Origin: Nakazawaea peltata
Taxonomy: Eukaryota > Ascomycota > Pichiomycetes > Alaninales > Pachysolenaceae
Length of the DNA stretch: 64,000 nt
Direction: 5' to 3'
Assembly: GCA_001599355.1 (NCBI GenBank)
Contig: BCGQ01000002.1
Coordinates: forward strand, 323,554 to 387,553
The notes under the pieces: model-generated
What the model saw: only the letters and a program-made list of their open reading frames with translations
Databases searched by the model: none
Told to the model about the DNA's origin: nothing
Part shown: piece by piece, positions 1 to 64,000 of the stretch
Layout of the letters: every line of letters starts with the position of its first letter
Numbering within the stretch: the first letter of the stretch is position 1
Translations under genes and position numbers: made by a program

Positions 1-857
1 TGAGGTTTCTTTGTCAATTCCAGTAATTTTGCAGCTGAACTATAGTTGTTTATAGTTGATGCTTTTCTTCTAAACAGAATTGGATCAAGTTCGATCTCCT
101 GAGGGGATTCTTTGGTCTCTTTCGATTTTTTCAATGGTTTATTGAATACTTCGAGGACACCTTCAATATCTGGGTCTACCGACTTCGTTTTGGTGCTAAA
201 GAGCTGCTTGAAAAGCAGCTCATTCTTCTGCAAATAATTGCACATTTGATATATTTTGGACACATTGCATTGTTGATGATTTGAGATATAATCACGGAAG
301 AAAGCCGACTTGAATTTCATCAAGAGACTTTCAATGACTTGTGGATTGATTCTAGAAGCATCAGATACGACATTAGTCAAGGCTGGAGATCTCAGGAAGA
401 AAGATTTAAGGTCGTTTAATTCTTTTGCAAAGTCCAGTTGAAAAGTGGATGGAGAAATGGGTGTGGAAGTGGAAGTGCTTGAGGAGTTTGGAGTATTTGA
501 AGCGCCAGAAGTAGCGCCAGAAGTAGCGCCAGAAGTAGCGCCAGAAGTACTGGCGGAGGCGCCGGAGGTGGCAGTTGACGCGGTCGATGGCGCGGTCCCT
601 GCCGTGGCAACTGATGAGCCAGTTGATACCTTGCCCGATCCATTACCCGATACCGTCCCAGTCTCAGCTCTCACTATCTTAGGCCTCTTCTTCATAGTAA
701 CCAAATCAATCTCATACTCAATATCCTCCTCCTTCTTAACAGATGCGTAATTTCTAACATTTAATGAGTGGAGACGAACCAGTAAACCAGCTGATTTCGA
801 TCCCCTGAATCCATCTCTCAACATTGAATACCTGCCAGGTACTCTCAATACCCTCAT
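1..857 (-). CDS. Probable mitochondrial protein, 5' part only (runs off left edge)
   Basis: An open frame on the minus strand runs from an ATG at 857 to the window edge without a stop, giving 285 codons. A second in-frame ATG lies at 824. The N-terminus (MRVLRVPGRYSMLRDGFRG) is rich in Arg and Ser with almost no acidic residues, as in mitochondrial presequences. It is followed by a Ser/Thr/Ala/Gly-rich linker containing four TSGA repeats encoded by a 12-bp tandem repeat, and then by a helical-looking region. I do not recognise the family. A mitochondrial RNA-processing or PPR-type factor is one possibility, but no diagnostic motif is visible. The gene is incomplete only because the window ends. 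Confidence 0.7.
   Translation of the reverse strand, partial: MRVLRVPGRYSMLRDGFRGSKSAGLLVRLHSLNVRNYASVKKEEDIEYEIDLVTMKKRPKIVRAETGTVSGNGSGKVSTGSSVATAGTAPSTASTATSGASASTSGATSGATSGATSGASNTPNSSSTSTSTPISPSTFQLDFAKELNDLKSFFLRSPALTNVVSDASRINPQVIESLLMKFKSAFFRDYISNHQQCNVSKIYQMCNYLQKNELLFKQLFSTKTKSVDPDIEGVLEVFNKPLKKSKETKESPQEIELDPILFRRKASTINNYSSAAKLLELTKKP
502..549. repeat. 12-bp tandem repeat inside a coding region
   Basis: Four consecutive copies of GCGCCAGAAGTA encode (on the minus strand) a repeated Thr-Ser-Gly-Ala linker in the partial gene at the left edge. The repeat keeps the reading frame, so copy-number change would alter linker length without breaking the protein. Confidence 0.9.
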
Positions 858-1128
858 TGTCAATTCTTTGCTGGATCTCGTATTTGCCACACCTTCCTCA
901 GATGATTTAACAGCTCGATCTTTATTAATCGTCGCTTAGTGAGAAAATATCTATTTACCGTAAATGGAAATTGGGAGTGCACGACAAAATTTAATCAGGT
1001 ACAGCATTAGATTGCCGTATTTGGACAGATTTGGACGAGGCGCACGACTTACGAGGAGGATACTAAATTGGGGGTAATTTATATTAAACCATTTATAAAA
1101 AGCATGAAAACAAAGTATTGAAGAACAA

Positions 1129-2802
1129 TTAGCTAGATTCAGATTGAGCATCGTGAACTGTTGGACTTACGGTCTTGTCCAAAGATTTTCTTTGAGTGAC
1201 ATGACCTTTGGTGTGATATTCCAGTTCAGCAATGGCTTCAACAGCCTCTTTGTAGTCCTCATCGACAGTGACAACTGGTCCTGTGTAATGCTTACGAGCA
1301 GAGAGTAACCACCAGCCACCTGCAAGGAAGAAGACGAATCCTAAAATGACAACAGTGTAGTTCATATCTTCTGGGGTGACAGGGATATAGTTAGGGAAGA
1401 CAAATACGATGGAGACAATGATAGTCCATAAGCAAGCGTAACCCATGACGAATTTGGAGAATCTTCCCATGGTGAATGGACCCTTCTTAACACCCATTTT
1501 CTCGGCATTGAAAAGGTATAATCCAATGACAATGATATAAGACCAGTCGGTAGCGATAGCACAGGCCGAGAAGATGGCATTCATAGCAATGGTAGAACCC
1601 AAGTTGATCAAAGAAATGATAGAGTTGATAGTAGCCAACAACCAGATGGCTCTCAATGGGTTGTTGGTGGTCTTGTTGATGACATTCAAGTTCTTGGAGT
1701 AAGGGAAGAAGTTGTCTCTAGCCAATGACCACATAGATCTAGAAGTGTAACACATGGCAACGGCACCACAGAACCAAATAATGACAAAGGTCAAGGATAA
1801 ATAAGCAGTGGCAGCAGTCTTACCCAAGACATCGTAGAACAATTGGACAATTGGTTGACCAGTTGGAGTGTTCAATAATTTCTCAATATCGTCACCCATG
1901 ACAATAGCAAAGACAACACACAAGATCCAACCCAAGACGGCAGTGGTGGTCAAAGCAGATGCAATAGCCAAAGGAACTTGTCTAGCAGCACCCTTGGATT
2001 CCTCGGAGATTCTACTGGTCAGATCATAACAGGTCATGACCCAAGAGACGTTCAAGAAACCGAACAAGAAAGCCCATCCGTCATCTCCCCAACCGGTGTT
2101 GTTGATGATCTCACCGAAAACGAAACCTCTGGTGTTGTATTTCTCACATTTGACCAACAAGTGGATGATCAAAGCGATGGTAGAACCAATGTTGACGAAA
2201 CAGTAAGTCTGGGTGATCGAAGCCAAGACGTAACTTGGCAAGGAATTCAAAGCAGCATGACTGATAACGATTAAGATGGTAACGGCAGTAGTATGACCTC
2301 TAGTTGGTACGTACTCGTAGTCGGTGTACATGGAAACGATGGCCAAAAGCAAAGTGGCAGCACCGAAATCAGTGGAAGCACACCCAGTAATGGCACCGAC
2401 CAAGAATAACCAACCGTCGACCCAACAGGTAATAGGAGCCCATTTCTTAGGTGTGACATGCTTGATGACATAGTACATACCACCGGAAGTTGGGAAAGCA
2501 GAAGTCAACTCGGCAACAGACCAAGCAATACAAAGACAACCAATAGCACCGACAAACCAACACCAAACACAAGCAGCTGGTCCTCCAGACCACATAGGGT
2601 ACATATATGTGATGGAGATGGTACCCATCAAACCTGAAATGGATAACAGGAAAGAGAAGGTAGACAAGAAGTTATAATCTCTCTTGAATTCTTGCTTATA
2701 TCCAAGTTGAGCCAAGTTGGCGGCATCCAAGTCAAGTGGGATACCTCCATTGGAAACTATCGGCTCTAATCCGCCAGATTTTTGCTTCTCCAAGTCGGAC
2801 AT
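1129..2802 (-). CDS. Amino acid/GABA/polyamine permease, UGA4 type
   Basis: This 557-residue protein is a membrane carrier of the APC superfamily, amino acid/choline transporter subfamily (UGA4, HNM1, BIO5, TPO5). About twelve hydrophobic segments lie between residues 45 and 510, flanked by hydrophilic cytoplasmic tails. The start of the membrane domain (AQLGYKQEFKRDYNFLSTFSF) and the tail (HYTGPVVTVDEDYKEAVEA) both match the UGA4 pattern, where a YHGP segment precedes an acidic DDYTEAV motif. The substrate could be GABA, a polyamine or another amino compound, and sequence alone does not decide. The ATG at 2802 is followed directly by the conserved cytoplasmic N-tail. Codon use looks like that of a well-expressed gene. 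Confidence 0.9.
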   Translation of the reverse strand: MSDLEKQKSGGLEPIVSNGGIPLDLDAANLAQLGYKQEFKRDYNFLSTFSFLLSISGLMGTISITYMYPMWSGGPAACVWCWFVGAIGCLCIAWSVAELTSAFPTSGGMYYVIKHVTPKKWAPITCWVDGWLFLVGAITGCASTDFGAATLLLAIVSMYTDYEYVPTRGHTTAVTILIVISHAALNSLPSYVLASITQTYCFVNIGSTIALIIHLLVKCEKYNTRGFVFGEIINNTGWGDDGWAFLFGFLNVSWVMTCYDLTSRISEESKGAARQVPLAIASALTTTAVLGWILCVVFAIVMGDDIEKLLNTPTGQPIVQLFYDVLGKTAATAYLSLTFVIIWFCGAVAMCYTSRSMWSLARDNFFPYSKNLNVINKTTNNPLRAIWLLATINSIISLINLGSTIAMNAIFSACAIATDWSYIIVIGLYLFNAEKMGVKKGPFTMGRFSKFVMGYACLWTIIVSIVFVFPNYIPVTPEDMNYTVVILGFVFFLAGGWWLLSARKHYTGPVVTVDEDYKEAVEAIAELEYHTKGHVTQRKSLDKTVSPTVHDAQSESS

Positions 2803-4053
2803 TGTATAAATAAAGAGTAGTTATAATTTATACTTGAGAGATGAGTTCGGATCTGTAAAGTCGCGGATTCGTATCTCCCTTTATATACCAAGAGAAAAAT
2901 CTTGGAAAACTTTTCAGTTCAATACAGGAAAAGGTCAAGCGATATAGTCTGTGAATTTATGTAAGATGCAGGTAGGTCCAGGTAATTGCATTAGGGATAT
3001 TAGGGCAATTTAGAGAGGTGGGAGAAGGGAAAAAATGCATAGTAGAGATAAGCTGGACGTTTATTAACTAATGCCTGATCTGTAGGCCATTCCGCAAACT
3101 ATCTAACCTCGGTTATGTCTTCGTTGTACAGGCAGGATAGTCATTGCAACAGCTGCAAATCTTTGCTTACCTTGGTAAAAATAATGAAAAAAAAGGCAGA
3201 TTTTTGTTATCAGTATGCACAATAGGACAAGAAGCAGCAGCGAGAAAAGGGAGATTTCCAAATATGATTTGCCTAAAGGAGATAAAATATACTGAGGAGG
3301 ATGAATGAGAGAATTGGGAGGGGATAGGGATCAGAGGCTAGGGGTCAGAGGCTGGGGGTCAGTAGCAGAGACCAAGGATCACCATTTCTTCAGAGGTGAA
3401 CTGTCCCATCACTCATCTCACCACCATACCGTTTTATAATCGTTGTAGTGTCTTATCACATGCGAAGGGCAAGATTGAAAAACTCTGATTTTTATTGGTG
3501 CAGAATGCGCTTACATTTCTCGTGTGCCCTCGAGATTTGAGAGTTTACAGCTTAAATTTGAGCCTTCCGTGTCCCTTTTTTGTCCCTTTTTTTCTTTTGC
3601 CCAACAAAAAACGAGGAAAAAAAACTGGACGAAAAAATTTCAGGGATTGGAGGGCCTCCCACATTTCCTATTCTTGGCTCGATCCAAAATCACCAATTCA
3701 TTAACTAACCAACTCAATCTAATGCTATTTAATCTCTCCACACTCTACATCGGATCAATGTTTTGATAGATGCTTTATCTAATCTCTTATCAGCCTGCAT
3801 ATCTAGAGGGTCTCCATATATGCCAACGTACCTATCAAACTATACCAAATCATAATTGTTCTAAACCAAATCATGCAAACTCCTTCCTAATTAGGCAACT
3901 ACTTTCGTGGAATTATTTTGGTAGTTGACGAACGACTTTTCCCCTGCTTTTTTTTGCTCCTTTAGGAAGGTAGTTTTGAAAGGGGTGATGACTTATCAGA
4001 TGTTTGGGGGGTAAACGGGATTTCAAAAAATGTACCATGACCCATTTTCAACT
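2803..4053. other. Intergenic region upstream of the permease gene
   Basis: This stretch of about 1.25 kb lies upstream of the permease start. It holds a TATA-like stretch near 2880-2886, a GGGTCAGAGGCT-type tandem repeat at about 3328-3365, homopolymeric A/T runs, and a CArG/Mcm1-like box CCTAATTAGG at 3886-3895. Short open frames within it have no family features. The length suggests extended upstream regulation of the permease. Confidence 0.55.
3886..3895. promoter_or_regulatory. Mcm1/MADS-box-like site
   Basis: CCTAATTAGG is a perfect CC(A/T)6GG palindrome matching the core of yeast Mcm1 sites. It lies 1.08 kb upstream of the permease start. Function is inferred from the motif only. Confidence 0.4.
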
Positions 4054-4461
4054 TTATTTCAGTGCAACTCCTCGTTTATCCCGGAACGTGCGCGTTTTTC
4101 TTCTGTACCGACTTCCGAAAGCCCAGTACTTTATGAAGTGCAGAGCTCGGGTAAATCTACTAATCTCATTAATTAATGCAGCCTCTTGTTGTGTCCCCAC
4201 AAAGTTGGCCAAAACAGGATCCAATGACATCATATTACTCCAAATAGCTCTTGATAATCGGGTCCGCATCCGAGATCTCAGTGTTTTGCGATACGTGATT
4301 CTTGAAAGTCGTATTTTCGATACGCTTCGATGATGCCTGGTGATAGTCGAGAACAGACCTGAGTCAGATATGTATCCATTACTGAAGAAGTTCCTAATAG
4401 CCCTCCCAATTCGTTTGGCTGTTCTATAACGTGAATAACGGGGAGGAGGTAACGATCTCAT
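4054..4461 (-). CDS. Possible small, very basic protein of unknown function
   Basis: This 135-codon frame opens with ATG at 4461 and sits upstream of DML1 on the same strand. The product is strikingly rich in Arg and Ser (for example RYRTAKRIGRAIRNFF and SRMRTRLSRAIW), with a calculated charge that must be strongly positive. I see no known domain, signal peptide or membrane segment. A GTAAGT sits just 5' of the ATG, so an upstream exon cannot be excluded, but I found no matching TACTAAC acceptor. It may be a real basic protein or a chance open frame. Evidence for coding is weak. Confidence 0.25.
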   Translation of the reverse strand: MRSLPPPRYSRYRTAKRIGRAIRNFFSNGYISDSGLFSTITRHHRSVSKIRLSRITYRKTLRSRMRTRLSRAIWSNMMSLDPVLANFVGTQQEAALINEISRFTRALHFIKYWAFGSRYRRKTRTFRDKRGVALK

Positions 4462-4551
4462 ACTACTTACAACATCAAGATTCAATATATATCAAAAATC
4501 TATTATATAATTTATATACAGCCACAAACACAAGAGGAAAAGTATGAAATT

Positions 4552-6012
4552 TTAGTCATCAAAATCTTCATCATCACTCCAACCAAATTCGTACTCACCT
4601 AAAAGGTTTTCGATCTCATCGATGTAGAACTCTCTGTCATCTCCTCTCATCATTTTACTGACCGCCAAACGCATATCTTTGAAGACTGGTCTCATGGAGT
4701 CGGTGATAGCCAAGGAAGTGTTGATTTGGAGTTGAGTTTTAGAAATGAAAGTGTCTGGGAAACAGTCGGGGGTCGAAAAAGGAATTGGGAGTTTGTAGTC
4801 AATCAAAGCTCTAGCCAGAGTTCCTTCCAGAATGAGATTTTCGAAATTGTTGAAACCCAGATCTGGGGTATATCTTGAGATGACACTTTTACTGAAATAA
4901 TGAGCACTTCTTTGAGCACTTGATAACCACTTACCTGTCAAATTAAGAGGTTTATCAGCCCCCAGCTTCAAAAGTACTTCTGTTACCAAATTACGTTTAG
5001 ATCCGGCAGTTAGTCCATTTACGAAGTCAGTCATCGACGGTCTATTGCTGTCATTTTGCAGGAACAACAAGTTTACTGACTCGAAAGAGGCAGCTAAGAC
5101 ACTAGAAGATTCCCATAAAGACGATGAACCTCCATAATTATTATCCAATGGGACAAACAATGAACTATATGACAAATTTGATACTGTAGCTTTAATACGA
5201 CTCAATAAAAGTCTGTTATTCAATGTAGTATTAAGGTCAGAGTCATATAATCCCCAAGTGATGACATCAGTTCTTGGAAGAAAGTCGTCTTTTAAATTCA
5301 TCAATAATTCACTACTAAAACCTCCCCAAGCAGTATCCATTTCAGCTACAAGATTTACTCCAGACAAATTATCACAGGACTCGATGAAGTATCGTACAGT
5401 ATCATCTAAAATGTCTTCACCCTGTTGCAGATCATCCCAATGGCTAGTCTTCTGCATCTCTTGGAATTCCTCGACTCCTAAAGTATAGTCTTTCAACACA
5501 TTCGAGTGCTCATATCTTAACACAGTATTTCCACGACCTCCCTCTTTGATCAGATAATCCCATTTGGGTACCTTGTTGAACGAACGAGGACTATAGATAA
5601 GTCTCATGTAATCTGTCCAATAAGCTGTGGAACTTGCGTCCAACTTGGCATCACTAGTAGCTGTATTCAGATCCAACAGTTTCTGATACTCACTCTTAGG
5701 AACAGGCTCCAGCAATTGGATTTTCTCGACACTGTCCACCAACTGACCATGTGAATCCTGCAGTTCTGGCTGCTGAGCATACTCATATTTACCTAAAGCA
5801 CCATATCCATTCCTTGCATCCAATAAAATCGTCCTCGGTGTGTATGAAACTGTCTTATGAACTGGATCTTTTGAAGGGTATAAAAAGACCGATGAGTCCA
5901 CGGCACTGTTCTTGGCAGAATTGTAGTCAAGATACGATTCTTGTTGGTTATTGAAGTGGCACTGCAAATGACCAGCACTCTGTGATAAACAGATATTGAT
6001 AATCTCTTTCAT
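4552..6012 (-). CDS. DML1: Dml1/Misato, tubulin-like mitochondrial inheritance factor
   Basis: The 486-residue product begins MKEIINICLSQSAGHLQCHF and shortly after has a NNQESYLDY segment. Together these are the signature of the Misato/Dml1 family, whose N-terminus is a divergent tubulin/FtsZ-like fold. In yeast the protein is implicated in mitochondrial DNA inheritance and morphology. Length matches yeast Dml1 (about 475). The C-terminus is strongly acidic (GWSDDEDFDD). The ATG at 6012 gives the conserved N-terminus with no extension. The gene is divergent from SCJ1, with which it shares a 413-bp promoter containing four about 53-bp repeats. Confidence 0.92.
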   Translation of the reverse strand: MKEIINICLSQSAGHLQCHFNNQQESYLDYNSAKNSAVDSSVFLYPSKDPVHKTVSYTPRTILLDARNGYGALGKYEYAQQPELQDSHGQLVDSVEKIQLLEPVPKSEYQKLLDLNTATSDAKLDASSTAYWTDYMRLIYSPRSFNKVPKWDYLIKEGGRGNTVLRYEHSNVLKDYTLGVEEFQEMQKTSHWDDLQQGEDILDDTVRYFIESCDNLSGVNLVAEMDTAWGGFSSELLMNLKDDFLPRTDVITWGLYDSDLNTTLNNRLLLSRIKATVSNLSYSSLFVPLDNNYGGSSSLWESSSVLAASFESVNLLFLQNDSNRPSMTDFVNGLTAGSKRNLVTEVLLKLGADKPLNLTGKWLSSAQRSAHYFSKSVISRYTPDLGFNNFENLILEGTLARALIDYKLPIPFSTPDCFPDTFISKTQLQINTSLAITDSMRPVFKDMRLAVSKMMRGDDREFYIDEIENLLGEYEFGWSDDEDFDD

Positions 6013-6086
6013 CTTGGGTCTTTATCGGGTCTATATCGATGACTTGGAAGCTCATCGAGGATTTTTCAAGGACGAAGAACCCGCCA

Positions 6087-6290
6087 TAACCGGAAATTAT
6101 TGACAAATTCTGTTCGGTTTATCCGATCCCACCCTCTCTTAACCGGAAAGCACTGAATAATCTTATTCGGTTTATCCGAGTACTCCCTCTCTTAACCGGA
6201 CAAATATCGAAAGATATTGCTCGGTTTTCCCGAGTTTCCCCCTCTTAACCGTGAGGCATCTCCACCCCCACACGGTTTTCCCGAGCCAAA
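6087..6290. repeat. Four diverged copies of an about 53-bp repeat in the DML1/SCJ1 promoter
   Basis: The element TAACCG(G) recurs at 6087, 6140, 6193 and 6246, exactly 53 bp apart. Each copy carries, about 27 bp further on, CGGTTT(A/T)(T/C)CCGA, at 6115, 6168, 6222 and 6273. The intervening sequence has diverged while these two blocks are kept, which suggests selection on protein-binding sites. Confidence 0.9.
6115..6283. promoter_or_regulatory. Four CGG-N5-CCG elements (zinc-cluster factor sites)
   Basis: CGG-TTTAT-CCG occurs at 6115-6125 and 6168-6178, and CGG-TTTTC-CCG at 6222-6232 and 6273-6283. Inverted CGG half-sites with fixed spacing are the classical target of Zn(II)2Cys6 factors. 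The factor is unknown. The sites could serve DML1, SCJ1 or both. Confidence 0.55.
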
Positions 6291-6375
6291 AAAAGATACG
6301 TGTAAAAATCTAAAAGGGTCAAAAATTACAAGCATCTTGAAAGAAGAGCAGAGACAAATGGGAAGCGCCTTGGAA

Positions 6376-6383
6376 TATATATA
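6376..6383 (+). promoter_or_regulatory. TATA box of SCJ1
   Basis: TATATATA lies about 43 bp upstream of the SCJ1 ATG at 6426, downstream of the repeat array. Confidence 0.5.
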
Positions 6384-6425
6384 GAGGAAATTGCATTTAT
6401 TTGGAGATTTAGAGAGATAGAGGCG

Positions 6426-7520
6426 ATGAAGTTGTTAATTTTTGTGTTATTGTGTTTTGTAGGGCTTGTATGGGCCGAGGCCGACTATTACAAGATCCTT
6501 GGAGTCTCTAAGAACGCCGATGACAAAGAGATTAAGAAGGCATATAGGACATTAAGTAAGAAGTATCACCCTGATAAGAATCCTGGTGACGAGGAAGCTC
6601 ATGAGAAGTTCATTGAAGTGGGCGAACTGTATGATGTGTTGAGTGACGAAGAGAAGAGGTCGGTGTACGATCGTTATGGAGCCGATGCTGTTAAGAATGG
6701 AGGAGGTGGTGGCCAAGGTGGTCATGGAGATCCATTTGACATGTTTTTCGGTGGCGGTGGATTCCCACACGGAGGCCAACAGAGAAGGGGTAGGCCAAGG
6801 GGTCAAGACGTCAGTACAGAGATGAAGTTCACCTTGAAGGAATTCTACAATGGACTCTCTAGAGATTTCCAAGTGAGGTTGCAAGTTATTTGTAGTCATT
6901 GTCAAGGGTCTGGATCTGAGGATGGTGAGACACACACCTGTGACACATGTAATGGATCGGGAATGAGGATCACCAAGATGCAGATCCTGCCAGGAATGTT
7001 CCAGCAATTCCAAACAGCCTGTGATCACTGTGGAGGAAAAGGAAAAATCGTGACCCATTCTTGTAGGAAATGTGGTGGTGAAGGTGTATACCAGGACAAC
7101 AAGAAGAATCATATTGATATTGCACCAGGTACAGCTAGAGATCATGTCGAAGTCATACTAGGAGGAGCCGACGAGAGTCCAGATTGGGTCACAGGAGATT
7201 TAAAAATTAATGTTAGAGAAGATACTACTCGTGATAATTTGGGTTATGTTAGAATTGGTAACAATTTATACCGTAAGGAAGTGTTATCGTTGAAGGAAGC
7301 CCTCAAAGGTGGTTGGGAGAGGACAATTCCATTCTTGGATGAGTACGACAATACTATTGTTATCAAGCGTGGTGAGAACCAAGTAGTACAACCAGGTGAG
7401 GTTGAAAGGATAAGCGGTAAAGGTATGCCAATCTTAGGACATGATGATACTTACGGAGACTTGTTCATTGAATATCAAGTCATCTTACCCACTCAGGGCT
7501 CGTTAAAGGACGAGCTCTAA
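6426..7520 (+). CDS. SCJ1: Scj1, ER-lumenal DnaJ co-chaperone
   Basis: This 364-residue type I Hsp40 stimulates BiP (Kar2) ATPase in the ER lumen during folding. A signal peptide covers residues 1-17. The J domain follows (about 20-84) with the HPD motif in KKYHPDKNP. Then come a Gly/Phe-rich region (about 91-117), four CXXCXGXG zinc-binding repeats ([32 protein letters not shown]; about 156-225) and the substrate-binding C-terminal domain. The protein ends in KDEL, the ER retrieval signal, as in S. cerevisiae Scj1. CTG codons at residues 68 (GE-x-YDVLSD) and 188 (QI-x-PGM) occupy positions that are alanine in DnaJ proteins. Confidence 0.96.
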
Positions 7521-7575
7521 TTTAGAAATAGAAGTTTTTCAAAAATAATACACCCATTCCCATTTGTTTATATAA

Positions 7576-8475
7576 TTATAATCTCATCTCTTTCTTTTGG
7601 AGACGTTTGAAAGCCAGCTTCATCTGTCTTTCGAGACGTTTCTGTTGTTTCAGTTGTTCTCTCATTATCCTGACATTGAACCTGCTAGTCAGGTTGAGAT
7701 GACACAACTTTTCGTGACGTTTCAAAGTGTCCTTACGTTTGAATGATTTGGTACAATGTTCATATTCACATTTGTGAATTGTACTGCCATCATCTTTTAC
7801 AGCCGCATGTTGGTTCAGTCTGTGCCTTTTGAGCTCAGCTGGGCGACAGAATCCAATGATACTGTAGAGACAATCGGCCACAGGACATTTACATTTACGC
7901 TGGACTTGGAACTCATCTAAATGCTTGACGAAATCGAGCATTTCAGTGAAATGAGCTTCACAATGGTTACATTTTTGACCACCTTTCTTGGGGTTCAGTA
8001 TGAGTCTATGTAGGATATTTTTGTCGTCTTTCATTTGGTCCAAAATGGGCCTGTACTCTAGAGGATCTTCATTGGAACTGGTATTTTCCATTGGAAGGTG
8101 CGAGAGTTCAGGGCTCTGGACATTGAAGTCAAAGTGCCGATTCACGGTGGGATTTTCCAGGGGAGAACCTTCATTATCGAGGAAATGGTCAAAACCGTCG
8201 GAGAAGGAAGAATTTCTCGATGAACTAGACTCTTCATCTAAAAATAGGGCCAAGGTCTGATCATCCGAGACCAGAGATGGAGGCATTGGCAACTGTATCA
8301 GCAGTGGCATCCAAAAAGAGGGTCCATAATCCATTGTGAAATCATTTAAGTAGCTAAGGCCATTCTGTTTTTGGTAGAAAGAATAATTAAAGGCAGACCT
8401 CTCTAATTGAGCAGCTTCACCCTGTAAAACATACTTGAATAATACTTGGTCGATGTTATTGAAGTCGGCGTTCAT
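7576..8475 (-). CDS. C2H2 zinc-finger transcription factor, unassigned
   Basis: The 299-residue protein has an acidic, Ser-rich N-terminal half, a likely activation region. A cluster of Cys/His pairs follows from about residue 168: CNHC...H, CKCPVADC...H-x4-H and CEYEHC...H-x4-H. A very basic Lys/Arg/Gln helix forms the C-terminus. The middle finger, with its GFCRPAELKRH segment, looks like the fungal fingers in which Arg-Pro-Ala-Glu/Asp precedes the first zinc histidine. I cannot match it to a named yeast regulator. It is convergent with SCJ1, separated by only 55 bp. The ATG at 8475 is the first in frame. Confidence 0.8.
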   Translation of the reverse strand: MNADFNNIDQVLFKYVLQGEAAQLERSAFNYSFYQKQNGLSYLNDFTMDYGPSFWMPLLIQLPMPPSLVSDDQTLALFLDEESSSSRNSSFSDGFDHFLDNEGSPLENPTVNRHFDFNVQSPELSHLPMENTSSNEDPLEYRPILDQMKDDKNILHRLILNPKKGGQKCNHCEAHFTEMLDFVKHLDEFQVQRKCKCPVADCLYSIIGFCRPAELKRHRLNQHAAVKDDGSTIHKCEYEHCTKSFKRKDTLKRHEKLCHLNLTSRFNVRIMREQLKQQKRLERQMKLAFKRLQKKEMRL

Positions 8476-8604
8476 TGTCGGGATTCCAATGTAGAAGTAT
8501 GCACATGTATGTTTGGCATCATATTAGGGATACCTTGTATATATAGGATAAAATACCGGCCAGGCTTAATCTGCAGATAAGACAAATAATATTCAAAGGT
8601 GAGA

Positions 8605-8620
8605 ATCTACGATCGTAGAT
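8605..8620. repeat. Perfect 16-bp palindrome
   Basis: ATCTACGATCGTAGAT is identical to its reverse complement. It lies 130 bp upstream of the C2H2 factor start and is a candidate site for a dimeric regulator. Confidence 0.85.
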
Positions 8621-10499
8621 CATTTATCCGCCTGGAACTATGGAAAGAATAGCATTTACCAAGTAGTTACAATTGATATTAAGTTACGAAGCTGTAATAT
8701 CATGTCATCAACAATGCACGAGCTTATGCAGGTGGAGGAGATACACAACACATTTGTGGCAGAGGGGTATTAGGTGTGGTTGCGGATAAGCTGAGCCTCC
8801 GCTTATAGCCAAAAGAGAGTAGGTATAGAGGTCAGCGAAAGATACATAAAGGTTTCAGATAGTGTGAGTGATCTGACCTAAAGAGGAATGTCAACAACGT
8901 GTATGACGCATCATTTTCAAAAGACAATAAATACCCAAGAAATGGAGTAATATTTCAACTAAGACGGTACATGAATGGTTTCAGAGACGCCCCTCTTTTG
9001 GGACTTAATTGGGGCGGGAAACAGAGTAATTTACGAGGTTGATTAGAGGTGGTGGCTTGGACAATAGCATTTCCTGTCATTCAACAGTAGCGACTTGCTC
9101 AAGACGTCCTCGTTAACTCCTCTTTCATCCTCCTAACATCTCATCCTCCCATACATTTCACCCTCATACTTTGAATAAACCACTTATAAACAAGGTTTTA
9201 AAAGGGTGCAGTGAGATAATCGCAAGCAAAAAAGTCGGCAGGATCGGCGGTCGCAACACTTTGAAGTCATTTTATGGACCGAACCGTCGGTCGAGATACA
9301 CTGACAGTTGCAGGAATTCTGATACACTGCTATGTTTTGTGACTGCATGTCGGCATGAGGACTAACAGTACAAACAGTTAAAGGGTTCAGGGTACATATA
9401 GAGTTACAAAGTTGCTAAGATAATAATAGTGAGAAAGTAAAGTTTAAACTTTGGCTGAATTACAATTGAAGATCGCCTTACTCTGAGTAATAGCTTTAGT
9501 CGGAATAGTAGGAGAAATGAGATGATCTCTGATCCCGATAAGGGGTGGTTGCATCCGGCAAGAAACAGTGACTTACGAGACTTATTGTCAAATAAAATCT
9601 GCTTTTTCCCCACACACCCTGAGCCGTCGATTTCTTTTTTGAGAAACAAATCGATCGGCGCCAAGGAAGCAGCAAAACTTGATAGCAGATCGGAATGTTT
9701 CAGATTTTCACCGGCACATGGCATTTACCGCTATCCTGATACAAATTGGTTTACGACTGATAGGATCCTTTGATTCAACGTCCTGAGATAAGCCTGGCCG
9801 CTATCAGCGGATAGATCCGATTCAAGGCGGACTGCGCCAAAATGTTGGCTGCTCTCAATTTTACATTTTCTGCAGCGAAAAGCTGACTCTCAGTATTAAT
9901 AGGCAACAGATGGCTCAAATAGGAAGGAGGTCTTCAGGACAATGAAAGAACCTTCCCGATTAGGAAATGAGATTATCTTGAGAGCAGAAAGAGGCATCGC
10001 CTCACCAAAGTAGTGCGGTGGATAGGGGCCAAAAGAAGGCAGAAATTAAGGGACATAGAAGTTTGGAGCTCACAAGATTGGTGCTGGCAACATTGAGCAA
10101 CACCAATTCAGGATCCTCATACACCCCCTCCCAATTCTTTCAATACCCTTCTTCACTCTCTCCTCTATATCGTAATCTATCCGCCCATCGCAAAAACTTT
10201 TCACTCTAAGCCTCAGATGGGTATCGTTTTCCTCTCCGTTTACGGCTGCGTCGCATTGATAATACCGTTATTGTTGCTTCCGAGAGGCCATCTATATTCT
10301 TTTCCGGCAAGATAATGTTTTTCCTGCCAGTCAAACTAGTCCAATAGAAAGGCATTGAATAAAAAGAAACGTTGAAAAAGCTTCTATTCAACTGCTTATC
10401 GCACTGCTAATAATTCTTGCATATTATTTATCGCTTCATTAGTCATTGTGTCTCGGAAACTAGGCTACTTTAGCCTTCGATGACAATTTTTCAATTCCA

Positions 10500-10507
10500 T
10501 ATAAATA
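10500..10507 (+). promoter_or_regulatory. TATA box of the purine nucleoside permease gene
   Basis: TATAAATA lies 58 bp upstream of the ATG at 10565. Confidence 0.55.
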
Positions 10508-10564
10508 ACCGTAAGAAGTACTCAATCGTAGCGGTATTAGTTGTCTATCATCTTATACTGAAAA

Positions 10565-11761
10565 ATGAGATTCTCTTTGCTCAAAGCTGCCTCTGTCGCA
10601 TTGACCGCTACTGGTTTGGTCCAGGCCTCTCCAATCATCAAACGTGATGATGCTTCTACTACCACTGATGTTCAAGCTGCCACTGCCACCGATGAGTACG
10701 TTTCCGTCACTTATGGTAAGCTTGGTGCTATCTACAAGCCACAAGTCTTTGTCATTAACATGTTCTACAAGGAACAAAACCCTTGGGTTGAGGGATTGGA
10801 CATGGTTTACAATGTCACTATTCCAGGTTTGTCTCCAGAGTATGAGTCCATCCACTGTGTTTCCAACTACACCATTTGTCAAGTCACCACCGGTGAAGGT
10901 GAAATCAATGCCGCTTCCACCATCACCGCTTTGACTTTGTCTCCTCTCTTTGACTTGACCGAGACCTACTTCTTGGTCAGTGGTATTGCCGGTGGTTCTC
11001 CACACCAAGTCACTTTGGGATCTGCTACCTTCCCTAAGTTTGCTGTTCAAGTTGGTTTGGAATACCAAGCTGACTCTCGTCAAATCCCAGCCAACTGGTC
11101 TACTGGTTATGTCGCCTTCGGTACCGATGAGCCAAACCAATATCCAGAGACTATCTACGGTACTGAAATTTTTGAGTTGAACGAGGTTTTAAGAAACAAG
11201 GCCATGGAATTGCTGCAAACCGTAACCTTGGCTAATGGTTCTGCTGGAAATGTCGAGTTCAGAGAATTGTACGACTACGCTCCAGCCAACCAATCCCCAC
11301 AAGTTGTTGCTTGTGACACTGCCACTTCTGATGTCTACTGGTTCGGATCTCTGTTGGGTGAATCCTTCGAAAACTACACTTCCATCATCTCTAATGGTAC
11401 TGCTACTTACTGTTCTACTCAACAAGAGGACAATGCCACTTTGGAGGCCATGCTTAGAATGGCCAAGTACGGTTTAGTCGATTTCTCCAGAATTGTTATT
11501 TTGAGAACTATCTCCGACTTTGACAGACCACCTCTGTCAATGGAGAACGAAACTACTTACTTCTTCATGGATGCTTACCAAGGTGGATCTGCCGTTGCTG
11601 TCTCTAACCTTTACATTGCTGGTTTACCATTTGTTGAAGATGTCGTTCTGAACTGGAACACTCAATATGGTCCAGGTGTCTTCAAGCCAACTAACTATAT
11701 TGGTGACTACTGGGCTACTTTAGGTGGTACCCCAAATTTCGGCTTGCCAGACGATGAATAA
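10565..11761 (+). CDS. NUP: Secreted purine nucleoside permease (NUP family)
   Basis: The 398-residue product resembles Candida albicans NUP and the fungal purine nucleoside permease family (PF06516), which helps cells use extracellular nucleosides. A signal peptide covers about residues 1-20 (ending LVQA). It is followed by a Lys-Arg Kex2 site (SPIIKR) just before the mature acidic N-terminus. Family landmarks are PQVFVINMFYKEQNPW near residue 58, the SGIAGGSPHQVTLGSA block and several N-glycosylation sequons. There are no membrane helices after the signal peptide, so the protein should be extracellular or cell-wall associated despite its historical name. Codons are strongly biased, suggesting high expression. 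Confidence 0.9.
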   Translation: MRFSLLKAASVALTATGLVQASPIIKRDDASTTTDVQAATATDEYVSVTYGKLGAIYKPQVFVINMFYKEQNPWVEGLDMVYNVTIPGLSPEYESIHCVSNYTICQVTTGEGEINAASTITALTLSPLFDLTETYFLVSGIAGGSPHQVTLGSATFPKFAVQVGLEYQADSRQIPANWSTGYVAFGTDEPNQYPETIYGTEIFELNEVLRNKAMELLQTVTLANGSAGNVEFRELYDYAPANQSPQVVACDTATSDVYWFGSLLGESFENYTSIISNGTATYCSTQQEDNATLEAMLRMAKYGLVDFSRIVILRTISDFDRPPLSMENETTYFFMDAYQGGSAVAVSNLYIAGLPFVEDVVLNWNTQYGPGVFKPTNYIGDYWATLGGTPNFGLPDDE

Positions 11762-13264
11762 GTCATTTAGCCCATTAAACTTTTCACTTTCGTTTCCGTC
11801 CAATGATGCGCTCGAAATTTCTTTGAGTTCGCAGATTAATTAGAATACCATTTTCTTTGAAAGGGTCCATGTAGGTTATTGTAGGATTGTAAGTCATGCC
11901 TGGGGAAACCCCAGATATTAGCTGTAGCCTCGCAAAGACAAAAGTCCGCAATTCCGTTGCCCCACTATCTCCTCAAGATTATGCATATCCATCGGCGAAA
12001 TTACACCCCTTCGGGAGAAAGAGGGGCATGGGAAATATTGTGCGCGGATGGTTATCTTTGTAGAGGCAGGAAAAAGAATAAAACGGGGCAGAGACAAGGT
12101 AAAGTACGGGAGTAGTTTTTCCGAGAAGGAAGGTTGGAAGATAGATCGAGAAGGGGTTTTCTTGGTGGAAATTTGGGGATCAGTGACAGTTGTGGACCGG
12201 GACTGCTAGGAAGTGTTGCGTGACCAAGTAATCGTTCGATTGTCCTCAGCCACTCCCTTGCAAACAAAAATTCACCCCCAGTTTCCAAAAATTGTGCCTC
12301 TGCCCGCATTGCGCACGGTGGTTGTTTCAGACAGTGAGCGAATTTTAAATCTCTCGTTTTTCCTGGGGAAAAAGTGGGACGCAACAAAAATGCACCGAAC
12401 TTGAGAGTCCTGGAGTTGGTCGGCAACGGAGGAAATATACGGAACGGAATGAAGGATTCTTCAATTGTGGCATATACAATTCCGTTCTAATATTCTGATC
12501 ATCCCACAAAATTCCGGTCGATTTTAAAAGGTGTACCTCTCTCGATCCACCTTATTAAAGGCCAACCCACTTAAAGTGGTGGCCCCACGGTAAACATAAG
12601 AAACGCAGTCTGTACAAGAATCTCATTGATAACATCATCAATTGTATACGAGTCAATGCATCCCCATAAATTAACATATCCTGGGGGAAAAAACCCGCAT
12701 AATCAGCGGAACTCGGCACTTTTAAAGGTAAATATTTACCCCAAGTATTATCTCAGCTCCCCCACTTCCTTCCCCGTATGGAATATCCGGGGCAGAATTG
12801 AGAAATTTAAACCCGCTCCGGAGGGCAAGCGGGCATATCTTCTGCTAAAAAAAGAAACGATAATCACGGAACTCTATTGTTTTGGAACGGAAAAACTTCC
12901 TGCAAACGGGAGTGGGAAAAAATTTTCGTTGTGTCCCGCTTTAATTTAGCAGCTTTAATTGCGGTGTTGTTTCGGCATAAGGCTGGTTGTGTGATGCGTT
13001 TTCACCCCAGTTTGCTGGAGTGTTCTTGCCCTTTCCCACACTTTGAAAAAGAAAAGACTAAAATTTTTCCTGGCTCTTCCTATTCACTAGATATAATCTA
13101 TTAAGTTCCCCAATTATTAATAAATATTCTTAGTCAACTAATATTCTCAAGACATCATTTTAATATTATCATAGAAATATACTACTGATCATACGTGGGA
13201 TTTCACAAGACTAAAGAACCGCTCACTTCAAAGTATTTCTCCCGCCTATAGTTATTCCGACGAC
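11762..13264. other. Long MIG1 upstream region
   Basis: This 1.5-kb stretch follows the NUP gene and precedes MIG1. It contains seven matches to the Mig1 consensus SYGGGG on one strand or the other, at 11900, 11909, 12276, 12363, 12681, 12787 and 13015. No coding gene is supported. The density of GC boxes set in AT-rich DNA fits glucose-repression control, probably autoregulation. Confidence 0.55.
11900..11914. promoter_or_regulatory. Inverted pair of Mig1-type GC boxes
   Basis: CTGGGG-AAA-CCCCAG is a perfect inverted repeat of two SYGGGG boxes separated by three bases, about 1.35 kb upstream of MIG1 and 140 bp after the NUP stop. Binding by Mig1 is inferred from the consensus. Confidence 0.45.
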
Positions 13265-14599
13265 ATGCAAGCTCCTCCACCTATCGAAGTTAACAGCAGG
13301 GGTGTTGTCGAAAAGAAGCCAGAGAGGCCATACCAATGTCCTATTTGTGATAAGCTGTTTCACAGATTAGAGCACCAGACTCGTCATATCAGGACTCATA
13401 CAGGAGAAAAACCTCATGCCTGTACATTTGGGGGCTGTACCAAGAAGTTCTCCAGATCCGACGAGTTAACAAGACATTTAAGAATTCATACCAACCCTAC
13501 AGTTAGAAAGCCACGTTCCAAGAACAAGAAGAAGTTACAACAAGAACTTTCTGAGAAACAACAAGAAATGGAGATGCAAATGCACCAAGAGCTGCTGCAC
13601 CTGTTACTGCAACTGCAACAGTCCAAGTTCCAACAACCACCTCTGATCATGATCGGTCAAGGGCCTAATGTTCAATATGGTGCCCCAGTAGCATACGATG
13701 CTAATGGGAATGTGATTTACCCACAACCTGTTCCACAGTGTTTCATTCCATTCAACGATCAACAGCAACAACAGGCCATGATGGCACCTCAAAAATATTC
13801 CAAGATCAGACCAAGTTTAAATTCAACTACATCGATGTCAGATTTCCGCAGGGAATCACCTTTATCTTCGAAATCGAATTCAGCAACATCGTTACCATCT
13901 CTTATGTCACCTTCGTCATCATCGACCAGCATTTCCAACAGTTTCAATGGATTCAACGGAGGTAGTGCAAGTTCCACCTCTTTACAGCATCTGAAATTGT
14001 TAACTTCGTTGTCTTCTTTACAAAGAATGACTCCAATCAGACAGCTGTCAGCTGGTAGTAATAACAGTAAGATGTCATCAAGAAGTACATTAGTTTTAGA
14101 CCTTGAAAATCCAAGGAAGAAGTCTAGACCTAATTCACCAACTGGGTCTATGCCAAACTCACCTCCTCTGGTCAACTTTGAGAGACCAAAACTGGTATTT
14201 AACTTCTCAACTCCAAACGTTACTCCTCTTTCGACTCCATTACAATCTCCAACGCTAAGGCCAGTGTCGACAAGTACGACAAACATGCAATCGCTTCATA
14301 GCAATGGGAACAGTAATTCGAGTAGTAATTCGAGCAGTCTTAACAACAGTAATAGCAACAGTCATGTCTCGTTGCCTCCTTTGAGATCGATTGTGAGTGG
14401 AATCGAAGCCGTACAAAAAGATGACCGTTTCAAACTGTTGAACGGTCCGACTCTTCCACAATTACCAGATTTGGGTAAGATGGATAACCCATTGAAACGT
14501 AAGTCTAACATTGATTTGGTTAGTTTGAACCTGTCAGATGTGCACAACACGATTCCGTCGGCTTCAGCCAGCTTCCCATTTTCTGATGTCCGGAAATAG
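13265..14599 (+). CDS. MIG1: Mig1, glucose-repression C2H2 zinc-finger repressor
   Basis: The two N-terminal fingers (residues about 22-80) are diagnostic. They are [17 protein letters not shown] with the TGEKPHAC linker, then [18 protein letters not shown], nearly identical to Mig1/CreA. A basic [10 protein letters not shown] stretch follows, then Gln-rich and Ser/Asn-rich tracts typical of Mig1 regulatory regions, and a C-terminal leucine-rich segment ([12 protein letters not shown]) like the Mig1 effector domain. Length is 444 residues. The protein represses genes for alternative carbon sources and is controlled by Snf1 phosphorylation in relatives. Residue 31 (K-x-F in finger 1) is a CTG codon where Mig1 has Ala. 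The stop codon lies in a 15-bp tandem repeat. Confidence 0.95.
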
Positions 14600-14666
14600 A
14601 CCGAGCACAAATAGACCGAGCACAAACAGACCGAGCACAAACAGACCGAGCACAAATAAACCGAGC
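14597..14666 (+). repeat. 15-bp tandem repeat containing the MIG1 stop codon
   Basis: Copies of (T/C)AGACCGAGCACAAA begin at 14597, 14612, 14627 and 14642, with a partial fifth at 14657. The first copy includes the MIG1 TAG stop. The unit is a multiple of three, so downstream copies stay in the MIG1 frame and read TEHK plus either stop (TAG/TAA) or Gln (CAG). Confidence 0.9.
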
Positions 14667-15044
14667 AGGTATCGTTGTTTAATTAATGATTTTATAGAAT
14701 TTGATTTTAGCCACTGGTTATTTATAGAGGTGGAATGCATTTAATTGTGAAAAAAGGTAGTAGGGTAGTAGTAGTAGGGTAATAAAGCGGTAGGGTATAA
14801 GGGTTAGAGCAGTGGTGTAGGTGGAATGGTAGAGTAGTGGTAGAGTAGTGGAGTGGAAGAGCTGACGAAATTAGGGGCGAGGGGTTACATATTTGCGTAT
14901 TTGCGTATTTATTTCTGAGCAAAATATCTAAAAATATGCGCTAGCCTATAGTCGCGTTCAGACTCAGCAAACTATAAATAAACTCCTCTGTTTATTTAAC
15001 AGTTGATCTGGTCCATTAGATGAGCATACAGGTGGTCTAAAGTC
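14600..15044. other. MIG1-SMC6 intergenic region with short repeats
   Basis: After the 15-bp repeats comes a TAG/GGT-rich microsatellite-like stretch (about 14751-14850, units such as GTAGTAGG and GGTAGAGTAGT). It serves as the SMC6 promoter. A CTATAAATA near 14973 may be its TATA element. No further gene is seen. Confidence 0.55.
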
Positions 15045-18000
15045 ATGAGTAAACGTCGACAAGAGACAGTAGGCATCGGAGTTGCCTTAGGAAGTGATTC
15101 TGCTGCTCATAAGGGAGATCCCCTCCCAACCTCGATGCTCACACCAGAAACACCCGATTTAAATGACCTCCCCAATGGTTCAGGTGATCAAATCTTGAGT
15201 GAATTTACTCAACTGAGGAATGGTGAAGGGTCAAGGACCGAAAACGGCACTGAAAACGGTACGAATTTACCCTCGGAGCCCCCCAAGAAAAGACAAAGAA
15301 TCCAAATAGCACGTGACCTGACGGCCGGACCCGGATCCACATACCTTCCGGCTACGAGTGGGATCATTGAGAAGATCGAGCTTGCGAATTTCATGTGTCA
15401 TGATCATTTCGAGGTGGCGTTGGGCCCTCAGATCAACTTTATCATTGGGCAGAACGGTAGTGGGAAAAGTGCCGTTTTAACGGCGATCTCCGTGGGTCTT
15501 GGAGCCAAGCTGAACGAGACCAACAGAGGTTCAGCCGTCAAGCTGTTGATCAAGAGCGGATGTACCAGCTCCAGGATCACTATAGTGTTTCTGAACAAAG
15601 GGAAAGGTGCTTATAAGCCTGAAGTTTATGGAGAGAAGATCATTGTCCAGAGGATCTTGAAGGTGGAAGGAAGTAACAAATACTCGCTCCGGAGCGAGAA
15701 TGGAAGGCATGTGAGTGATAAGAAGGTGGAGTTGGATCTGATCCTTGGACATTTCGGGATCACCGTGAGTAATCCGATGCTGATTTTGACCCAAGATGCT
15801 GCTAAATCTTTCATTGCAACATCTTCGGATGAAGAGAAGTACAAATTCTTCATGGCTGGTACTAAAGCTGATGAGACGATCAAGAATTACCATGAGACAC
15901 AGGAGCAGCTTTCGCAGGTGACGGCTCGTCTTTCGGAATTGACGGTGAAACTCCGTGATTTGAAGAAGAAAGACTCGGAACTGCGGATTTTGTATGAGAA
16001 ATATCAAAGTCAAGATGAGTTGATGAAGATGAAGACTCTTTTCCAGGGGAAATACTTGTGGGTTCAAGTCCAAGAACGGGAGCAGGTTGTAGAGAAGGCC
16101 GAGAAAGGTATTGCCAAGTTTGAGCTGGAGATCTCCAGTGCGAAAGAGCATGTTCTGAGTACTGTAGAGCTTCGTAAACGTAAGGAAGAGGAGAAGGAGA
16201 GTATTACGGAGGAGTTGATCAAGTTTCTGAATGGACATGAGAGTAGAGAGGAGGAAGTTCAGCTGAAGATTGGTGAGGTGAAGGAGATGTCCAAAGTAGT
16301 GGATGATCTGAAGAATGAGGTGAGTTCTACAGAGAAAGAAGTTGCTTCTGATAGTCTGAAGATTGTTAAACTTGATGAGCGTATTAAGATCGAAGAGGTA
16401 CGTCTTTCTGAGATCAATGGAGGATCTGTAGAGCAGCTTCATGAGGAGAAAGCCCAACTTGAGCTGAAGGTTGAGGAATTGAATCTGAAGCTTGAGAAAC
16501 TCGAGAAGGATCGATGGGATTCTCGTGATCAAGCAGATGAAGAAGTGAGAGTAGTTCAAGGAGAATTGGAGCTGGAGTCTTCGGTCAAGAAGGAATTGGA
16601 GCTTCAATTGAAGAGTATTCAGAGATCTCAATCTGGCAACTCCACGACTTCGAGACTTGATGCTTTCGGGAAGAATATGGCTCTGATTTTAAGAGATATC
16701 GAAAGAGATACAAAGTTCCGTTCTAAACCTATTGGACCGCTTGGAAAGTATGTGAATATCAAGCTGAACCAAGATCAATGGAGTTCGATCATCGATCTGC
16801 ATCTTCAGCGGATCTGGAGCTCGTTTGTAGTGGATAATCAGCAAGATTTCCAACGTCTTACTCTGCTTTTTAGACGATACAATTACAAAGGTACTATAAC
16901 GGTGCGGAAATATGAGACTTTTGACTTTGAATCTGGGTCAGTATCGTCTCAGTTCACTAGACTTATGGATGTACTTGAATTTGACGACCCTTTCGTCCAA
17001 TGTTTGCTCGTGGACATGTCTAAAATCAATAGTATTGTGCTTGAAGAGCGTCGTGAGGTTGCTGAGAGGATCGTCAGAAGTGGACCTGCCAATCTTAGGA
17101 GTGTTCTTGTGCCTTATGATGCTCGTACGGGTAATAATATCCGGGCTAATCGGTTTGGTGGTTTACAAATCGATGTTGTGACGTACTCCAATGGACCTGA
17201 GAAGATCGGGTCTCGTTCTACGGTGGAAGTCAGAGCTAAAGGTATTGGGGAGAGAGTGATACAAAGTCAGAGGAAGATGGACGTGTTGAAGGACCGTCTC
17301 CGGAAGCTTAGAGACGAAGGTAGACTGGCAGAACTGCTGGTGGTGAGGGAAGTGAACAAAACTAAGAAACAAATCTCAGAAACCGAGAGAGAGATCGGGG
17401 AGATCTCCAATAAATTAGACGACACGGGAATTAATACAAGGTTGGACTCGTTGAGAGAGGAACGGCAGCTGATTAGCCGTGAATTGGAGTTCAAGAAGAT
17501 CCTGGTGGAGCAATGTCGTGCTAGTTTGAAAGAGCAACATGAAAAACTCCAACTGTTACATAGTGTTTATAAAGAAGTAGTAAAGAAACTGAGGGAGGAG
17601 AGGAGTCAAGAGGAGAGTATGAAGAAGCAGATGAGTCATCTTGAGACCGAGATCACTAAGGCCATATCTGATGTTAACCATTATGAGCAATCGATTCAAA
17701 AGAGACAGTCTCTTATTGAGAAATTGGAGGAGAGGATCAGCGAAGAGCAGGCTGCGATCTCTGAGCTTGAGGACAATGCTAAATGGTTGTGTTCTCGTGA
17801 AGAGGCAGGATTGAAACCTGAAGATACTTTGGAGTCGATCGAGGTTGATAAAATCCGAATTGAAGCCGAACTGGAGGAATTCGAACGTAGTTTAGGAGTC
17901 TCCCGAGATGATATTGCCGATCAATTCCATAAAGCTCGTAGTAATTATAATGAACTGAAGGAGAGATTTAAGAGTATAGTGGAGTTGAAAGAGCAACTTC

Positions 18001-18458
18001 AGCGTTCGTTGGAGGACCGGTTACTTTCGTTTGAGAGAATGAGGATCGACATCTGCAACAGAGTGAACGATTCGTTCCAGAAATCTTTGTCACTTCGTCA
18101 TTTCACCGGTAAAATTGTGTTTGACTTTGAAAAACTGAAATTGACTATGCTCGTTTCGACTAAGAGGGGAGATAAATTGAGAAACATCGAGACTTTTAGC
18201 GGTGGTGAGAAGTCCTTCTCTCAGATCTCTTTGTTATTGCTGATATGGGACTTTATGAATACCAAAATTAGGGGTTTAGATGAGTTTGATGTATTTATGG
18301 ATCAGGTTAATAGGACGTTATCACTTCGGTTGATTTTACAAAAGATTAAACATTCACAATCACAGACGATATTTATTACACCGTTAGATATACTGGGTGT
18401 TGATGGAGTTGATATTGATAATGTGCATATTCATCGGATTGCTGATCCGAAGAGGTGA
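15045..18458 (+). CDS. SMC6: Smc6, ATPase of the SMC5/6 complex
   Basis: This 1137-residue protein has the SMC layout: N-terminal ATPase lobe, long coiled coil, hinge (about 545-700), coiled coil, C-terminal lobe. Smc6-specific sequence surrounds the Walker A motif GQNGSGKS (135-142), followed by AVLTAISVGLGAK and ETNRG. The signature motif FSGGEKSFSQ lies near residue 1055 and Walker B LDEFDVFMDQVNR just after. The complex acts in nuclear DNA repair, replication-fork stability and chromosome segregation. CTG codons at residues 156 (GAK-x-NETNRG) and 1066 (LLL-x-IW) match Ala of S. cerevisiae Smc6. CTG is frequent in the coiled coil, so standard translation overstates its leucine content. Confidence 0.96.
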   Translation: MSKRRQETVGIGVALGSDSAAHKGDPLPTSMLTPETPDLNDLPNGSGDQILSEFTQLRNGEGSRTENGTENGTNLPSEPPKKRQRIQIARDLTAGPGSTYLPATSGIIEKIELANFMCHDHFEVALGPQINFIIGQNGSGKSAVLTAISVGLGAKLNETNRGSAVKLLIKSGCTSSRITIVFLNKGKGAYKPEVYGEKIIVQRILKVEGSNKYSLRSENGRHVSDKKVELDLILGHFGITVSNPMLILTQDAAKSFIATSSDEEKYKFFMAGTKADETIKNYHETQEQLSQVTARLSELTVKLRDLKKKDSELRILYEKYQSQDELMKMKTLFQGKYLWVQVQEREQVVEKAEKGIAKFELEISSAKEHVLSTVELRKRKEEEKESITEELIKFLNGHESREEEVQLKIGEVKEMSKVVDDLKNEVSSTEKEVASDSLKIVKLDERIKIEEVRLSEINGGSVEQLHEEKAQLELKVEELNLKLEKLEKDRWDSRDQADEEVRVVQGELELESSVKKELELQLKSIQRSQSGNSTTSRLDAFGKNMALILRDIERDTKFRSKPIGPLGKYVNIKLNQDQWSSIIDLHLQRIWSSFVVDNQQDFQRLTLLFRRYNYKGTITVRKYETFDFESGSVSSQFTRLMDVLEFDDPFVQCLLVDMSKINSIVLEERREVAERIVRSGPANLRSVLVPYDARTGNNIRANRFGGLQIDVVTYSNGPEKIGSRSTVEVRAKGIGERVIQSQRKMDVLKDRLRKLRDEGRLAELLVVREVNKTKKQISETEREIGEISNKLDDTGINTRLDSLREERQLISRELEFKKILVEQCRASLKEQHEKLQLLHSVYKEVVKKLREERSQEESMKKQMSHLETEITKAISDVNHYEQSIQKRQSLIEKLEERISEEQAAISELEDNAKWLCSREEAGLKPEDTLESIEVDKIRIEAELEEFERSLGVSRDDIADQFHKARSNYNELKERFKSIVELKEQLQRSLEDRLLSFERMRIDICNRVNDSFQKSLSLRHFTGKIVFDFEKLKLTMLVSTKRGDKLRNIETFSGGEKSFSQISLLLLIWDFMNTKIRGLDEFDVFMDQVNRTLSLRLILQKIKHSQSQTIFITPLDILGVDGVDIDNVHIHRIADPKR

Positions 18459-18917
18459 GAGTTGGGAGGGGGGAGATTATGTATAGATTATGCATTATGT
18501 ATGAACTAATGTATGAGGAAACTTTAATTGATGTTTGGCGTATAGTTTTGGCTTTAAGCTTTAGGGCTGCTCCTTTAGTGTTTTGAATGTTCAACCTTTT
18601 TCGCTTTAATAACCCCTTTATGTGCATGTTCTGAAATCTAATATTCCGACCTATTTCTTGCCTGGTGTTTACCATGTCATTCATTCACTCCCCGCATCAC
18701 TTTCCAACCATATAAAAGGGGCACTTTCCATGCAACATTTCAATTATCCTTTCCCCATATTCCCCTACTCTATAGTAGATGGAAATATTCGCTTACTAAG
18801 CAGTGCTATTCGTCTACTGACCCACATTTGGTGTACAGTAGAGCCACCATAAGCAGACCAGAGCACTAAACCCCTACTACCCCCTATTCTAATCAAGTCA
18901 TTCATTTATATACAAGC
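18459..18917. other. Convergent SMC6/NAM2 intergenic region
   Basis: This 459-bp AT-rich stretch lies between the two stop codons. I see no gene and no strong repeat. It presumably holds both 3' untranslated regions and terminators. Confidence 0.6.
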
Positions 18918-21626
18918 TTATTTAGTCACAAAACTAGCCATTTTATCCTTCAAGATAACTTTGACGATATTTTTACCCCCCAAATATTTATCTCCATTCG
19001 AAGTCCCCATAAGTTGCTGGACAAATTGGTTCTCATCACTATACAACGATTTATCAGCTGCGAAAACGAACCTGAAACGTCCATTCACCATGATACTGTA
19101 GTTTTGAAGACTACTTTCGAATCGAGGTTGAATTTCAGGCCATGAACGAGTCAAGATCGACTCCCATTTGAGTCCCAGAAGCTCACAATATCTCTCGTAA
19201 CTTTCCTCCAGAACAGCAGGAGCAACAGGTGACATGATAGTGAGTAATTTGAGGTAGCTGTCATTAATGAGGTCGAAATTCAGTTCACCAGATCCACAGC
19301 CATCAATAAGAGCATTAGTTAATTTCATATAATCGGAAATCACCGTATTCAATGAAATACTTGAACTGAACGACTCTTCAATCGATGAAATATACTCTTG
19401 AACAGCATTATGTAATTCAATTTCCAGTTCATTATACTCCAATTGAGGGTTATTTGTAGATTTCGAACCATCTTTCTCTCCCATCTTAGTACCCAATGTC
19501 TCTCCAAGTTGATAAACCTTTCTTAACCATCTTTGAACTCCTACGATCTTGAGTTCGTCCCAATCAAGAACATCATTAACAGGAGCCTGGAATAAGATAT
19601 GAGCTCTAGTAGCATCGGCTCCAAATTGAGCTATACAATCAGCAGGATCTACCCCATTATATTTAGATTTAGACATCTTCTCACTAGTAACAACCAGCTC
19701 CTTCCCAGTACGAGTGACTACATACCGTTGAGAAGAGGTATCCAAATGGTATTCGTCAGGTTTGAGGAACCGACCGTTATCAGGATCAGACAATGTACGA
19801 CCATGAACCATACCCTGGGTGACCAACTTCTTGAAAGGTTCCCCAGCAGTCTCAACGGAGCCTGGTAAATGACCAATCTTGGTGAGGAATTTGGTGATGA
19901 AACGAGCATAGAGTAAATGCAAAATAGCATGCTCTACACCTCCTATATACATATCTACAGGTAAGGAGATATCCTTCTTGAAAGGCTGGTCTGGGTTGTG
20001 AGGGTCTAAGAACCTCAGGAAGTACCATGACGAGTCCATGAAGGTGTCCATAGTATCGGTTTCACGTTTCAGAGGCTCTCCACAAGAAGGACATTTACAG
20101 TTGACGAAACTTTCGAGTTTCAGTAATGGGGATCCACCTTTCTTATCGATCAGATGCCCCAATTGAGGCAACATTACAGGCAATTCATGGTCTGGGACTG
20201 GGACTGTTCCACAAGAGTCACAGTATACGATTGGAATTGGGGCTCCCCAGTATCTTTGTCTACTGATTAACCAGTCTCTTATACGGAATTGGGTGGTCTT
20301 AGTACCGAGTCCCGACAGTTCAAGATCTTTAATGATCAGTTTAGTGGCTTGTTTGACAGATAATCCCGAATATTGTTCGGCATTTCCATTCATGACTCCA
20401 GATTTACCTAAATATGGACCTTTTTGATCGTCTTTCGAGTCACCTTTCTTTGAGATCACCTTTATAACCGGGTCAGAAGGTCTGTTAAGTCTCCAGAATG
20501 CATAGTCACGCTCATCATGACCAGGACATCCCATTACAGATCCATGACCATAAGATCCAATCACATATGGAGCTACAAATACAGGCACTTGAGAGTCTGG
20601 TTTTAATGGGTTAATTACGGTGAGTCCTTGCAATTGATACCCTTCTTTTGAAGGTTCTTCTTGAGGAGAGGATACTTTAGATACCGAGTCGACGAACAGA
20701 GCCAATTTCTGGTCGGTTTGCTTCAATATTTCTACAATTGGGTGGGTGGTGGAAAGAGCTACATACTGGACAGCTTTAATGGTGTCTGGTCTTGTGGTGA
20801 AGGTACGGATTTCGGTGAAAGGAAGATCGATATTGGAGTCAGTAACGAGGGAAAATCCTAAATCTACACCATGACTTTCCCCAATCCAATTCTTCTGCAT
20901 CACTTTCACCTTAGAAGGCCACTGGTCCAACTTATCCAAATCATGATTTAACTCATGAGCATAGTCGGTGATTTTGAGGAACCACTGCGACAACATACGT
21001 TTCTCTACAAGGGCCCCCGATCTCCAGCTACGTCCCTCATCATCTACTTGTTCATTTGCCAAGACAGTCTGATCGACAGGGTCCCAATTGATCTCAGATT
21101 TCAGCTTGTAAGCCAAACCATGATCATACAATAAAGTGAAGATTTTTTGAGTGTGTTTGTAGTAGTCGGGCATACAAGTGGTGAGCTCACGATCCCAGTC
21201 GAAGTCCAGTAACATGAGCTGGATCTGCTGTTTCATGTTTTCAATGTTGGAGAGTGTCCATTCAGCAGGATCGATGCCTCTTTCAATAGCGGCATTTTCC
21301 GCCGGTAATCCAAACAGATCCCATCCCATCAGATGGACAACGTCGTACCCTTTGAGTTTATGGAATCTCAGGATCGAGTCACTGATGGTGTAGACACGGA
21401 CATGACCCATATGTAACAGTCCAGAAGGGTATGGGAACATAGGAAGGATGTATTTTTGGTCACCATTGGAGGAATCTTTTGGGTTGATCCGTTGGGGGTT
21501 TTGGGTGATGGATTTCCATTTGGAGAGCCATTTCTCGTCTAATTTTTTACCCAATTCAAGGGCCAGAAACGAACCGCTGGTGGAATGGAACGATCTGAGT
21601 TGAGAAACCAAGTGAATTTGTCTCAT
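18918..21626 (-). CDS. NAM2: Nam2, mitochondrial leucyl-tRNA synthetase
   Basis: The start is the ATG at 21626, giving a typical matrix presequence ([20 protein letters not shown]) and 902 residues, as in yeast Nam2 (894). Upstream codons in the same frame lack an ATG. Class I signatures are present: the HIGH region PYPSG-x-LHMGHVR near residue 70, the GWD[14 protein letters not shown] block near 105, the CP1 editing domain in the middle, and [12 protein letters not shown] near residue 650. The enzyme charges mitochondrial tRNA-Leu; the S. cerevisiae protein also aids group I intron splicing. CTG codons at residues 70, 99, 104 and 140 fall at sites suited to Ala. WDAFG and ML-A-(N/D)FDWDRE are the clearest. 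Confidence 0.96.
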
Positions 21627-22977
21627 TATCCCTGGTGGAATTGAATGGTGGGAGGGAGGCTTCGATGAAGAGAGGTTGAAAAATCGAGGTTGAGTCGTTC
21701 GAGATGGGTGAAAAATTTTAAAAGGGAAATTCCTAAATAGGCAATCTAATAGAAGGTCGTGTGCAAAAATCTGATTTTGAGTGTGGATTGGGTCACGAGG
21801 GCAGAAAAGGGAGATAGAGGGAGGCTGGGGGCAAGATAGGAAGGGCAAGATAGAAAGGGCAAGAGGCTGGAGGTCAGAAGGGGTCAGTAGAGATTAACAA
21901 AGTGGGGAGGGATAGTCAGGAAGAGGTGATTAGTGATTAGTGGACAAGTGGTGGTCAAGGTGTGTAGATGTATCGTGACCAGATAAGTTACTGCCCTATG
22001 ATGCCCAGGGGTAGAGATCTCATCTTGACAGATCACCATTAAACTGAGACATCTGCGTGGTTAATTAAGATTTGAGACATTACCCATCTGGATACAACTC
22101 TTAATTAGGGGATGAAAAATCAGTACAACAAAGGATAAAAAATGAACAAATGTGAACAACAAAGAGTTTAGGTAATTGAGTGTAGGAGAGAGACACGAAT
22201 ATAATGCAATCGTCAGCTCTTTAAATTGTGCCAAGGAAGTTGGGAATCTGCACAATCCTTGCTCGAGTGAGTTGCTGGAAAAGTGAGGGCAGAAATGGGC
22301 TGTAGGAGGGGTAAATACGAGGGTGAGTAGAGGGAATAGAGGCGGGATCGGTCAAGAGATAGGGGCAGCAACCGGTGAAGGTGAACGGAAAATGGTGGAG
22401 AGAGGTTGGTGGAGATGTTGGTGGACTCTGACAAAACGTGGTCTTCTATTGTACCATAACGGGTATGAGTGCACGGAGAACTAGTTGGTGTATTGGTGTT
22501 AGGGACGTGTTTGTGCCCTATTATTTAATAGTAAAATAGAGATACTAAGATTTTAAGTTTTTGTCTTGTTATTGTTTATTGCAGGGGCAGGGCAGGGCCA
22601 GATAATAATAGTGAGAGTAGGTATAGTAAAGCAGAGAATATATGGGGAGAGGGGATGGGGGTAAAGGGGGGTTGGGTAGAGGAGGTGAGTAGAGGTGAGT
22701 AGGGGAGGGCTGAGGAGGGCTGAGGAGAGCTGATGAGAGTCGAGGTGATCTGATGTGATTTAAGGTGGTCGATATGAATAGAGTCAATCCCCATAAATTA
22801 GCCTACACTTTATAGCCTATTCCTATTCTGCCCATCTGCCCTGCCCTGCCCATGCACAATCCCCAACCGAAATCTTATATTGCTCTCAATATGCCCCTCG
22901 TCTCTGTGGGACTTTTGTTTTGAACAAAACCAACTCAACTATTTAAATATCACCCAATTGACCGCGTCATCTGATAA
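21627..22977. other. NAM2/MNN2 divergent region with purine-rich minisatellites
   Basis: This stretch of about 1.35 kb between divergent starts is strongly strand-asymmetric. The plus strand is rich in G and A, with short tandem repeats at about 21827-21866 (GGGCAAGATAGRAA) and 22681-22740 (GAGGTGAGTA, then GGAGGGCTGA). Open frames on the minus strand here are low-complexity Pro/Ser/Leu products of the purine bias and are not credible genes. Confidence 0.6.
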
Positions 22978-24603
22978 ATGGACCGAATGAGTATGACCAA
23001 GTTGATAACGGTGCCACTGAAGATGCACAAATACGTGCGAATGTGCGTCATCATCACCATAATCCTTCTAGTGGCCACCGTCATCACCAAGACCCTGGAC
23101 TTACCTGTCGACAACGACTTGTACGACATCATAACGTCGGGCAAATTCACCCAACTCTCGTCTTATCAGCAGATATTCAAGACTTTGGCGAAAGTACGTC
23201 CGGGAAGGAAGTGTCCAGCCAAATTGGACGATTATCCCAACGAAGTAGCCAAAGAAAAGTTCTTCACCGACGACGATTTCGTCTTCTCAAGAGACTACTT
23301 GAACAGTTTACTTCAAATCAAGCCTGAATGTCTTGACGAGTTGAGTAGATCTCATGCGGATTTCGTCAATTTCATGGACACCACCGACATTCTGTTCGGA
23401 GACATGTCTGCCATCGAAGGTAACGGGATAGTGATGGTGGGAGGAGGAAAATTCAACATTTTGACTCTTTTGAATGTCCAATGGTTGAAGATATTGAAGT
23501 CGGAATTGCCCGTAGAGATCTTTATCGGGACCAAAGAAGAGTATGATGAGAATTTCTGTAATAATATTGTACCCCAGTTGGGTGAGAACGTGAGATGTAC
23601 CTTACTTTGGGAACATATGGGTGATAAAATGTACAATAAGTTCAATATCAAGGGATTCCAGTACAAAAGTTTGGCATTATTGATCAGTAAATTCGAGAAT
23701 ATCTTGTTCTTGGATCTGGATAACATGCCTGTGAAGCTGCCTGATCTGTTATTTGACTCGAAAGTGTTCCAAGAGAATGGGTTGATCTTATGGCCAGATG
23801 CTTGGTCAAGAACAACTTCACCAAAGTTTTATGAGGATATTTTACATATGAAGGTTGGAGATCACCCAATTAGAGGACTCAATTTCAGAGATAGTCCAGA
23901 GTTCAACTATCATGACGTTGAAGGAACCGTTCCTAACCCATCTTCCGAGAGTGGAATGATCTTGGTTAACAAAAGACTGAAATCCAAAGTGCTATTACTT
24001 CTGTTATACTACAATATCTTTGGACCTAACTATTACTATCCGTTGTTTTCGCAAGGAGGAGCTGGAGAAGGTGATAAAGAGACGTTTATTCATGCGGCTC
24101 ATGTATTGAAATCTAAATATTACCAGGTGAATCACAAGTTCACTTTCATTGGGTACCATGAAGATGGAGAGTTCAACTCCAAGGCATTGGCCCAACATGA
24201 TCCAGTGCTGGACTATGAGAACATGTTGAATCATAAGAATAGAGACGATGGGTTGGTGGAAGAGGGAGGTGTGACTCCTGATGTGTTGTTCATGCATTTA
24301 TCGTATCCTAAGTTGATTCCAGATTTGTTGGTGGAGAAAGAGGAGTTGAAAAATGAGGCCACTGGAAAGCATAGAAGGTTGTATGTTGGAGGAGAACTTA
24401 AATATGATTTCGAGCTTTGGATCAATGAGATGTTTGTGCAGTTGCTTTGTCCGTTCTATGATCGGTCTGATGATTTGATCTCTACGATTGTACCTGGGAT
24501 TGGGATTGAGTTGAAGTTTTTCGAGGATCGGAAGAGATTGCAACAGCAATGTAATGATTATTTTATACCGCATGTTCAGTTTTTGAAGGAGAATCCTGCA
24601 TAG
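22978..24603 (+). CDS. MNN2: Alpha-1,2-mannosyltransferase, Mnn2/Mnn5 family
   Basis: This 541-residue type II membrane protein has a short cytoplasmic tail and a transmembrane anchor at about residues 20-40, then a lumenal catalytic domain. Family landmarks are GIVMVGGGKFNILTLLNVQWLK, the QYKSLALLISKFENILFLD segment and the metal/GDP-binding Asp motif D-x-DNMP near residue 247. Also present are SESGMILVNK and GDKETFIHAA. These Golgi enzymes add alpha-1,2-mannose branches to N-linked outer chains. Several paralogues exist in yeasts, so MNN2 versus MNN5 is not resolved. The residue between the two Asp of the motif is CTG-encoded, hence probably Ala. Confidence 0.9.
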   Translation: MDRMSMTKLITVPLKMHKYVRMCVIITIILLVATVITKTLDLPVDNDLYDIITSGKFTQLSSYQQIFKTLAKVRPGRKCPAKLDDYPNEVAKEKFFTDDDFVFSRDYLNSLLQIKPECLDELSRSHADFVNFMDTTDILFGDMSAIEGNGIVMVGGGKFNILTLLNVQWLKILKSELPVEIFIGTKEEYDENFCNNIVPQLGENVRCTLLWEHMGDKMYNKFNIKGFQYKSLALLISKFENILFLDLDNMPVKLPDLLFDSKVFQENGLILWPDAWSRTTSPKFYEDILHMKVGDHPIRGLNFRDSPEFNYHDVEGTVPNPSSESGMILVNKRLKSKVLLLLLYYNIFGPNYYYPLFSQGGAGEGDKETFIHAAHVLKSKYYQVNHKFTFIGYHEDGEFNSKALAQHDPVLDYENMLNHKNRDDGLVEEGGVTPDVLFMHLSYPKLIPDLLVEKEELKNEATGKHRRLYVGGELKYDFELWINEMFVQLLCPFYDRSDDLISTIVPGIGIELKFFEDRKRLQQQCNDYFIPHVQFLKENPA

Positions 24604-24872
24604 CCAGCTCAAGCAGCGTAAGCTGTTTGAGGTGGAAGAGCATATCAGCCCATGCCAGTCAATATATGCCCTGGTATCAGCCAGACTTAGGCCAGAATCA
24701 AGCACCAAGACACCCTCTGGAGTCCCTCGAGACCAAATCAAGCATAATAACCACTAAAAAGTCTCATGGAGGCATCTCACAGCGCTCTCGCAGCTATCGC
24801 TGCTCAAGCTGTGCTCACAAACTCCAGTCTCATCAGCTCTCGCAGCTATCGCTGCTCAAGCTGTGTAAATAT
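24604..24872. repeat. Convergent 3' region with a 30-bp direct repeat and hairpins
   Basis: Two identical 30-bp copies occur at 24784-24813 and 24836-24865, 52 bp apart. Each contains the hairpin GCAGC-TATC-GCTGC. The first copy is also flanked by CACAGC, complementary to its own GCTGTG end. The second copy ends 7 bp before the stop codon of the PEX11-like gene. The structure may act in bidirectional termination. Confidence 0.85.
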
Positions 24873-25652
24873 TTATAACCGCTTAATTTCATTCAAAACT
24901 TCCTTCCAATATTGTAAAGTATTAAGACAACTACTAAAAGTCCCGCAAAAACCAACCTCCAATGGGCTCAAACAACCCTCTGGTAACGACCAATGAACCG
25001 TAAGAGGTAAATTAGCCAAATTAGCAACCATTTCCTTACTCAAAACCTTCCCCTCGGTGATCAACTTGACGATATCTGACACTACATAGAGAGCCCAGAG
25101 CTTACAACACCAGATATTGAACCAGAGAGAGGTGGACTCCAGTTGAGTGGTGAATTCGTGATCACCCACGAACCCGATATTCTCGAAAATTTGTAACCAA
25201 AGACATGAAGTGACCTGAACAAAGTCGATGAGTTTCTTTGAGAGAGGGTATTTGGACCTTGGTTTGGTGAGGATGTCTTTGTAGGTGGAAAGGAGCCATG
25301 ACATGAGGGGTAGCAGGGCCCACATACGATTGAAGATCCGGATATCCGACAAATATGACGAGATACGTTTCAATTTGTCCGCCACGACCATTTCAGTCTC
25401 TGATAAGGTGGTGAAATGAGCTTTTTTGAAGAGCGGATGGAGTTGAGGGAACAATTGGGCAAGTTTCAATGCGATTTTCGGTTTCTTTTTGGTGAGTTCC
25501 GATATGAAGAGCGAGAAGTAACATATTGTCGATAAAGTTGAGTCCAATTTGGAGCTGTTTTGGAAGATTGAGCCATCGATTGTGTCATAAAATTTGGGAT
25601 CAATTAGAAGATTTGAGATCCAATGGAGTTTTTTGAGTTGGGATTTTTCCAT
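24873..25652 (-). CDS. Pex11 family peroxisomal membrane protein
   Basis: From the ATG at 25652 the product is 259 residues and starts MEKSQLKKLHWISNLL, close to where Pex11 family members begin. The segment KLKRISSYLSDIRIFNRMWALLPLMSWLL (about 88-116) matches the Pex11C-type pattern of an Arg-Ile-Phe helix followed by a Leu-rich membrane segment. A C-terminal hydrophobic segment and basic end are also typical. These proteins promote peroxisome elongation and division. An upstream in-frame ATG at 25814 would add 54 residues of His/Pro-rich low-complexity sequence, which I consider less likely. Assignment rests on pattern rather than strong identity. Confidence 0.7.
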   Translation of the reverse strand: MEKSQLKKLHWISNLLIDPKFYDTIDGSIFQNSSKLDSTLSTICYFSLFISELTKKKPKIALKLAQLFPQLHPLFKKAHFTTLSETEMVVADKLKRISSYLSDIRIFNRMWALLPLMSWLLSTYKDILTKPRSKYPLSKKLIDFVQVTSCLWLQIFENIGFVGDHEFTTQLESTSLWFNIWCCKLWALYVVSDIVKLITEGKVLSKEMVANLANLPLTVHWSLPEGCLSPLEVGFCGTFSSCLNTLQYWKEVLNEIKRL

Positions 25653-25814
25653 GGTGGAATGAGTTGTTGAGAGTGATATGATGACGAGAGGTGGGAGATT
25701 GATGAAGCTGTGAAGCTGTGGAATCAAATTATGGTGGGATGTGTGGTGGTTGTGGTGGTTGTGGTGAAGTTGGTTTGGTGGTGAGGGAGAAAGTTGAGAT
25801 TTTCCGCGGGGCAT

Positions 25815-26234
25815 CGGGAAAAATTCCGCCTAAGAGGAAAAAATAGGCGGAGCATGTGATAAGGCGGGAGAGCGGGCAGGAAGAGATAGCGCGCAGAGAA
25901 TGCGGGCTGGGAGCGGGCAGGGAATGGGCAGAGGAGGTGGAAGGGGAGTGGGCGGGGATGAGATAAGAAGGAGGGCCATGAATTTATTCAGTACAGTGGT
26001 ATAGTGGTAGAGCCGTACATCGGTACTAACAATGAATAGAATACTCCTGTCGTGATGATCCTACTCACTTGACTTCATATACCTCCAAAATTTTAATTAC
26101 CACCCACTTAATTTACATACCCCCAAAAATACTCTGTAGAAATCCATATAAATAGGGGAAGACAGGGAAGACAAGGGAAGACAAGGGGAAGCAACGGACG
26201 GTAAAGATTATATAATAAACAGAACAGCAGGTAG
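25815..26234. other. Promoter region with GC-rich repeats
   Basis: The 420-bp divergent region has GAGCGGGCAGG-like repeats at about 25869-25930 near the PEX11-like gene. A TATAAATA at 26147-26154 lies 81 bp before the ATG of the following membrane protein. A TACTAAC at 26024-26030 suggested an intron, but no donor or upstream exon was found. Confidence 0.5.
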
Positions 26235-27149
26235 ATGAACCGTGAGATCAGATTTCAACTGGCTTTAGTTTGCTGGATAGTAATTCTAGCTATCAGTATA
26301 TTTAGAACCATCATATTTTATAGGGGTGACTTAAATGATCCACTTTTCACTTTTGGGGGTAAAATTGATAAGAAATTGGGGGAGGAATTGGGGGAGATGA
26401 TGAGAGGGGAGATGAATAGAAATTTAATAGGAGATAATTATGTATGGGATGAGGTCATGAATGGACCTGGTGGGAATTCTGGAGCAAATTTGCCCTCCCT
26501 TCTTGTTTACATCCCCTTCCCATCTTCGGCTTCTCCTAATATTTTATGCTTAAATATTGGGGATGAAAGAGTTAAATCAATTCTGGATTTAGGAGACAAA
26601 ATACAAGAAAGTGGATCAACAAAGGAGTTAATTGAATCTCATTTACTTATCCTTACAGATTTCACTCCAGAAATACTCGAACAAACCTTTGAAATATTGA
26701 ATATCACCCCCCTTCAAACTGAAGATCTTCTTAAAACCCCCAATTTTCTTAAGAACAAGATTTTATTAGGGATGGATTTAGGAATTAGTTTATTCAATTG
26801 TTTGGCACTTTCAAGTTTGATATATTACGCACCAGACAAGAAAACCTTATCTCAATCTACCAAATACTACGCTATTTATTGTCTTCTTCCAATCACTCAG
26901 ATCATCTCTGTTCTTCAATTCCTTCTCCTTGGTCTTCAAATGTTACTCATTTTCTCCACCCAAACATACTCAATTTATTTCTCCCTTTCTCAAAGATCAC
27001 CACCAGGCCAAATCTACTCACATCCACTAATAATCCAACTCCATCAACTCATCCCATCAACCCTCCAAACCATTCTTGTCTCGGTGTTCATCCTCTTCTC
27101 AGTGACCTGCATCCCCATCTGGCCCTGGCAAGACCGATTGACTAATTAG
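26235..27149 (+). CDS. Membrane protein of unknown function, Sur7/PalI-like topology
   Basis: The 304-residue product has one hydrophobic segment at residues 7-29, a long hydrophilic stretch (about 30-188), then three hydrophobic segments (about 190-205, 220-245 and 280-300) and a short tail. This is the layout of four-span fungal proteins such as Sur7, Fig1 and Rim9/PalI, in which the first loop is extracellular. I do not see their loop motif, so the resemblance is topological only. The loop has few cysteines. Low codon bias suggests modest or conditional expression. A TATAAATA lies 81 bp upstream. Confidence 0.7.
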   Translation: MNREIRFQLALVCWIVILAISIFRTIIFYRGDLNDPLFTFGGKIDKKLGEELGEMMRGEMNRNLIGDNYVWDEVMNGPGGNSGANLPSLLVYIPFPSSASPNILCLNIGDERVKSILDLGDKIQESGSTKELIESHLLILTDFTPEILEQTFEILNITPLQTEDLLKTPNFLKNKILLGMDLGISLFNCLALSSLIYYAPDKKTLSQSTKYYAIYCLLPITQIISVLQFLLLGLQMLLIFSTQTYSIYFSLSQRSPPGQIYSHPLIIQLHQLIPSTLQTILVSVFILFSVTCIPIWPWQDRLTN

Positions 27150-27152
27150 GAA

Positions 27153-27169
27153 ATCAAATTTCCTATTTC
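27153..27169. promoter_or_regulatory. Inverted AGGAAAT repeat upstream of CPS1
   Basis: AGGAAAT-CAA-ATTTCCT lies just after the stop of the preceding gene and 150 bp before the CPS1 ATG. Together with the adjacent ACTAATTAGG it resembles Mcm1-type half sites seen elsewhere in the window. Function is speculative. Confidence 0.3.
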
Positions 27170-27318
27170 GGGTAAAACCAATCGAAAAATGGCCGTAAAA
27201 TTGCCCGATAAGGAAATCCATCCTCGCCGGATAAGGGTCCAGCCACAGCCGTCGAGTTCAAGTATTATTTCACCAAGTGGACTCAACAACCGTTGAAACT
27301 CTGTATAGCTCAAGCAAA

Positions 27319-29046
27319 ATGGAGAAGAAGACGTCTAAGCCGCAATTCAGATGGGCTTCCCTGCTGATCTCAGTAGGACTGCTCATTTTGATCATTCAAT
27401 CGATTTATGCCAACGTTGGCTTTAAGCTGATGTACCAGGAGATGATTCCATTGGAATCTCAATGTGCTGTGGCACCTAAAGTGCACCCTAAGTCATATGA
27501 GACTGACAATTCGACAATTGTCAAGATTATGACCGATGAAAAGTTCCAGAATGCCTCTGCTCTGAAGTTGTCAGGAGCCGTTCAAATTGATACCGTCACT
27601 TATGACAACCCCCCATCACCAGACGAGGCTCCAGACTACTGGAAGAAGTTCTATAAGTTCCATGACTACCTTTTCAAGACGTTCCCTACTGTATTTTCGA
27701 ACTCTGATTTATTTGAGGTCGAGTTCATTAACACTTTTGGTATCTTAATCACCTTTAAAGGTTCTGAAGAGAGCTTGAAGCCGTTGATGTTGATGGCTCA
27801 TATCGATACTGTGCCTGTTCAAGAGGAAACATTGGATAAATGGACTTATCCTCCATTTGCTGGCCATTTCGATGGTGAATTTATATATGGTAGAGGATCT
27901 TCTGACTGTAAAAATACCTTGATTGGAATTTTGGAATCATTGGAGCTCTTAGTAGCCGATGGATTCAAGCCAAAAAGAGCCGTAATTATCTCTCTTATGT
28001 CTGACGAAGAAGTGGGAGGTCACCATTTCGCAGACCATGTAGCTAGAGTGTTAGAAGACAGGTATGGATTTGATTCTATGCATTCTATTGTAGATGAAGG
28101 AGGAATTGGGTTCACGGAGATGGGTGGATCTTACTTTGCCATGGTTGCTAATGGAGAGAAAGGATTTGTGAACAATGTGATTGAATTGACTACACCTGGT
28201 GGTCATTCCTCTGTTCCTCCTGATCATACTTCCATTGGTATCATGTCAGAATTACTTGTAGACATTGAAGCTAAGCCGTTTGAGATTGTTTTAAGTGAAC
28301 AAAATCCGACTTTCCAATACTTGACATGTCTTGCTGAGCATTCTAAGCTGCTTGACAGTTCATTGAAGAAGGCGATTTTGAACCTGTTAACTGACTCTAA
28401 GGCTTATCGTACTGTAGTAGATTACGTAACCTCGGTTCCATCGTTAAAGAATTTGTTTAAGACTACTCAACTGATCGATATTATCAAGGGAGGGGCTAAA
28501 TCGAATGCTTTACCTGAACATGTAGAAGTAACTTTGAATCAACGTGTTGCCATTGAGTCGAGTGTCTCAGAGACCAATCTCCATTTACTTGAGGAACATA
28601 TGATTCAAATTGCTGAGAAATATGATCTTGGTCTTAGTTATTCTTACAATGGAGAGACCAAGGTTTATCGTGAACCTACGGTTAATGGATATTTTGAAGT
28701 TAAACCTGCCTTGAATTTCGATCCTGCTCCTACTTCACCTAATTCTGGACCTGAATGGGATCTTTTAGCTGGTACTATTAGACATATCTACGAAGATTTT
28801 GTATTCCCTGATAAATTCCCTGAGGATGGGGCACCTTTGGTTGTGTCACCATCTGTTATGTCTGGTAATACTGATACTAAGAGTATGTGGAACTTGACTA
28901 AACATATATTTAGATATCAACCTGGAGATTTGGATACTTTGATTGGTACACATGCTCATTCTGTTGATGAACATATTAATTTGGGGTCACATTTACAGGT
29001 GATTGCGTTTTATTATGAGTATATTCAGGCGGTTGATGAGAATTAG
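27319..29046 (+). CDS. CPS1: Cps1, vacuolar carboxypeptidase S (M20 metallopeptidase)
   Basis: From the ATG at 27319 the protein has 575 residues, essentially the length of yeast Cps1 (576). An N-terminal signal anchor (about 14-32) follows a short basic cytoplasmic tail, the layout used for sorting to the vacuole through the multivesicular body. M20 dizinc ligands and catalytic residues are visible: AHIDTVPV (His 161), GRGSSDCK, MSDEEVGG and, near the C-terminus, THAHSVDEH. Cps1 releases C-terminal residues from peptides, notably Gly-X dipeptides, for nitrogen recycling. Upstream codons in this frame lack ATG, so the start is clear. Confidence 0.95.
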   Translation: MEKKTSKPQFRWASLLISVGLLILIIQSIYANVGFKLMYQEMIPLESQCAVAPKVHPKSYETDNSTIVKIMTDEKFQNASALKLSGAVQIDTVTYDNPPSPDEAPDYWKKFYKFHDYLFKTFPTVFSNSDLFEVEFINTFGILITFKGSEESLKPLMLMAHIDTVPVQEETLDKWTYPPFAGHFDGEFIYGRGSSDCKNTLIGILESLELLVADGFKPKRAVIISLMSDEEVGGHHFADHVARVLEDRYGFDSMHSIVDEGGIGFTEMGGSYFAMVANGEKGFVNNVIELTTPGGHSSVPPDHTSIGIMSELLVDIEAKPFEIVLSEQNPTFQYLTCLAEHSKLLDSSLKKAILNLLTDSKAYRTVVDYVTSVPSLKNLFKTTQLIDIIKGGAKSNALPEHVEVTLNQRVAIESSVSETNLHLLEEHMIQIAEKYDLGLSYSYNGETKVYREPTVNGYFEVKPALNFDPAPTSPNSGPEWDLLAGTIRHIYEDFVFPDKFPEDGAPLVVSPSVMSGNTDTKSMWNLTKHIFRYQPGDLDTLIGTHAHSVDEHINLGSHLQVIAFYYEYIQAVDEN

Positions 29047-29052
29047 GGGATA

Positions 29053-29184
29053 GAGATTAGCATTAAGCTACCCAGAGATTAGCATTAAGCTGGCTTGGGA
29101 CTAGCACTAAGCTGCCCAGAGATTAGCATTAAGCTGGCCTGGGATTAGCATTAAGCTGTTCTGGGACTAGAACTAAATTCTGCC
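29053..29184. repeat. Six copies of a 22-bp tandem repeat
   Basis: Copies start at 29053, 29075, 29097, 29119, 29141 and 29163, exactly 22 bp apart, with consensus close to GRGAYTAGCAYTAAGCTGSC. They begin 6 bp after the CPS1 stop and so lie in its 3' untranslated region. Confidence 0.95.
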
Positions 29185-29400
29185 TGGACTACAGCCTAGG
29201 CTGGCTCTATCTGGTCATGACTACCTCCAAGCTCGTCAATCTGTGATCTACACAACTAACTCTATTTAATTTTATTAGTCAAATCTTTATACCAATTTAT
29301 ATTCTGAAGGTTGTAGTTTTGTATATGAGTGTTCTGAATGTTTATTCTGAGGATGAGAGGATCGAGGTACCGATGTGGCGGGGTAGCGGGGTAGCGGGGC

Positions 29401-29444
29401 ACCGAGGGTGGGTCAGGTGACCGCGCACCTGACCCACCCTCGGT
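29401..29444. terminator. Perfect 19-bp-stem hairpin between convergent genes
   Basis: ACCGAGGGTGGGTCAGGTG (29401-29419) is followed by a six-base loop ACCGCG and then its exact reverse complement (29426-29444). A 19/19 stem rich in G and C is very unlikely by chance. Its place between convergent stop codons suggests a role in RNA 3' ends or a structured RNA. A terminator function is inference. Confidence 0.6.
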
Positions 29445-29455
29445 CAACAAAATCA

Positions 29456-29504
29456 CCCCCAATTCACTAACCCCCAGTTCACTAACCCCCAATTCACTAA
29501 CCCC
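29456..29504. repeat. Three copies of a 15-bp repeat
   Basis: CCCCCA(A/G)TTCACTAA is repeated at 29456, 29471 and 29486, with a trailing CCCC. Confidence 0.9.
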
Positions 29505-29717
29505 AAAACTAATATCCCTACATAGGTCTTACATGGAAGTGTATTCAGTACATAATGATAGAAAATCGATAGAAATGGTTAATATCCTGGGAGAGATGTG
29601 CTCGGTAGGGTTGACGATGGAGGTGATGAGGTGGGAGGTGATGAGGTGATGAGAATGTGGTGCAGCACAGAAGTTGCCGGGCACTACCGGGCACTCGTGG
29701 TATCGGCACTGCCGGCA

Positions 29718-31556
29718 CTAGGAAGCTGCCTCATAAAAAATATCAAACACCTCCAAATCAACTACCCCAATCTTATGATAATACGTCCGGTTCATCAAAT
29801 ACGGATTCAATCTACAATAATTATTAGCCAATTCCCTTCCAAACTCGATCTTCTTGGCCAAAAGCTCTTTATTCTTCAGTCCATCAGTAGACTCGATCCA
29901 ACTGATAGTCGATTGGATGAACAGCTCGATCAATTCCTCACGTTCGGCAACTAATTCCCTATAGAAATCGTCCTCTTCCAACCGACGATCGGCTTTAGTA
30001 GGAAGAATGTATTTATACTCGTAGACATCTTTCCCTCCATGCTCACTACTCAAGTTTTCTGGGGAGATGAACTTGTTCAACTCCTTGGTATTCCTGGTGA
30101 AGTTGATCTTGGAAGCAACGACTGGGTCTAACCAATTCTTAACTACTGACCAAATACCTCCGAAAATCCAAGGCAGTTTGTGGATCAACAAGACTCCAAG
30201 AGACTCGGGATAATGAGCTTCGAACAGTTTGATCATGAACTTGACTGGTGGGTAGTCCATGTTGGATAAAGAGAAGCCTGTGAGGTCGAAGAGGATGGTC
30301 AGGGAGTCAGAAGGCTCTTTTAAGAGCAATCTGGCGTATTCGATCACCAATAAGATGAAGATTTCGGTCTCTTTTTCGGTTTGATCGTTGGAATGATGAA
30401 GACGAGGACGAACAATTACCAAAGGACGGCCTGAACGGTCATAACCACGGAAATACAGCTTACCTAACTTGAAAGCGTTCATTACACCTTTATTATCGAG
30501 CTGACCGAGCTCATTTTCGGCCACCAAATGGTCAACTTTCGACTCAAAGACTCTCCATTTCAAAGTGTTGGAAAGCATTTGTAAAGAAGGTCCAGCTTTG
30601 AACTTTCTGGCCCTGACAAATCTCAAAAGAAGGTTATCGGGGGTGTCTGAACGTAAGAATTTGAAGAACTGGGTCCTTACGTCGTTTGGTTTGAACTCTT
30701 TGAGGTTCGACAAGATCAACTTCTCGTCTTCCAAAGAAATTCCTGGGTTTGTGGAGAGTTTGGAGAGATCATGAGCAAGATGGTCGACCGTTGGAGAATC
30801 GAGAGGCTTCTTTTTGTTCAAACGACCTAACAGACTCTTCTTTCTACCTCCATGACCACCTCCAATAGTCGTAGCCATCGATCTTGAGGTGTGAGTTGAG
30901 GTAGTTGTCGTTGTACGGTGTAAAGTTGAGTCTGAAGAGGTCAGTTTCGAAGGTAATTCCACTTGGTACCCCATTTGTTTGAGTAAAAAGGCCCAGGTTT
31001 CTTTCAAGACGTACTCCTGGTCTTGAGTTAACGATTCAATGTGTCCAGCGAGGTAGTTTGGTTTGTGATCCGGTACAAATTGACCCAAATTTGAGCTGGA
31101 ATCTGAAGGTTTGAAGAATTGCGAAGGGATTGTCGAGGCTGGCGTGGTAGCTGTGGTGACTGAGGTGGTGGACGAGTGAATTGGGGTTTGTCTGGCAACT
31201 GAAGCAGCTGCTGATTGAGCTATTGGGGTGGAAGGAGCCACTGGGGCTGGCTGAGTCAGAGGAATTGCCTTGGTTTTCGATGGTGACATTTGGGCAGACG
31301 GAGTTTCTGGGGCCTTTGATGTTGATTTAGAGCCAGAAGTAGCTTTCTTAGGTGTGGAAGGCACAGTAGAACCTACTGAGTCCTTCTTGATATGTCCATT
31401 CTTTTTCTGATGATGTGAACTGCCCCCGGTTGTTGCCGTTGAAACGATCCGACTGGTCGTGGCAGCACCGTTCAGACGGGCAAGACGAGCTTCCTCGGCC
31501 AGTGCAGCTTTCAGAGCTTTGGCATTGGCCTTCTTACGTTTGAGACTCTTGAACAT
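29718..31556 (-). CDS. CSR1: Csr1/Sfh2, Sec14-like phosphatidylinositol transfer protein
   Basis: The lipid-binding CRAL-TRIO domain (about residues 250-520) has long stretches matching yeast Csr1: RPRLHHSNDQTE, FDLTGFSLSNMDYPPVKFMI, FEAHYPESLGVLLIHK and KNWLDPVVASKI. A CRAL-TRIO N domain precedes it. The N-terminal 170 residues are a Ser/Thr/Ala/Pro-rich, Lys-rich extension not found in the 408-residue S. cerevisiae protein. I chose the ATG at 31556 (612 aa, MFKSLKRKKANAKALK). A further ATG at 31724 would leave only a 36-bp gap to the divergent TSC10 ATG. The family regulates phosphoinositide and lipid metabolism. The CTG at residue 461 (HK-x-PWIF) is Ala in Csr1. Confidence 0.9.
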   Translation of the reverse strand: MFKSLKRKKANAKALKAALAEEARLARLNGAATTSRIVSTATTGGSSHHQKKNGHIKKDSVGSTVPSTPKKATSGSKSTSKAPETPSAQMSPSKTKAIPLTQPAPVAPSTPIAQSAAASVARQTPIHSSTTSVTTATTPASTIPSQFFKPSDSSSNLGQFVPDHKPNYLAGHIESLTQDQEYVLKETWAFLLKQMGYQVELPSKLTSSDSTLHRTTTTTSTHTSRSMATTIGGGHGGRKKSLLGRLNKKKPLDSPTVDHLAHDLSKLSTNPGISLEDEKLILSNLKEFKPNDVRTQFFKFLRSDTPDNLLLRFVRARKFKAGPSLQMLSNTLKWRVFESKVDHLVAENELGQLDNKGVMNAFKLGKLYFRGYDRSGRPLVIVRPRLHHSNDQTEKETEIFILLVIEYARLLLKEPSDSLTILFDLTGFSLSNMDYPPVKFMIKLFEAHYPESLGVLLIHKLPWIFGGIWSVVKNWLDPVVASKINFTRNTKELNKFISPENLSSEHGGKDVYEYKYILPTKADRRLEEDDFYRELVAEREELIELFIQSTISWIESTDGLKNKELLAKKIEFGRELANNYCRLNPYLMNRTYYHKIGVVDLEVFDIFYEAAS

Positions 31557-31760
31557 GGCGGTGATTTCACGGGTTTTGGTGTGATCTGGTGAGGTTTTCC
31601 AATCGAGGATTTGATTTCGTGTTGAATTGGAAAAAAAAATATGCGATTTAAAGTTTGGCAGTGCGCGGGAACGAGGAATATGTGGGCAGAAAACACGATT
31701 CGGTGACACTGATACTGACACCATAAAGACAAGACTATTCCGATAAGACTAACAGTGATA

Positions 31761-32651
31761 ATGACCAAATTTGATGTCAATGGAAAGTTATGTGTGGTCA
31801 GTGGAGGATCACAAGGTGTTGGAGCCGAGCTCCTGAAACGATTGGTCAAAGAGAATGCTAACGTAGTGATCGTGGCTCGGACTGAATCCAAATTGAAAGC
31901 CGTTGTGACCCAAATGGAACAGCTTCGTCGTAATGATTCTCAAATCATTGACTATATCCTGGCTGATATCAGTGTGTATGAAGAATGTGAGAGAGTATTT
32001 GCTGATTTGAAACCGGATGTGGTGATTTGTTGTGCAGGTAGTGCTAAACCGGGATTATTTGGTGATTTGACCCCATCAGATTTGCAGAGTGGCATCGATT
32101 TGAACTACAAAACTCTGTTATATTTCAGCCATTGTGCTTTCAAGAAGATGTCCACCACCACGCCTTCCTCCAAGAAACATATCGTATTCTTCAGTTCGGT
32201 AGTGGCTTTCTACCCCTTCATAGGATACGGTCAATACTCTCCATTGAAGGCCGCCATCAGATCCTTAGCTGACACTTTAAGACAGGAAGGTTTACCATAC
32301 AACATCTCCTCGTCATGTGTCTTCCCTGGAAACTTCGATAGTGAAGGGTTCCTGGAAGAGAACCTCACTAAGCCGCAAATCACAAAGACAATTGAAGGTT
32401 CCTCCCTGCCAATCTCATGTGAGAAATGTAGTGACATCGTGTTCAAACTGTTACAAAACGGGAACGGCATGATCACCACTGATTTCATAGGCTACCTCTT
32501 GAGCTGTATGTCGTTACAACACTCACCTCGTAACTGGTGGCCCGTCCAAGTCTTTTTCAGTTTCATTTTAAGTTTGGTGATCCCAATTCTGAACCTCTTC
32601 GTCAACCTTCAAATTATGAAAGCTTTCACTAGCCCAACCAAGGAAGAATGA
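31761..32651 (+). CDS. TSC10: Tsc10, 3-ketodihydrosphingosine reductase
   Basis: This 296-residue short-chain dehydrogenase catalyses the second step of sphingolipid synthesis, NADPH reduction of 3-ketosphinganine, on the ER membrane. The nucleotide-binding GGSQGVG motif lies at residues 15-21. The catalytic serine and the YSPLK (Tyr-x3-Lys) motif follow in FFSSVVAFYPFIGYGQYSPLKAA, and a C-terminal hydrophobic segment (VFFSFILSLVIPILNLFV) anchors the protein. The start is the ATG at 31761. Residue 25 is CTG-encoded and aligns with Ala in yeast Tsc10 (EFAKK). Confidence 0.95.
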   Translation: MTKFDVNGKLCVVSGGSQGVGAELLKRLVKENANVVIVARTESKLKAVVTQMEQLRRNDSQIIDYILADISVYEECERVFADLKPDVVICCAGSAKPGLFGDLTPSDLQSGIDLNYKTLLYFSHCAFKKMSTTTPSSKKHIVFFSSVVAFYPFIGYGQYSPLKAAIRSLADTLRQEGLPYNISSSCVFPGNFDSEGFLEENLTKPQITKTIEGSSLPISCEKCSDIVFKLLQNGNGMITTDFIGYLLSCMSLQHSPRNWWPVQVFFSFILSLVIPILNLFVNLQIMKAFTSPTKEE

Positions 32652-32757
32652 TGCGCAGGGGCCTTAAATACCTGATTTTCGTTTCTACAATCCTATTTCT
32701 CATCTATTAGATATCTATCAGATATTATCATGTATATTCTTATATTTTCAAGTCGTG

Positions 32758-33063
32758 CTATTTAATGTATTTGTTGACCTCCTGCTTGATATCAGACACA
32801 TTCAACGAGTAAAGTTTGTTGGTGAAATAGATCACCTCGTCGTTCCAAATATCCTTCGCTGTCTCCAACAATGGTCTTTCTTTGTACTCAACCACATCTT
32901 CAGTATAAAACTTTGGTTTGTTTCTGTCCTCAATGATAGAGACAGATTCCTTTAATGATCCGGTGATGGTGTTAGTTTGTCTTTGGATTTGCAATTTGGT
33001 CAAATATGTTACTGATGACGTGAATAACACGCCACACAAAAATCCATGGATTCTTCCTCCCAT
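32758..33063 (-). CDS. MIC12: Mic12/Aim5, MICOS subunit
   Basis: This 101-residue protein has a single N-terminal membrane segment (about residues 5-22) and the conserved ETAKDIWNDEVIYFTNKLYSL motif. That motif corresponds to the ESIKDIWNEQIRNSVDWIYS segment of yeast Aim5/Mic12. The family is part of the MICOS complex at crista junctions of the mitochondrial inner membrane. Length agrees with yeast (106). It is convergent with TSC10 (about 105 bp apart) and divergent from MRPL8, another mitochondrial gene. Confidence 0.85.
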   Translation of the reverse strand: MGGRIHGFLCGVLFTSSVTYLTKLQIQRQTNTITGSLKESVSIIEDRNKPKFYTEDVVEYKERPLLETAKDIWNDEVIYFTNKLYSLNVSDIKQEVNKYIK

Positions 33064-33395
33064 TCTGACTTCTCCAATATCACTGAGTTCTTCACGTTAT
33101 GCCGCCAACTCGCTCCTTTTTCACCCTTTTTCACCTTTTTTGTGCTCTTTGTTTAGATCTTTTCATTTCCGAATTCGGAAATGTCCTACAAAAATAACTC
33201 TATACTTACTGTGCACTTTAGTCGTGTATTTTCTCCCATTTTCTTTAACCGTAGCGTTCGAAATTTTGGTCGTGCAATTTACCCCATTTCTTATATCACG
33301 AAAAATTTTCCTCTCTAAAATCAGATCCAACGGCGGTTAACTGACGTTGAGAGACTGATCCACAGCCTAACTCTCCTTTCTTATTCAGCTTCAAA
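33064..33395. promoter_or_regulatory. Bidirectional promoter of MIC12 and MRPL8
   Basis: The 332-bp region between the two mitochondrial genes contains repeated TTTTTCACC and CCCATTTT segments. Near its middle is the perfect 20-bp palindrome at 33164-33183. Shared control of the two genes is plausible but inferred. Confidence 0.5.
33164..33183. promoter_or_regulatory. Perfect 20-bp palindrome
   Basis: CATTTCCGAATTCGGAAATG equals its reverse complement. It contains CCG-N4-CGG (an everted zinc-cluster-type site) within a TTTCC-N6-GGAAA frame reminiscent of Mcm1 boxes. Confidence 0.6.
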
Positions 33396-34022
33396 ATGGT
33401 ATTAGGAAGATCTGTCAAGCATAAAGATGCTCTTTTGAGAAATTTGGCCACTGCTCTCATCAAACATGAGAGTATTGTGACGACCAAACCAAAACTGAAA
33501 ATGACCCAACGTCTCATCGAGAACTTGATCACAAAGCTGAAAAATAATGCCCATGATGTGTCGAAACTGAAAGTCATGGTAGGTGCGAAGTTATTTGAGC
33601 CAAATGTCACCTTACCAAAGATGTTCGACACTTTGGTGCCTCGTTATAAAGATAGAAATGGAGGGTACACAAGAATATTAAATTTGGAACCTAGATTGAA
33701 TGACAGTGCTTCTCAAGTTGTATTGGAATTGGTCGACAACAAGGACCGAGAATTGAAATTCTGGTTGATGGCCAGATTAGTAGCTAGATTGGAATTACAA
33801 GAGTTGCCAATTAACAAGTTAACTCAGCAGAATGTGGATAAATTGATCAATTCTGATGAAGATCAACTCAAATTCAGAGAAACCGTTGAGATTTGTAAGG
33901 AGGTGTTCTACAAGGATCCAGCTAGTTTGGAGAATTTGCCATCTATTAAGAATGAGACTAATGGTTTTAATAAGAAGTTGACATCTTATAAGATTGTTCC
34001 AAGACCAAACCAAAGTAAATAG
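33396..34022 (+). CDS. MRPL8: Mitochondrial ribosomal protein bL17m (Mrpl8)
   Basis: The 208-residue protein opens with the bL17 signature GRSVKHKDALLRNLATALIKHESIVTT, followed by the KPK-x-K segment, RLIENLITKLKNN and NGGYTRIL. The C-terminal extension is usual in fungal mitochondrial homologues (yeast Mrpl8 is 238 aa). It is a component of the mitoribosome large subunit. Residue 34, between the Lys of KPK and the next Lys, is CTG-encoded and is Ala in bL17 proteins (T-x-P/A-KAKE). Confidence 0.94.
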   Translation: MVLGRSVKHKDALLRNLATALIKHESIVTTKPKLKMTQRLIENLITKLKNNAHDVSKLKVMVGAKLFEPNVTLPKMFDTLVPRYKDRNGGYTRILNLEPRLNDSASQVVLELVDNKDRELKFWLMARLVARLELQELPINKLTQQNVDKLINSDEDQLKFRETVEICKEVFYKDPASLENLPSIKNETNGFNKKLTSYKIVPRPNQSK

Positions 34023-34431
34023 TGTATATAGTGATGATAATTATTTGAAGATTAGTGTAGTTAGTGCCCGGCAGTACTCTGTATTCCCTACTCTGATTCT
34101 CTCGGACTGACTCCCACTCTTAGCCTGGTGCCCCATCCATTTCTAACCCCCAACTCTTCACTTTCAATTTGAGTAATAAATTTATTATGTTATGTAAGAA
34201 ATCTTCACACCGGTACAAACACAAGAATCCCCGCAGATTCTCTGGCTCATTCACATGAGCACAGATCCTCAGAAAGAACGCACTACCCTCCCACAGTGCC
34301 GAACCCCCCGTGAAGTATCCCAATTTGGTGTCATGATGTTTATCGCGATCTTGAAAAGTCGTGCGCTCCCAAATTCCAAATTAGGAAAACTAATTACCCC
34401 AAATCTACAAATATTCGTCTTAATCAATTAT
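34023..34431. other. Convergent MRPL8/eIF3e intergenic region
   Basis: 409 bp lie between the two stop codons. I see no gene, no long repeat and no strong hairpin. It presumably contains the two 3' ends. Confidence 0.6.
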
Positions 34432-35763
34432 TTATTCCTGTTTCTGAGCAGCATTCAATAAGATTTGGTTCGATCTGAACGACAATCCCTTGAGCTTCTC
34501 AATGACATCTTGGTATACAGATCTAGTCTCATGATTCAAGATAATACTTCCCTCACTCTCATTAATCTTAGCATCCATTTTGCTATCTCTAATCAAGCTA
34601 GCAATCCACTTCTCTCCTTGTTCCTCTGTCAAGTTCAATGAGCCCAACAAAGTGTTGATATCGATCTTACAGTGCACTCTAACGTATACCTCGGAAATCA
34701 AATGTCTGGCATTGTTCAAGATTTGAGTAGAAACGTTGTTCAAGAAGAAGTCGGACTTCAGTAATACTTCGACTTGTTTCAAGTTTTGTTGCAGCAGGAC
34801 AAAGTCAAAGTCAATATATAAAGACTTGATGAAAGAAGTCAATGGGTCATTGTACTCGTATTGCTCTTGGTTGACGACTCTAATCAAATCCTTTAATCTT
34901 TTACTAGCTCCAGATTGTTGCAGTTGTTTAGAATTGCTTTGAGTGACAATGACAGCAGCGGTCAAATATCTTAAAATCCATGGACAAGCCAGTTGAATGG
35001 TGGACAAATACGAACTGGATAAGAATAATTCACATAATTGCTCAGCACCATTGGCAGTGTTGAAGAATGGGAACAAAGACCAATGAATAATCCAAGTTCT
35101 TTGATGCAATTGCTTTAATGGGTCAGCTTGTTGATAAGATCTGGAATCGATCATCTCACGCAAGTTGGTCAACTCTTGTAAAGCATCAGCCCATTCACAT
35201 CTTGTGATTTCAGCAGCTAATTTACCCCAAGTAGCACTTACATTCAACTCACTATCGGTAGAAAGAACTCTGAAGTTACTCAACAAATCAGAAGCCATCA
35301 CATAGTCACCTCTGTTGTATTGGAACTGAGCATATTCATACAACTGGTTGATTTGCTCCTCAGAAACCTTGTGCTCACTCTCTAGGTACTGCTTGTTGTG
35401 CTCTTTGTCCTGTCTCAATTGCTCTTGTACCTCCTTCTGTGATAAAACAGCCAACGTCAGTTTGGTGGCTTGATCTAATCTCTCCAACTCCAGTAAAACA
35501 AACTTCTCTTTCTCCAACAACTCAGCTGGGTACTCCTTAGATCCATTCAATACTTCAAACTTCTCCTTGATGAATTTCACCATATAAGTCTCCTTCAAAA
35601 GATCGTAACTCAATTGGTTGATCGTCTTTTCATCGTGAATAACATCCAATGATTCGATCAAAGGATAAATCAAGTGTCTGTCCAAATATGGAACCAATTT
35701 ATCGGTCAAATCGTATTTCTGCGCCAAACTGACCTCGTCACTACTCAAATTAGCTCCTGCCAT
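34432..35763 (-). CDS. Translation initiation factor eIF3 subunit e (Int6)
   Basis: The 443-residue product has the length and order of eIF3e (human 445). The N-terminal region contains KYDLTDKLVPYLDRHLIYPLIE (LLDRHLVFPLLEFL in animals). Helical TPR-like repeats follow (QLYEYAQFQYNRGDY), then QLHQRTWIIHWSLFPFFN, LACPWILRYLTAAVI and a C-terminal PCI domain. eIF3e links eIF3 to eIF4G and to regulated translation and is absent from S. cerevisiae, whose eIF3 is reduced. Its retention here shows the lineage kept a larger eIF3. The gene is divergent from POL32. The ATG at 35763 fits the family start. Confidence 0.93.
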   Translation of the reverse strand: MAGANLSSDEVSLAQKYDLTDKLVPYLDRHLIYPLIESLDVIHDEKTINQLSYDLLKETYMVKFIKEKFEVLNGSKEYPAELLEKEKFVLLELERLDQATKLTLAVLSQKEVQEQLRQDKEHNKQYLESEHKVSEEQINQLYEYAQFQYNRGDYVMASDLLSNFRVLSTDSELNVSATWGKLAAEITRCEWADALQELTNLREMIDSRSYQQADPLKQLHQRTWIIHWSLFPFFNTANGAEQLCELFLSSSYLSTIQLACPWILRYLTAAVIVTQSNSKQLQQSGASKRLKDLIRVVNQEQYEYNDPLTSFIKSLYIDFDFVLLQQNLKQVEVLLKSDFFLNNVSTQILNNARHLISEVYVRVHCKIDINTLLGSLNLTEEQGEKWIASLIRDSKMDAKINESEGSIILNHETRSVYQDVIEKLKGLSFRSNQILLNAAQKQE

Positions 35764-35944
35764 CTTGTCTATATGCTATCTTCACGACTTGTTGAATCAG
35801 CCTTCTTTCAAGTTTAGTGTTCAAAATTTTCTTAGCGCTGATGAAAATTTTTCCTTAGAATTTATTACTAGAAGGGGAATTACTTGTTTGGGTATTCATG
35901 TGCGTGAGCGATTTACGAATCACGTGAGCAGTTTATCAATTAAG

Positions 35945-35950
35945 ACGCGT
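35945..35950. promoter_or_regulatory. MluI cell-cycle box upstream of POL32
   Basis: ACGCGT, within the 8-bp palindrome GACGCGTC (35944-35951), is the MBF consensus. It lies 68 bp before the POL32 ATG. MBF drives DNA replication genes at G1/S in yeasts. Confidence 0.6.
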
Positions 35951-36017
35951 CAGCTTAATGAGAAGACTTGAGAGAAGGCGAGTAGAAGAGGGGGACAGTG
36001 TACGGTGTATCAGCGGA

Positions 36018-37079
36018 ATGGAGAACTACCAAAAATTCATTAATAACAAGGTTTTGGTGGAAGAGCAACCGATCACCTATAAAGTGGTGTCTAGACACTT
36101 CGATATACATGCTGATCTCGCTAAGAAAGTACTATACCTGTTTTTCGACAAGCATCAGAATGAGTGTGAGGCTACGTATGTGATTAGTGGAGTAGTTAAG
36201 AGTCAGAAGCAGATCAAATTGACTAAAAATGTTGAAATACGCAGTCAGTTTGATTCTGTAGTTTCAGTTCAGATATTTAGTGTCCAATTGAAGAAGAGTC
36301 TGTTAGATATTGATAGTGTTGTTGGTGCTGCTGATCTTGAGTGTTCTCAGTATAAAGCAACACCTGAAACAAGCATCAAATGGGGACTTATTAAATGTCC
36401 GGAGTTAGTTATTCAAACTAGTGAATCTGTTTCAGCTCCAAAGAAGCATTCAATGATTAAAGATGAGAATTCCGATCCTGTTCTGAAGAAACAAACGGTT
36501 AAGAAAGATCCATTTGCCATTTCATCCTTGTATAAATCGAGAAAATCGGAGAGTAGTTCAGCTTCTCCGGCAGCTAAACTGCCTGAACCTCTGAAACCAA
36601 AATATCAATACGTTTCAAGAAAGGCCGAGAAGGCTAAACTGAATCAGCTGCCTCTGCCTGTCACTAAAACCACTGCTAAGCCAGCTCAAAAGGTGGACAG
36701 TGCTTTACTGGCACTTTTCGATGATGACGATGATATGGATGATTCGTTTGGAGATGATCTTGCACCTCAAGCTGCAGTAGAAGTGGAATCAAATCATGAC
36801 CTCAAAGCTACTAGTCGTGAACTTGAACCTGAACCTGAACCTAAGGATGAACTTCCGGCAGCCCCAGAACTTCCAGAACCGGAAATTGAAGCTGATCTGG
36901 ACGGTGACACTCCAATGGTAGATGAAGATGGGTACATTATTACTAAGACAGAATCGAAACCTAAACCTAAAAAGAAGACTCCAGAAGCATCTAGAACCTC
37001 ACCTGCACCATCATCACCAAAACCCAAATCAAAAACAAAGAAACAGACTTCATTGATGAGCTTCTTTGGAAAGCGGTAG
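36018..37079 (+). CDS. POL32: Pol32, DNA polymerase delta subunit
   Basis: From the ATG at 36018 the 353-residue protein begins MENYQKFINNKVLVEEQPITYK, collinear with yeast Pol32 (350 aa). The N-terminal Cdc27 domain binds the Pol31 subunit. The middle is low-complexity, with acidic DDDDDMDD and Glu-Pro repeats and Lys/Pro/Ser stretches. The extreme C-terminus QTSLMSFFGKR is a PCNA-interacting PIP box (Q-x2-L-x2-FF). An in-frame ATG at 35958 would add 20 residues that have no counterpart. The protein increases polymerase delta processivity and supports break-induced replication. Confidence 0.92.
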   Translation: MENYQKFINNKVLVEEQPITYKVVSRHFDIHADLAKKVLYLFFDKHQNECEATYVISGVVKSQKQIKLTKNVEIRSQFDSVVSVQIFSVQLKKSLLDIDSVVGAADLECSQYKATPETSIKWGLIKCPELVIQTSESVSAPKKHSMIKDENSDPVLKKQTVKKDPFAISSLYKSRKSESSSASPAAKLPEPLKPKYQYVSRKAEKAKLNQLPLPVTKTTAKPAQKVDSALLALFDDDDDMDDSFGDDLAPQAAVEVESNHDLKATSRELEPEPEPKDELPAAPELPEPEIEADLDGDTPMVDEDGYIITKTESKPKPKKKTPEASRTSPAPSSPKPKSKTKKQTSLMSFFGKR

Positions 37080-37246
37080 AACATTCCTTTCCGACAGCCC
37101 CTATTTGTCATCGCCGCGCCCTATTTGTAAGTAATTTATAATTTTTACTAATTCTCCCAATAAAGTAACAAGGGCTGTCCAAGCTCATCTCCCTATTACT
37201 TATAAATTAGTAATTTTTTATTCGTCATTTCTTTTACCGCCGATGA

Positions 37247-37254
37247 TATAAAAA
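37247..37254 (+). promoter_or_regulatory. TATA box of the pirin gene
   Basis: TATAAAAA lies about 70 bp upstream of the ATG at 37323. Confidence 0.5.
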
Positions 37255-37322
37255 GGGGGTGGAAGACGGGTTGATGGAATTAGATCCCAAAAATCAAGCA
37301 AGAGTAATTGAATACATTATCC

Positions 37323-38288
37323 ATGACCAAGATGAACCCTAGATCAATATTGAAGTTCTTTTTAGCCGCCGAGCAAAGCGAAGGTGTCGGCGCTCGTGTC
37401 CGTAGATCCATCGGTACTATGAACATGAGAAACTTCCCACCATTTTTGATGTTGGATCATTTCGATGTCAATCCAAAGACCGGAGGATTCCCAATGCACC
37501 CACATTCGGGTCAAGAAACCATCACTTATATTACCAAGGGACAAATGGCCCATGAAGATTTCACCGGATCTTTGGGTATTTTGAGCCCTGGTGATTTGCA
37601 ATTCATGACCGCTGGTAAGGCTGTTGTCCATTCTGAGATGCCAGTTCCACAAGAGGATGGGTCCAACTGTGTTGGTATGCAGTTATGGGTTGATTTGCCT
37701 CTGGCTTTGAAGGAATGTGAACCTCGTTACAGAGATTTGAGAAAGGGAGAGATCCCAATTGCTAAGCCAAGTGATGATGTCACTGTTAAGGTAATTTCTG
37801 GTGAGAGTTATGGTGTTTCGAGTCTCCAAGAATTGGCTTATACTCCAGTTCATTACTATGATTTCAGTGTTAAGAAGGGAGCTTCTTTCGAACAACTGAT
37901 CCCAAGTAACTTCAACACCTTTTTGTACCTTATGAAGGGATCTTTATCTATCAATGACACCAAGATTCCGGAGTACAATGCTGTTTTCTTCAAGACTGAC
38001 GGTGATACCATTACCGGTACTGCTTTAGAAGACTCGGAATTCATCCTTGTAGGTGGAGAGATCTTCAACCAACCAATTGTTCAACATGGACCATTTGTTG
38101 CTCTTTCTAAGGAGAAGATTTATGAGAAATTCATGAATTATCAAACAGCTCAAAATGGTTTTGAGAACTTGAGAAGCTGGGAGAGTGTTATTAGTGATGG
38201 AATTGATGAGAAGACATTGAAAAAGATGGAGGAAATTATTGCTCAAAGTGAGGCTAAATCTGCTACTGCTGTGAAGGATGAGTTGTAA
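37323..38288 (+). CDS. Pirin-like cupin protein
   Basis: This 321-residue bicupin has the pirin N-domain motifs: RNFPPFLMLDHFDV, then GGFPMHPHSGQETITYI with the metal-binding HPHSG histidines (about residue 60), EDFTGSLGILSPGDLQFMTAG and a further metal site in GKAVVHSE. Pirins are iron-binding nuclear or cytosolic proteins. Some have quercetinase activity, and in Candida PRN genes respond to stress. The specific role here cannot be read from sequence. The ATG at 37323 is the first in frame; another at 37332 is equally possible. Confidence 0.9.
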   Translation: MTKMNPRSILKFFLAAEQSEGVGARVRRSIGTMNMRNFPPFLMLDHFDVNPKTGGFPMHPHSGQETITYITKGQMAHEDFTGSLGILSPGDLQFMTAGKAVVHSEMPVPQEDGSNCVGMQLWVDLPLALKECEPRYRDLRKGEIPIAKPSDDVTVKVISGESYGVSSLQELAYTPVHYYDFSVKKGASFEQLIPSNFNTFLYLMKGSLSINDTKIPEYNAVFFKTDGDTITGTALEDSEFILVGGEIFNQPIVQHGPFVALSKEKIYEKFMNYQTAQNGFENLRSWESVISDGIDEKTLKKMEEIIAQSEAKSATAVKDEL

Positions 38289-38461
38289 GGTGCTGCGACT
38301 TAGCTCAGACTTATCCTCGAACTTAGCCCCCAACTTAGCTCCGATACTATCCACTAACCTATAAGACAGTTTATGATTATGATATACTATTTGTATTATT
38401 TATATAGAGGTCTAAAAGATATATGACCAGATTCAGTGTAGTAATGTGTAGCACTTTGTAG

Positions 38462-40108
38462 TTACTCAAACTCAGCAGCATAAACAGCATCGCTGACCTT
38501 AACTCCCCAGTCCCAGAACTCATCATCTTTAATGTAAACCTTACCATCCTTGTCGAAGAAACGGTACTCTTCAAGTTTACTTTGACTCCAGTCGGTAAGC
38601 TTCTCTCTGTTATGGTAATACTCGGTGAAAGGAACCATGAACTTCTTGATGAGAGGTTCCTCCTCTGGAAGGAACCCGTCGATCTTGGCATAGAAGTAGA
38701 TCTGGTTCTCAGAAGCATGGGGAACATCGTCCTTAGGATCAACGTACTTGTCTACACATTTAGGTCTGTATCCGATTCTATAACGGAAGATCTTTTCCAA
38801 TGGGACACCCCCCTTGTGTAATCTCTGGAGGAAACCTCTAGTGGAGGCACAGACTTGCAAATCACTGACAATCTCACCGTAAGTTCTTTCCAATTGTTGC
38901 TTGTAAGTGTCTGGATCAGACTCGGCCAAAGAAACATCAACCTTCGGATAAATCTCCAACAACTTGTTGATCACCTTCTCTGGGTAGTAGTTGTTCAATT
39001 GGATCTTCAACTCGTCGTAGGTCTGTGGGGTGTTCAATTTGGAGTAGATGAGGTACTCGTTGGATACTTCTCCAATAAGAAGTCTGAGACCCTTCTCGTT
39101 GAACTTTCTTGAGAATTCTCCACTCTCAATGTCTTTAAGAATGTCTCCAGATAAGAATTGGTTATCGGTGACGGCTCTGAAGGTGTGATATTTCATATCT
39201 GGGATCATATCTTCAAGATCATGATGAGGAATCTCTCTCAATTTCAGCAACTTCTCTTTACCACTCAAGTTCTTATCGATCTTGAAATGGTCGAGAATTT
39301 CATCAAATTGAAGTTGGACTTCTTCGAATCCCTTAGGTTGGACAGCGAGAGCATTGGAGATCATGACGACTTGCTTGATGATCTGAGTCTCTTCTGGATG
39401 GTATAACTCGTAACACATCTGGAAGAATGTGGAATAAGATCCAGCAGATCTACCAGTACAAGTGATCATCTCAGGATTACCCCCAAAGTGCTTAATGTAC
39501 TTGTAAGTCCATTCCAAGGACAATCTTTGGTCCCAGAAACCGAAATTGGAACCCATTGGGTCTTCCTCGGTCAATTCCTTGGATCCGATGAACCCGAACA
39601 TCGAGACTCTGTAACCTGGAACAACAATGATATAGTTCAAATCAAAGTTATCTGGGTTCTGTAAATCTCTTGGGTCGAAGTTGATGGTGTGGTTTGGCTT
39701 ACCATATTGTAACCAACCTCCATGGAAGAAAACAACGACAGGCCAGCCATCCTTTGGTTTGTTTTTGTCGGAAGCTGGTACCCAGATGTTCAAGTAAGTG
39801 ATATCTTCTTGAGTTGGGACTTTCTTGGAAATATCCGAGAGACCCTTCGATTTGATCACTGGCTGAGCACCTTGAATTCCGAACTCGGTGTAATTGCCGG
39901 TGAAATCGTAGTCTTCTGGCAACAGTCTTGGTCTTCTGAAACGATATTCACCTACTGGAGGTAATCCGTATCTGACCTGAGTGAATCTGTTGGTCAATGG
40001 CTTCAAAGTACCCTCTTCTTTGATCGTGACACCGGTCAAAGTACCTTGGTTTGGAATAGTCACAGTGCAAGGCTCACTGATACCTTCGATAGATGGAACT
40101 TGTCCCAT
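38462..40108 (-). CDS. Type-B carboxylesterase/lipase-like alpha/beta hydrolase
   Basis: The 548-residue protein has the type-B esterase pattern: VRYGLPPVGEYRFRRPRL near residue 48, EDITYLNIWVPA, the oxyanion-hole VVVFFHGGW, the GFWDQRLSLEW block and the nucleophile elbow GRSAGS (canonical G-E-S-A-G). A later glutamate (GEVSNEY) and a histidine (DVPHASENQIYF) can complete the triad. There is no signal peptide, so the enzyme is likely cytosolic, unlike secreted fungal lipases. Substrate unknown. It lies head-to-tail with the downstream amine oxidase gene on the same strand and convergent with the pirin gene. Codon use suggests good expression. Confidence 0.88.
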   Translation of the reverse strand: MGQVPSIEGISEPCTVTIPNQGTLTGVTIKEEGTLKPLTNRFTQVRYGLPPVGEYRFRRPRLLPEDYDFTGNYTEFGIQGAQPVIKSKGLSDISKKVPTQEDITYLNIWVPASDKNKPKDGWPVVVFFHGGWLQYGKPNHTINFDPRDLQNPDNFDLNYIIVVPGYRVSMFGFIGSKELTEEDPMGSNFGFWDQRLSLEWTYKYIKHFGGNPEMITCTGRSAGSYSTFFQMCYELYHPEETQIIKQVVMISNALAVQPKGFEEVQLQFDEILDHFKIDKNLSGKEKLLKLREIPHHDLEDMIPDMKYHTFRAVTDNQFLSGDILKDIESGEFSRKFNEKGLRLLIGEVSNEYLIYSKLNTPQTYDELKIQLNNYYPEKVINKLLEIYPKVDVSLAESDPDTYKQQLERTYGEIVSDLQVCASTRGFLQRLHKGGVPLEKIFRYRIGYRPKCVDKYVDPKDDVPHASENQIYFYAKIDGFLPEEEPLIKKFMVPFTEYYHNREKLTDWSQSKLEEYRFFDKDGKVYIKDDEFWDWGVKVSDAVYAAEFE

Positions 40109-40307
40109 TTTTGGCGGTCTATATTAGTTGTCTGTTGCTCCTACATTCATTTTATTCCAAGAAAGGGGCCCAATTATATATATATCATGATCGGCTGGCT
40201 CTGCCGACGTCCTTCGGATATCGGAATTTTATCCGATGGATAAGAAAAAAAAGAAACGTTATCAGCTACTAAGATCGTGCATAGAAGATCAAACTTTATT
40301 TTAGGCT

Positions 40308-41735
40308 CTATAACTTGTGGTATTTTTTCAAGATGTGTTCAGCTTCTCGTTTTCCGCTGAGCCAGGCACCATGAGCACAACCGTTACCTATGAACGAGGT
40401 GTGTTCACCGGCGAAACGAATGTTGGGTAATCCTTTTTGGAACAGGTTAATACTTCCTTCGTAATCTCCTCCTACTTTTCCTCCGGCATACGATCCTCTA
40501 GCGTATGGATCTTGAGTCCAATTGGTTTTGAGGATTTTTTCTGGCTTGTCCACGACCGATGACTTACTCAATGTACGGAAATAAGGCTCGAAATACTCCC
40601 AGACTTCGTCATCATTGGTCAATGACTCGATATACTGTGTAATTGGAGCCTGGATCAACACGAGGATGATAGGTTTCCCTGTGAATTTGGCAACATTGAT
40701 AAAGAGTATTGGGTATTGCCAAGCATGTGGTTTCTCCGTGAGTAATCCTCCCTCTGGGAAAATAGGATACCTTTTTGGTTTGCCTGTAGTCTTGAGATAT
40801 TCTAAAGATTGGTAATCTGGGTCGGCAATACACCAGTATCTGTCGGCGTCCAATGGCCAGAAAATGGACTCAAATTTGAAAGCTACTTTTCCCAAGGCTG
40901 CGAAACTCATCTTTGGATATAATTTAGTGAAGGATTCTGGTAATGGGGGTGACCATTCAATAGATCCTGGAATTGAGAGATCCGATGACGTTAAACATGG
41001 CTGGGGAATAGTCACAATGAGATCTTTACATTCGAAATACGTATCAGATCCTCTGCAATGGACCTGAATATACCCAGTGGAAGGATCGCGTTGAATTTTG
41101 TACACTTCTTTCTTAGTCAAGATACGGTATTTAGGATACTCTTTCAACTCATTCTGATAGACGGAAGTGTACCCTGATGTGAGGAAAGCATTTCTACCGT
41201 CATGTTCTAATTCACACACACCAGAGGCCGAGCTTTGGTCCCAACAGGATCCGAACCATAACTCCATAAACCTTGCAAATTGAGGAATGTATTTCTTTTG
41301 GTCTTCATTGAGGAATCTTTGTTTCTCAGCCACGTATTTGTTAACAAAATTGTGAACAGAATCATCTTTATAACTTCCATCTTCGATCAGTAATTCCACA
41401 TACCTATAGAACTCCTGTAAAACCGGTCTAAAAGAGTCCAGATCAATCTCTCCCTCAGAAGTCAAAGTAGTTGTTTTGGCATCGTCAAAGTAGAACGACA
41501 CTTCGGGATTGTCCAAATTTTTCTTCAAAAGTGGGTTGGTTAAGCAATCATGGAACCATGAGGCACCCAAATCAACAGTAAATCCATCCAATTTTTGTGA
41601 ATGTAACCGTCCACCCAATCTATCTCTGGCTTCTAAAATGACAGAATCGACTCCTGCTTTATTTAATTCTATACCGGCTTTTAACCCGGAGATTCCGGCT
41701 CCAATAATCACTACAGAGTGGAATTTCTTACCCAT
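40308..41735 (-). CDS. FMS1: FAD amine oxidase, Fms1/Cbp1 polyamine-oxidase family
   Basis: This 475-residue flavoprotein has the dinucleotide-binding fold at the N-terminus (VVIIGAGISGLKAG, then LEARDRLGGRLHS). FAD-contacting segments are DLGASWFHDCLTNPLL and, at the C-terminus, IRFAGEHTSFIGNGCAHGAWLSG. Relatives are S. cerevisiae Fms1, a spermine oxidase feeding beta-alanine and pantothenate synthesis and hypusine formation, and Candida albicans Cbp1 (corticosteroid-binding protein). It does not carry an obvious signal peptide or peroxisomal SKL. Substrate preference is inferred from the family. Confidence 0.88.
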   Translation of the reverse strand: MGKKFHSVVIIGAGISGLKAGIELNKAGVDSVILEARDRLGGRLHSQKLDGFTVDLGASWFHDCLTNPLLKKNLDNPEVSFYFDDAKTTTLTSEGEIDLDSFRPVLQEFYRYVELLIEDGSYKDDSVHNFVNKYVAEKQRFLNEDQKKYIPQFARFMELWFGSCWDQSSASGVCELEHDGRNAFLTSGYTSVYQNELKEYPKYRILTKKEVYKIQRDPSTGYIQVHCRGSDTYFECKDLIVTIPQPCLTSSDLSIPGSIEWSPPLPESFTKLYPKMSFAALGKVAFKFESIFWPLDADRYWCIADPDYQSLEYLKTTGKPKRYPIFPEGGLLTEKPHAWQYPILFINVAKFTGKPIILVLIQAPITQYIESLTNDDEVWEYFEPYFRTLSKSSVVDKPEKILKTNWTQDPYARGSYAGGKVGGDYEGSINLFQKGLPNIRFAGEHTSFIGNGCAHGAWLSGKREAEHILKKYHKL

Positions 41736-41958
41736 GGTGTTACCCTTTCGGTCTAGTACGTATATACAGAGTATCTTATTCTTTTATATAGTCACTCTAA
41801 GCTAAAAGTGGCATCATTAAAGCGGCTTAAATTTTAGTAGGGGCTCGAGCTCCGGGCAGCGAAAAAATCCGCGATGCGATGCGGTTGGTGTTATGATGTT
41901 AGGATTTTCAGATTGGTGTAATGATGTTGATATTCTCAGATTGGTGTAATGGTGTAGT

Positions 41959-42873
41959 TTATTCGATGGATGGGGAAGGTGCCGATGCTTCAATCTCCTT
42001 CTCGAGAGCTCCAAGACAACGATAGAATAACTTGTGTTCCAGCTCGGTGGCCAGACCGACTGATAACCATCTGATTTTGCAATTGTGATCTAAAACGTAC
42101 AAAGTGCAGGCATATTTGTTATTCATAAGAATTGTATCTTTGATTTCCTTGGAAATATCGGATCTTCTTCCTGTCAAGTATAAATGATGTCTGGATTGTG
42201 GGACTATTTTCTTCAAATTGGATCTGGCAAAAGAGATCAATAAATGTTTCAGGTTATTCTCCGATAAGTTGATCTCTGAGATCTGAGCATGAGGGAACTT
42301 CGATAAAAATTCTGAATCATATAACTTATTGAGATAATTGTCTTCCTCTTTTGTGGTTTCGGATTTGGATGTGGGCAGTTTCGGATTGAAGAAGGTATTG
42401 TTCTGTCTTTCTCCCGTTTGAGAGGATAAAATACGCACCACGGTGATCTTTCCCTTGTATAAATCTGTGGTATTGACTTTTTCACCACTCAAATTATCCC
42501 CTACAATATTAGGGAAGTATAACAGTTTGTCGGCTTTGAAGTATGAGATTGGAGCATTGAACATCTTACCGTTATGTTTGGTATAATAATGAGCATCGTA
42601 GAATCCACTCTTGGACATTTCTTCTTCCAAAAGCTTTCTACGAGCCAGTTTTTTCTCCTTATCAAAGAGATCTTTGAATTCGTTCCATAACCCTGTGTTT
42701 CCTTTGTCTATATCCAAATTGGCAAGTGGCGGTTTTGGGAATCCGACTGGTCTGTTCACGGTAACAACTTGGAATGGCTTGGGGGCGGTATTTTCTAGTG
42801 TTTGTAAAAGGTTCTTAACAACCAATTGGGGTCTTGAGGAGTGGAAAAATCTTTTCAGAGGGAGAGTGGCCAT
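41959..42873 (-). CDS. ATP10: Atp10, mitochondrial F1Fo-ATP synthase assembly factor
   Basis: The 304-residue product begins with a cleavable-looking presequence (MATLPLKRFFHSSRPQLVVKN). It has the Atp10 landmarks PVGFPKPP, the IVGDNLSG and KITVVRILSSQTGERQ segments, and RHHLYLTGRRSDISKEIKDTILMNNKYACTLYVLD. Atp10 is an inner-membrane-associated chaperone for subunit 6 (Atp6) of the Fo ring. Length is slightly above yeast Atp10 (279). The ATG at 42873 gives the presequence directly. Confidence 0.93.
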   Translation of the reverse strand: MATLPLKRFFHSSRPQLVVKNLLQTLENTAPKPFQVVTVNRPVGFPKPPLANLDIDKGNTGLWNEFKDLFDKEKKLARRKLLEEEMSKSGFYDAHYYTKHNGKMFNAPISYFKADKLLYFPNIVGDNLSGEKVNTTDLYKGKITVVRILSSQTGERQNNTFFNPKLPTSKSETTKEEDNYLNKLYDSEFLSKFPHAQISEINLSENNLKHLLISFARSNLKKIVPQSRHHLYLTGRRSDISKEIKDTILMNNKYACTLYVLDHNCKIRWLSVGLATELEHKLFYRCLGALEKEIEASAPSPSIE

Positions 42874-43461
42874 GGCTAGTGGATTTTCGTTGCGATGTGA
42901 TGGAGTTGAGTTGGGTTTAAAATTTTTTCAATTGGAGAAGGTGATAAGTTGTATTTTGCTAACAAATGGGGGAACAGCTTTAAGGGGATAGATAATAAGG
43001 GGGATAATGGGGGGAGGATATGGAGCTAAGATCATGGGAATTTTATTGTCGGGAGGAGTCGGAGTCAAGATAGGGGAGGCTGGTTCTAATGGGGTCTGAT
43101 AGATCCCGATGACCTCAACTCATAGCCAAATCAAAAACAAATGAGATTCACATCACTTCCCAATCATATCATGTTAAGTTCTCGTCCTAGTGAAATCGTC
43201 CTCCTTAATAAAATCCACCTCCTTGAAAAAATAAAAATCCACCTCCTTAATATTTTCCCACTGCTATTTTTCCCACCGCTATCTTTCCCACCGTTATGTT
43301 TTCCCTATTATTTTAAACGATCTACAAGATTCATTTAGTCGTGTGCCTCCTCCCAAAATCCCCCGACCAGCCCTTAACTATACAAAAAAATTAAGGCGCG
43401 AGTTTTTACTTCAAGATGGGACCAGCCTTGAAAAGTAGACAGAAAGGACAAGAGATTAAGA
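42874..43461. other. Divergent region with two short tandem-repeat families
   Basis: The 588-bp stretch between ATP10 and the next plus-strand gene contains AAAATCCACCTCCTTA-type units (about 43198-43250). These are immediately followed by TTTCCCACCGCTAT-type units (about 43254-43306). Otherwise it shows nothing gene-like. Confidence 0.6.
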
Positions 43462-43899
43462 ATGCAAGGAGCATATTCGAAGACTAAAAAATACCAGTTA
43501 CCGAGACCATATGGGTTGAAACCAAAGGATAACAAGTTGCCTCGGGCATATTTCACTACTCCGATGAAAAAGATGATGGGTTACTTGCTGTTGTTGTTCT
43601 TTGTGGGCTGTTTTATCTATTTGTTTGGACCGGGTGGGGAAGGTTCTAGTAATACCGAGTTGACATTTGAGAATTTGGATGGGTCGGCTGATAATTTTGT
43701 GAATACTGCGGCAAGTTCTAAGAAAAATGGCAAGTTGACGGTTGATCAGGTGTTGGATGAGTCTAAGAATGGGGGAGAAGTTGGAGTCGGTGCTGGAGTC
43801 GGTGCTGGATCGGCCAACGACATCGCCGATACCCTGGATATCGCCGTCAAAGCTCTGCTCAACCCCAACGATGCCGCTCTGGAGTTGGTCGGTGCCTGA
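43462..43899 (+). CDS. Small single-span membrane protein of unknown function
   Basis: The 145-residue product has a basic N-terminal tail rich in Lys, Pro and Tyr (KKYQLPRPYGLKPKDNKLPRAYF). One hydrophobic segment lies at about residues 38-55, and a hydrophilic C-terminal half contains a VGVGAG repeat encoded by a 15-bp tandem duplication. The layout, cytosolic basic tail plus anchor, suggests a type II ER or Golgi protein. I cannot assign a family. The ATG at 43462 is close behind a TATA-poor, repeat-rich promoter. Confidence 0.6.
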   Translation: MQGAYSKTKKYQLPRPYGLKPKDNKLPRAYFTTPMKKMMGYLLLLFFVGCFIYLFGPGGEGSSNTELTFENLDGSADNFVNTAASSKKNGKLTVDQVLDESKNGGEVGVGAGVGAGSANDIADTLDIAVKALLNPNDAALELVGA

Positions 43900-43986
43900 T
43901 CTTTCTGCATATTCATCTATATATACAACTATCTTATTAGTTTTGTTTCCATACACATTTATTACTAGATTTAATTTAAACATAAT

Positions 43987-44732
43987 TCATGCTCTGATAC
44001 CGTGGACTCTGGCATCTTGACGTTCTTGCCAGACGGTCTTTCCCGTACAACTACAAACAGTCTTATCATTCTCCCAAACACCAGCACTTCTGGCAATAAC
44101 TCCGACGAAATCATCTTCTTTGACGGTGTCTTTCAATGTTGACAAGACCATTGAACGTCCGATCAACTCATGAATCTTCATTGGGACTCTAACGAATCCT
44201 TGACCACTGAAAGTGCCCTCGATATCACTTGGATCTTCAACAGAAATAGGCTCGAGATTGGTCAAAGAACTACCAGTAGTCAAAGCACCTCCCGAGATAT
44301 TACCGTTGGTTCTGATCGAAGGATAGTAAAGCCCTTTCTTGACACCATTGACGGTGAAATCAATCAAAATCTCATTGGAATTGACAGCCACAATTCTGGC
44401 CAAACCTTTAACTGGGTTGATCTTCTCTACGAAGCTTTCGAAAATACAAACCAGAGCCGAGTTTGGTTTACCGGTACCTCTGATAATGGCGTCCCTGCCA
44501 GTCTCTTGGATCAGCTTGACAATTTGAGAAGGCAGAGCACTACCTTCAACGGTAACTCTTTGTTCCTTCAAATCGATATCGAAGTTGGAGATGCCTCCGA
44601 CGGTCTTCAAAGCGTTTTTGATCGAAGTGACACAGGAGTCACAGGTCATTGGAACATTATAAACAGCCTGGACTGTTAGTATCGTGAGTCTATTGAGCTA
44701 GACGGTGCCTTACTTACCTCAAAAGTAGACAT
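43987..44732 (-). CDS. CCS1: Ccs1, copper chaperone for superoxide dismutase (one intron)
   Basis: The gene has two exons: 44718-44732 (MSTFE) and 43987-44667. They are joined by a 50-nt intron with GTAAGT donor, TACTAAC branch point and CAG acceptor, giving 231 residues. The N-terminal heavy-metal domain has the copper-binding MTCDSC. The SOD-like middle domain has GLARIV, FTVNGVKKGLYYPSI and VIARSAGVWENDK, and the C-terminal copper site is CSC in TVCSCTGKTVWQERQDA. Ccs1 loads copper and the disulfide into Sod1 in the cytosol and intermembrane space. Splicing restores the AVYNVPM segment before the metal motif, which supports the exon model. Confidence 0.95.
44668..44717 (-). other. CCS1 intron
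   Basis: A 50-nt intron has donor GTAAGT (44717 downwards), branch point TACTAAC at 44675-44681 and acceptor CAG ending at 44668. Branch-point box to acceptor spacing is only seven bases. Confidence 0.93.
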
Positions 44733-45110
44733 CTTGTTGGAATTGAATGGTCTTCAATCTGATTAATAAGCAAATAGATAAGTGAAAAAGTATGGAACGA
44801 GGGAAAATGATGCGAGAAAGTTCGGAGAAATTTAGGTGGAGAAAATGCAGGGAGGGAATCGGAACGGGATTTGGTCAGGGGAGTGTCGTGACACTGTCGC
44901 GACGCTGTGACTACGAATCAAACTCAACTCGCATCTTCCTGGAATCCATCCTAAACAATCTACTAGCTACTCTACTAGCTAATCAGTGAAACTCTCTGTT
45001 AAATTCTGTCACTACCTCTCCATCTCTTCTACCTGAGCAAATCACTTTCCTCACACGCAAAATATAAAGAAAAATCTCATCACTCCTCTACTCAACCTAA
45101 TACACCAACA
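44733..45110. other. Divergent CCS1/IMP2 promoter region
   Basis: 378 bp between divergent starts. Short dyads GTGTC-GT-GACAC and GTCGCGAC occur together near 44881-44902. No gene is seen. Confidence 0.5.
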
Positions 45111-45623
45111 ATGTCATCCACTCTTAAATATACAGCAAAGACGTCTTTGGTGTTCCTCTCGTGGATTCCGGTCCTCTACACTTTCAATGAACATGTGTGT
45201 TTCATTTCGAAAGTCCAAGGATCATCGATGTCCCCAACGTTAAACCCTGTTAAGAACACTACAAATGATTATGTGTTTCTTTGGAAGTTCAACGTCCGTC
45301 ATAATTTGAAAGTCGATGACGTAGTGCTATTGAGGTCTCCAACAGATCCGGAAAAGATTTACCTGAAAAGGGTCAAGGGTTTACAAGGAGATGAGATCAG
45401 GGCCAGGTATCCGTACCCTAAAGAGAAGGTGTTGATCCCAAGAAGTCATATTTGGTGTGAGGGTGATAACATTCATAGCATAGATAGTAATAATTTTGGA
45501 CCGGCTTCGACTGGGTTGGTTATTGGGAAACTGACATGGATTATATATCCGTTCCATAGATTTGGAAGGATTCCTAAAGGGGGTCGGGAATGCCGGGAAC
45601 TGCATTTAAGAATGAAGGAATGA
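45111..45623 (+). CDS. IMP2: Imp2, mitochondrial inner membrane peptidase subunit
   Basis: This 170-residue signal-peptidase-like protease has the Ser/Lys dyad. Ser41 lies in QGSSMSPTLNP, the same residue number as in yeast Imp2, and Lys86 in YLKRVKGLQGDE. The N-terminal hydrophobic segment (about 9-25) anchors it in the inner membrane facing the intermembrane space, and the box HIWCEGDN is also conserved. With Imp1 it removes sorting signals from proteins such as cytochrome c1. Length matches the family (yeast 177). Confidence 0.94.
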   Translation: MSSTLKYTAKTSLVFLSWIPVLYTFNEHVCFISKVQGSSMSPTLNPVKNTTNDYVFLWKFNVRHNLKVDDVVLLRSPTDPEKIYLKRVKGLQGDEIRARYPYPKEKVLIPRSHIWCEGDNIHSIDSNNFGPASTGLVIGKLTWIIYPFHRFGRIPKGGRECRELHLRMKE

Positions 45624-45702
45624 ATATGTAAATTAGAATAGAATCATTAAGGATGCATTAAGTTATGTAGCAATGTCGTAATGTGTAGGCAGTGGAACTG
45701 GG

Positions 45703-45790
45703 TAATAGTGACCGGGTGACTGGCTGTGTCAGTGACTCAGGCAATGACTCAGTCACTGGGTCGATCGCTGACTCTGTCAATGACTGGACT
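45703..45790. repeat. GTGACT/TGACTC-rich repeat between IMP2 and MIH1 ends
   Basis: Degenerate units such as GTGACTGG, CAGTGACTCAGG and CAATGACTCAGTCACTGG recur several times. Two TGACTCA boxes (45733 and 45745) arise inside them. Confidence 0.6.
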
Positions 45791-45810
45791 CGTCCAAATC
45801 TTATCTCCAC

Positions 45811-48520
45811 TCACTTCATATGAGGTTGTGTATGTGTCCTATATAAATACCCAGATGACCTCTGTTTCTTGTGTGAAATGTTCGGAGTATCATGATGTTC
45901 TTGTTGTTGATTTAAAACAGAAGGAACACGAGTGACGTTATTCTTAACCTTTGTAGGAAATTTGAAATCCAAATTGGCATTGGAATAACTCAAAAATGAT
46001 GATAAAGTATTAGTACTGCTTCCTAACAGTTGTTGATTATCGAAGAATGAAGAGATCGAGTCTGCACAACTATCTTTGTTGGACATAAAAGAACCCAACA
46101 ACTCCTCTGACTCGGAATCAGAGTCGAAATGATCTTCGTTACTCATTGCCGAATTAAGATTGGCTGTAATTGATGAAGACGACAATGAAAGAGTACTACT
46201 ACGAGCCCTATGATGTTGCAACTTGTGTTGTTTGCTAAAGTTGAAGAGACTACCAGAGTGTCTGGATCTTTGCAAAGATGTAGGACGGGAAGAACCGGAT
46301 CCCGAAGTTGATGATGATGTCATGATAGCACTGGAAGATTGGAAAATGGTTTGAGATCTCGATCTCATATGGAATCCACCAGACGAAGCATTCCCAATAT
46401 GGAAAGATTTAGCCTTCTTCAACGATCTGCTGCTCTGAAGTTTACTATCCCTACGGACCCTGTTCATCTCTCTCTCACATGACTGCAGATGGAGAGAGTC
46501 GTTCATCAGAACATACCGTTTAGGGAAACATCTATGAGCTTGTAGATCAAAGAAGTTCTTGTATCCTCCTTCCAAAATTAAGATATCAGGGTAATGTAAA
46601 TTTGGATAATTATCGGCATTGATCAAACGGTCGGTTTTTCTGAGGTGGTTGGCCATAAGAGGACCTCTATAGGAGCTGAATTCACAGTGGAAGATGAGAA
46701 GCTTCTTATTTTGTGAGGGGGTTTCCGCGCCATTCTTGTCGCGCCCCAAGAAATGTTCTTCTAAGTCTTTTTGACATGAAATATTGATGGCTCCTTCGAT
46801 ATGACCACCTTGGAATTCGTATTCGAATCTACAATCGACAATTATCGTCTCATCAAAGTAATCTGAGTATGCTCCGTCCAAGATTTTAACGAATTCGTCT
46901 ACGTCGATTCTTGGGATCAAATTCTTTGGATCGTTGATCATTTTAATGCTGGTTTTAGGGATCGTGGAGTTTCCTGTTGCCTCGATATCGTTATCAAAAC
47001 GAAGCAGAGTCATATTATTGGAGATCTTGTTGATCAGAGACGTGGCATTTCGATCTTTGGTCAAATAATCTTGAGGGGTTTGGAACATGGAGTGAGTTCT
47101 TCTGAATTTAGCTCTATCGCCTTTGATTTTCGAGGAGATTCGTTGTTGAATTGGAGATCCAACTTCACGCTTTAATGAAGGAGAGTTCACATCCTCTTCA
47201 GCCTCGGAATCTATCTCTGAATCTTCATTTACAAGTTTGATCAAATTCTCGGTGTTAGGAGTCACTTTTTCCAGAATAGGAGAAGGGACGCAAAGGGCGT
47301 CTAAAGTGACATCTTGGACGTCGTCGTCATCGGAACCAATCGCGAAATTCTCAATGCTATCGAACTTGCCTAGATTTGGCTGGAAAAGAGATCCATTGAT
47401 CAAACTGGCATTTCTATTACTGAAAGCTTGATTAGTGGTGAAGGCCCTTCTGACTGTACGACGTTGGGGCAAAACCGGGGCAGTAGTCAGTGCAGCTGTC
47501 AGTGCAGGAGCTGCAGGCACCGCTGACACACTCTCCTCTCCAACAACATTATCATGATAAATATTAAATGACGACGAATTCTGTAATGACGTAGCCGATG
47601 ACGGCACATTCATATTAATGGATGATAAAGTAGACACAGAGGTCGATGATGAGAAACTATTGGTAGTTGATAATGAAGAAGTGGAACCTCCTCTAGATGA
47701 AGCGAACGGCTTCCTGAATGGAGCGGCCGGTTGGGCCGTCAGAGAATGCCTTTTTGACCCTACCGCCGCCACAAGGTTCGGCGAAGTGGGCGAGTATAAC
47801 ATATTTTCGATCTCTTCCATTGTCTGAGAGATGGCTGATTTGTGAGTGGCGCCCATAGTATTCTTCGGAAACAAAGATCTCTTTGGTGTGGGTACCTGAT
47901 CTTGCAAGTATCTATACAGGGTTAGTATTTCAAAGTGGAATCTTCAACTCGCAACTGGCCACAATTCACTCCCAATTTCAAACTTGACAGATCAACTTTA
48001 GTTCTTGATCCCTTCTTTGATCTCTCAGAAAAAGAAAGAAAAAATTATTTCCCGTTTGGAAAAGCAATCGAGAATATTTTTTTTGTTTCTGTTTAACTGT
48101 TTTCGGTTAAGAGAGGGGTGAAACGCAAAGGTGATTTAGAGTGAGTGACACTGAGAGACACTGTCTGACGGAGTGACATCCACCATATGAAAGAGTGTCG
48201 AGAGCATCTTGTGATGGGTCGCGCTGGAGTTGAAAAAATACTTACGGTTCAATGTGAAAATTTTGTGAGATATCCGCAGCTAAAACTGTAGTTGGAGAGT
48301 CCAAACTGTTCCCCAGGGAAGTTGGGCTCAAAGGCCTTTTACCTGTAAGAGTAGTCTTAATTTGAAGGAAATCTGGTCTCATGGATTTCTTGGATTTGAT
48401 TAATGATCCTTTTGAAAGTACCGTCGGAGAATTTGCCAACTCTCGGTTCTCTTGTTCGAGATTTAACTTGCACTTAAGGGGTCTTGGTTGCTGCAAGTCT
48501 GTGTCTATGTTCATCATCAT
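45811..48520 (-). CDS. MIH1: Mih1/Cdc25 protein phosphatase (one intron)
   Basis: Exon 1 is 48246-48520 and exon 2 is 45811-47911. Joined across a 334-nt intron they encode 791 residues reading ...NFHIEPYLQDQVPTPKRS... across the junction. The C-terminal rhodanese-type catalytic domain has VDEFVKIL, IIVDCRFEYEFQGGHIEGA and the active-site loop HCEFSSYRGP with Cys501, diagnostic of Cdc25. The N-terminus is a long Ser/Thr-rich regulatory region, and the tail after the catalytic domain is also Ser-rich. Mih1 removes the inhibitory tyrosine phosphate on Cdk1 at mitotic entry. Exon 2 alone has no suitable ATG at its 5' end, supporting the two-exon model. Confidence 0.93.
47912..48245 (-). other. 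MIH1 intron
   Basis: The 334-nt intron has donor GTAAGT at 48245-48240, branch point TACTAAC at 47921-47927 and acceptor TAG ending at 47912. It includes a CGGTTAAGAGAGGG element (about 48103-48116), the reverse complement of the block repeated in the DML1/SCJ1 promoter, and GTGACACTGA-type repeats near 48138-48170. Confidence 0.9.
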
Positions 48521-51027
48521 GGTACGAACTTTTTTTATATGATTCAGATTATTAAAACATCAACTTTATACTAAGGGGTAATTTGATCTTGGTAAACTCT
48601 TGGAATAAAAATATGGCGGTGGATATGACGAATAATGAAGCGAATGACTGTCTAGAAAATGAGAATGAGCTATGGTCGATGACCTATGACTAGAATGGAT
48701 TTGTCCACCGGGAAAAAAATATGACTATGTGATAAATACCGTCCACTGACTCTAATTAGAAACACAAATTGAGACAGGTGTCTGGATATATATAAAAAAG
48801 AGCTAATTCACAAAATCCTTATTTCTGTAAGCAAAGGATCAAAAAAAGAAAAGATAACGTCTGGCAGAGATCTATTTCAGATTGTCACAATCAAGCGCCT
48901 CAGCAACTCCGCTAAATCATCAAAACAGTAATATGAAAACACAGTGGAGAAATGAATTAGTTTGAAAAGAGCAACTTTTGTAAGGAACAATTAGAACAAT
49001 CAAGTGCCAAAACAACACCGATGACACAGTAGATGAATTTCAAGATTCGGCACTTGATACATGCGAGTTTGTAAACCTTCATAATATTACCTGCGAAGGA
49101 ACCAGAAATTCTCTGCGACAGCGCTCCTCACTGGCTCACTCTCTATTGTTAACCTGTCCCGAAGCAGAGACACCTCTGCCACATCTAGCTTCGTATTCCT
49201 GGTATGCAGTGACATGCAGATGCAGCAAGTCGCTCGCACAATCTAGTGTTTACATTTGCCTGTTTTGGGAAATCTCTTAGCGCGAAACAGAAAAATATAC
49301 TACACGGTAACGTAAACAAAAAAAATAATCTGCAAGACACGCACTCGATTCTTCACTACAAGCATTATTTGTCGATGCTTTAGTAACTATTCACCGCAAC
49401 CTTGTTTGAGAGGCATCGAACGGAATTGCCTGCAGTGGTCCGCGCCAGGTCTTCATAGGCGTTGTTAGTTAAACTTTGTCTGAGACTGTTTATATGGTTA
49501 TAAGTGTCAGGGTGACTAAACTTAAATATCAAGAGCTCGGCGTTTTTGTACTCAGGTCCCGACAACTATTGAGAGTCTTACAAACGTTGCACTACATTAC
49601 GATTTAGACCTTGCAGTTTACTGCCTTTCTACTTGCTCCGATCAACGTAATATATTTGCTGGAGTGCAATAATTGTCGCGACATTCTCCCTCAGCCACTG
49701 CTCAAATACAGATCTTCCTGTCCGCATTGTCCTTGTTTCCACGAAAAGCCGCGTCTTACGAGATTCCATTGCCTTCTGCTACAGATCCTCAATAGCTGTA
49801 CCCTCTAACTTTAATCCGGTATTTCAAGAAGATCGTACTTCATTAGCCTACATGTTTATCAACCTAAAATATGCCCAAGAGCGCACATAGAAACTTGGCC
49901 CTGGACTTGAAATTGCTGACTTGTTTAAAGTTTCCGCAGGATATTAGTACCTCTGCTGGTGGAATTTGAGGACCCAGCTCTACTTGTAGCTTCTTTCGCG
50001 CTAAGAAATATAATATCCGTGCTCGATCTGTATTACTTTACCCAGTGCGCATTAAACTTAAAATAAAGCGAAAACAGAAACTTCAAAACACCGTCTGCTC
50101 CTGATCGGCAATAGGTACTCGGTCTAAATTTAGCATTTTAGTATTATTCTAACGGACTACTACCGTTGATCCTGGTAATCACAAGAGACGGAACTGAAAA
50201 CCAAGGTTTTTGAGGTCCCTTATTATTCGTTGGTGCGATTAACTTTTTTCGGGTTTATAATTTTTCATTTTCCCCACGAATTTTGGATCTAAATTTTCCA
50301 TGTACTAGCACATAATTGAACTGTTGAAGAGAATTGAGTTTGCTTGAGTTTGTTTGGTACCCATGATGCGAAGAAACCCACCAATGACAATCGGGCTTAA
50401 CTGTAATTGTGAGAAGCCTCAAATCAAAATATCCCGTTATGGCTTTTGCCAGCTGCCGTGCCTAGCTTTCCCCATTTTCCCTTCTATGCAGCGCAGTGCA
50501 TACTTTCCTTCCTCGGCCTGTTAGTTCCAGCAACTTAATCAGTAAATAGATAAATAAAGAAACTCAGTACTATGCTAATAAAGGTCCCTAATCCGGCATT
50601 CTCCTGATTCGGCATGGGATCACAGAGAAGGAATAACAATAGTTATTGTTAAGTCGAATTGCGGAGGGTAAACAAGTCAGGAGAATTCTTTTAGTATAAA
50701 AAATGATTTTTGCACCTTATTCGTAAAAGAGAAACCTTATTCTACTATTCGGCTATATGAACTTAATTTCTTAGTTCAATGTCACAATTATCTTCCACTC
50801 AGTCACACCTTATTAGATACGGCTTTACTATCAAGCATGACACCCCTTTAAGTTTATGAAGTAAAATTGATATATAATTTATTTATAGGAAAAAATTACT
50901 TATGCAGTGAAAAGTGACATACAATTCGTATCCCGGAATCAAAACATACTATGACACTATTCGCACTATTATCGTATTTAATATCACAGGAATGTCGTTA
51001 GTTTCCCGACAAGACGAGTGTTGATGT

Positions 51028-51042
51028 ATGTCACGGTGACAT
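51028..51042. repeat. 7-bp inverted repeat ATGTCAC-G-GTGACAT
   Basis: A perfect dyad with a one-base centre in the gene-free region. GTGACAT also occurs alone near 50904. Confidence 0.8.
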
Positions 51043-51265
51043 TGTAGTATTAAACTTTAATTCTAAAGCATAACTATACATAATCACGCGCATTAGTGAC
51101 AGAATACGGCATGTGACCCCTCAAACCCCCCTTTTGTGTTAAAATTAAACAAGTATCTATGGTTACTGATGTATCTTTGCGACGCAAGAACAGCAAATGT
51201 TTAATTAAATGTCATCTCAAAACTATTAACAAGCACGAGAAAAGAGGGTAAAATCGATTCCCACC

Positions 51266-51298
51266 ACTTCGGCACTGACATTTAAATGTCGCTGAAGT
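51266..51298. repeat. 33-bp imperfect palindrome
   Basis: The core GACATTTAAATGTC (51277-51290) is a perfect 14-bp palindrome. Flanks ACTTCGGC and GCTGAAGT pair with one mismatch and a three-base bulge. It is suited to a cruciform, hairpin RNA or dimeric site. Confidence 0.8.
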
Positions 51299-51609
51299 TA
51301 TTCCGAATGTACTCGAAATCATCAATTATGCTTGACAGATTCGGTGTCACTATACACAAAAGTACTAGAAATGAAGGGCTCACATTAGCCGAAGCATCTT
51401 TAATTAAGCCGATACATTTTAGAGGAAAATACGGAACTAAACTAAATCAATTAATGCAATTATAACGTGCCACAACTTCAACATGACAACCTTTATCTGA
51501 GCCGAAGAGCACTAAAGATCATGTATATAATAAACCTTGCATAGCTAACCCAATGATAAGAGACAAAAAAGAACAGTAAAAAGAAACAAAAAGAGGCCAA
51601 TCCTTGAAA

Positions 51610-52743
51610 TCAATGTTGGTTTCTAAGGTGAACCTTGAGATGCTGACCTAAGTTATCGGACCTGGAAAACTGCCTTGTGCAGCAATGACACTTATAGGGC
51701 CGTATAGTGGAATGAAGAGAACGTGCATGCCTTTTCAAGTGCTCTAATCTCACAAACATGACCCCGCAAACCAAGCATTGGAAGCAAGAATTATTCACTA
51801 AGAATTTATATTGGCAAGACTCATTGTCTGACTTGACAACAAGTCGATGATCTTGATTTCTAGGTTTACCTTTTGCAGAAGGAACCATTCCCGTGACTTG
51901 AGATGACCTCGTGCAGCCCGATCTAACATTTCGTTTTCTCTTATTGTTGTTTGCTGGCTTGTTAGATTCCAGCAGGCGTTTTAACAATCGAATCAGTTTA
52001 GATTTGGCTGCTCTTGAAGATCTTATCCTAGAGGGGACAAATTTAGGAGATTCATGCACAGAGACTTCTTTTAGAATGACACTTGCAGAAGTTTGATCTT
52101 TCTCAATTTTAATCGATATTTCCGAGTTGCTCTTTGATTCTTCTTCGTAATCAGAGTCATTCCTTGTAGTTTCCGATAAGCTCCCCACCTCCTCATCATA
52201 GCTAATACCTAAGCCGATGGTCTGAGCCTTATAAATATCAGGGAATTTGGGCAGATCGTTATTCGAATCTGAGAAGTCGTCGTCCTCAAACACTTCACCA
52301 AGAGAAACACCTTCAATGGTGGCTGGGGAATATAAGCAATCATTCCCTTCTTGATTAGAGGTAGGTAAACTCCATAAATCAAATGAATCATTCAAGTCAT
52401 CCTCATCATCGAATAAAATCTTCCTAAAGACACTCTGTGTCTCGATTGGTGGGGTGATATAGAATGAAGAAGTCGTTGATTGACTGAAAATTGACCCTGA
52501 AGAATAACTAGAATAAGTGGTGATTTTATTATGGAATGGCAAATCCCATAACCCCCCCGAAGAAGTGGATGAAAAAGAAGAAAAAGATGAAGCCGAACCC
52601 CTTCGAAAAGTCGAATTTTGAGATTCAGAACTTGCATTGGAATTGGTGTCCTCACTCAACTGGGAACTGCTTCCCCAATCTATGATTTCGGAGACAATAA
52701 GGGGCACCTCTTCTGAATTTTCAATCTGTTTGGAAACAGTCAT
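51610..52743 (-). CDS. Msn2/Msn4-like C2H2 transcription factor
   Basis: The 377-residue protein has two C-terminal C2H2 fingers, FQCLVCGVMFVRLEHLKRHARSLH and YKCHCCTRQFSRSDNLGQHLKVH. They follow the Msn2/Msn4 pattern (EHLKRH-x-RS-x-H and FSRSDNLxQHLKxH), which binds AGGGG stress elements. The N-terminal region is Ser/Asp/Glu-rich and disordered. Basic stretches (KLIRLLKRLL, NNNKRKR) lie before the fingers and may carry the nuclear signal. Relatives include Mnl1, Com2 and Usv1, so the exact orthologue is uncertain. A stress or metabolic regulatory role is inferred. The ATG at 52743 is the first in frame. Confidence 0.82.
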   Translation of the reverse strand: MTVSKQIENSEEVPLIVSEIIDWGSSSQLSEDTNSNASSESQNSTFRRGSASSFSSFSSTSSGGLWDLPFHNKITTYSSYSSGSIFSQSTTSSFYITPPIETQSVFRKILFDDEDDLNDSFDLWSLPTSNQEGNDCLYSPATIEGVSLGEVFEDDDFSDSNNDLPKFPDIYKAQTIGLGISYDEEVGSLSETTRNDSDYEEESKSNSEISIKIEKDQTSASVILKEVSVHESPKFVPSRIRSSRAAKSKLIRLLKRLLESNKPANNNKRKRNVRSGCTRSSQVTGMVPSAKGKPRNQDHRLVVKSDNESCQYKFLVNNSCFQCLVCGVMFVRLEHLKRHARSLHSTIRPYKCHCCTRQFSRSDNLGQHLKVHLRNQH

Positions 52744-53927
52744 TGTTTGGAAGAGTTGATTGATTTATGATAAATAAGAGCTAAATTATGGAAAGATGAT
52801 CCAAATTAAAAGTTGGAAATTGAAGAAGAGGGATAGGAGAGAAAGAGTGGTTTATATAAAAGACGTTTCCATGGAAATTATGTTGCGATGGGGACAATTA
52901 GGTGACCCCTTTTAGTGTAAAGATATTGAATTGAAATTGTGACTACTGCCTGTAGAATATGTGAAAGAGTAGGCGCGTTTGGGATGCATGATGACAGGGC
53001 GATGAGTATATGCGGCACTCCGGGAGGGGAGATGAATGGAGGGGTTGGTTTGTTGTCGATACGGAGATCGGCAAGTGTGGTGTGGATGACGCCAATGACA
53101 TGGTGACACTCTGACACGGTGACACACTGTCAAACTTTATGCACCATACAAATAATTTTTTTTTTTTTAAAAAAAAGAGGGTAATTACATATTGATATTT
53201 AATGAGCAGTTCTTATCCTCCCCCGAAGCTGAAGATTTTTCCCCGAGAGCGCGTGCTGAACAGAACTTTAAAAAAAAATCAGTCGCCGAAAAGTCGTGTA
53301 CATCCCATTTCCAATTGCGTGCCTGCTTTTGGCTGCTTTGCCCACCGGCAGAAAGTATTTTCGCTTCTTTCATAATATCATTTCCTAATTAGGATAATTA
53401 CTTCAGATAACCGTGCGCGCAAACGAGCGCCGACCCCGCTTTAACCGGAAACACACTGCGTGAAATTTGTATCGAGTGGAATTTGTCCTTCTTATCAGAT
53501 AGCGTAGCGAAGGCGGAGTAATTGGTGAGACATCTAACCATACAAAGGTGTCAAAGTCAATTAACAACATATTCACCTCCCTGTAGCTCCTCTAAGTATT
53601 CTGAACGCATTTACATCATATAAATCTCCCATCCCCTTCTACCATCCCCCCCTCCTTTCCCCCACTAAGCAACCTTGCCCTCGCCTTTACCCCCCTAAAA
53701 AAATTGCCCTCCCGCATAAAAAGCAAGAATTTCAAATTACCCAAAGGGCACAAATAATTTCAAGAGCCCAATTAAACTAATTAACAATTAATTCCTATTT
53801 AATTCATCATCATCTAGGAACCAAAGGAAGATAGTGACACTTTGTCTACTGCGTTGAACCCCTATTGATTAACAGCGCTTGAAAAAGCTGGTCTTTTTAT
53901 TCCTTTACCCTTGATTACTTGTTGCCC
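52744..53927. other. Divergent promoter region of the Msn2/4-like gene and EIS1
   Basis: The 1.2-kb region includes GTGACAC-type repeats (about 53091-53130), a T/A homopolymer tract (about 53155-53176), an Mcm1-like box at 53383-53394, an AACCGGAAA and a pyrimidine-rich C-tract stretch before EIS1 (about 53630-53700). No additional gene is supported. Confidence 0.55.
53383..53394. promoter_or_regulatory. Mcm1/MADS-box-like palindrome
   Basis: TCCTAATTAGGA is a perfect 12-bp palindrome with a CC(A/T)6GG core, upstream of both flanking genes. Function inferred from motif. Confidence 0.4.
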
Positions 53928-56633
53928 ATGTCCGCCACAGTTCAAGTCGCAGACCACGAGAGAATCTCGTCGATGGCCTCGTCCAAGTCCACCTATTCCA
54001 GATCTTCGGTCTACCAAACCAATGGCAAACCTTTAAGTGAGGAGGCCATCTACAAAGCCAAATTGAAATATGGAGTGTACAATAAGCCTGGGGCCCCAAC
54101 TGTTGGTGTCCAGAACAGCGCCTCCGACTCGGCTGCTTTATTGGCTGCTCAGACTGACTTGTCGGTCCAACCATATAGAAGAAACTTGTCTTCCGAGGCT
54201 GCTACCGCCGCTTTAGTGGCCAAGACTGACTCGGCTCCAAAGGCCTGGAAAAGAGAGAACTTTGCCCCAGATGCCGAGTACGCTGCCATCAGTGCTAAAT
54301 CTCAAAAATTCCCATTCCAACTGAGTGATGAAGCCGAAGAATTGGGCTCCGAATACGCCAGTTCCGACGCTGCTGCTTCTTCCGTCTTGAAGAAGAAATC
54401 CTCCACTATCGCCAGAGAAGCTTTAGAAGATTTGTATGCCTTTGACGATATCAGAAATGGTACTGCTACTTTCACACACTTCGATGGGTCCGTTTTGAAC
54501 TCTGCTCTGGAATCCAAGGCTCATCAAGTCGCCTATCCTTCGGTCCGTGCTAAGGGAAGCTCCATGAAGATGAACATTGGTGACGTTCATAAACAATCCT
54601 CCTTGAATGCCTCCAAAACTATGACTTCAAGATCTAATCCTTCTTACAATGCTGCCAGATCAGGAATTGAGACTCAAAATAAGTACAATTACGGTGGAGG
54701 TGAGGTCAATATCTCCAATATCACTCTGGCTGCTACTTTGAGTGCTAAGAAATCCATTCAAAGCAGATTGAACGACGATTCCAAGGACTACCGTACCGGA
54801 ATTCCAACCGCTTCCGACTACACCAACAGATCTTTGGCCTCTTCTGGTGCTGGTCTGTCTTTAAGTAAAGGTGGGTTCAGTGACTACGCAGCTGTTGAGC
54901 GTCTGAGTTTGAAGAACAACACTTTGGTCTCCAAGAGTGTCTATGCCATTGCTGCTGCCAATGCTGACCGTACTTTGACCATGTTGGACAACCAAACTGC
55001 CACCAAGAACTTGATGAACAACCGTGAGGTCAACCTTAAGGCCCTTCAAATCCTGCAAGAGAACTTGAAGAAACGTAATGCCAATGCCGGTAAAGTCAAC
55101 CTCGGTGGAGGTTTGATGATGGACCCTAAAGAGTTGGAGACCATGGCTGCTTCGATCGTCAAGCCTGTTTTGACCGAGATCGACGCTAAGGCTGTTGCTC
55201 AAAGAAAATCCGATGCTGATCTGGCCAAGTACAAGACCCAACAGAAGATGAAACGTGAGGAGTACCGTATGGAGCAAAAGAAGCTGAAGCTGGCTGCTGT
55301 TAAACTGAAAGAAGACGAGAAGAAGGCCCGTAAACTGAAATTGGAAGAAGAGAAGGGTTCCGAAAAGTCCAAGCAAGATGAGTTGATCAAGAAACGTAAA
55401 GGTGAGGTCAAAGACCAAGAGAAGGTCTTGGAAGACAAGACTGCCGAGGAAGATGGAGAGAAGGAAGCTCTTTTGACCGAGAAAGTGGAGCTGCAAAAAG
55501 TAATTGACGATGCTGCTGCTCTGAAGAAGGCCGAGCGTGACCTGGAACTGTCTCTGCTTCAAGCTGAGAAGGACGAGGAAGTTGCTCCTATTTTGGAAGA
55601 GTTCAAGAAAGAGACTCTGCTGTTGGATGAGCTGATTGCCAAGAGAGAGGCTGCTCAGAAGTTGGCTCTGGAGCATGGTGAACGTGCTACTAAGGCCGAG
55701 GAAGAATTGACTTCGTTGAAATCCAAATTACTGGAGACCGAGGCTTCTATTGAAGCTTTGAAGGAGGAATTAGTTGGTCACAAGGAGACTTCAGCTAAGG
55801 AATCCAGCGAGGCCGAGTTGAAGCTGAAGGAAGCCGATGCTGAATTGACTTCTAAACTTCTGAAGGAGCAAGAATTCGTCACCAACAACGAGAAATTGTT
55901 GGCCGAGAAGGCTGAATTGCAATCCAAGAGAGCTGCCGCTTTGGTATCGTTACAAGAAGCTAAGAAACTGGCCGTTTCTCACGAATTGGCTGTCAGAGAC
56001 GCTTTACCAGAACATTTACAGAAGGATGTCAATGAAGAAATCAGCGACGAGGAAGAGATCGATGAAGATCAGTTCAATACCACCGATGAGGAACCTGAAC
56101 TGGAAGAAGAAGAACCAGTTGTTCAACCAAAGGATTCTTCCGCTCCAACCAAGTCTGTTATTGAGCTGGGAGCCGAGTCTACTTTAGGTAAGACCATTCC
56201 TAAAGTCACTTCTACTGCTACCGGATCCGCTAAGAAAGTACAAAAGAAAGCTACCGGGCCAGTCAAGAAGACCGTCGAATCTGGTAAGAAATCGTCTTGG
56301 AAATCCAAGGTCAAGGGATTCTTAGGAGGAAAGAGTGCTCCAGTTGAGAAGAAGACTACTCTTCCAGCTAAGAAAACCACCACCAAGGAAAAGAAGGTTG
56401 TTGAAGAACTGGCTCTGGCCCCTCTGGCCCTGACTGCTCTGGTCACCACCGAGAAATCCGAACCAGAAGAACCAAAAAATGAGTTGAAACAAACCTTCTC
56501 AGGTTTCAGCCAAGGTTCGATCCCAGACGAGGACGCCAAGAAGAAAGAAATCTCCACCGAAGACGCCAGTGATTCCATCTTAGAGAACAAAACCGAGGCC
56601 TCTAAAACCGGAGTCTTCAAAGAGGACATCTAG
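53928..56633 (+). CDS. EIS1: Eis1, eisosome protein
   Basis: The 901-residue product (ATG at 53928) has the Eis1 N-terminal pattern: LSEEAIYKAKLKYGVYNKPG, then repeated blocks with SAALLAAQTDLSVQPYRR and TAALVAKTDSAPKAWKRE. Repeated ALQT/AAAT-type helices follow, and a long charged coiled coil spans about 410-680. The C-terminus is acidic, then Lys-rich. Eis1 belongs to plasma-membrane eisosomes under the MCC domain, with Pil1 and Lsp1. The coiled coil uses CTG often, so under the Ala code several apparent heptad leucines become alanine. Strong codon bias suggests high expression. Confidence 0.93.
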   Translation: MSATVQVADHERISSMASSKSTYSRSSVYQTNGKPLSEEAIYKAKLKYGVYNKPGAPTVGVQNSASDSAALLAAQTDLSVQPYRRNLSSEAATAALVAKTDSAPKAWKRENFAPDAEYAAISAKSQKFPFQLSDEAEELGSEYASSDAAASSVLKKKSSTIAREALEDLYAFDDIRNGTATFTHFDGSVLNSALESKAHQVAYPSVRAKGSSMKMNIGDVHKQSSLNASKTMTSRSNPSYNAARSGIETQNKYNYGGGEVNISNITLAATLSAKKSIQSRLNDDSKDYRTGIPTASDYTNRSLASSGAGLSLSKGGFSDYAAVERLSLKNNTLVSKSVYAIAAANADRTLTMLDNQTATKNLMNNREVNLKALQILQENLKKRNANAGKVNLGGGLMMDPKELETMAASIVKPVLTEIDAKAVAQRKSDADLAKYKTQQKMKREEYRMEQKKLKLAAVKLKEDEKKARKLKLEEEKGSEKSKQDELIKKRKGEVKDQEKVLEDKTAEEDGEKEALLTEKVELQKVIDDAAALKKAERDLELSLLQAEKDEEVAPILEEFKKETLLLDELIAKREAAQKLALEHGERATKAEEELTSLKSKLLETEASIEALKEELVGHKETSAKESSEAELKLKEADAELTSKLLKEQEFVTNNEKLLAEKAELQSKRAAALVSLQEAKKLAVSHELAVRDALPEHLQKDVNEEISDEEEIDEDQFNTTDEEPELEEEEPVVQPKDSSAPTKSVIELGAESTLGKTIPKVTSTATGSAKKVQKKATGPVKKTVESGKKSSWKSKVKGFLGGKSAPVEKKTTLPAKKTTTKEKKVVEELALAPLALTALVTTEKSEPEEPKNELKQTFSGFSQGSIPDEDAKKKEISTEDASDSILENKTEASKTGVFKEDI

Positions 56634-56860
56634 TCTCTTGTCCAGTCTTTAGTCCACTACGTTTTTTCTCTTCCCTGTTTTATTTCCACCGTTTTTAACC
56701 TTTAGTTGTTGTTTTTGTTGGTGATTATCACCATTTATTTGTCATTATTACTGAATCAAAATATATTGTATAAGATTAACATCATTAGACATTACTCTAC
56801 TCGTAGTTACGGTTATCTACACTTTCTAATATCAATACATAATCCTATTAGTACACATCC

Positions 56861-57361
56861 TTAATATTGTCCCCGTATTCTTCTTGCCAATTGCATGTCT
56901 TTTTGCATGATGGTGACTCTTTTCAGATGAAGGGCACATAAATTGGTGTCCTCGAATAAGTTCACCAAAAAAGTTTCGCTCAGTTCCTGTAACAGCTGAA
57001 TCAGAACGCTTTGCCATCTTAGCCCGTATTGCGCAGAAGGCATACAATCGATCAGGATCTCCCTCACTAACCGGGCAAAGGGTAACTTCCTCAACAATAA
57101 GTCGGTCGATTTTTGGAACCGACGGATCTCTCTTAACAGTAACACTCCTGGTTTATATTTTCTTCTTTGCCTGACGGGCACTGGATCTCCTGGCTGATTT
57201 CTTTGAAGTCCTGTGTGTGAGCTTGACCCTAGACTCCTTCCAGGCACAGATTTAGTTCCACTTACTCCTCCTGGTCGGGTCCCACTGGGTCTCTTACCAC
57301 TAGGTCTATTACCTTTACCAACACCGGGTCTAGACCCTGCTTGGGCTGTATTTCTTGCCAT
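56861..57361 (-). CDS. CSE4: Cse4, centromeric histone H3 variant (CENP-A)
   Basis: This 166-residue histone has a Gly/Ser/Pro/Arg tail (1-65) and a histone fold (about 69-166): [53 protein letters not shown] and [18 protein letters not shown]. Trp in RWQS, the extra residues in loop 1 and the long tail distinguish CENP-A from canonical H3. It marks centromeric nucleosomes and seeds the kinetochore. Residues 75, 120, 123, 127 and 146 are CTG codons. All five align with alanines conserved in H3/CENP-A, the strongest evidence here for CUG=Ala. Two Mcm1-like sites lie upstream. Confidence 0.96.
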
Positions 57362-57663
57362 TATGGGTTATGATCTTAGTTCTATCACCACACACACCAA
57401 TGCTGATCTATCAGAGCCTTAACCGCTACCTACTTCTGATCTGTTTCTGCTTAATTCACACTGAAAATTTTCTCGACAATTACCGGATGACCCCTCTAAT
57501 TTTCCCAGCTCTCAATCAAAAAACCCTCCTATACCTGTCTCTATGGCTTAAATCTATCTAAATCGCCCCAATTCACCTGGTCCACGACTAAATCTTCTCC
57601 TAATCCGCCCCAATTATTTGCTACTCTTTTGAAGTCCAGCCATTTTTGCGTCTGCAAATTAAA

Positions 57664-57679
57664 TTTCCTAAAACGGAAA
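57664..57679. promoter_or_regulatory. Degenerate Mcm1-like site upstream of CSE4
   Basis: TTTCCTAAAACGGAAA keeps both TTTCC and GGAAA arms of the Mcm1 dyad, 303 bp before the CSE4 ATG. The core has one C that departs from the A/T consensus. Confidence 0.35.
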
Positions 57680-57730
57680 TATTCATTAAATTGAACCGAG
57701 CAAATTATCAATAAATACACATAGATCAAC

Positions 57731-57746
57731 TTTCCTAAATAGGAAA
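57731..57746. promoter_or_regulatory. Mcm1-like site upstream of CSE4
   Basis: TTTCCTAAATAGGAAA matches the 16-bp Mcm1 dyad (CC-W6-GG with TTT/AAA flanks) 370 bp before the CSE4 ATG. In yeasts Mcm1 controls cell-cycle transcription at G2/M and M/G1. Confidence 0.5.
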
Positions 57747-57879
57747 AATAAAGATCAGCAAACTATCAAATCCACATGCATAAAAGGGATAATTATTTTA
57801 TTTACACTGTTAATATTGAGGATAAACTTAGCATAGGTAAAAACGTAAAGTAAAAAGGTATCGAGATAAATACTGGTAT

Positions 57880-58929
57880 CTAATTCTGTTGGCTCAGCTT
57901 AAAGTTGAAATATTGAGCGAAAGTGTCTCCGACAGATTTCTCCAAATCGATCAAAGTCAAGCCTGAGTTTTCAACCACCTCAGAACAATCGAATTTATCG
58001 GGGCTGGTTAAAGAAGCTTTAACTGTAGCCTCATCTACGGAGGCAATCTTCCCCTTTAATTCTGGGTATTTCTCGTTCAAGAAATTGATCATCCAGGCAT
58101 CCGAATAAACACCTTGAGCAATAAATAATCTTTGGCCAGCCAATTTTGGATTCTTCAACAGCAACACATGGAGCTGGGCGACATCTCTAACATCAGCGAA
58201 AAGTCCATTTGGAGGTCCAGGTCTAGGTGGCTGTCTGGGCTTCGACTCCAGCATCATTTTCATGAGTAAACTACTAATTGGCAATTTCTTCAACCCCCAT
58301 GATTTCTCAAAAGCTTGGGGACCAATAATGTGAGGAGGAACAACGGTAGAGAACTCGAAGTCTGGCTTTTCTTCTTTAACAAATTCCCAAGCAGCTTTCT
58401 CAGCATAAGTCTTGGAAACAAAGTAAGCAAGCATATCAGTTTTGTTGGCATCAGAATACTCAATAGAATTCCAATCTTTGGCTGTGTAGACATGGTCCTT
58501 ATCAGCCAGACTGAAATTTCTAATTGCAACTGCTGAAGAAGTGAAGACAACATTCTTGACTTGAGGACCATAATTTTTAATGGCCTTTAACAAGTTTATA
58601 TTACCATTGATAGCAGGTTTGACAAAAAAAGCCTCCCTGTCATCTCCTGCAACAAACGTAAATGGAGAAGCGGTATGTACAACATAGACAACTTCAGGGT
58701 GGCTCTTCAATACCTCATCGTAAGCACCCTCAACACCCATCTCAGCTACAACTTCATAAGACACATCCAGTTCAGGGTAAACTTCCTTGAAATTGGAAAC
58801 CATGGTATCCCCTTTCTCTGAAGATCTCACGACTCCAATTACCTTGAAGTTGTCCTTCAACAAAAAGTTGACAATGTGTGAACCCACATAACCGGAGGCA
58901 CCTGTAAGTAAGACAGTTTCTTTTGACAT
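57880..58929 (-). CDS. GRE2: Gre2-type NADPH-dependent ketoreductase (extended SDR)
   Basis: This 349-residue extended short-chain dehydrogenase has the nucleotide fold VLLTGASGYVGSHIVNFLLK at the N-terminus and VRSSEKGD. The serine in VVFTSSAVAI and YFVSKTYAEKAAWEF (Tyr-x3-Lys) form the catalytic centre, and a substrate lobe contains FSTVVPPHIIGPQ. The family includes S. cerevisiae Gre2 (methylglyoxal/isovaleraldehyde reductase, 342 aa) and many paralogues in other yeasts. It is cytosolic and often stress-induced. The physiological carbonyl substrate cannot be read from sequence. Confidence 0.9.
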   Translation of the reverse strand: MSKETVLLTGASGYVGSHIVNFLLKDNFKVIGVVRSSEKGDTMVSNFKEVYPELDVSYEVVAEMGVEGAYDEVLKSHPEVVYVVHTASPFTFVAGDDREAFFVKPAINGNINLLKAIKNYGPQVKNVVFTSSAVAIRNFSLADKDHVYTAKDWNSIEYSDANKTDMLAYFVSKTYAEKAAWEFVKEEKPDFEFSTVVPPHIIGPQAFEKSWGLKKLPISSLLMKMMLESKPRQPPRPGPPNGLFADVRDVAQLHVLLLKNPKLAGQRLFIAQGVYSDAWMINFLNEKYPELKGKIASVDEATVKASLTSPDKFDCSEVVENSGLTLIDLEKSVGDTFAQYFNFKLSQQN

Positions 58930-59377
58930 ATTTGAGTTGTTAGTTATCGTTACTGACTGATCTAGAAGATAACCATGATCAATTCATACACTTAAATATT
59001 CATTTATCAGATACGAATACGAGATCATATCATCAACATTATATTGGATCTATTGAAGAGATCTGCGAAAATTAAATTAATTGAAATACTCTGCTAGGGG
59101 TCCCTCGGGAAAAAGGCTTATATCCCCATTTATGCGACCCCCGTACCTTTGCACCCCCTTCATCTGCTAGCCCCTCCATTTTTTAATACGAGCTCGCACG
59201 GCTAAACTTAGCTAAAATTAGCTAAAATTAATTAAACATTAATTAAACCCTTCAAACCCCTGAAACCCCCCCCCCAAACCCCTCAAACCCCTGCGGCGCG
59301 CGAATACGAGGTTAATTTTAGCATTTTATCAATTTTACACTACAAAAATCAAACTTAGCATTTTATCAATTATATCA
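58930..59377. other. GRE2-type promoter with C-tract and direct repeats
   Basis: 448 bp containing GCTAAAATTA repeats (about 59201-59235), an interrupted C-tract (59248-59291) and one copy of a 29-bp repeat whose partner covers the ARP9 stop codon. No gene is seen. Confidence 0.6.
59248..59291 (-). repeat. Interrupted C-tract, G-quadruplex candidate
   Basis: Runs of three to ten C separated by TTCAAA, TGAAA, AAA or TCAAA give five G-runs on the minus strand, enough for an intramolecular quadruplex on the GRE2-type gene coding strand, about 320 bp upstream of its ATG. Confidence 0.6.
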
Positions 59378-59384
59378 CTACAAA
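59318..59384. repeat. 29-30-bp direct repeat overlapping the ARP9 stop
   Basis: Copies at 59318-59346 and 59355-59384 share TTAGCATTTTATCAATT and CACTACAAA, 37 bp apart. The second copy contains the ARP9 stop codon and part of its final codons. Confidence 0.85.
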
Positions 59385-60850
59385 GCAACGTCCCAGATTC
59401 CAACTGGACCATTGGCCAAGTACGACTCCTTGTTCAAATACAAGGTCTCACCGTAGTTAGTACCATGACCCGAGCCGAAGATTTGTTTTGTCAAAAGCTG
59501 GGCTCCCAAAAATTGAAGATCTTCTAAATTGTTCAGCTTCTTCCAGACAGGAAAATATTCTGGGAACTTCAGGTATTTGATGAGCTTTGGGACTTGGTGG
59601 ACGTTGTAAATCTCATTGTTTGATCCCAATAACTGGTTGTTCAAGTTATTTCCACCGGCTACGTTGATAGAGGCTGGACCTGTCTCGTTTCTGAACAGAG
59701 ATTCCAGAGAACCTTTACTGGATTGCAGTAAAGCACTCTTGATGACGACTAAATGATCCTGTAATAATTGAACCAATAACAGTTCTTTGAAACCTTTGAT
59801 TTTACTAGTACCCCCTACAACGATGATATTCTCAAATGCCTCTTGTTTCTTGTGGAAATCAGGTATTTGCTCAGTAACCAACCGAACATGGTACGAGATC
59901 TGTTCAATCAACTCTTTAGTACCATGGAATCTTTCTTTTCCAACCTCTACGGTAGTTCCATCTCTATCTACGAAAGAATTAGTCTCCAACTCTGAGTTTG
60001 GCTTGTTTTGGCCCTTCCCATCTGAGCTGCCCAGCAGCGACGACTTGGTCTGTTTTAAAATTTCGTCCGTGTCTTTACCACTTGTGACAATCAGAGCCAC
60101 GTCAATAACTCCATCATCTTTGGTAGAGTCATCTTGCATCAAGACATCCAATCCGAAGAACGAATTTTTAGCATCTTCCTCACTCAATACTTCGTAAATG
60201 CCAGACAATTTCAAATCTTCAATTTGATTAGGAGTTAACTGAGGCAATGCCTTCTGTAATTCCTGATTAATCTTCCTTCCTCCTAATGGGACCGATATGT
60301 TCAAGTGTTTCAAGTTCTGGAAGTCTGTGATCAGTGAAATGTCGGTCTTTTCGTAACCAATGTCGATAACAAGAGACGTCTGTAAAGATCCATGAGCAAA
60401 GGAGCTGGATAAACTTGGAGATATTATGTTGAAACCTCCAACTTCCAATGACTCAAAGACAAAATTGGTGATGAACTCACATTGGGTCTTGGAAAATGTA
60501 AATGGAGCGACCAAAGACATCGCAACAGACGAAGAACTGAAGTATTCCACGTCTTTGGTGACACTGTCGAAAATTAATTTCAAAAAGTAGTTGAACAGGT
60601 CCAGGTCGACGATCTTTCCCTTGCGAATCGGGTATATAACATTAGAATCCAGGATCGAATCCGAATAGAATTCACCAGTGGCCGCCGTATACGGTCCAAA
60701 CTTCCCTGTCTCTGGGTCCTTGAACACCCTAGTTGGAATCTTGTAGGTTGGCAATTGCAACGACTCTTGAGCGTTGAGTCCGAAGCTACAAAGCGTGTTT
60801 TCAGACCCAGCCTGTACAATAAAGTAGAAATCTTCTTTGAATGGCGCCAT
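59378..60850 (-). CDS. ARP9: Arp9, actin-related protein of SWI/SNF and RSC
   Basis: The 490-residue product is a divergent actin fold: VQAGSENTLCSFG at the first phosphate loop position, SLVAPFTFSKTQCEFITNFVFE, TSLVIDIGYEKTDISLI (phosphate 2), IIVVGGTSKIKGFKELL and FPVWKKLNNLEDLQFLGAQLLTKQIFG near the end. These match yeast Arp9 (467 aa) more than actin or Arp7. With Arp7 it binds the HSA helix of the Snf2/Sth1 ATPase in nuclear chromatin remodellers. The insertion around 230-290 is hydrophilic. The ATG at 60850 is the family start. Confidence 0.9.
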   Translation of the reverse strand: MAPFKEDFYFIVQAGSENTLCSFGLNAQESLQLPTYKIPTRVFKDPETGKFGPYTAATGEFYSDSILDSNVIYPIRKGKIVDLDLFNYFLKLIFDSVTKDVEYFSSSSVAMSLVAPFTFSKTQCEFITNFVFESLEVGGFNIISPSLSSSFAHGSLQTSLVIDIGYEKTDISLITDFQNLKHLNISVPLGGRKINQELQKALPQLTPNQIEDLKLSGIYEVLSEEDAKNSFFGLDVLMQDDSTKDDGVIDVALIVTSGKDTDEILKQTKSSLLGSSDGKGQNKPNSELETNSFVDRDGTTVEVGKERFHGTKELIEQISYHVRLVTEQIPDFHKKQEAFENIIVVGGTSKIKGFKELLLVQLLQDHLVVIKSALLQSSKGSLESLFRNETGPASINVAGGNNLNNQLLGSNNEIYNVHQVPKLIKYLKFPEYFPVWKKLNNLEDLQFLGAQLLTKQIFGSGHGTNYGETLYLNKESYLANGPVGIWDVAL

Positions 60851-61403
60851 TGTCTGATTTTCAAAACAAGATTGATCCTCTTCTTGTAGTTTGTACTCTC
60901 TTTAAACGCCCTTCTTTGTTTATCTTTGTATAAGCTGAGCTTTGGGAGGGTGGTTTTTTGGTGGTTGGGAATGCACGACCTTTTGGGAGTTGGCGGAGGA
61001 GACATAGGGAGGTTTAGAGGGGGGCCGGGATGGGGGACCAAGAGGGGGGTCAAGTGGTAAGGGGGTTATTAACTGGAACGGGATGTAAGAATTCAGAGTC
61101 TTAAGGATAATCAGATTGGTGTTAATTCACGGGTGGTTGTGTTTGTGGTGAATTTCTCTCATAATCTTTTTGAGTCAGTTTGGAGTCGGCTCCCCAATTT
61201 AGTTACCCGGCCTAATCACCTCAAATCGGTTCAAAACTAAAGAAAAAAATTTTCGTACCGTTTTCTTCTTATATAAGAGAATTAATGAGAGGATCAATGA
61301 GAGAATTAGATTGGTGAGTGGTAAGGGAGGATAAGCTTAGAGAGATGATTGTCTCTCTTCCAAACTCACACGCTCATTGACTTGCCGCTCGATCTCTAGA
61401 TAA

Positions 61404-61429
61404 ATATAATGATAAGGTTATCATTATAT
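61404..61429. promoter_or_regulatory. Palindrome with divergent GATA cores
   Basis: Twelve-base arms ATATAATGATAA and TTATCATTATAT are separated by GG. The centre reads GATAAGGTTATC, two GATAA motifs facing each other, as recognised by GATA-type zinc-finger factors. It lies about 790 bp upstream of SFK1. Confidence 0.5.
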
Positions 61430-62115
61430 ACATCAGACTACTACAGTAACTGTTCTCAGCTTAATTAGCGGCAACGGATTGAAGTTCTACATGATGATTT
61501 TACTTTTTTTTAATAAAAAATGGGAATCTCTCTGACATCTCGTTAACAAAAAAACCATGGAGATAACTTTATCTACTTTTTCTGAATAGAACTATCATCC
61601 GTTTGGACTAGATGCTGAGACCGTTACTAGAGTCTGATTAAATTATCTATTGCCCGAGTGACAACATCATGACACCAAAGAAAATTCTTTTCACTGTAAA
61701 TTACATAATATATCTGATTGTAGTTCATGCGTTTCCTGCGAGGGCGCTATTGACCTCGAGAATTGATAGGAATCATTTACGGGCCCACTATCTGGCCAGG
61801 ATCGTTTCCCTTGTCAATACCTTTAGTTTGTTTTCCCCTACCCTCTTTTGCCTCAACTCATCTCATAGTGTCTCACACTATACTAAACTTACCGAGCCAC
61901 CGTTGAACTCAAAGTATTTTTTCTGCGTACTTTAAACCAAATTAAGGTTTTTTTCATGCCTCCGGCTACCCAAATAAAGCGAGGAATATGCATTGCCTCG
62001 AAGTTCACTATAGAAAATGACATTTTTCGCTCGGGTTTTATGCACTGTCATAAGAAAAAGAAACGAGAACGAAGCTTGCTTGATTTCCAAGCCATGGTCA
62101 TCGCCTTGCTCCAAC

Positions 62116-62123
62116 TATATAAA
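62116..62123 (+). promoter_or_regulatory. TATA box of SFK1
   Basis: TATATAAA lies about 95 bp upstream of the ATG at 62218. Confidence 0.5.
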
Positions 62124-62217
62124 GTGAGAGCTTGTCGTCCAACCTTTGCTCTGTACGGCTTTGATCAGTATCTAAGTTAGATTATAGACCCTTGAAAGTA
62201 TATTTGCGGTTCTAGAA

Positions 62218-62994
62218 ATGAAATTCTCCTCATTGTTCCAATATTGGGAGATTCCACTCGTTGCCTGCTTTGTCTGGTATGGTATGTTAATCCTGATGTT
62301 GGCCTGTTGGTCCTTCCAAGGTCATCCTATTTATTGGTTCATGGATGTCGAACAGTTCCCTGTCTACATCAGTGATATCGGTGCCACCAACTTACAACCT
62401 TTGTTCATCTCATGTGCCGGTTTCCAAGGTATCTGGTTCTTGTTGAGTCTCATTCTGGACAAATGGTTACGTCACAAGGGTAAATTGCTCCCATACAAGT
62501 CGGTGCATGCTAAAAGATTGGGATGGGCTGCAATTGTCTTCTGCATTATTTCAATGTTGGGTATTTTGCTTTGTTCTATCTTCAAGACCAGTAAATATGG
62601 TACCGTACATCTCTCAATGGTTGGAATCTTCCTTGTGTTTGCCTTCCTTCTTTCGGTCTGCAACTGTTCACAATATTTCATTCTTTGGAAAGCTTATCCT
62701 CAAGAGAATGTTCTTGGTGGAAAAGTTAACAGATTCTTACTTAGTGCTATCATTAAACTTATTTGGATAGCTGTTGCCATCGGTTGTTCCCTTCTGTTTG
62801 GTCTCACCATGGACAGTAATGCCAGTATCTCCGCCGCATTCGAATGGACCTTGGCCTTCTGGTACGGTGTCTTACTTTTCTGTTTTGCATTCGACTTATC
62901 ACCAATTAGAAAAGATTACGATTTCACCTATGAAGATAAAGACTTAGATGTTCCTACAAACTACGGTGACGAATCTACTGTCCTGAACGTCTGA
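62218..62994 (+). CDS. SFK1: Sfk1-like plasma-membrane protein (Frag1/DRAM family)
   Basis: The 258-residue protein has six hydrophobic segments. Features of the Frag1/DRAM/Sfk1 family include PVYISDIGATNLQPLFISCAGFQGI near residue 48 (PYISD.G..P....F) and an aromatic C-terminal span EWTLAFWYGVLLFCFAFDL. A short acidic tail follows. Yeast Sfk1 works with the PI 4-kinase Stt4 at the plasma membrane and affects lipid asymmetry. It is shorter than S. cerevisiae Sfk1 (353), mainly in the C-terminal tail. It is convergent with YAF9, only 26 bp between stops. Confidence 0.88.
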   Translation: MKFSSLFQYWEIPLVACFVWYGMLILMLACWSFQGHPIYWFMDVEQFPVYISDIGATNLQPLFISCAGFQGIWFLLSLILDKWLRHKGKLLPYKSVHAKRLGWAAIVFCIISMLGILLCSIFKTSKYGTVHLSMVGIFLVFAFLLSVCNCSQYFILWKAYPQENVLGGKVNRFLLSAIIKLIWIAVAIGCSLLFGLTMDSNASISAAFEWTLAFWYGVLLFCFAFDLSPIRKDYDFTYEDKDLDVPTNYGDESTVLNV

Positions 62995-63020
62995 TATTTT
63001 TATATATTACATACACATCA

Positions 63021-63728
63021 TTAATCTACATTTCCTATAACAAGTGTATTCTTCTCCAGTTCCAACTCTTTTAAACGAGCCTTCTCCTCTTCCAATTCCT
63101 TCAAAACTTTAGTGGTAGCTAGCTGTAATCTGTCGATCTCATCTTGTTCCAATTGTCTAGAGAATGGATTCGATTTTGTGGATTTCACAGGAAGTAACAG
63201 ACGAGGCACCGATGTCAACACCTCAAACATCTTGTCAGTAGGTTCATTGAATACCAACTCATCATAAAATATACTCTCCACAAGTTTGTTATTATTTAAC
63301 ATCTCATCTTTCATATTTCCATTGCCAGAAATGGCCCCAATACCACTACCAGGGAACAGCTGATAAGGATGTAATCTCAAATGGTGGAATATGCTGATAT
63401 TCTTCTCGCCACTTTCGGTGACAAAGAAGATCTTGATATTGATTTCAAATTCACCCCAACCTGTCTCTGTGACTTCGAATGGAGGAGCCTCGATCGACCT
63501 TGTCAGATTCGGATATGTGTCATGCAACTTGAATACCACTTTTTTAATCATATACGAAAGATCCAGCCCAGTAGGATCCCTCACAAACACGGTCCAATTA
63601 TGAGTATGATCAGGATTCACGTCTGGAGGACGGATAGCGCCGATGGGTGTCAGAGAGTTTCCATAAATGATGGGGCGTGTTATCGAAAGCCCTTTCACTC
63701 TTCTGCTATTTGTTGATGGAGGAGCCAT
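63021..63728 (-). CDS. YAF9: Yaf9, YEATS-domain subunit of SWR1 and NuA4
   Basis: This 235-residue protein (yeast 226) has the YEATS domain at about 12-150: KGLSITRPIIYGNSLTP, HTHNWTVFVRDPTG, IKKVVFKLHDTYPNLTRSIEAPPFEVTETGWGEFEI and ISIFHHLRLHPY. The aromatic pocket binds acylated lysines of histone H3. A C-terminal coiled coil (KVLKELEEEKARLKELELEKN) mediates complex assembly. It acts in H2A.Z deposition and H4 acetylation. The ATG at 63728 is the first in frame. Confidence 0.95.
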   Translation of the reverse strand: MAPPSTNSRRVKGLSITRPIIYGNSLTPIGAIRPPDVNPDHTHNWTVFVRDPTGLDLSYMIKKVVFKLHDTYPNLTRSIEAPPFEVTETGWGEFEINIKIFFVTESGEKNISIFHHLRLHPYQLFPGSGIGAISGNGNMKDEMLNNNKLVESIFYDELVFNEPTDKMFEVLTSVPRLLLPVKSTKSNPFSRQLEQDEIDRLQLATTKVLKELEEEKARLKELELEKNTLVIGNVD

Positions 63729-64000
63729 GTTTGACTTGTGTTGCAGCTGTGTAGTCCTTTCACCTGAACTGTCTCTATTTGAAGAGAGTTTGAAGGTTTC
63801 GATTTGAGCGGTGCTGAGCCGGTGTGATTGTGTGAATGTGCACGACCTTTACTCCTTTTCCCTTTTTGGACTTTGTGACAATATACACTACCATCAACAT
63901 GTGACGGCCTGGCCAAACTGCATTTGCAAACAAAAGAGTTGGATGGGTTGAGGAACATACAGAGCACCAAACTGATAATGACTTTAAAGACTATTTACAT
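63729..64000. other. YAF9 upstream region to window end
   Basis: 272 bp of promoter-like sequence. I see no supportable gene or repeat before the window ends. Confidence 0.5.

Follow-up and report, generated by a model that had tools for sequence, protein, structure and literature searches.

The CUG-Ala code (NCBI table 26) has been published for Pachysolen, Nakazawaea and Peterozyma, and is itself already known as a rare change reported from a single small group of budding yeasts. In the CUG-Ser1 and CUG-Ser2 clades (table 12; Serinales and Ascoideales) the same codon has been reassigned to serine. As of 2018, the only nuclear sense-codon changes in eukaryotes concerned CUG, in three yeast clades (PMC5951914).

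The locus described here, a continuous stretch of 64,000 nucleotides (the window), is almost certainly budding-yeast nuclear DNA in which CUG is read as alanine according to table 26, most likely from Pachysolenaceae, order Alaninales. Its genes resemble the CUG-Ala code, as known from Pachysolen tannophilus, Nakazawaea and Peterozyma in the Alaninales, both in the behaviour of CUG as an Ala codon and in the standard meaning of the remaining testable codons, and no test run on the window contradicts membership of this group. With the CUG-Ser clades the window has in common that CUG is the reassigned codon, and with standard-code yeasts (CUG-Leu) that TTA, TTG, CTT and CTC act as leucine. The first-pass annotation had read CUG as Ala from eight proteins of the window, and this is borne out by alignment columns against solved structures, by a 20-way likelihood test and by Pfam domain scores.

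Residues opposite CTG in aligned proteins

Ten proteins of the window (CSE4, SMC6, NAM2, CSR1, TSC10, MRPL8, eIF3e, ARP9, YAF9 and a GRE2-like reductase) were aligned to their best solved (PDB) relative, with CTG translated as Leu, the adverse choice, and with this one relative per protein entering the column counts. They contain 112 CTGs: 89 aligned, 8 facing gaps and 15, including Smc6 residues 1066 and 1117, outside the alignments. The first-pass annotation had asked beforehand for a tabulation of the residues opposite CTG; run on these ten proteins, it gives Ala 24, Ser 7 and Leu 5 in 89 columns, with Ala rather than Leu or Ser dominant and with CTG-facing-Ala columns present in nine of the ten proteins. 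The other Leu codons face Leu in 190/369 columns (Fisher p = 1.3e-17 against 5/89 for CTG). The annotated preference of conserved leucines for other codons is likewise seen in 190 of the 195 columns that combine a CTN or TTR codon in the window with Leu in the relative. In the same alignments real Ser codons (312 columns) face Ser 86 and Ala 30 times, and GCN codons (171 columns) face Leu 7 and Ser 19 times. CTG sites thus carry the residues typical of an Ala codon, and neither those of a Leu nor those of a Ser codon.

The self-calibrated 20-way likelihood test gave Ala as the best meaning of CTG, ahead of Ser by 25.5 bits and of Leu by 153.8 bits, and Ala won 4980/5000 gene bootstraps and 4909/5000 site bootstraps. 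Of the other codons, 52 had 15 columns or more, and the same test recovered the standard meaning for 51 of them, TTA, TTG, CTT and CTC behaving as Leu; the sole exception, TCA, is a near tie with Gln over Ser by 0.4 bit. No reassignment beyond CTG was found among the testable codons, the 8 remaining sense codons having too few columns; both aligned CTA columns face Leu. The table-26 interpretation is upheld by this result, and the Pfam scores are concordant with it.

The Ala columns are spread over proteins of varied function. SMC6 (15045..18458, plus strand) has 33 CTGs, 27 of them aligned, with Ala opposite residues 156, 313, 809 and 820. NAM2, a mitochondrial-type leucyl-tRNA synthetase (18918..21626, minus strand), has 19, of which 18 are aligned, with Ala at 104, 310, 430, 502 and 519. 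The Sec14-like CSR1 (29718..31724, minus strand; 13 CTGs, 6 aligned) shows Ala at 423 and at 517, in the motif HKAPWIF, and TSC10, the 3-ketodihydrosphingosine reductase (31761..32651, plus strand; 7 CTGs, 6 aligned), at 25 and 67. Further Ala columns lie at residues 91 and 324 of eIF3e (34432..35763, minus strand; 7 CTGs), at 85, 357 and 427 of ARP9 (59378..60850, minus strand; 13 CTGs, 8 aligned), at 26 of the YEATS protein YAF9 (63021..63728, minus strand; 6 CTGs, 5 aligned) and at 257 of the GRE2-like reductase (57880..58929, minus strand; 5 CTGs, 3 aligned). MRPL8 (bL17m; 33396..34022, plus strand) has 3 CTGs, none of them opposite Ala in the best relative. CSE4, the CENP-A centromeric histone (56861..57361, minus strand), has 6.

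Several of these positions had been singled out in the first-pass annotation as places where the family has Ala. A CTG with Ala in the relative is indeed found at Smc6 156, Nam2 104 and Tsc10 25, and at Csr1 461, which becomes 517 in the numbering of the longest ORF and is 461 when counting starts at Met57; at Smc6 1066 the CTG codon is where it had been placed. For Cse4 the assignment to family alanines holds, all six CTGs facing Ala in histone H3.3, but the count is six and not five; against Cnp1 (9lrv) they face A, S, A, C, A and A. At Nam2 140 the codon is present, but the LeuRS of 6q89 has Phe there, and the CTG at Mrpl8 34 corresponds to A in 6ywe chain L but to C in the yeast L8 protein.

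Abundance and context of CTG

The GC content of the window is 41.8%, near the value for Nakazawaea ambrosiae, 42.3% (PMC10106607, Table 2), a weak clue only that proves nothing on placement.

CTG is used 18.4 times per 1000 codons and makes up 26.1% of the Ala codons, similar to its share of the Ala-codon columns that face Ala (24/86). In clades with a changed code, CUG is said to be relatively uncommon and to lie mostly outside conserved sites (PMC5951914, Discussion), whereas in the window it is frequent and present at conserved Ala. A second change of CUG to Ala, in a yeast outside Pachysolenaceae, is very unlikely; it is much more likely that the window comes from a CUG-Ala species where CUG has turned into an abundant, ordinary Ala codon that also occupies conserved sites, as the window itself displays. 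CTA hardly occurs, supplying 22 of the 1207 Leu codons other than CTG (RSCU 0.09), an avoidance shared with the CUG-Ser1 and CUG-Ser2 clades. PMC6701816 links CTA avoidance to CUG recoding in these two clades, in a survey that left CUG-Ala genomes out.

Homology-free measures were taken on the ORFs of the window; six short ORFs among 38 were left out of the codon-use and hydropathy counts and of the Pfam scans. CTG frequency follows none of the Ala, Leu and Ser frequencies, either per gene or per 60-codon stretch. The surroundings of CTG are more hydrophilic than those of GCN sites (mean hydropathy -0.61 vs -0.35, p = 1.7e-5) and differ from those of Ser sites too, while no difference from other Leu codons was detected (p = 0.14); by itself, therefore, hydropathy is no argument for Ala. 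A classifier based on neighbour composition was discarded, as it put the correct amino acid first for only 3/51 codons; its top choices for CTG were Glu and Lys, with Leu in fourth and Ala in sixth place. In codon-pair context, CTG adjoins Lys, Glu, Gln, Ala and Leu above expectation, from which no inference on the code was drawn.

Domain scores and the serine, mixed and leucine readings

Pfam scores were tabulated for 38 domains with CTG translated as Ala, Leu or Ser, one family per domain, leaving out overlapping and secondary families. Outside the table stand ORFs 7576, 24873 and 26235, which are without a family, and two ORFs, at 3 and at 51610, for which only table 26 was used in the scan. 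Over the 38 domains, Ala exceeds Leu by 116.6 bits, scoring higher in 33 domains, the same in 3 and lower in 2, and Ser by 42.3 bits, with 21 domains higher, 3 level and 14 lower, the latter lead shrinking to 31.3 bits without the Cse4 histone domain. Leu scores highest in a secondary AA_permease match outside the table (68.4 Ala, 69.8 Leu, 68.8 Ser). Scores in the order Ala, Leu, Ser are 254.1, 247.4 and 253.1 for ATP10 (41959..42873, minus strand; 7 CTGs), 94.9, 92.8 and 93.0 for the eisosome protein EIS1 (53928..56633, plus strand; 31 CTGs) and 250.0, 242.4 and 252.0 for a mannosyltransferase (22978..24603, plus strand; 9 CTGs).

Three further annotated sites were judged by Pfam. In the SCJ1-like DnaJ protein (6426..7520, plus strand), CTG was found at both residues said to be alanines. 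The DnaJ domain scores highest with Ala (101.3 Ala, 97.3 Leu, 97.6 Ser); residue 188 gives no signal in DnaJ_C (72.9, 72.8 and 72.8). The CTG assigned to Ala at residue 31 of the MIG1-like zinc finger protein (13265..14599, plus strand; 13 CTGs) lies in the first finger, where zf-C2H2 prefers Ala (40.8) to Leu (37.2) but places Ser (41.2) 0.4 bit above Ala.

A serine meaning, the one used by the CUG-Ser1 and CUG-Ser2 clades (table 12), is the runner-up in the likelihood test and scores 0.1-2.0 bits above Ala in 14/38 Pfam domains. It is nevertheless highly improbable: the CTG columns fit Ala better by the 25.5 bits given above and do not behave as conserved Ser positions, Ser being far outnumbered by Ala opposite CTG and the reverse holding for true Ser codons. 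Furthermore, a Ser reading costs the Cse4 Histone domain 11.0 bits (125.8 Ala, 111.2 Leu, 114.8 Ser) and the L17 domain of MRPL8 5.5 bits (107.1, 96.5 and 101.6).

Ambiguous decoding of CUG is known from C. albicans and Ascoidea asiatica (PMC8629427). For the window, a mixed reading in which Ala is accompanied by an appreciable amount of Leu or Ser merits very little credence: CTG shows no clear excess of Leu (5/89 vs 7/171 for GCN) or of Ser (7/89 vs 19/171), counts that are blind to low-level ambiguity, and its occupation of conserved Ala sites also counts against a mixed reading. In P. tannophilus, CUG is read as Ala at >99%, and an earlier estimate of 10% Leu is deemed mistaken, as reported in PMC8645108.

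The Smc6 scores call for separate treatment. Full-length Smc6 prefers Leu to Ala both in SMC_N (55.9 Ala, 74.6 Leu, 43.0 Ser) and in AAA_23 (62.8, 69.7 and 69.7). This Leu preference vanished once the two heads were scored separately, Ala then exceeding Leu in SMC_N (59.3 vs 54.8 and 36.2 vs 30.9) and in AAA_23 (76.5 vs 74.2), with Ser slightly above Ala in the N-terminal head (SMC_N 60.4, AAA_23 78.2). In the 38-domain table the head scores (AAA_23 for the N-terminal, SMC_N for the C-terminal head) replace the full-length ones. In the coiled coil, CTG is off the Leu heptad phase (hydrophobic partners 21/108 vs 82/242, p = 0.007); helical phase there does not tell CTG and Ala apart (p = 0.32), and the phase ratio of CTG is 0.68, closer to the ratios of Ser (0.52), Lys and Glu than to the 1.13 of Ala.

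That CUG is still leucine under the standard code, the Ala pattern being a product of selective reading, has a practically negligible probability: five Leu columns, the full-length Smc6 scores and the Leu-like hydropathy speak for it, but CTG is rarely the codon of conserved Leu, the column counts refute it, the likelihood deficit of 153.8 bits arose despite alignments made with CTG as Leu, and the coiled-coil CTGs are out of Leu phase. A Leu meaning for CTG is ruled out, and Ser is excluded with less strength than Leu.

Decoding of CUG and meaning of the reassignment

For CUG read as alanine, published work suggests a route in which a tRNA-Ala with its anticodon mutated to CAG would decode the codon and would be charged by alanyl-tRNA synthetase, an enzyme that ignores the anticodon, while the ancestral tRNA-Leu(CAG) would be lost. 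Leucine would then be encoded by TTR, CTT and CTC, and rarely by CTA. No tRNA genes were detected in the 64-kb window with ARAGORN, under the bacterial code or under the standard code with introns, or with Rfam at gathering thresholds.

An annotation made with the standard code mistranslates every CTG in these genes, and since sense-codon changes in nuclear genes are so few, a further locus deserves correct translation. That CUG serves for Ala at conserved sites here bears on how completely a reassigned codon is absorbed.

Gene content of the window

The window has a GC content of 41.8% and contains 38 ORFs that are 90 codons or longer and show little mutual overlap. Their 14,851 codons, counting stops, include 272 CTG. 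Gene names were assigned from Pfam domains and PDB relatives, while Mig1, Scj1 and Nam2 are names taken over from the first-pass annotation where the match identifies the family only. This annotation had listed in-frame CTG codons in eight proteins and read them as alanine. All codons are present at the named positions, with the Csr1 codon at 461 corresponding to residue 517 in the longest ORF, and with six instead of five CTG codons counted in Cse4.

The window also encodes an intact eIF3e (34432-35763; best PDB match 6w2s, 330 bits), a subunit that S. cerevisiae is not known to have, and a full-length member of the purine nucleoside permease (NUP) family (10565-11761; PF06516, 426.7 bits), whose N-terminus by eye resembles a signal peptide. 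Upstream of the minus-strand rhodanese-domain gene (45811-47856) lies a stretch of about 3 kb (48521-51609) in which no ORF beginning with ATG reaches 90 codons. It falls within 48001-52000, the window's GC minimum among 4-kb steps (38.8%), and may represent an extended regulatory region or a centromere.

Residues, likelihoods and domain scores at CTG

PDB relatives were searched with ten window proteins in which CTG had been translated as leucine, any alignment bias thus favoring leucine, and only the best relative per protein was used for column counts. The 89 aligned CTG columns face Ala 24 times, followed by Ser (7), Glu (7), Lys (6), Pro (6), Leu, Thr and Cys (5 each) and others (24). In the same alignments, leucine is found opposite non-CTG Leu codons in 190 of 369 columns, alanine opposite Ala codons in 62 of 171 and serine opposite Ser codons in 86 of 312. 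In columns with four or more identical residues among the ten neighbors, Ala stands opposite CTG in 17, Ser in 4 and Leu in 1 of 45, and Ala stands opposite the usual alanine codons (GCN) in 41 of 97. The residue profile at CTG is that of an alanine codon. The most telling gene is Cse4, in which CTG encodes residues 75, 103, 120, 123, 127 and 146: histone H3.3 has Ala opposite all six, and the centromeric histone Cnp1 has A, S, A, C, A and A.

A likelihood test comparing 20 candidate meanings, with BLOSUM62-smoothed emission tables built from the other codons of these alignments, ranks Ala first, ahead of Ser by 25.5, Thr by 56.5 and Leu by 153.8 bits (Ser 25.1 and Leu 90.0 bits with BLOSUM62 only). 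Alanine comes first in 4980 of 5000 bootstraps when genes are resampled and in 4909 of 5000 when sites are. Of the other codons, 52 have 15 columns or more, and leave-one-codon-out calibration recovers the standard meaning for 51 of them, the sole exception being TCA, where Gln and Ser nearly tie (0.4 bit).

Thirty ORFs were furthermore scanned against Pfam under tables 26 (Ala), 1 (Leu) and 12 (Ser). Over 38 separate domains, the leucine reading falls 116.6 bits short of alanine (33 domains score higher with Ala, 3 are tied and 2 score higher with Leu, by 0.2 and 1.0), and serine falls 42.3 bits short (21 higher with Ala, 3 tied, 14 higher with Ser by 0.1-2.0); for the histone domain alone, Ala leads Leu by 14.6 and Ser by 11.0 bits. 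Full-length Smc6 scores higher with Leu in SMC_N and AAA_23, which we ascribe to its long coiled coil because the heads scored separately favor Ala over Leu. In the N-terminal head, Ser scores slightly above Ala (AAA_23 78.2 vs. 76.5; SMC_N 60.4 vs. 59.3). Taken together, residue columns, likelihood test and Pfam scores favor alanine, supporting the first-pass reading, and the code of the window is NCBI table 26.

A known code and its reading

The CTG observation is confirmed as a case of a known phenomenon, reportedly first described in 2016 in Genome Research and in PNAS. As had been noted in the first pass, the code is known from Pachysolen, Nakazawaea and Peterozyma (PMC5951914), genera now forming the order Alaninales with the single family Pachysolenaceae. 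The only far-reaching reading that remains, a second origin of CUG-Ala outside Alaninales, is very improbable. The GC content of Nakazawaea ambrosiae (42.3%; PMC10106607 Table 2) is near that of the window, a mere hint. Genes of that species were predicted by AUGUSTUS with an S. cerevisiae reference, and the main text mentions neither codon, CUG nor genetic code (PMC10106607); its predicted proteins may therefore carry Leu at CUG sites.

The window informs on what CUG means and is silent on how it is read, with no tRNA genes found in the 64 kb. According to the sections consulted of two studies, CUG in the Ala clade is read by a tRNA-Ala whose anticodon has mutated to CAG, a change permitted by the indifference of AlaRS to the anticodon (PMC5951914; PMC11415595).

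CUG usage

CTA is nearly absent from 32 genes of the window (22 of 1207 non-CTG Leu codons; relative synonymous codon usage 0.09). The same avoidance is reported for CUG-Ser clades in the part consulted of a survey from which CUG-Ala genomes were removed (PMC6701816); the window resembles those clades, and the extension to the CUG-Ala clade is our own step.

Neighbors of the 259 CTG sites in these genes are enriched over expectation in Lys, Glu, Gln, Ala and Leu, with Gly, Ser, Tyr, Cys or Trp below expectation, as if many CTG sites lay on exposed helices. The surroundings of CTG are more hydrophilic than those of GCN sites. The Mig1-like protein (13265-14599) has five CTG in eight codons (residues 110-117) in a run adjoining glutamines, and its CTG count therefore partly reflects a simple repeat.

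In recoded clades, CUG is described as relatively rare and tending away from well-conserved sites (PMC5951914 Discussion), and in P. tannophilus it is absent from highly conserved Leu or Ser positions, a statement concerning those positions in the part consulted of that paper (PMC4986446). The literature searched, partly in excerpt, yielded no per-species CUG usage for the Ala clade. Unlike the recoded clades of PMC5951914, this locus has CUG frequently and at conserved Ala sites: CTG makes up 259 of 14,088 codons and 26.1% of Ala codons in the 32 genes, and 24 of the 86 Ala-codon columns (27.9%) with Ala in the relative of the ten aligned proteins. Its conservation does not clearly differ from that of GCN (24/89 vs. 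62/171, p = 0.16). CUG in this locus looks like a normal alanine codon.
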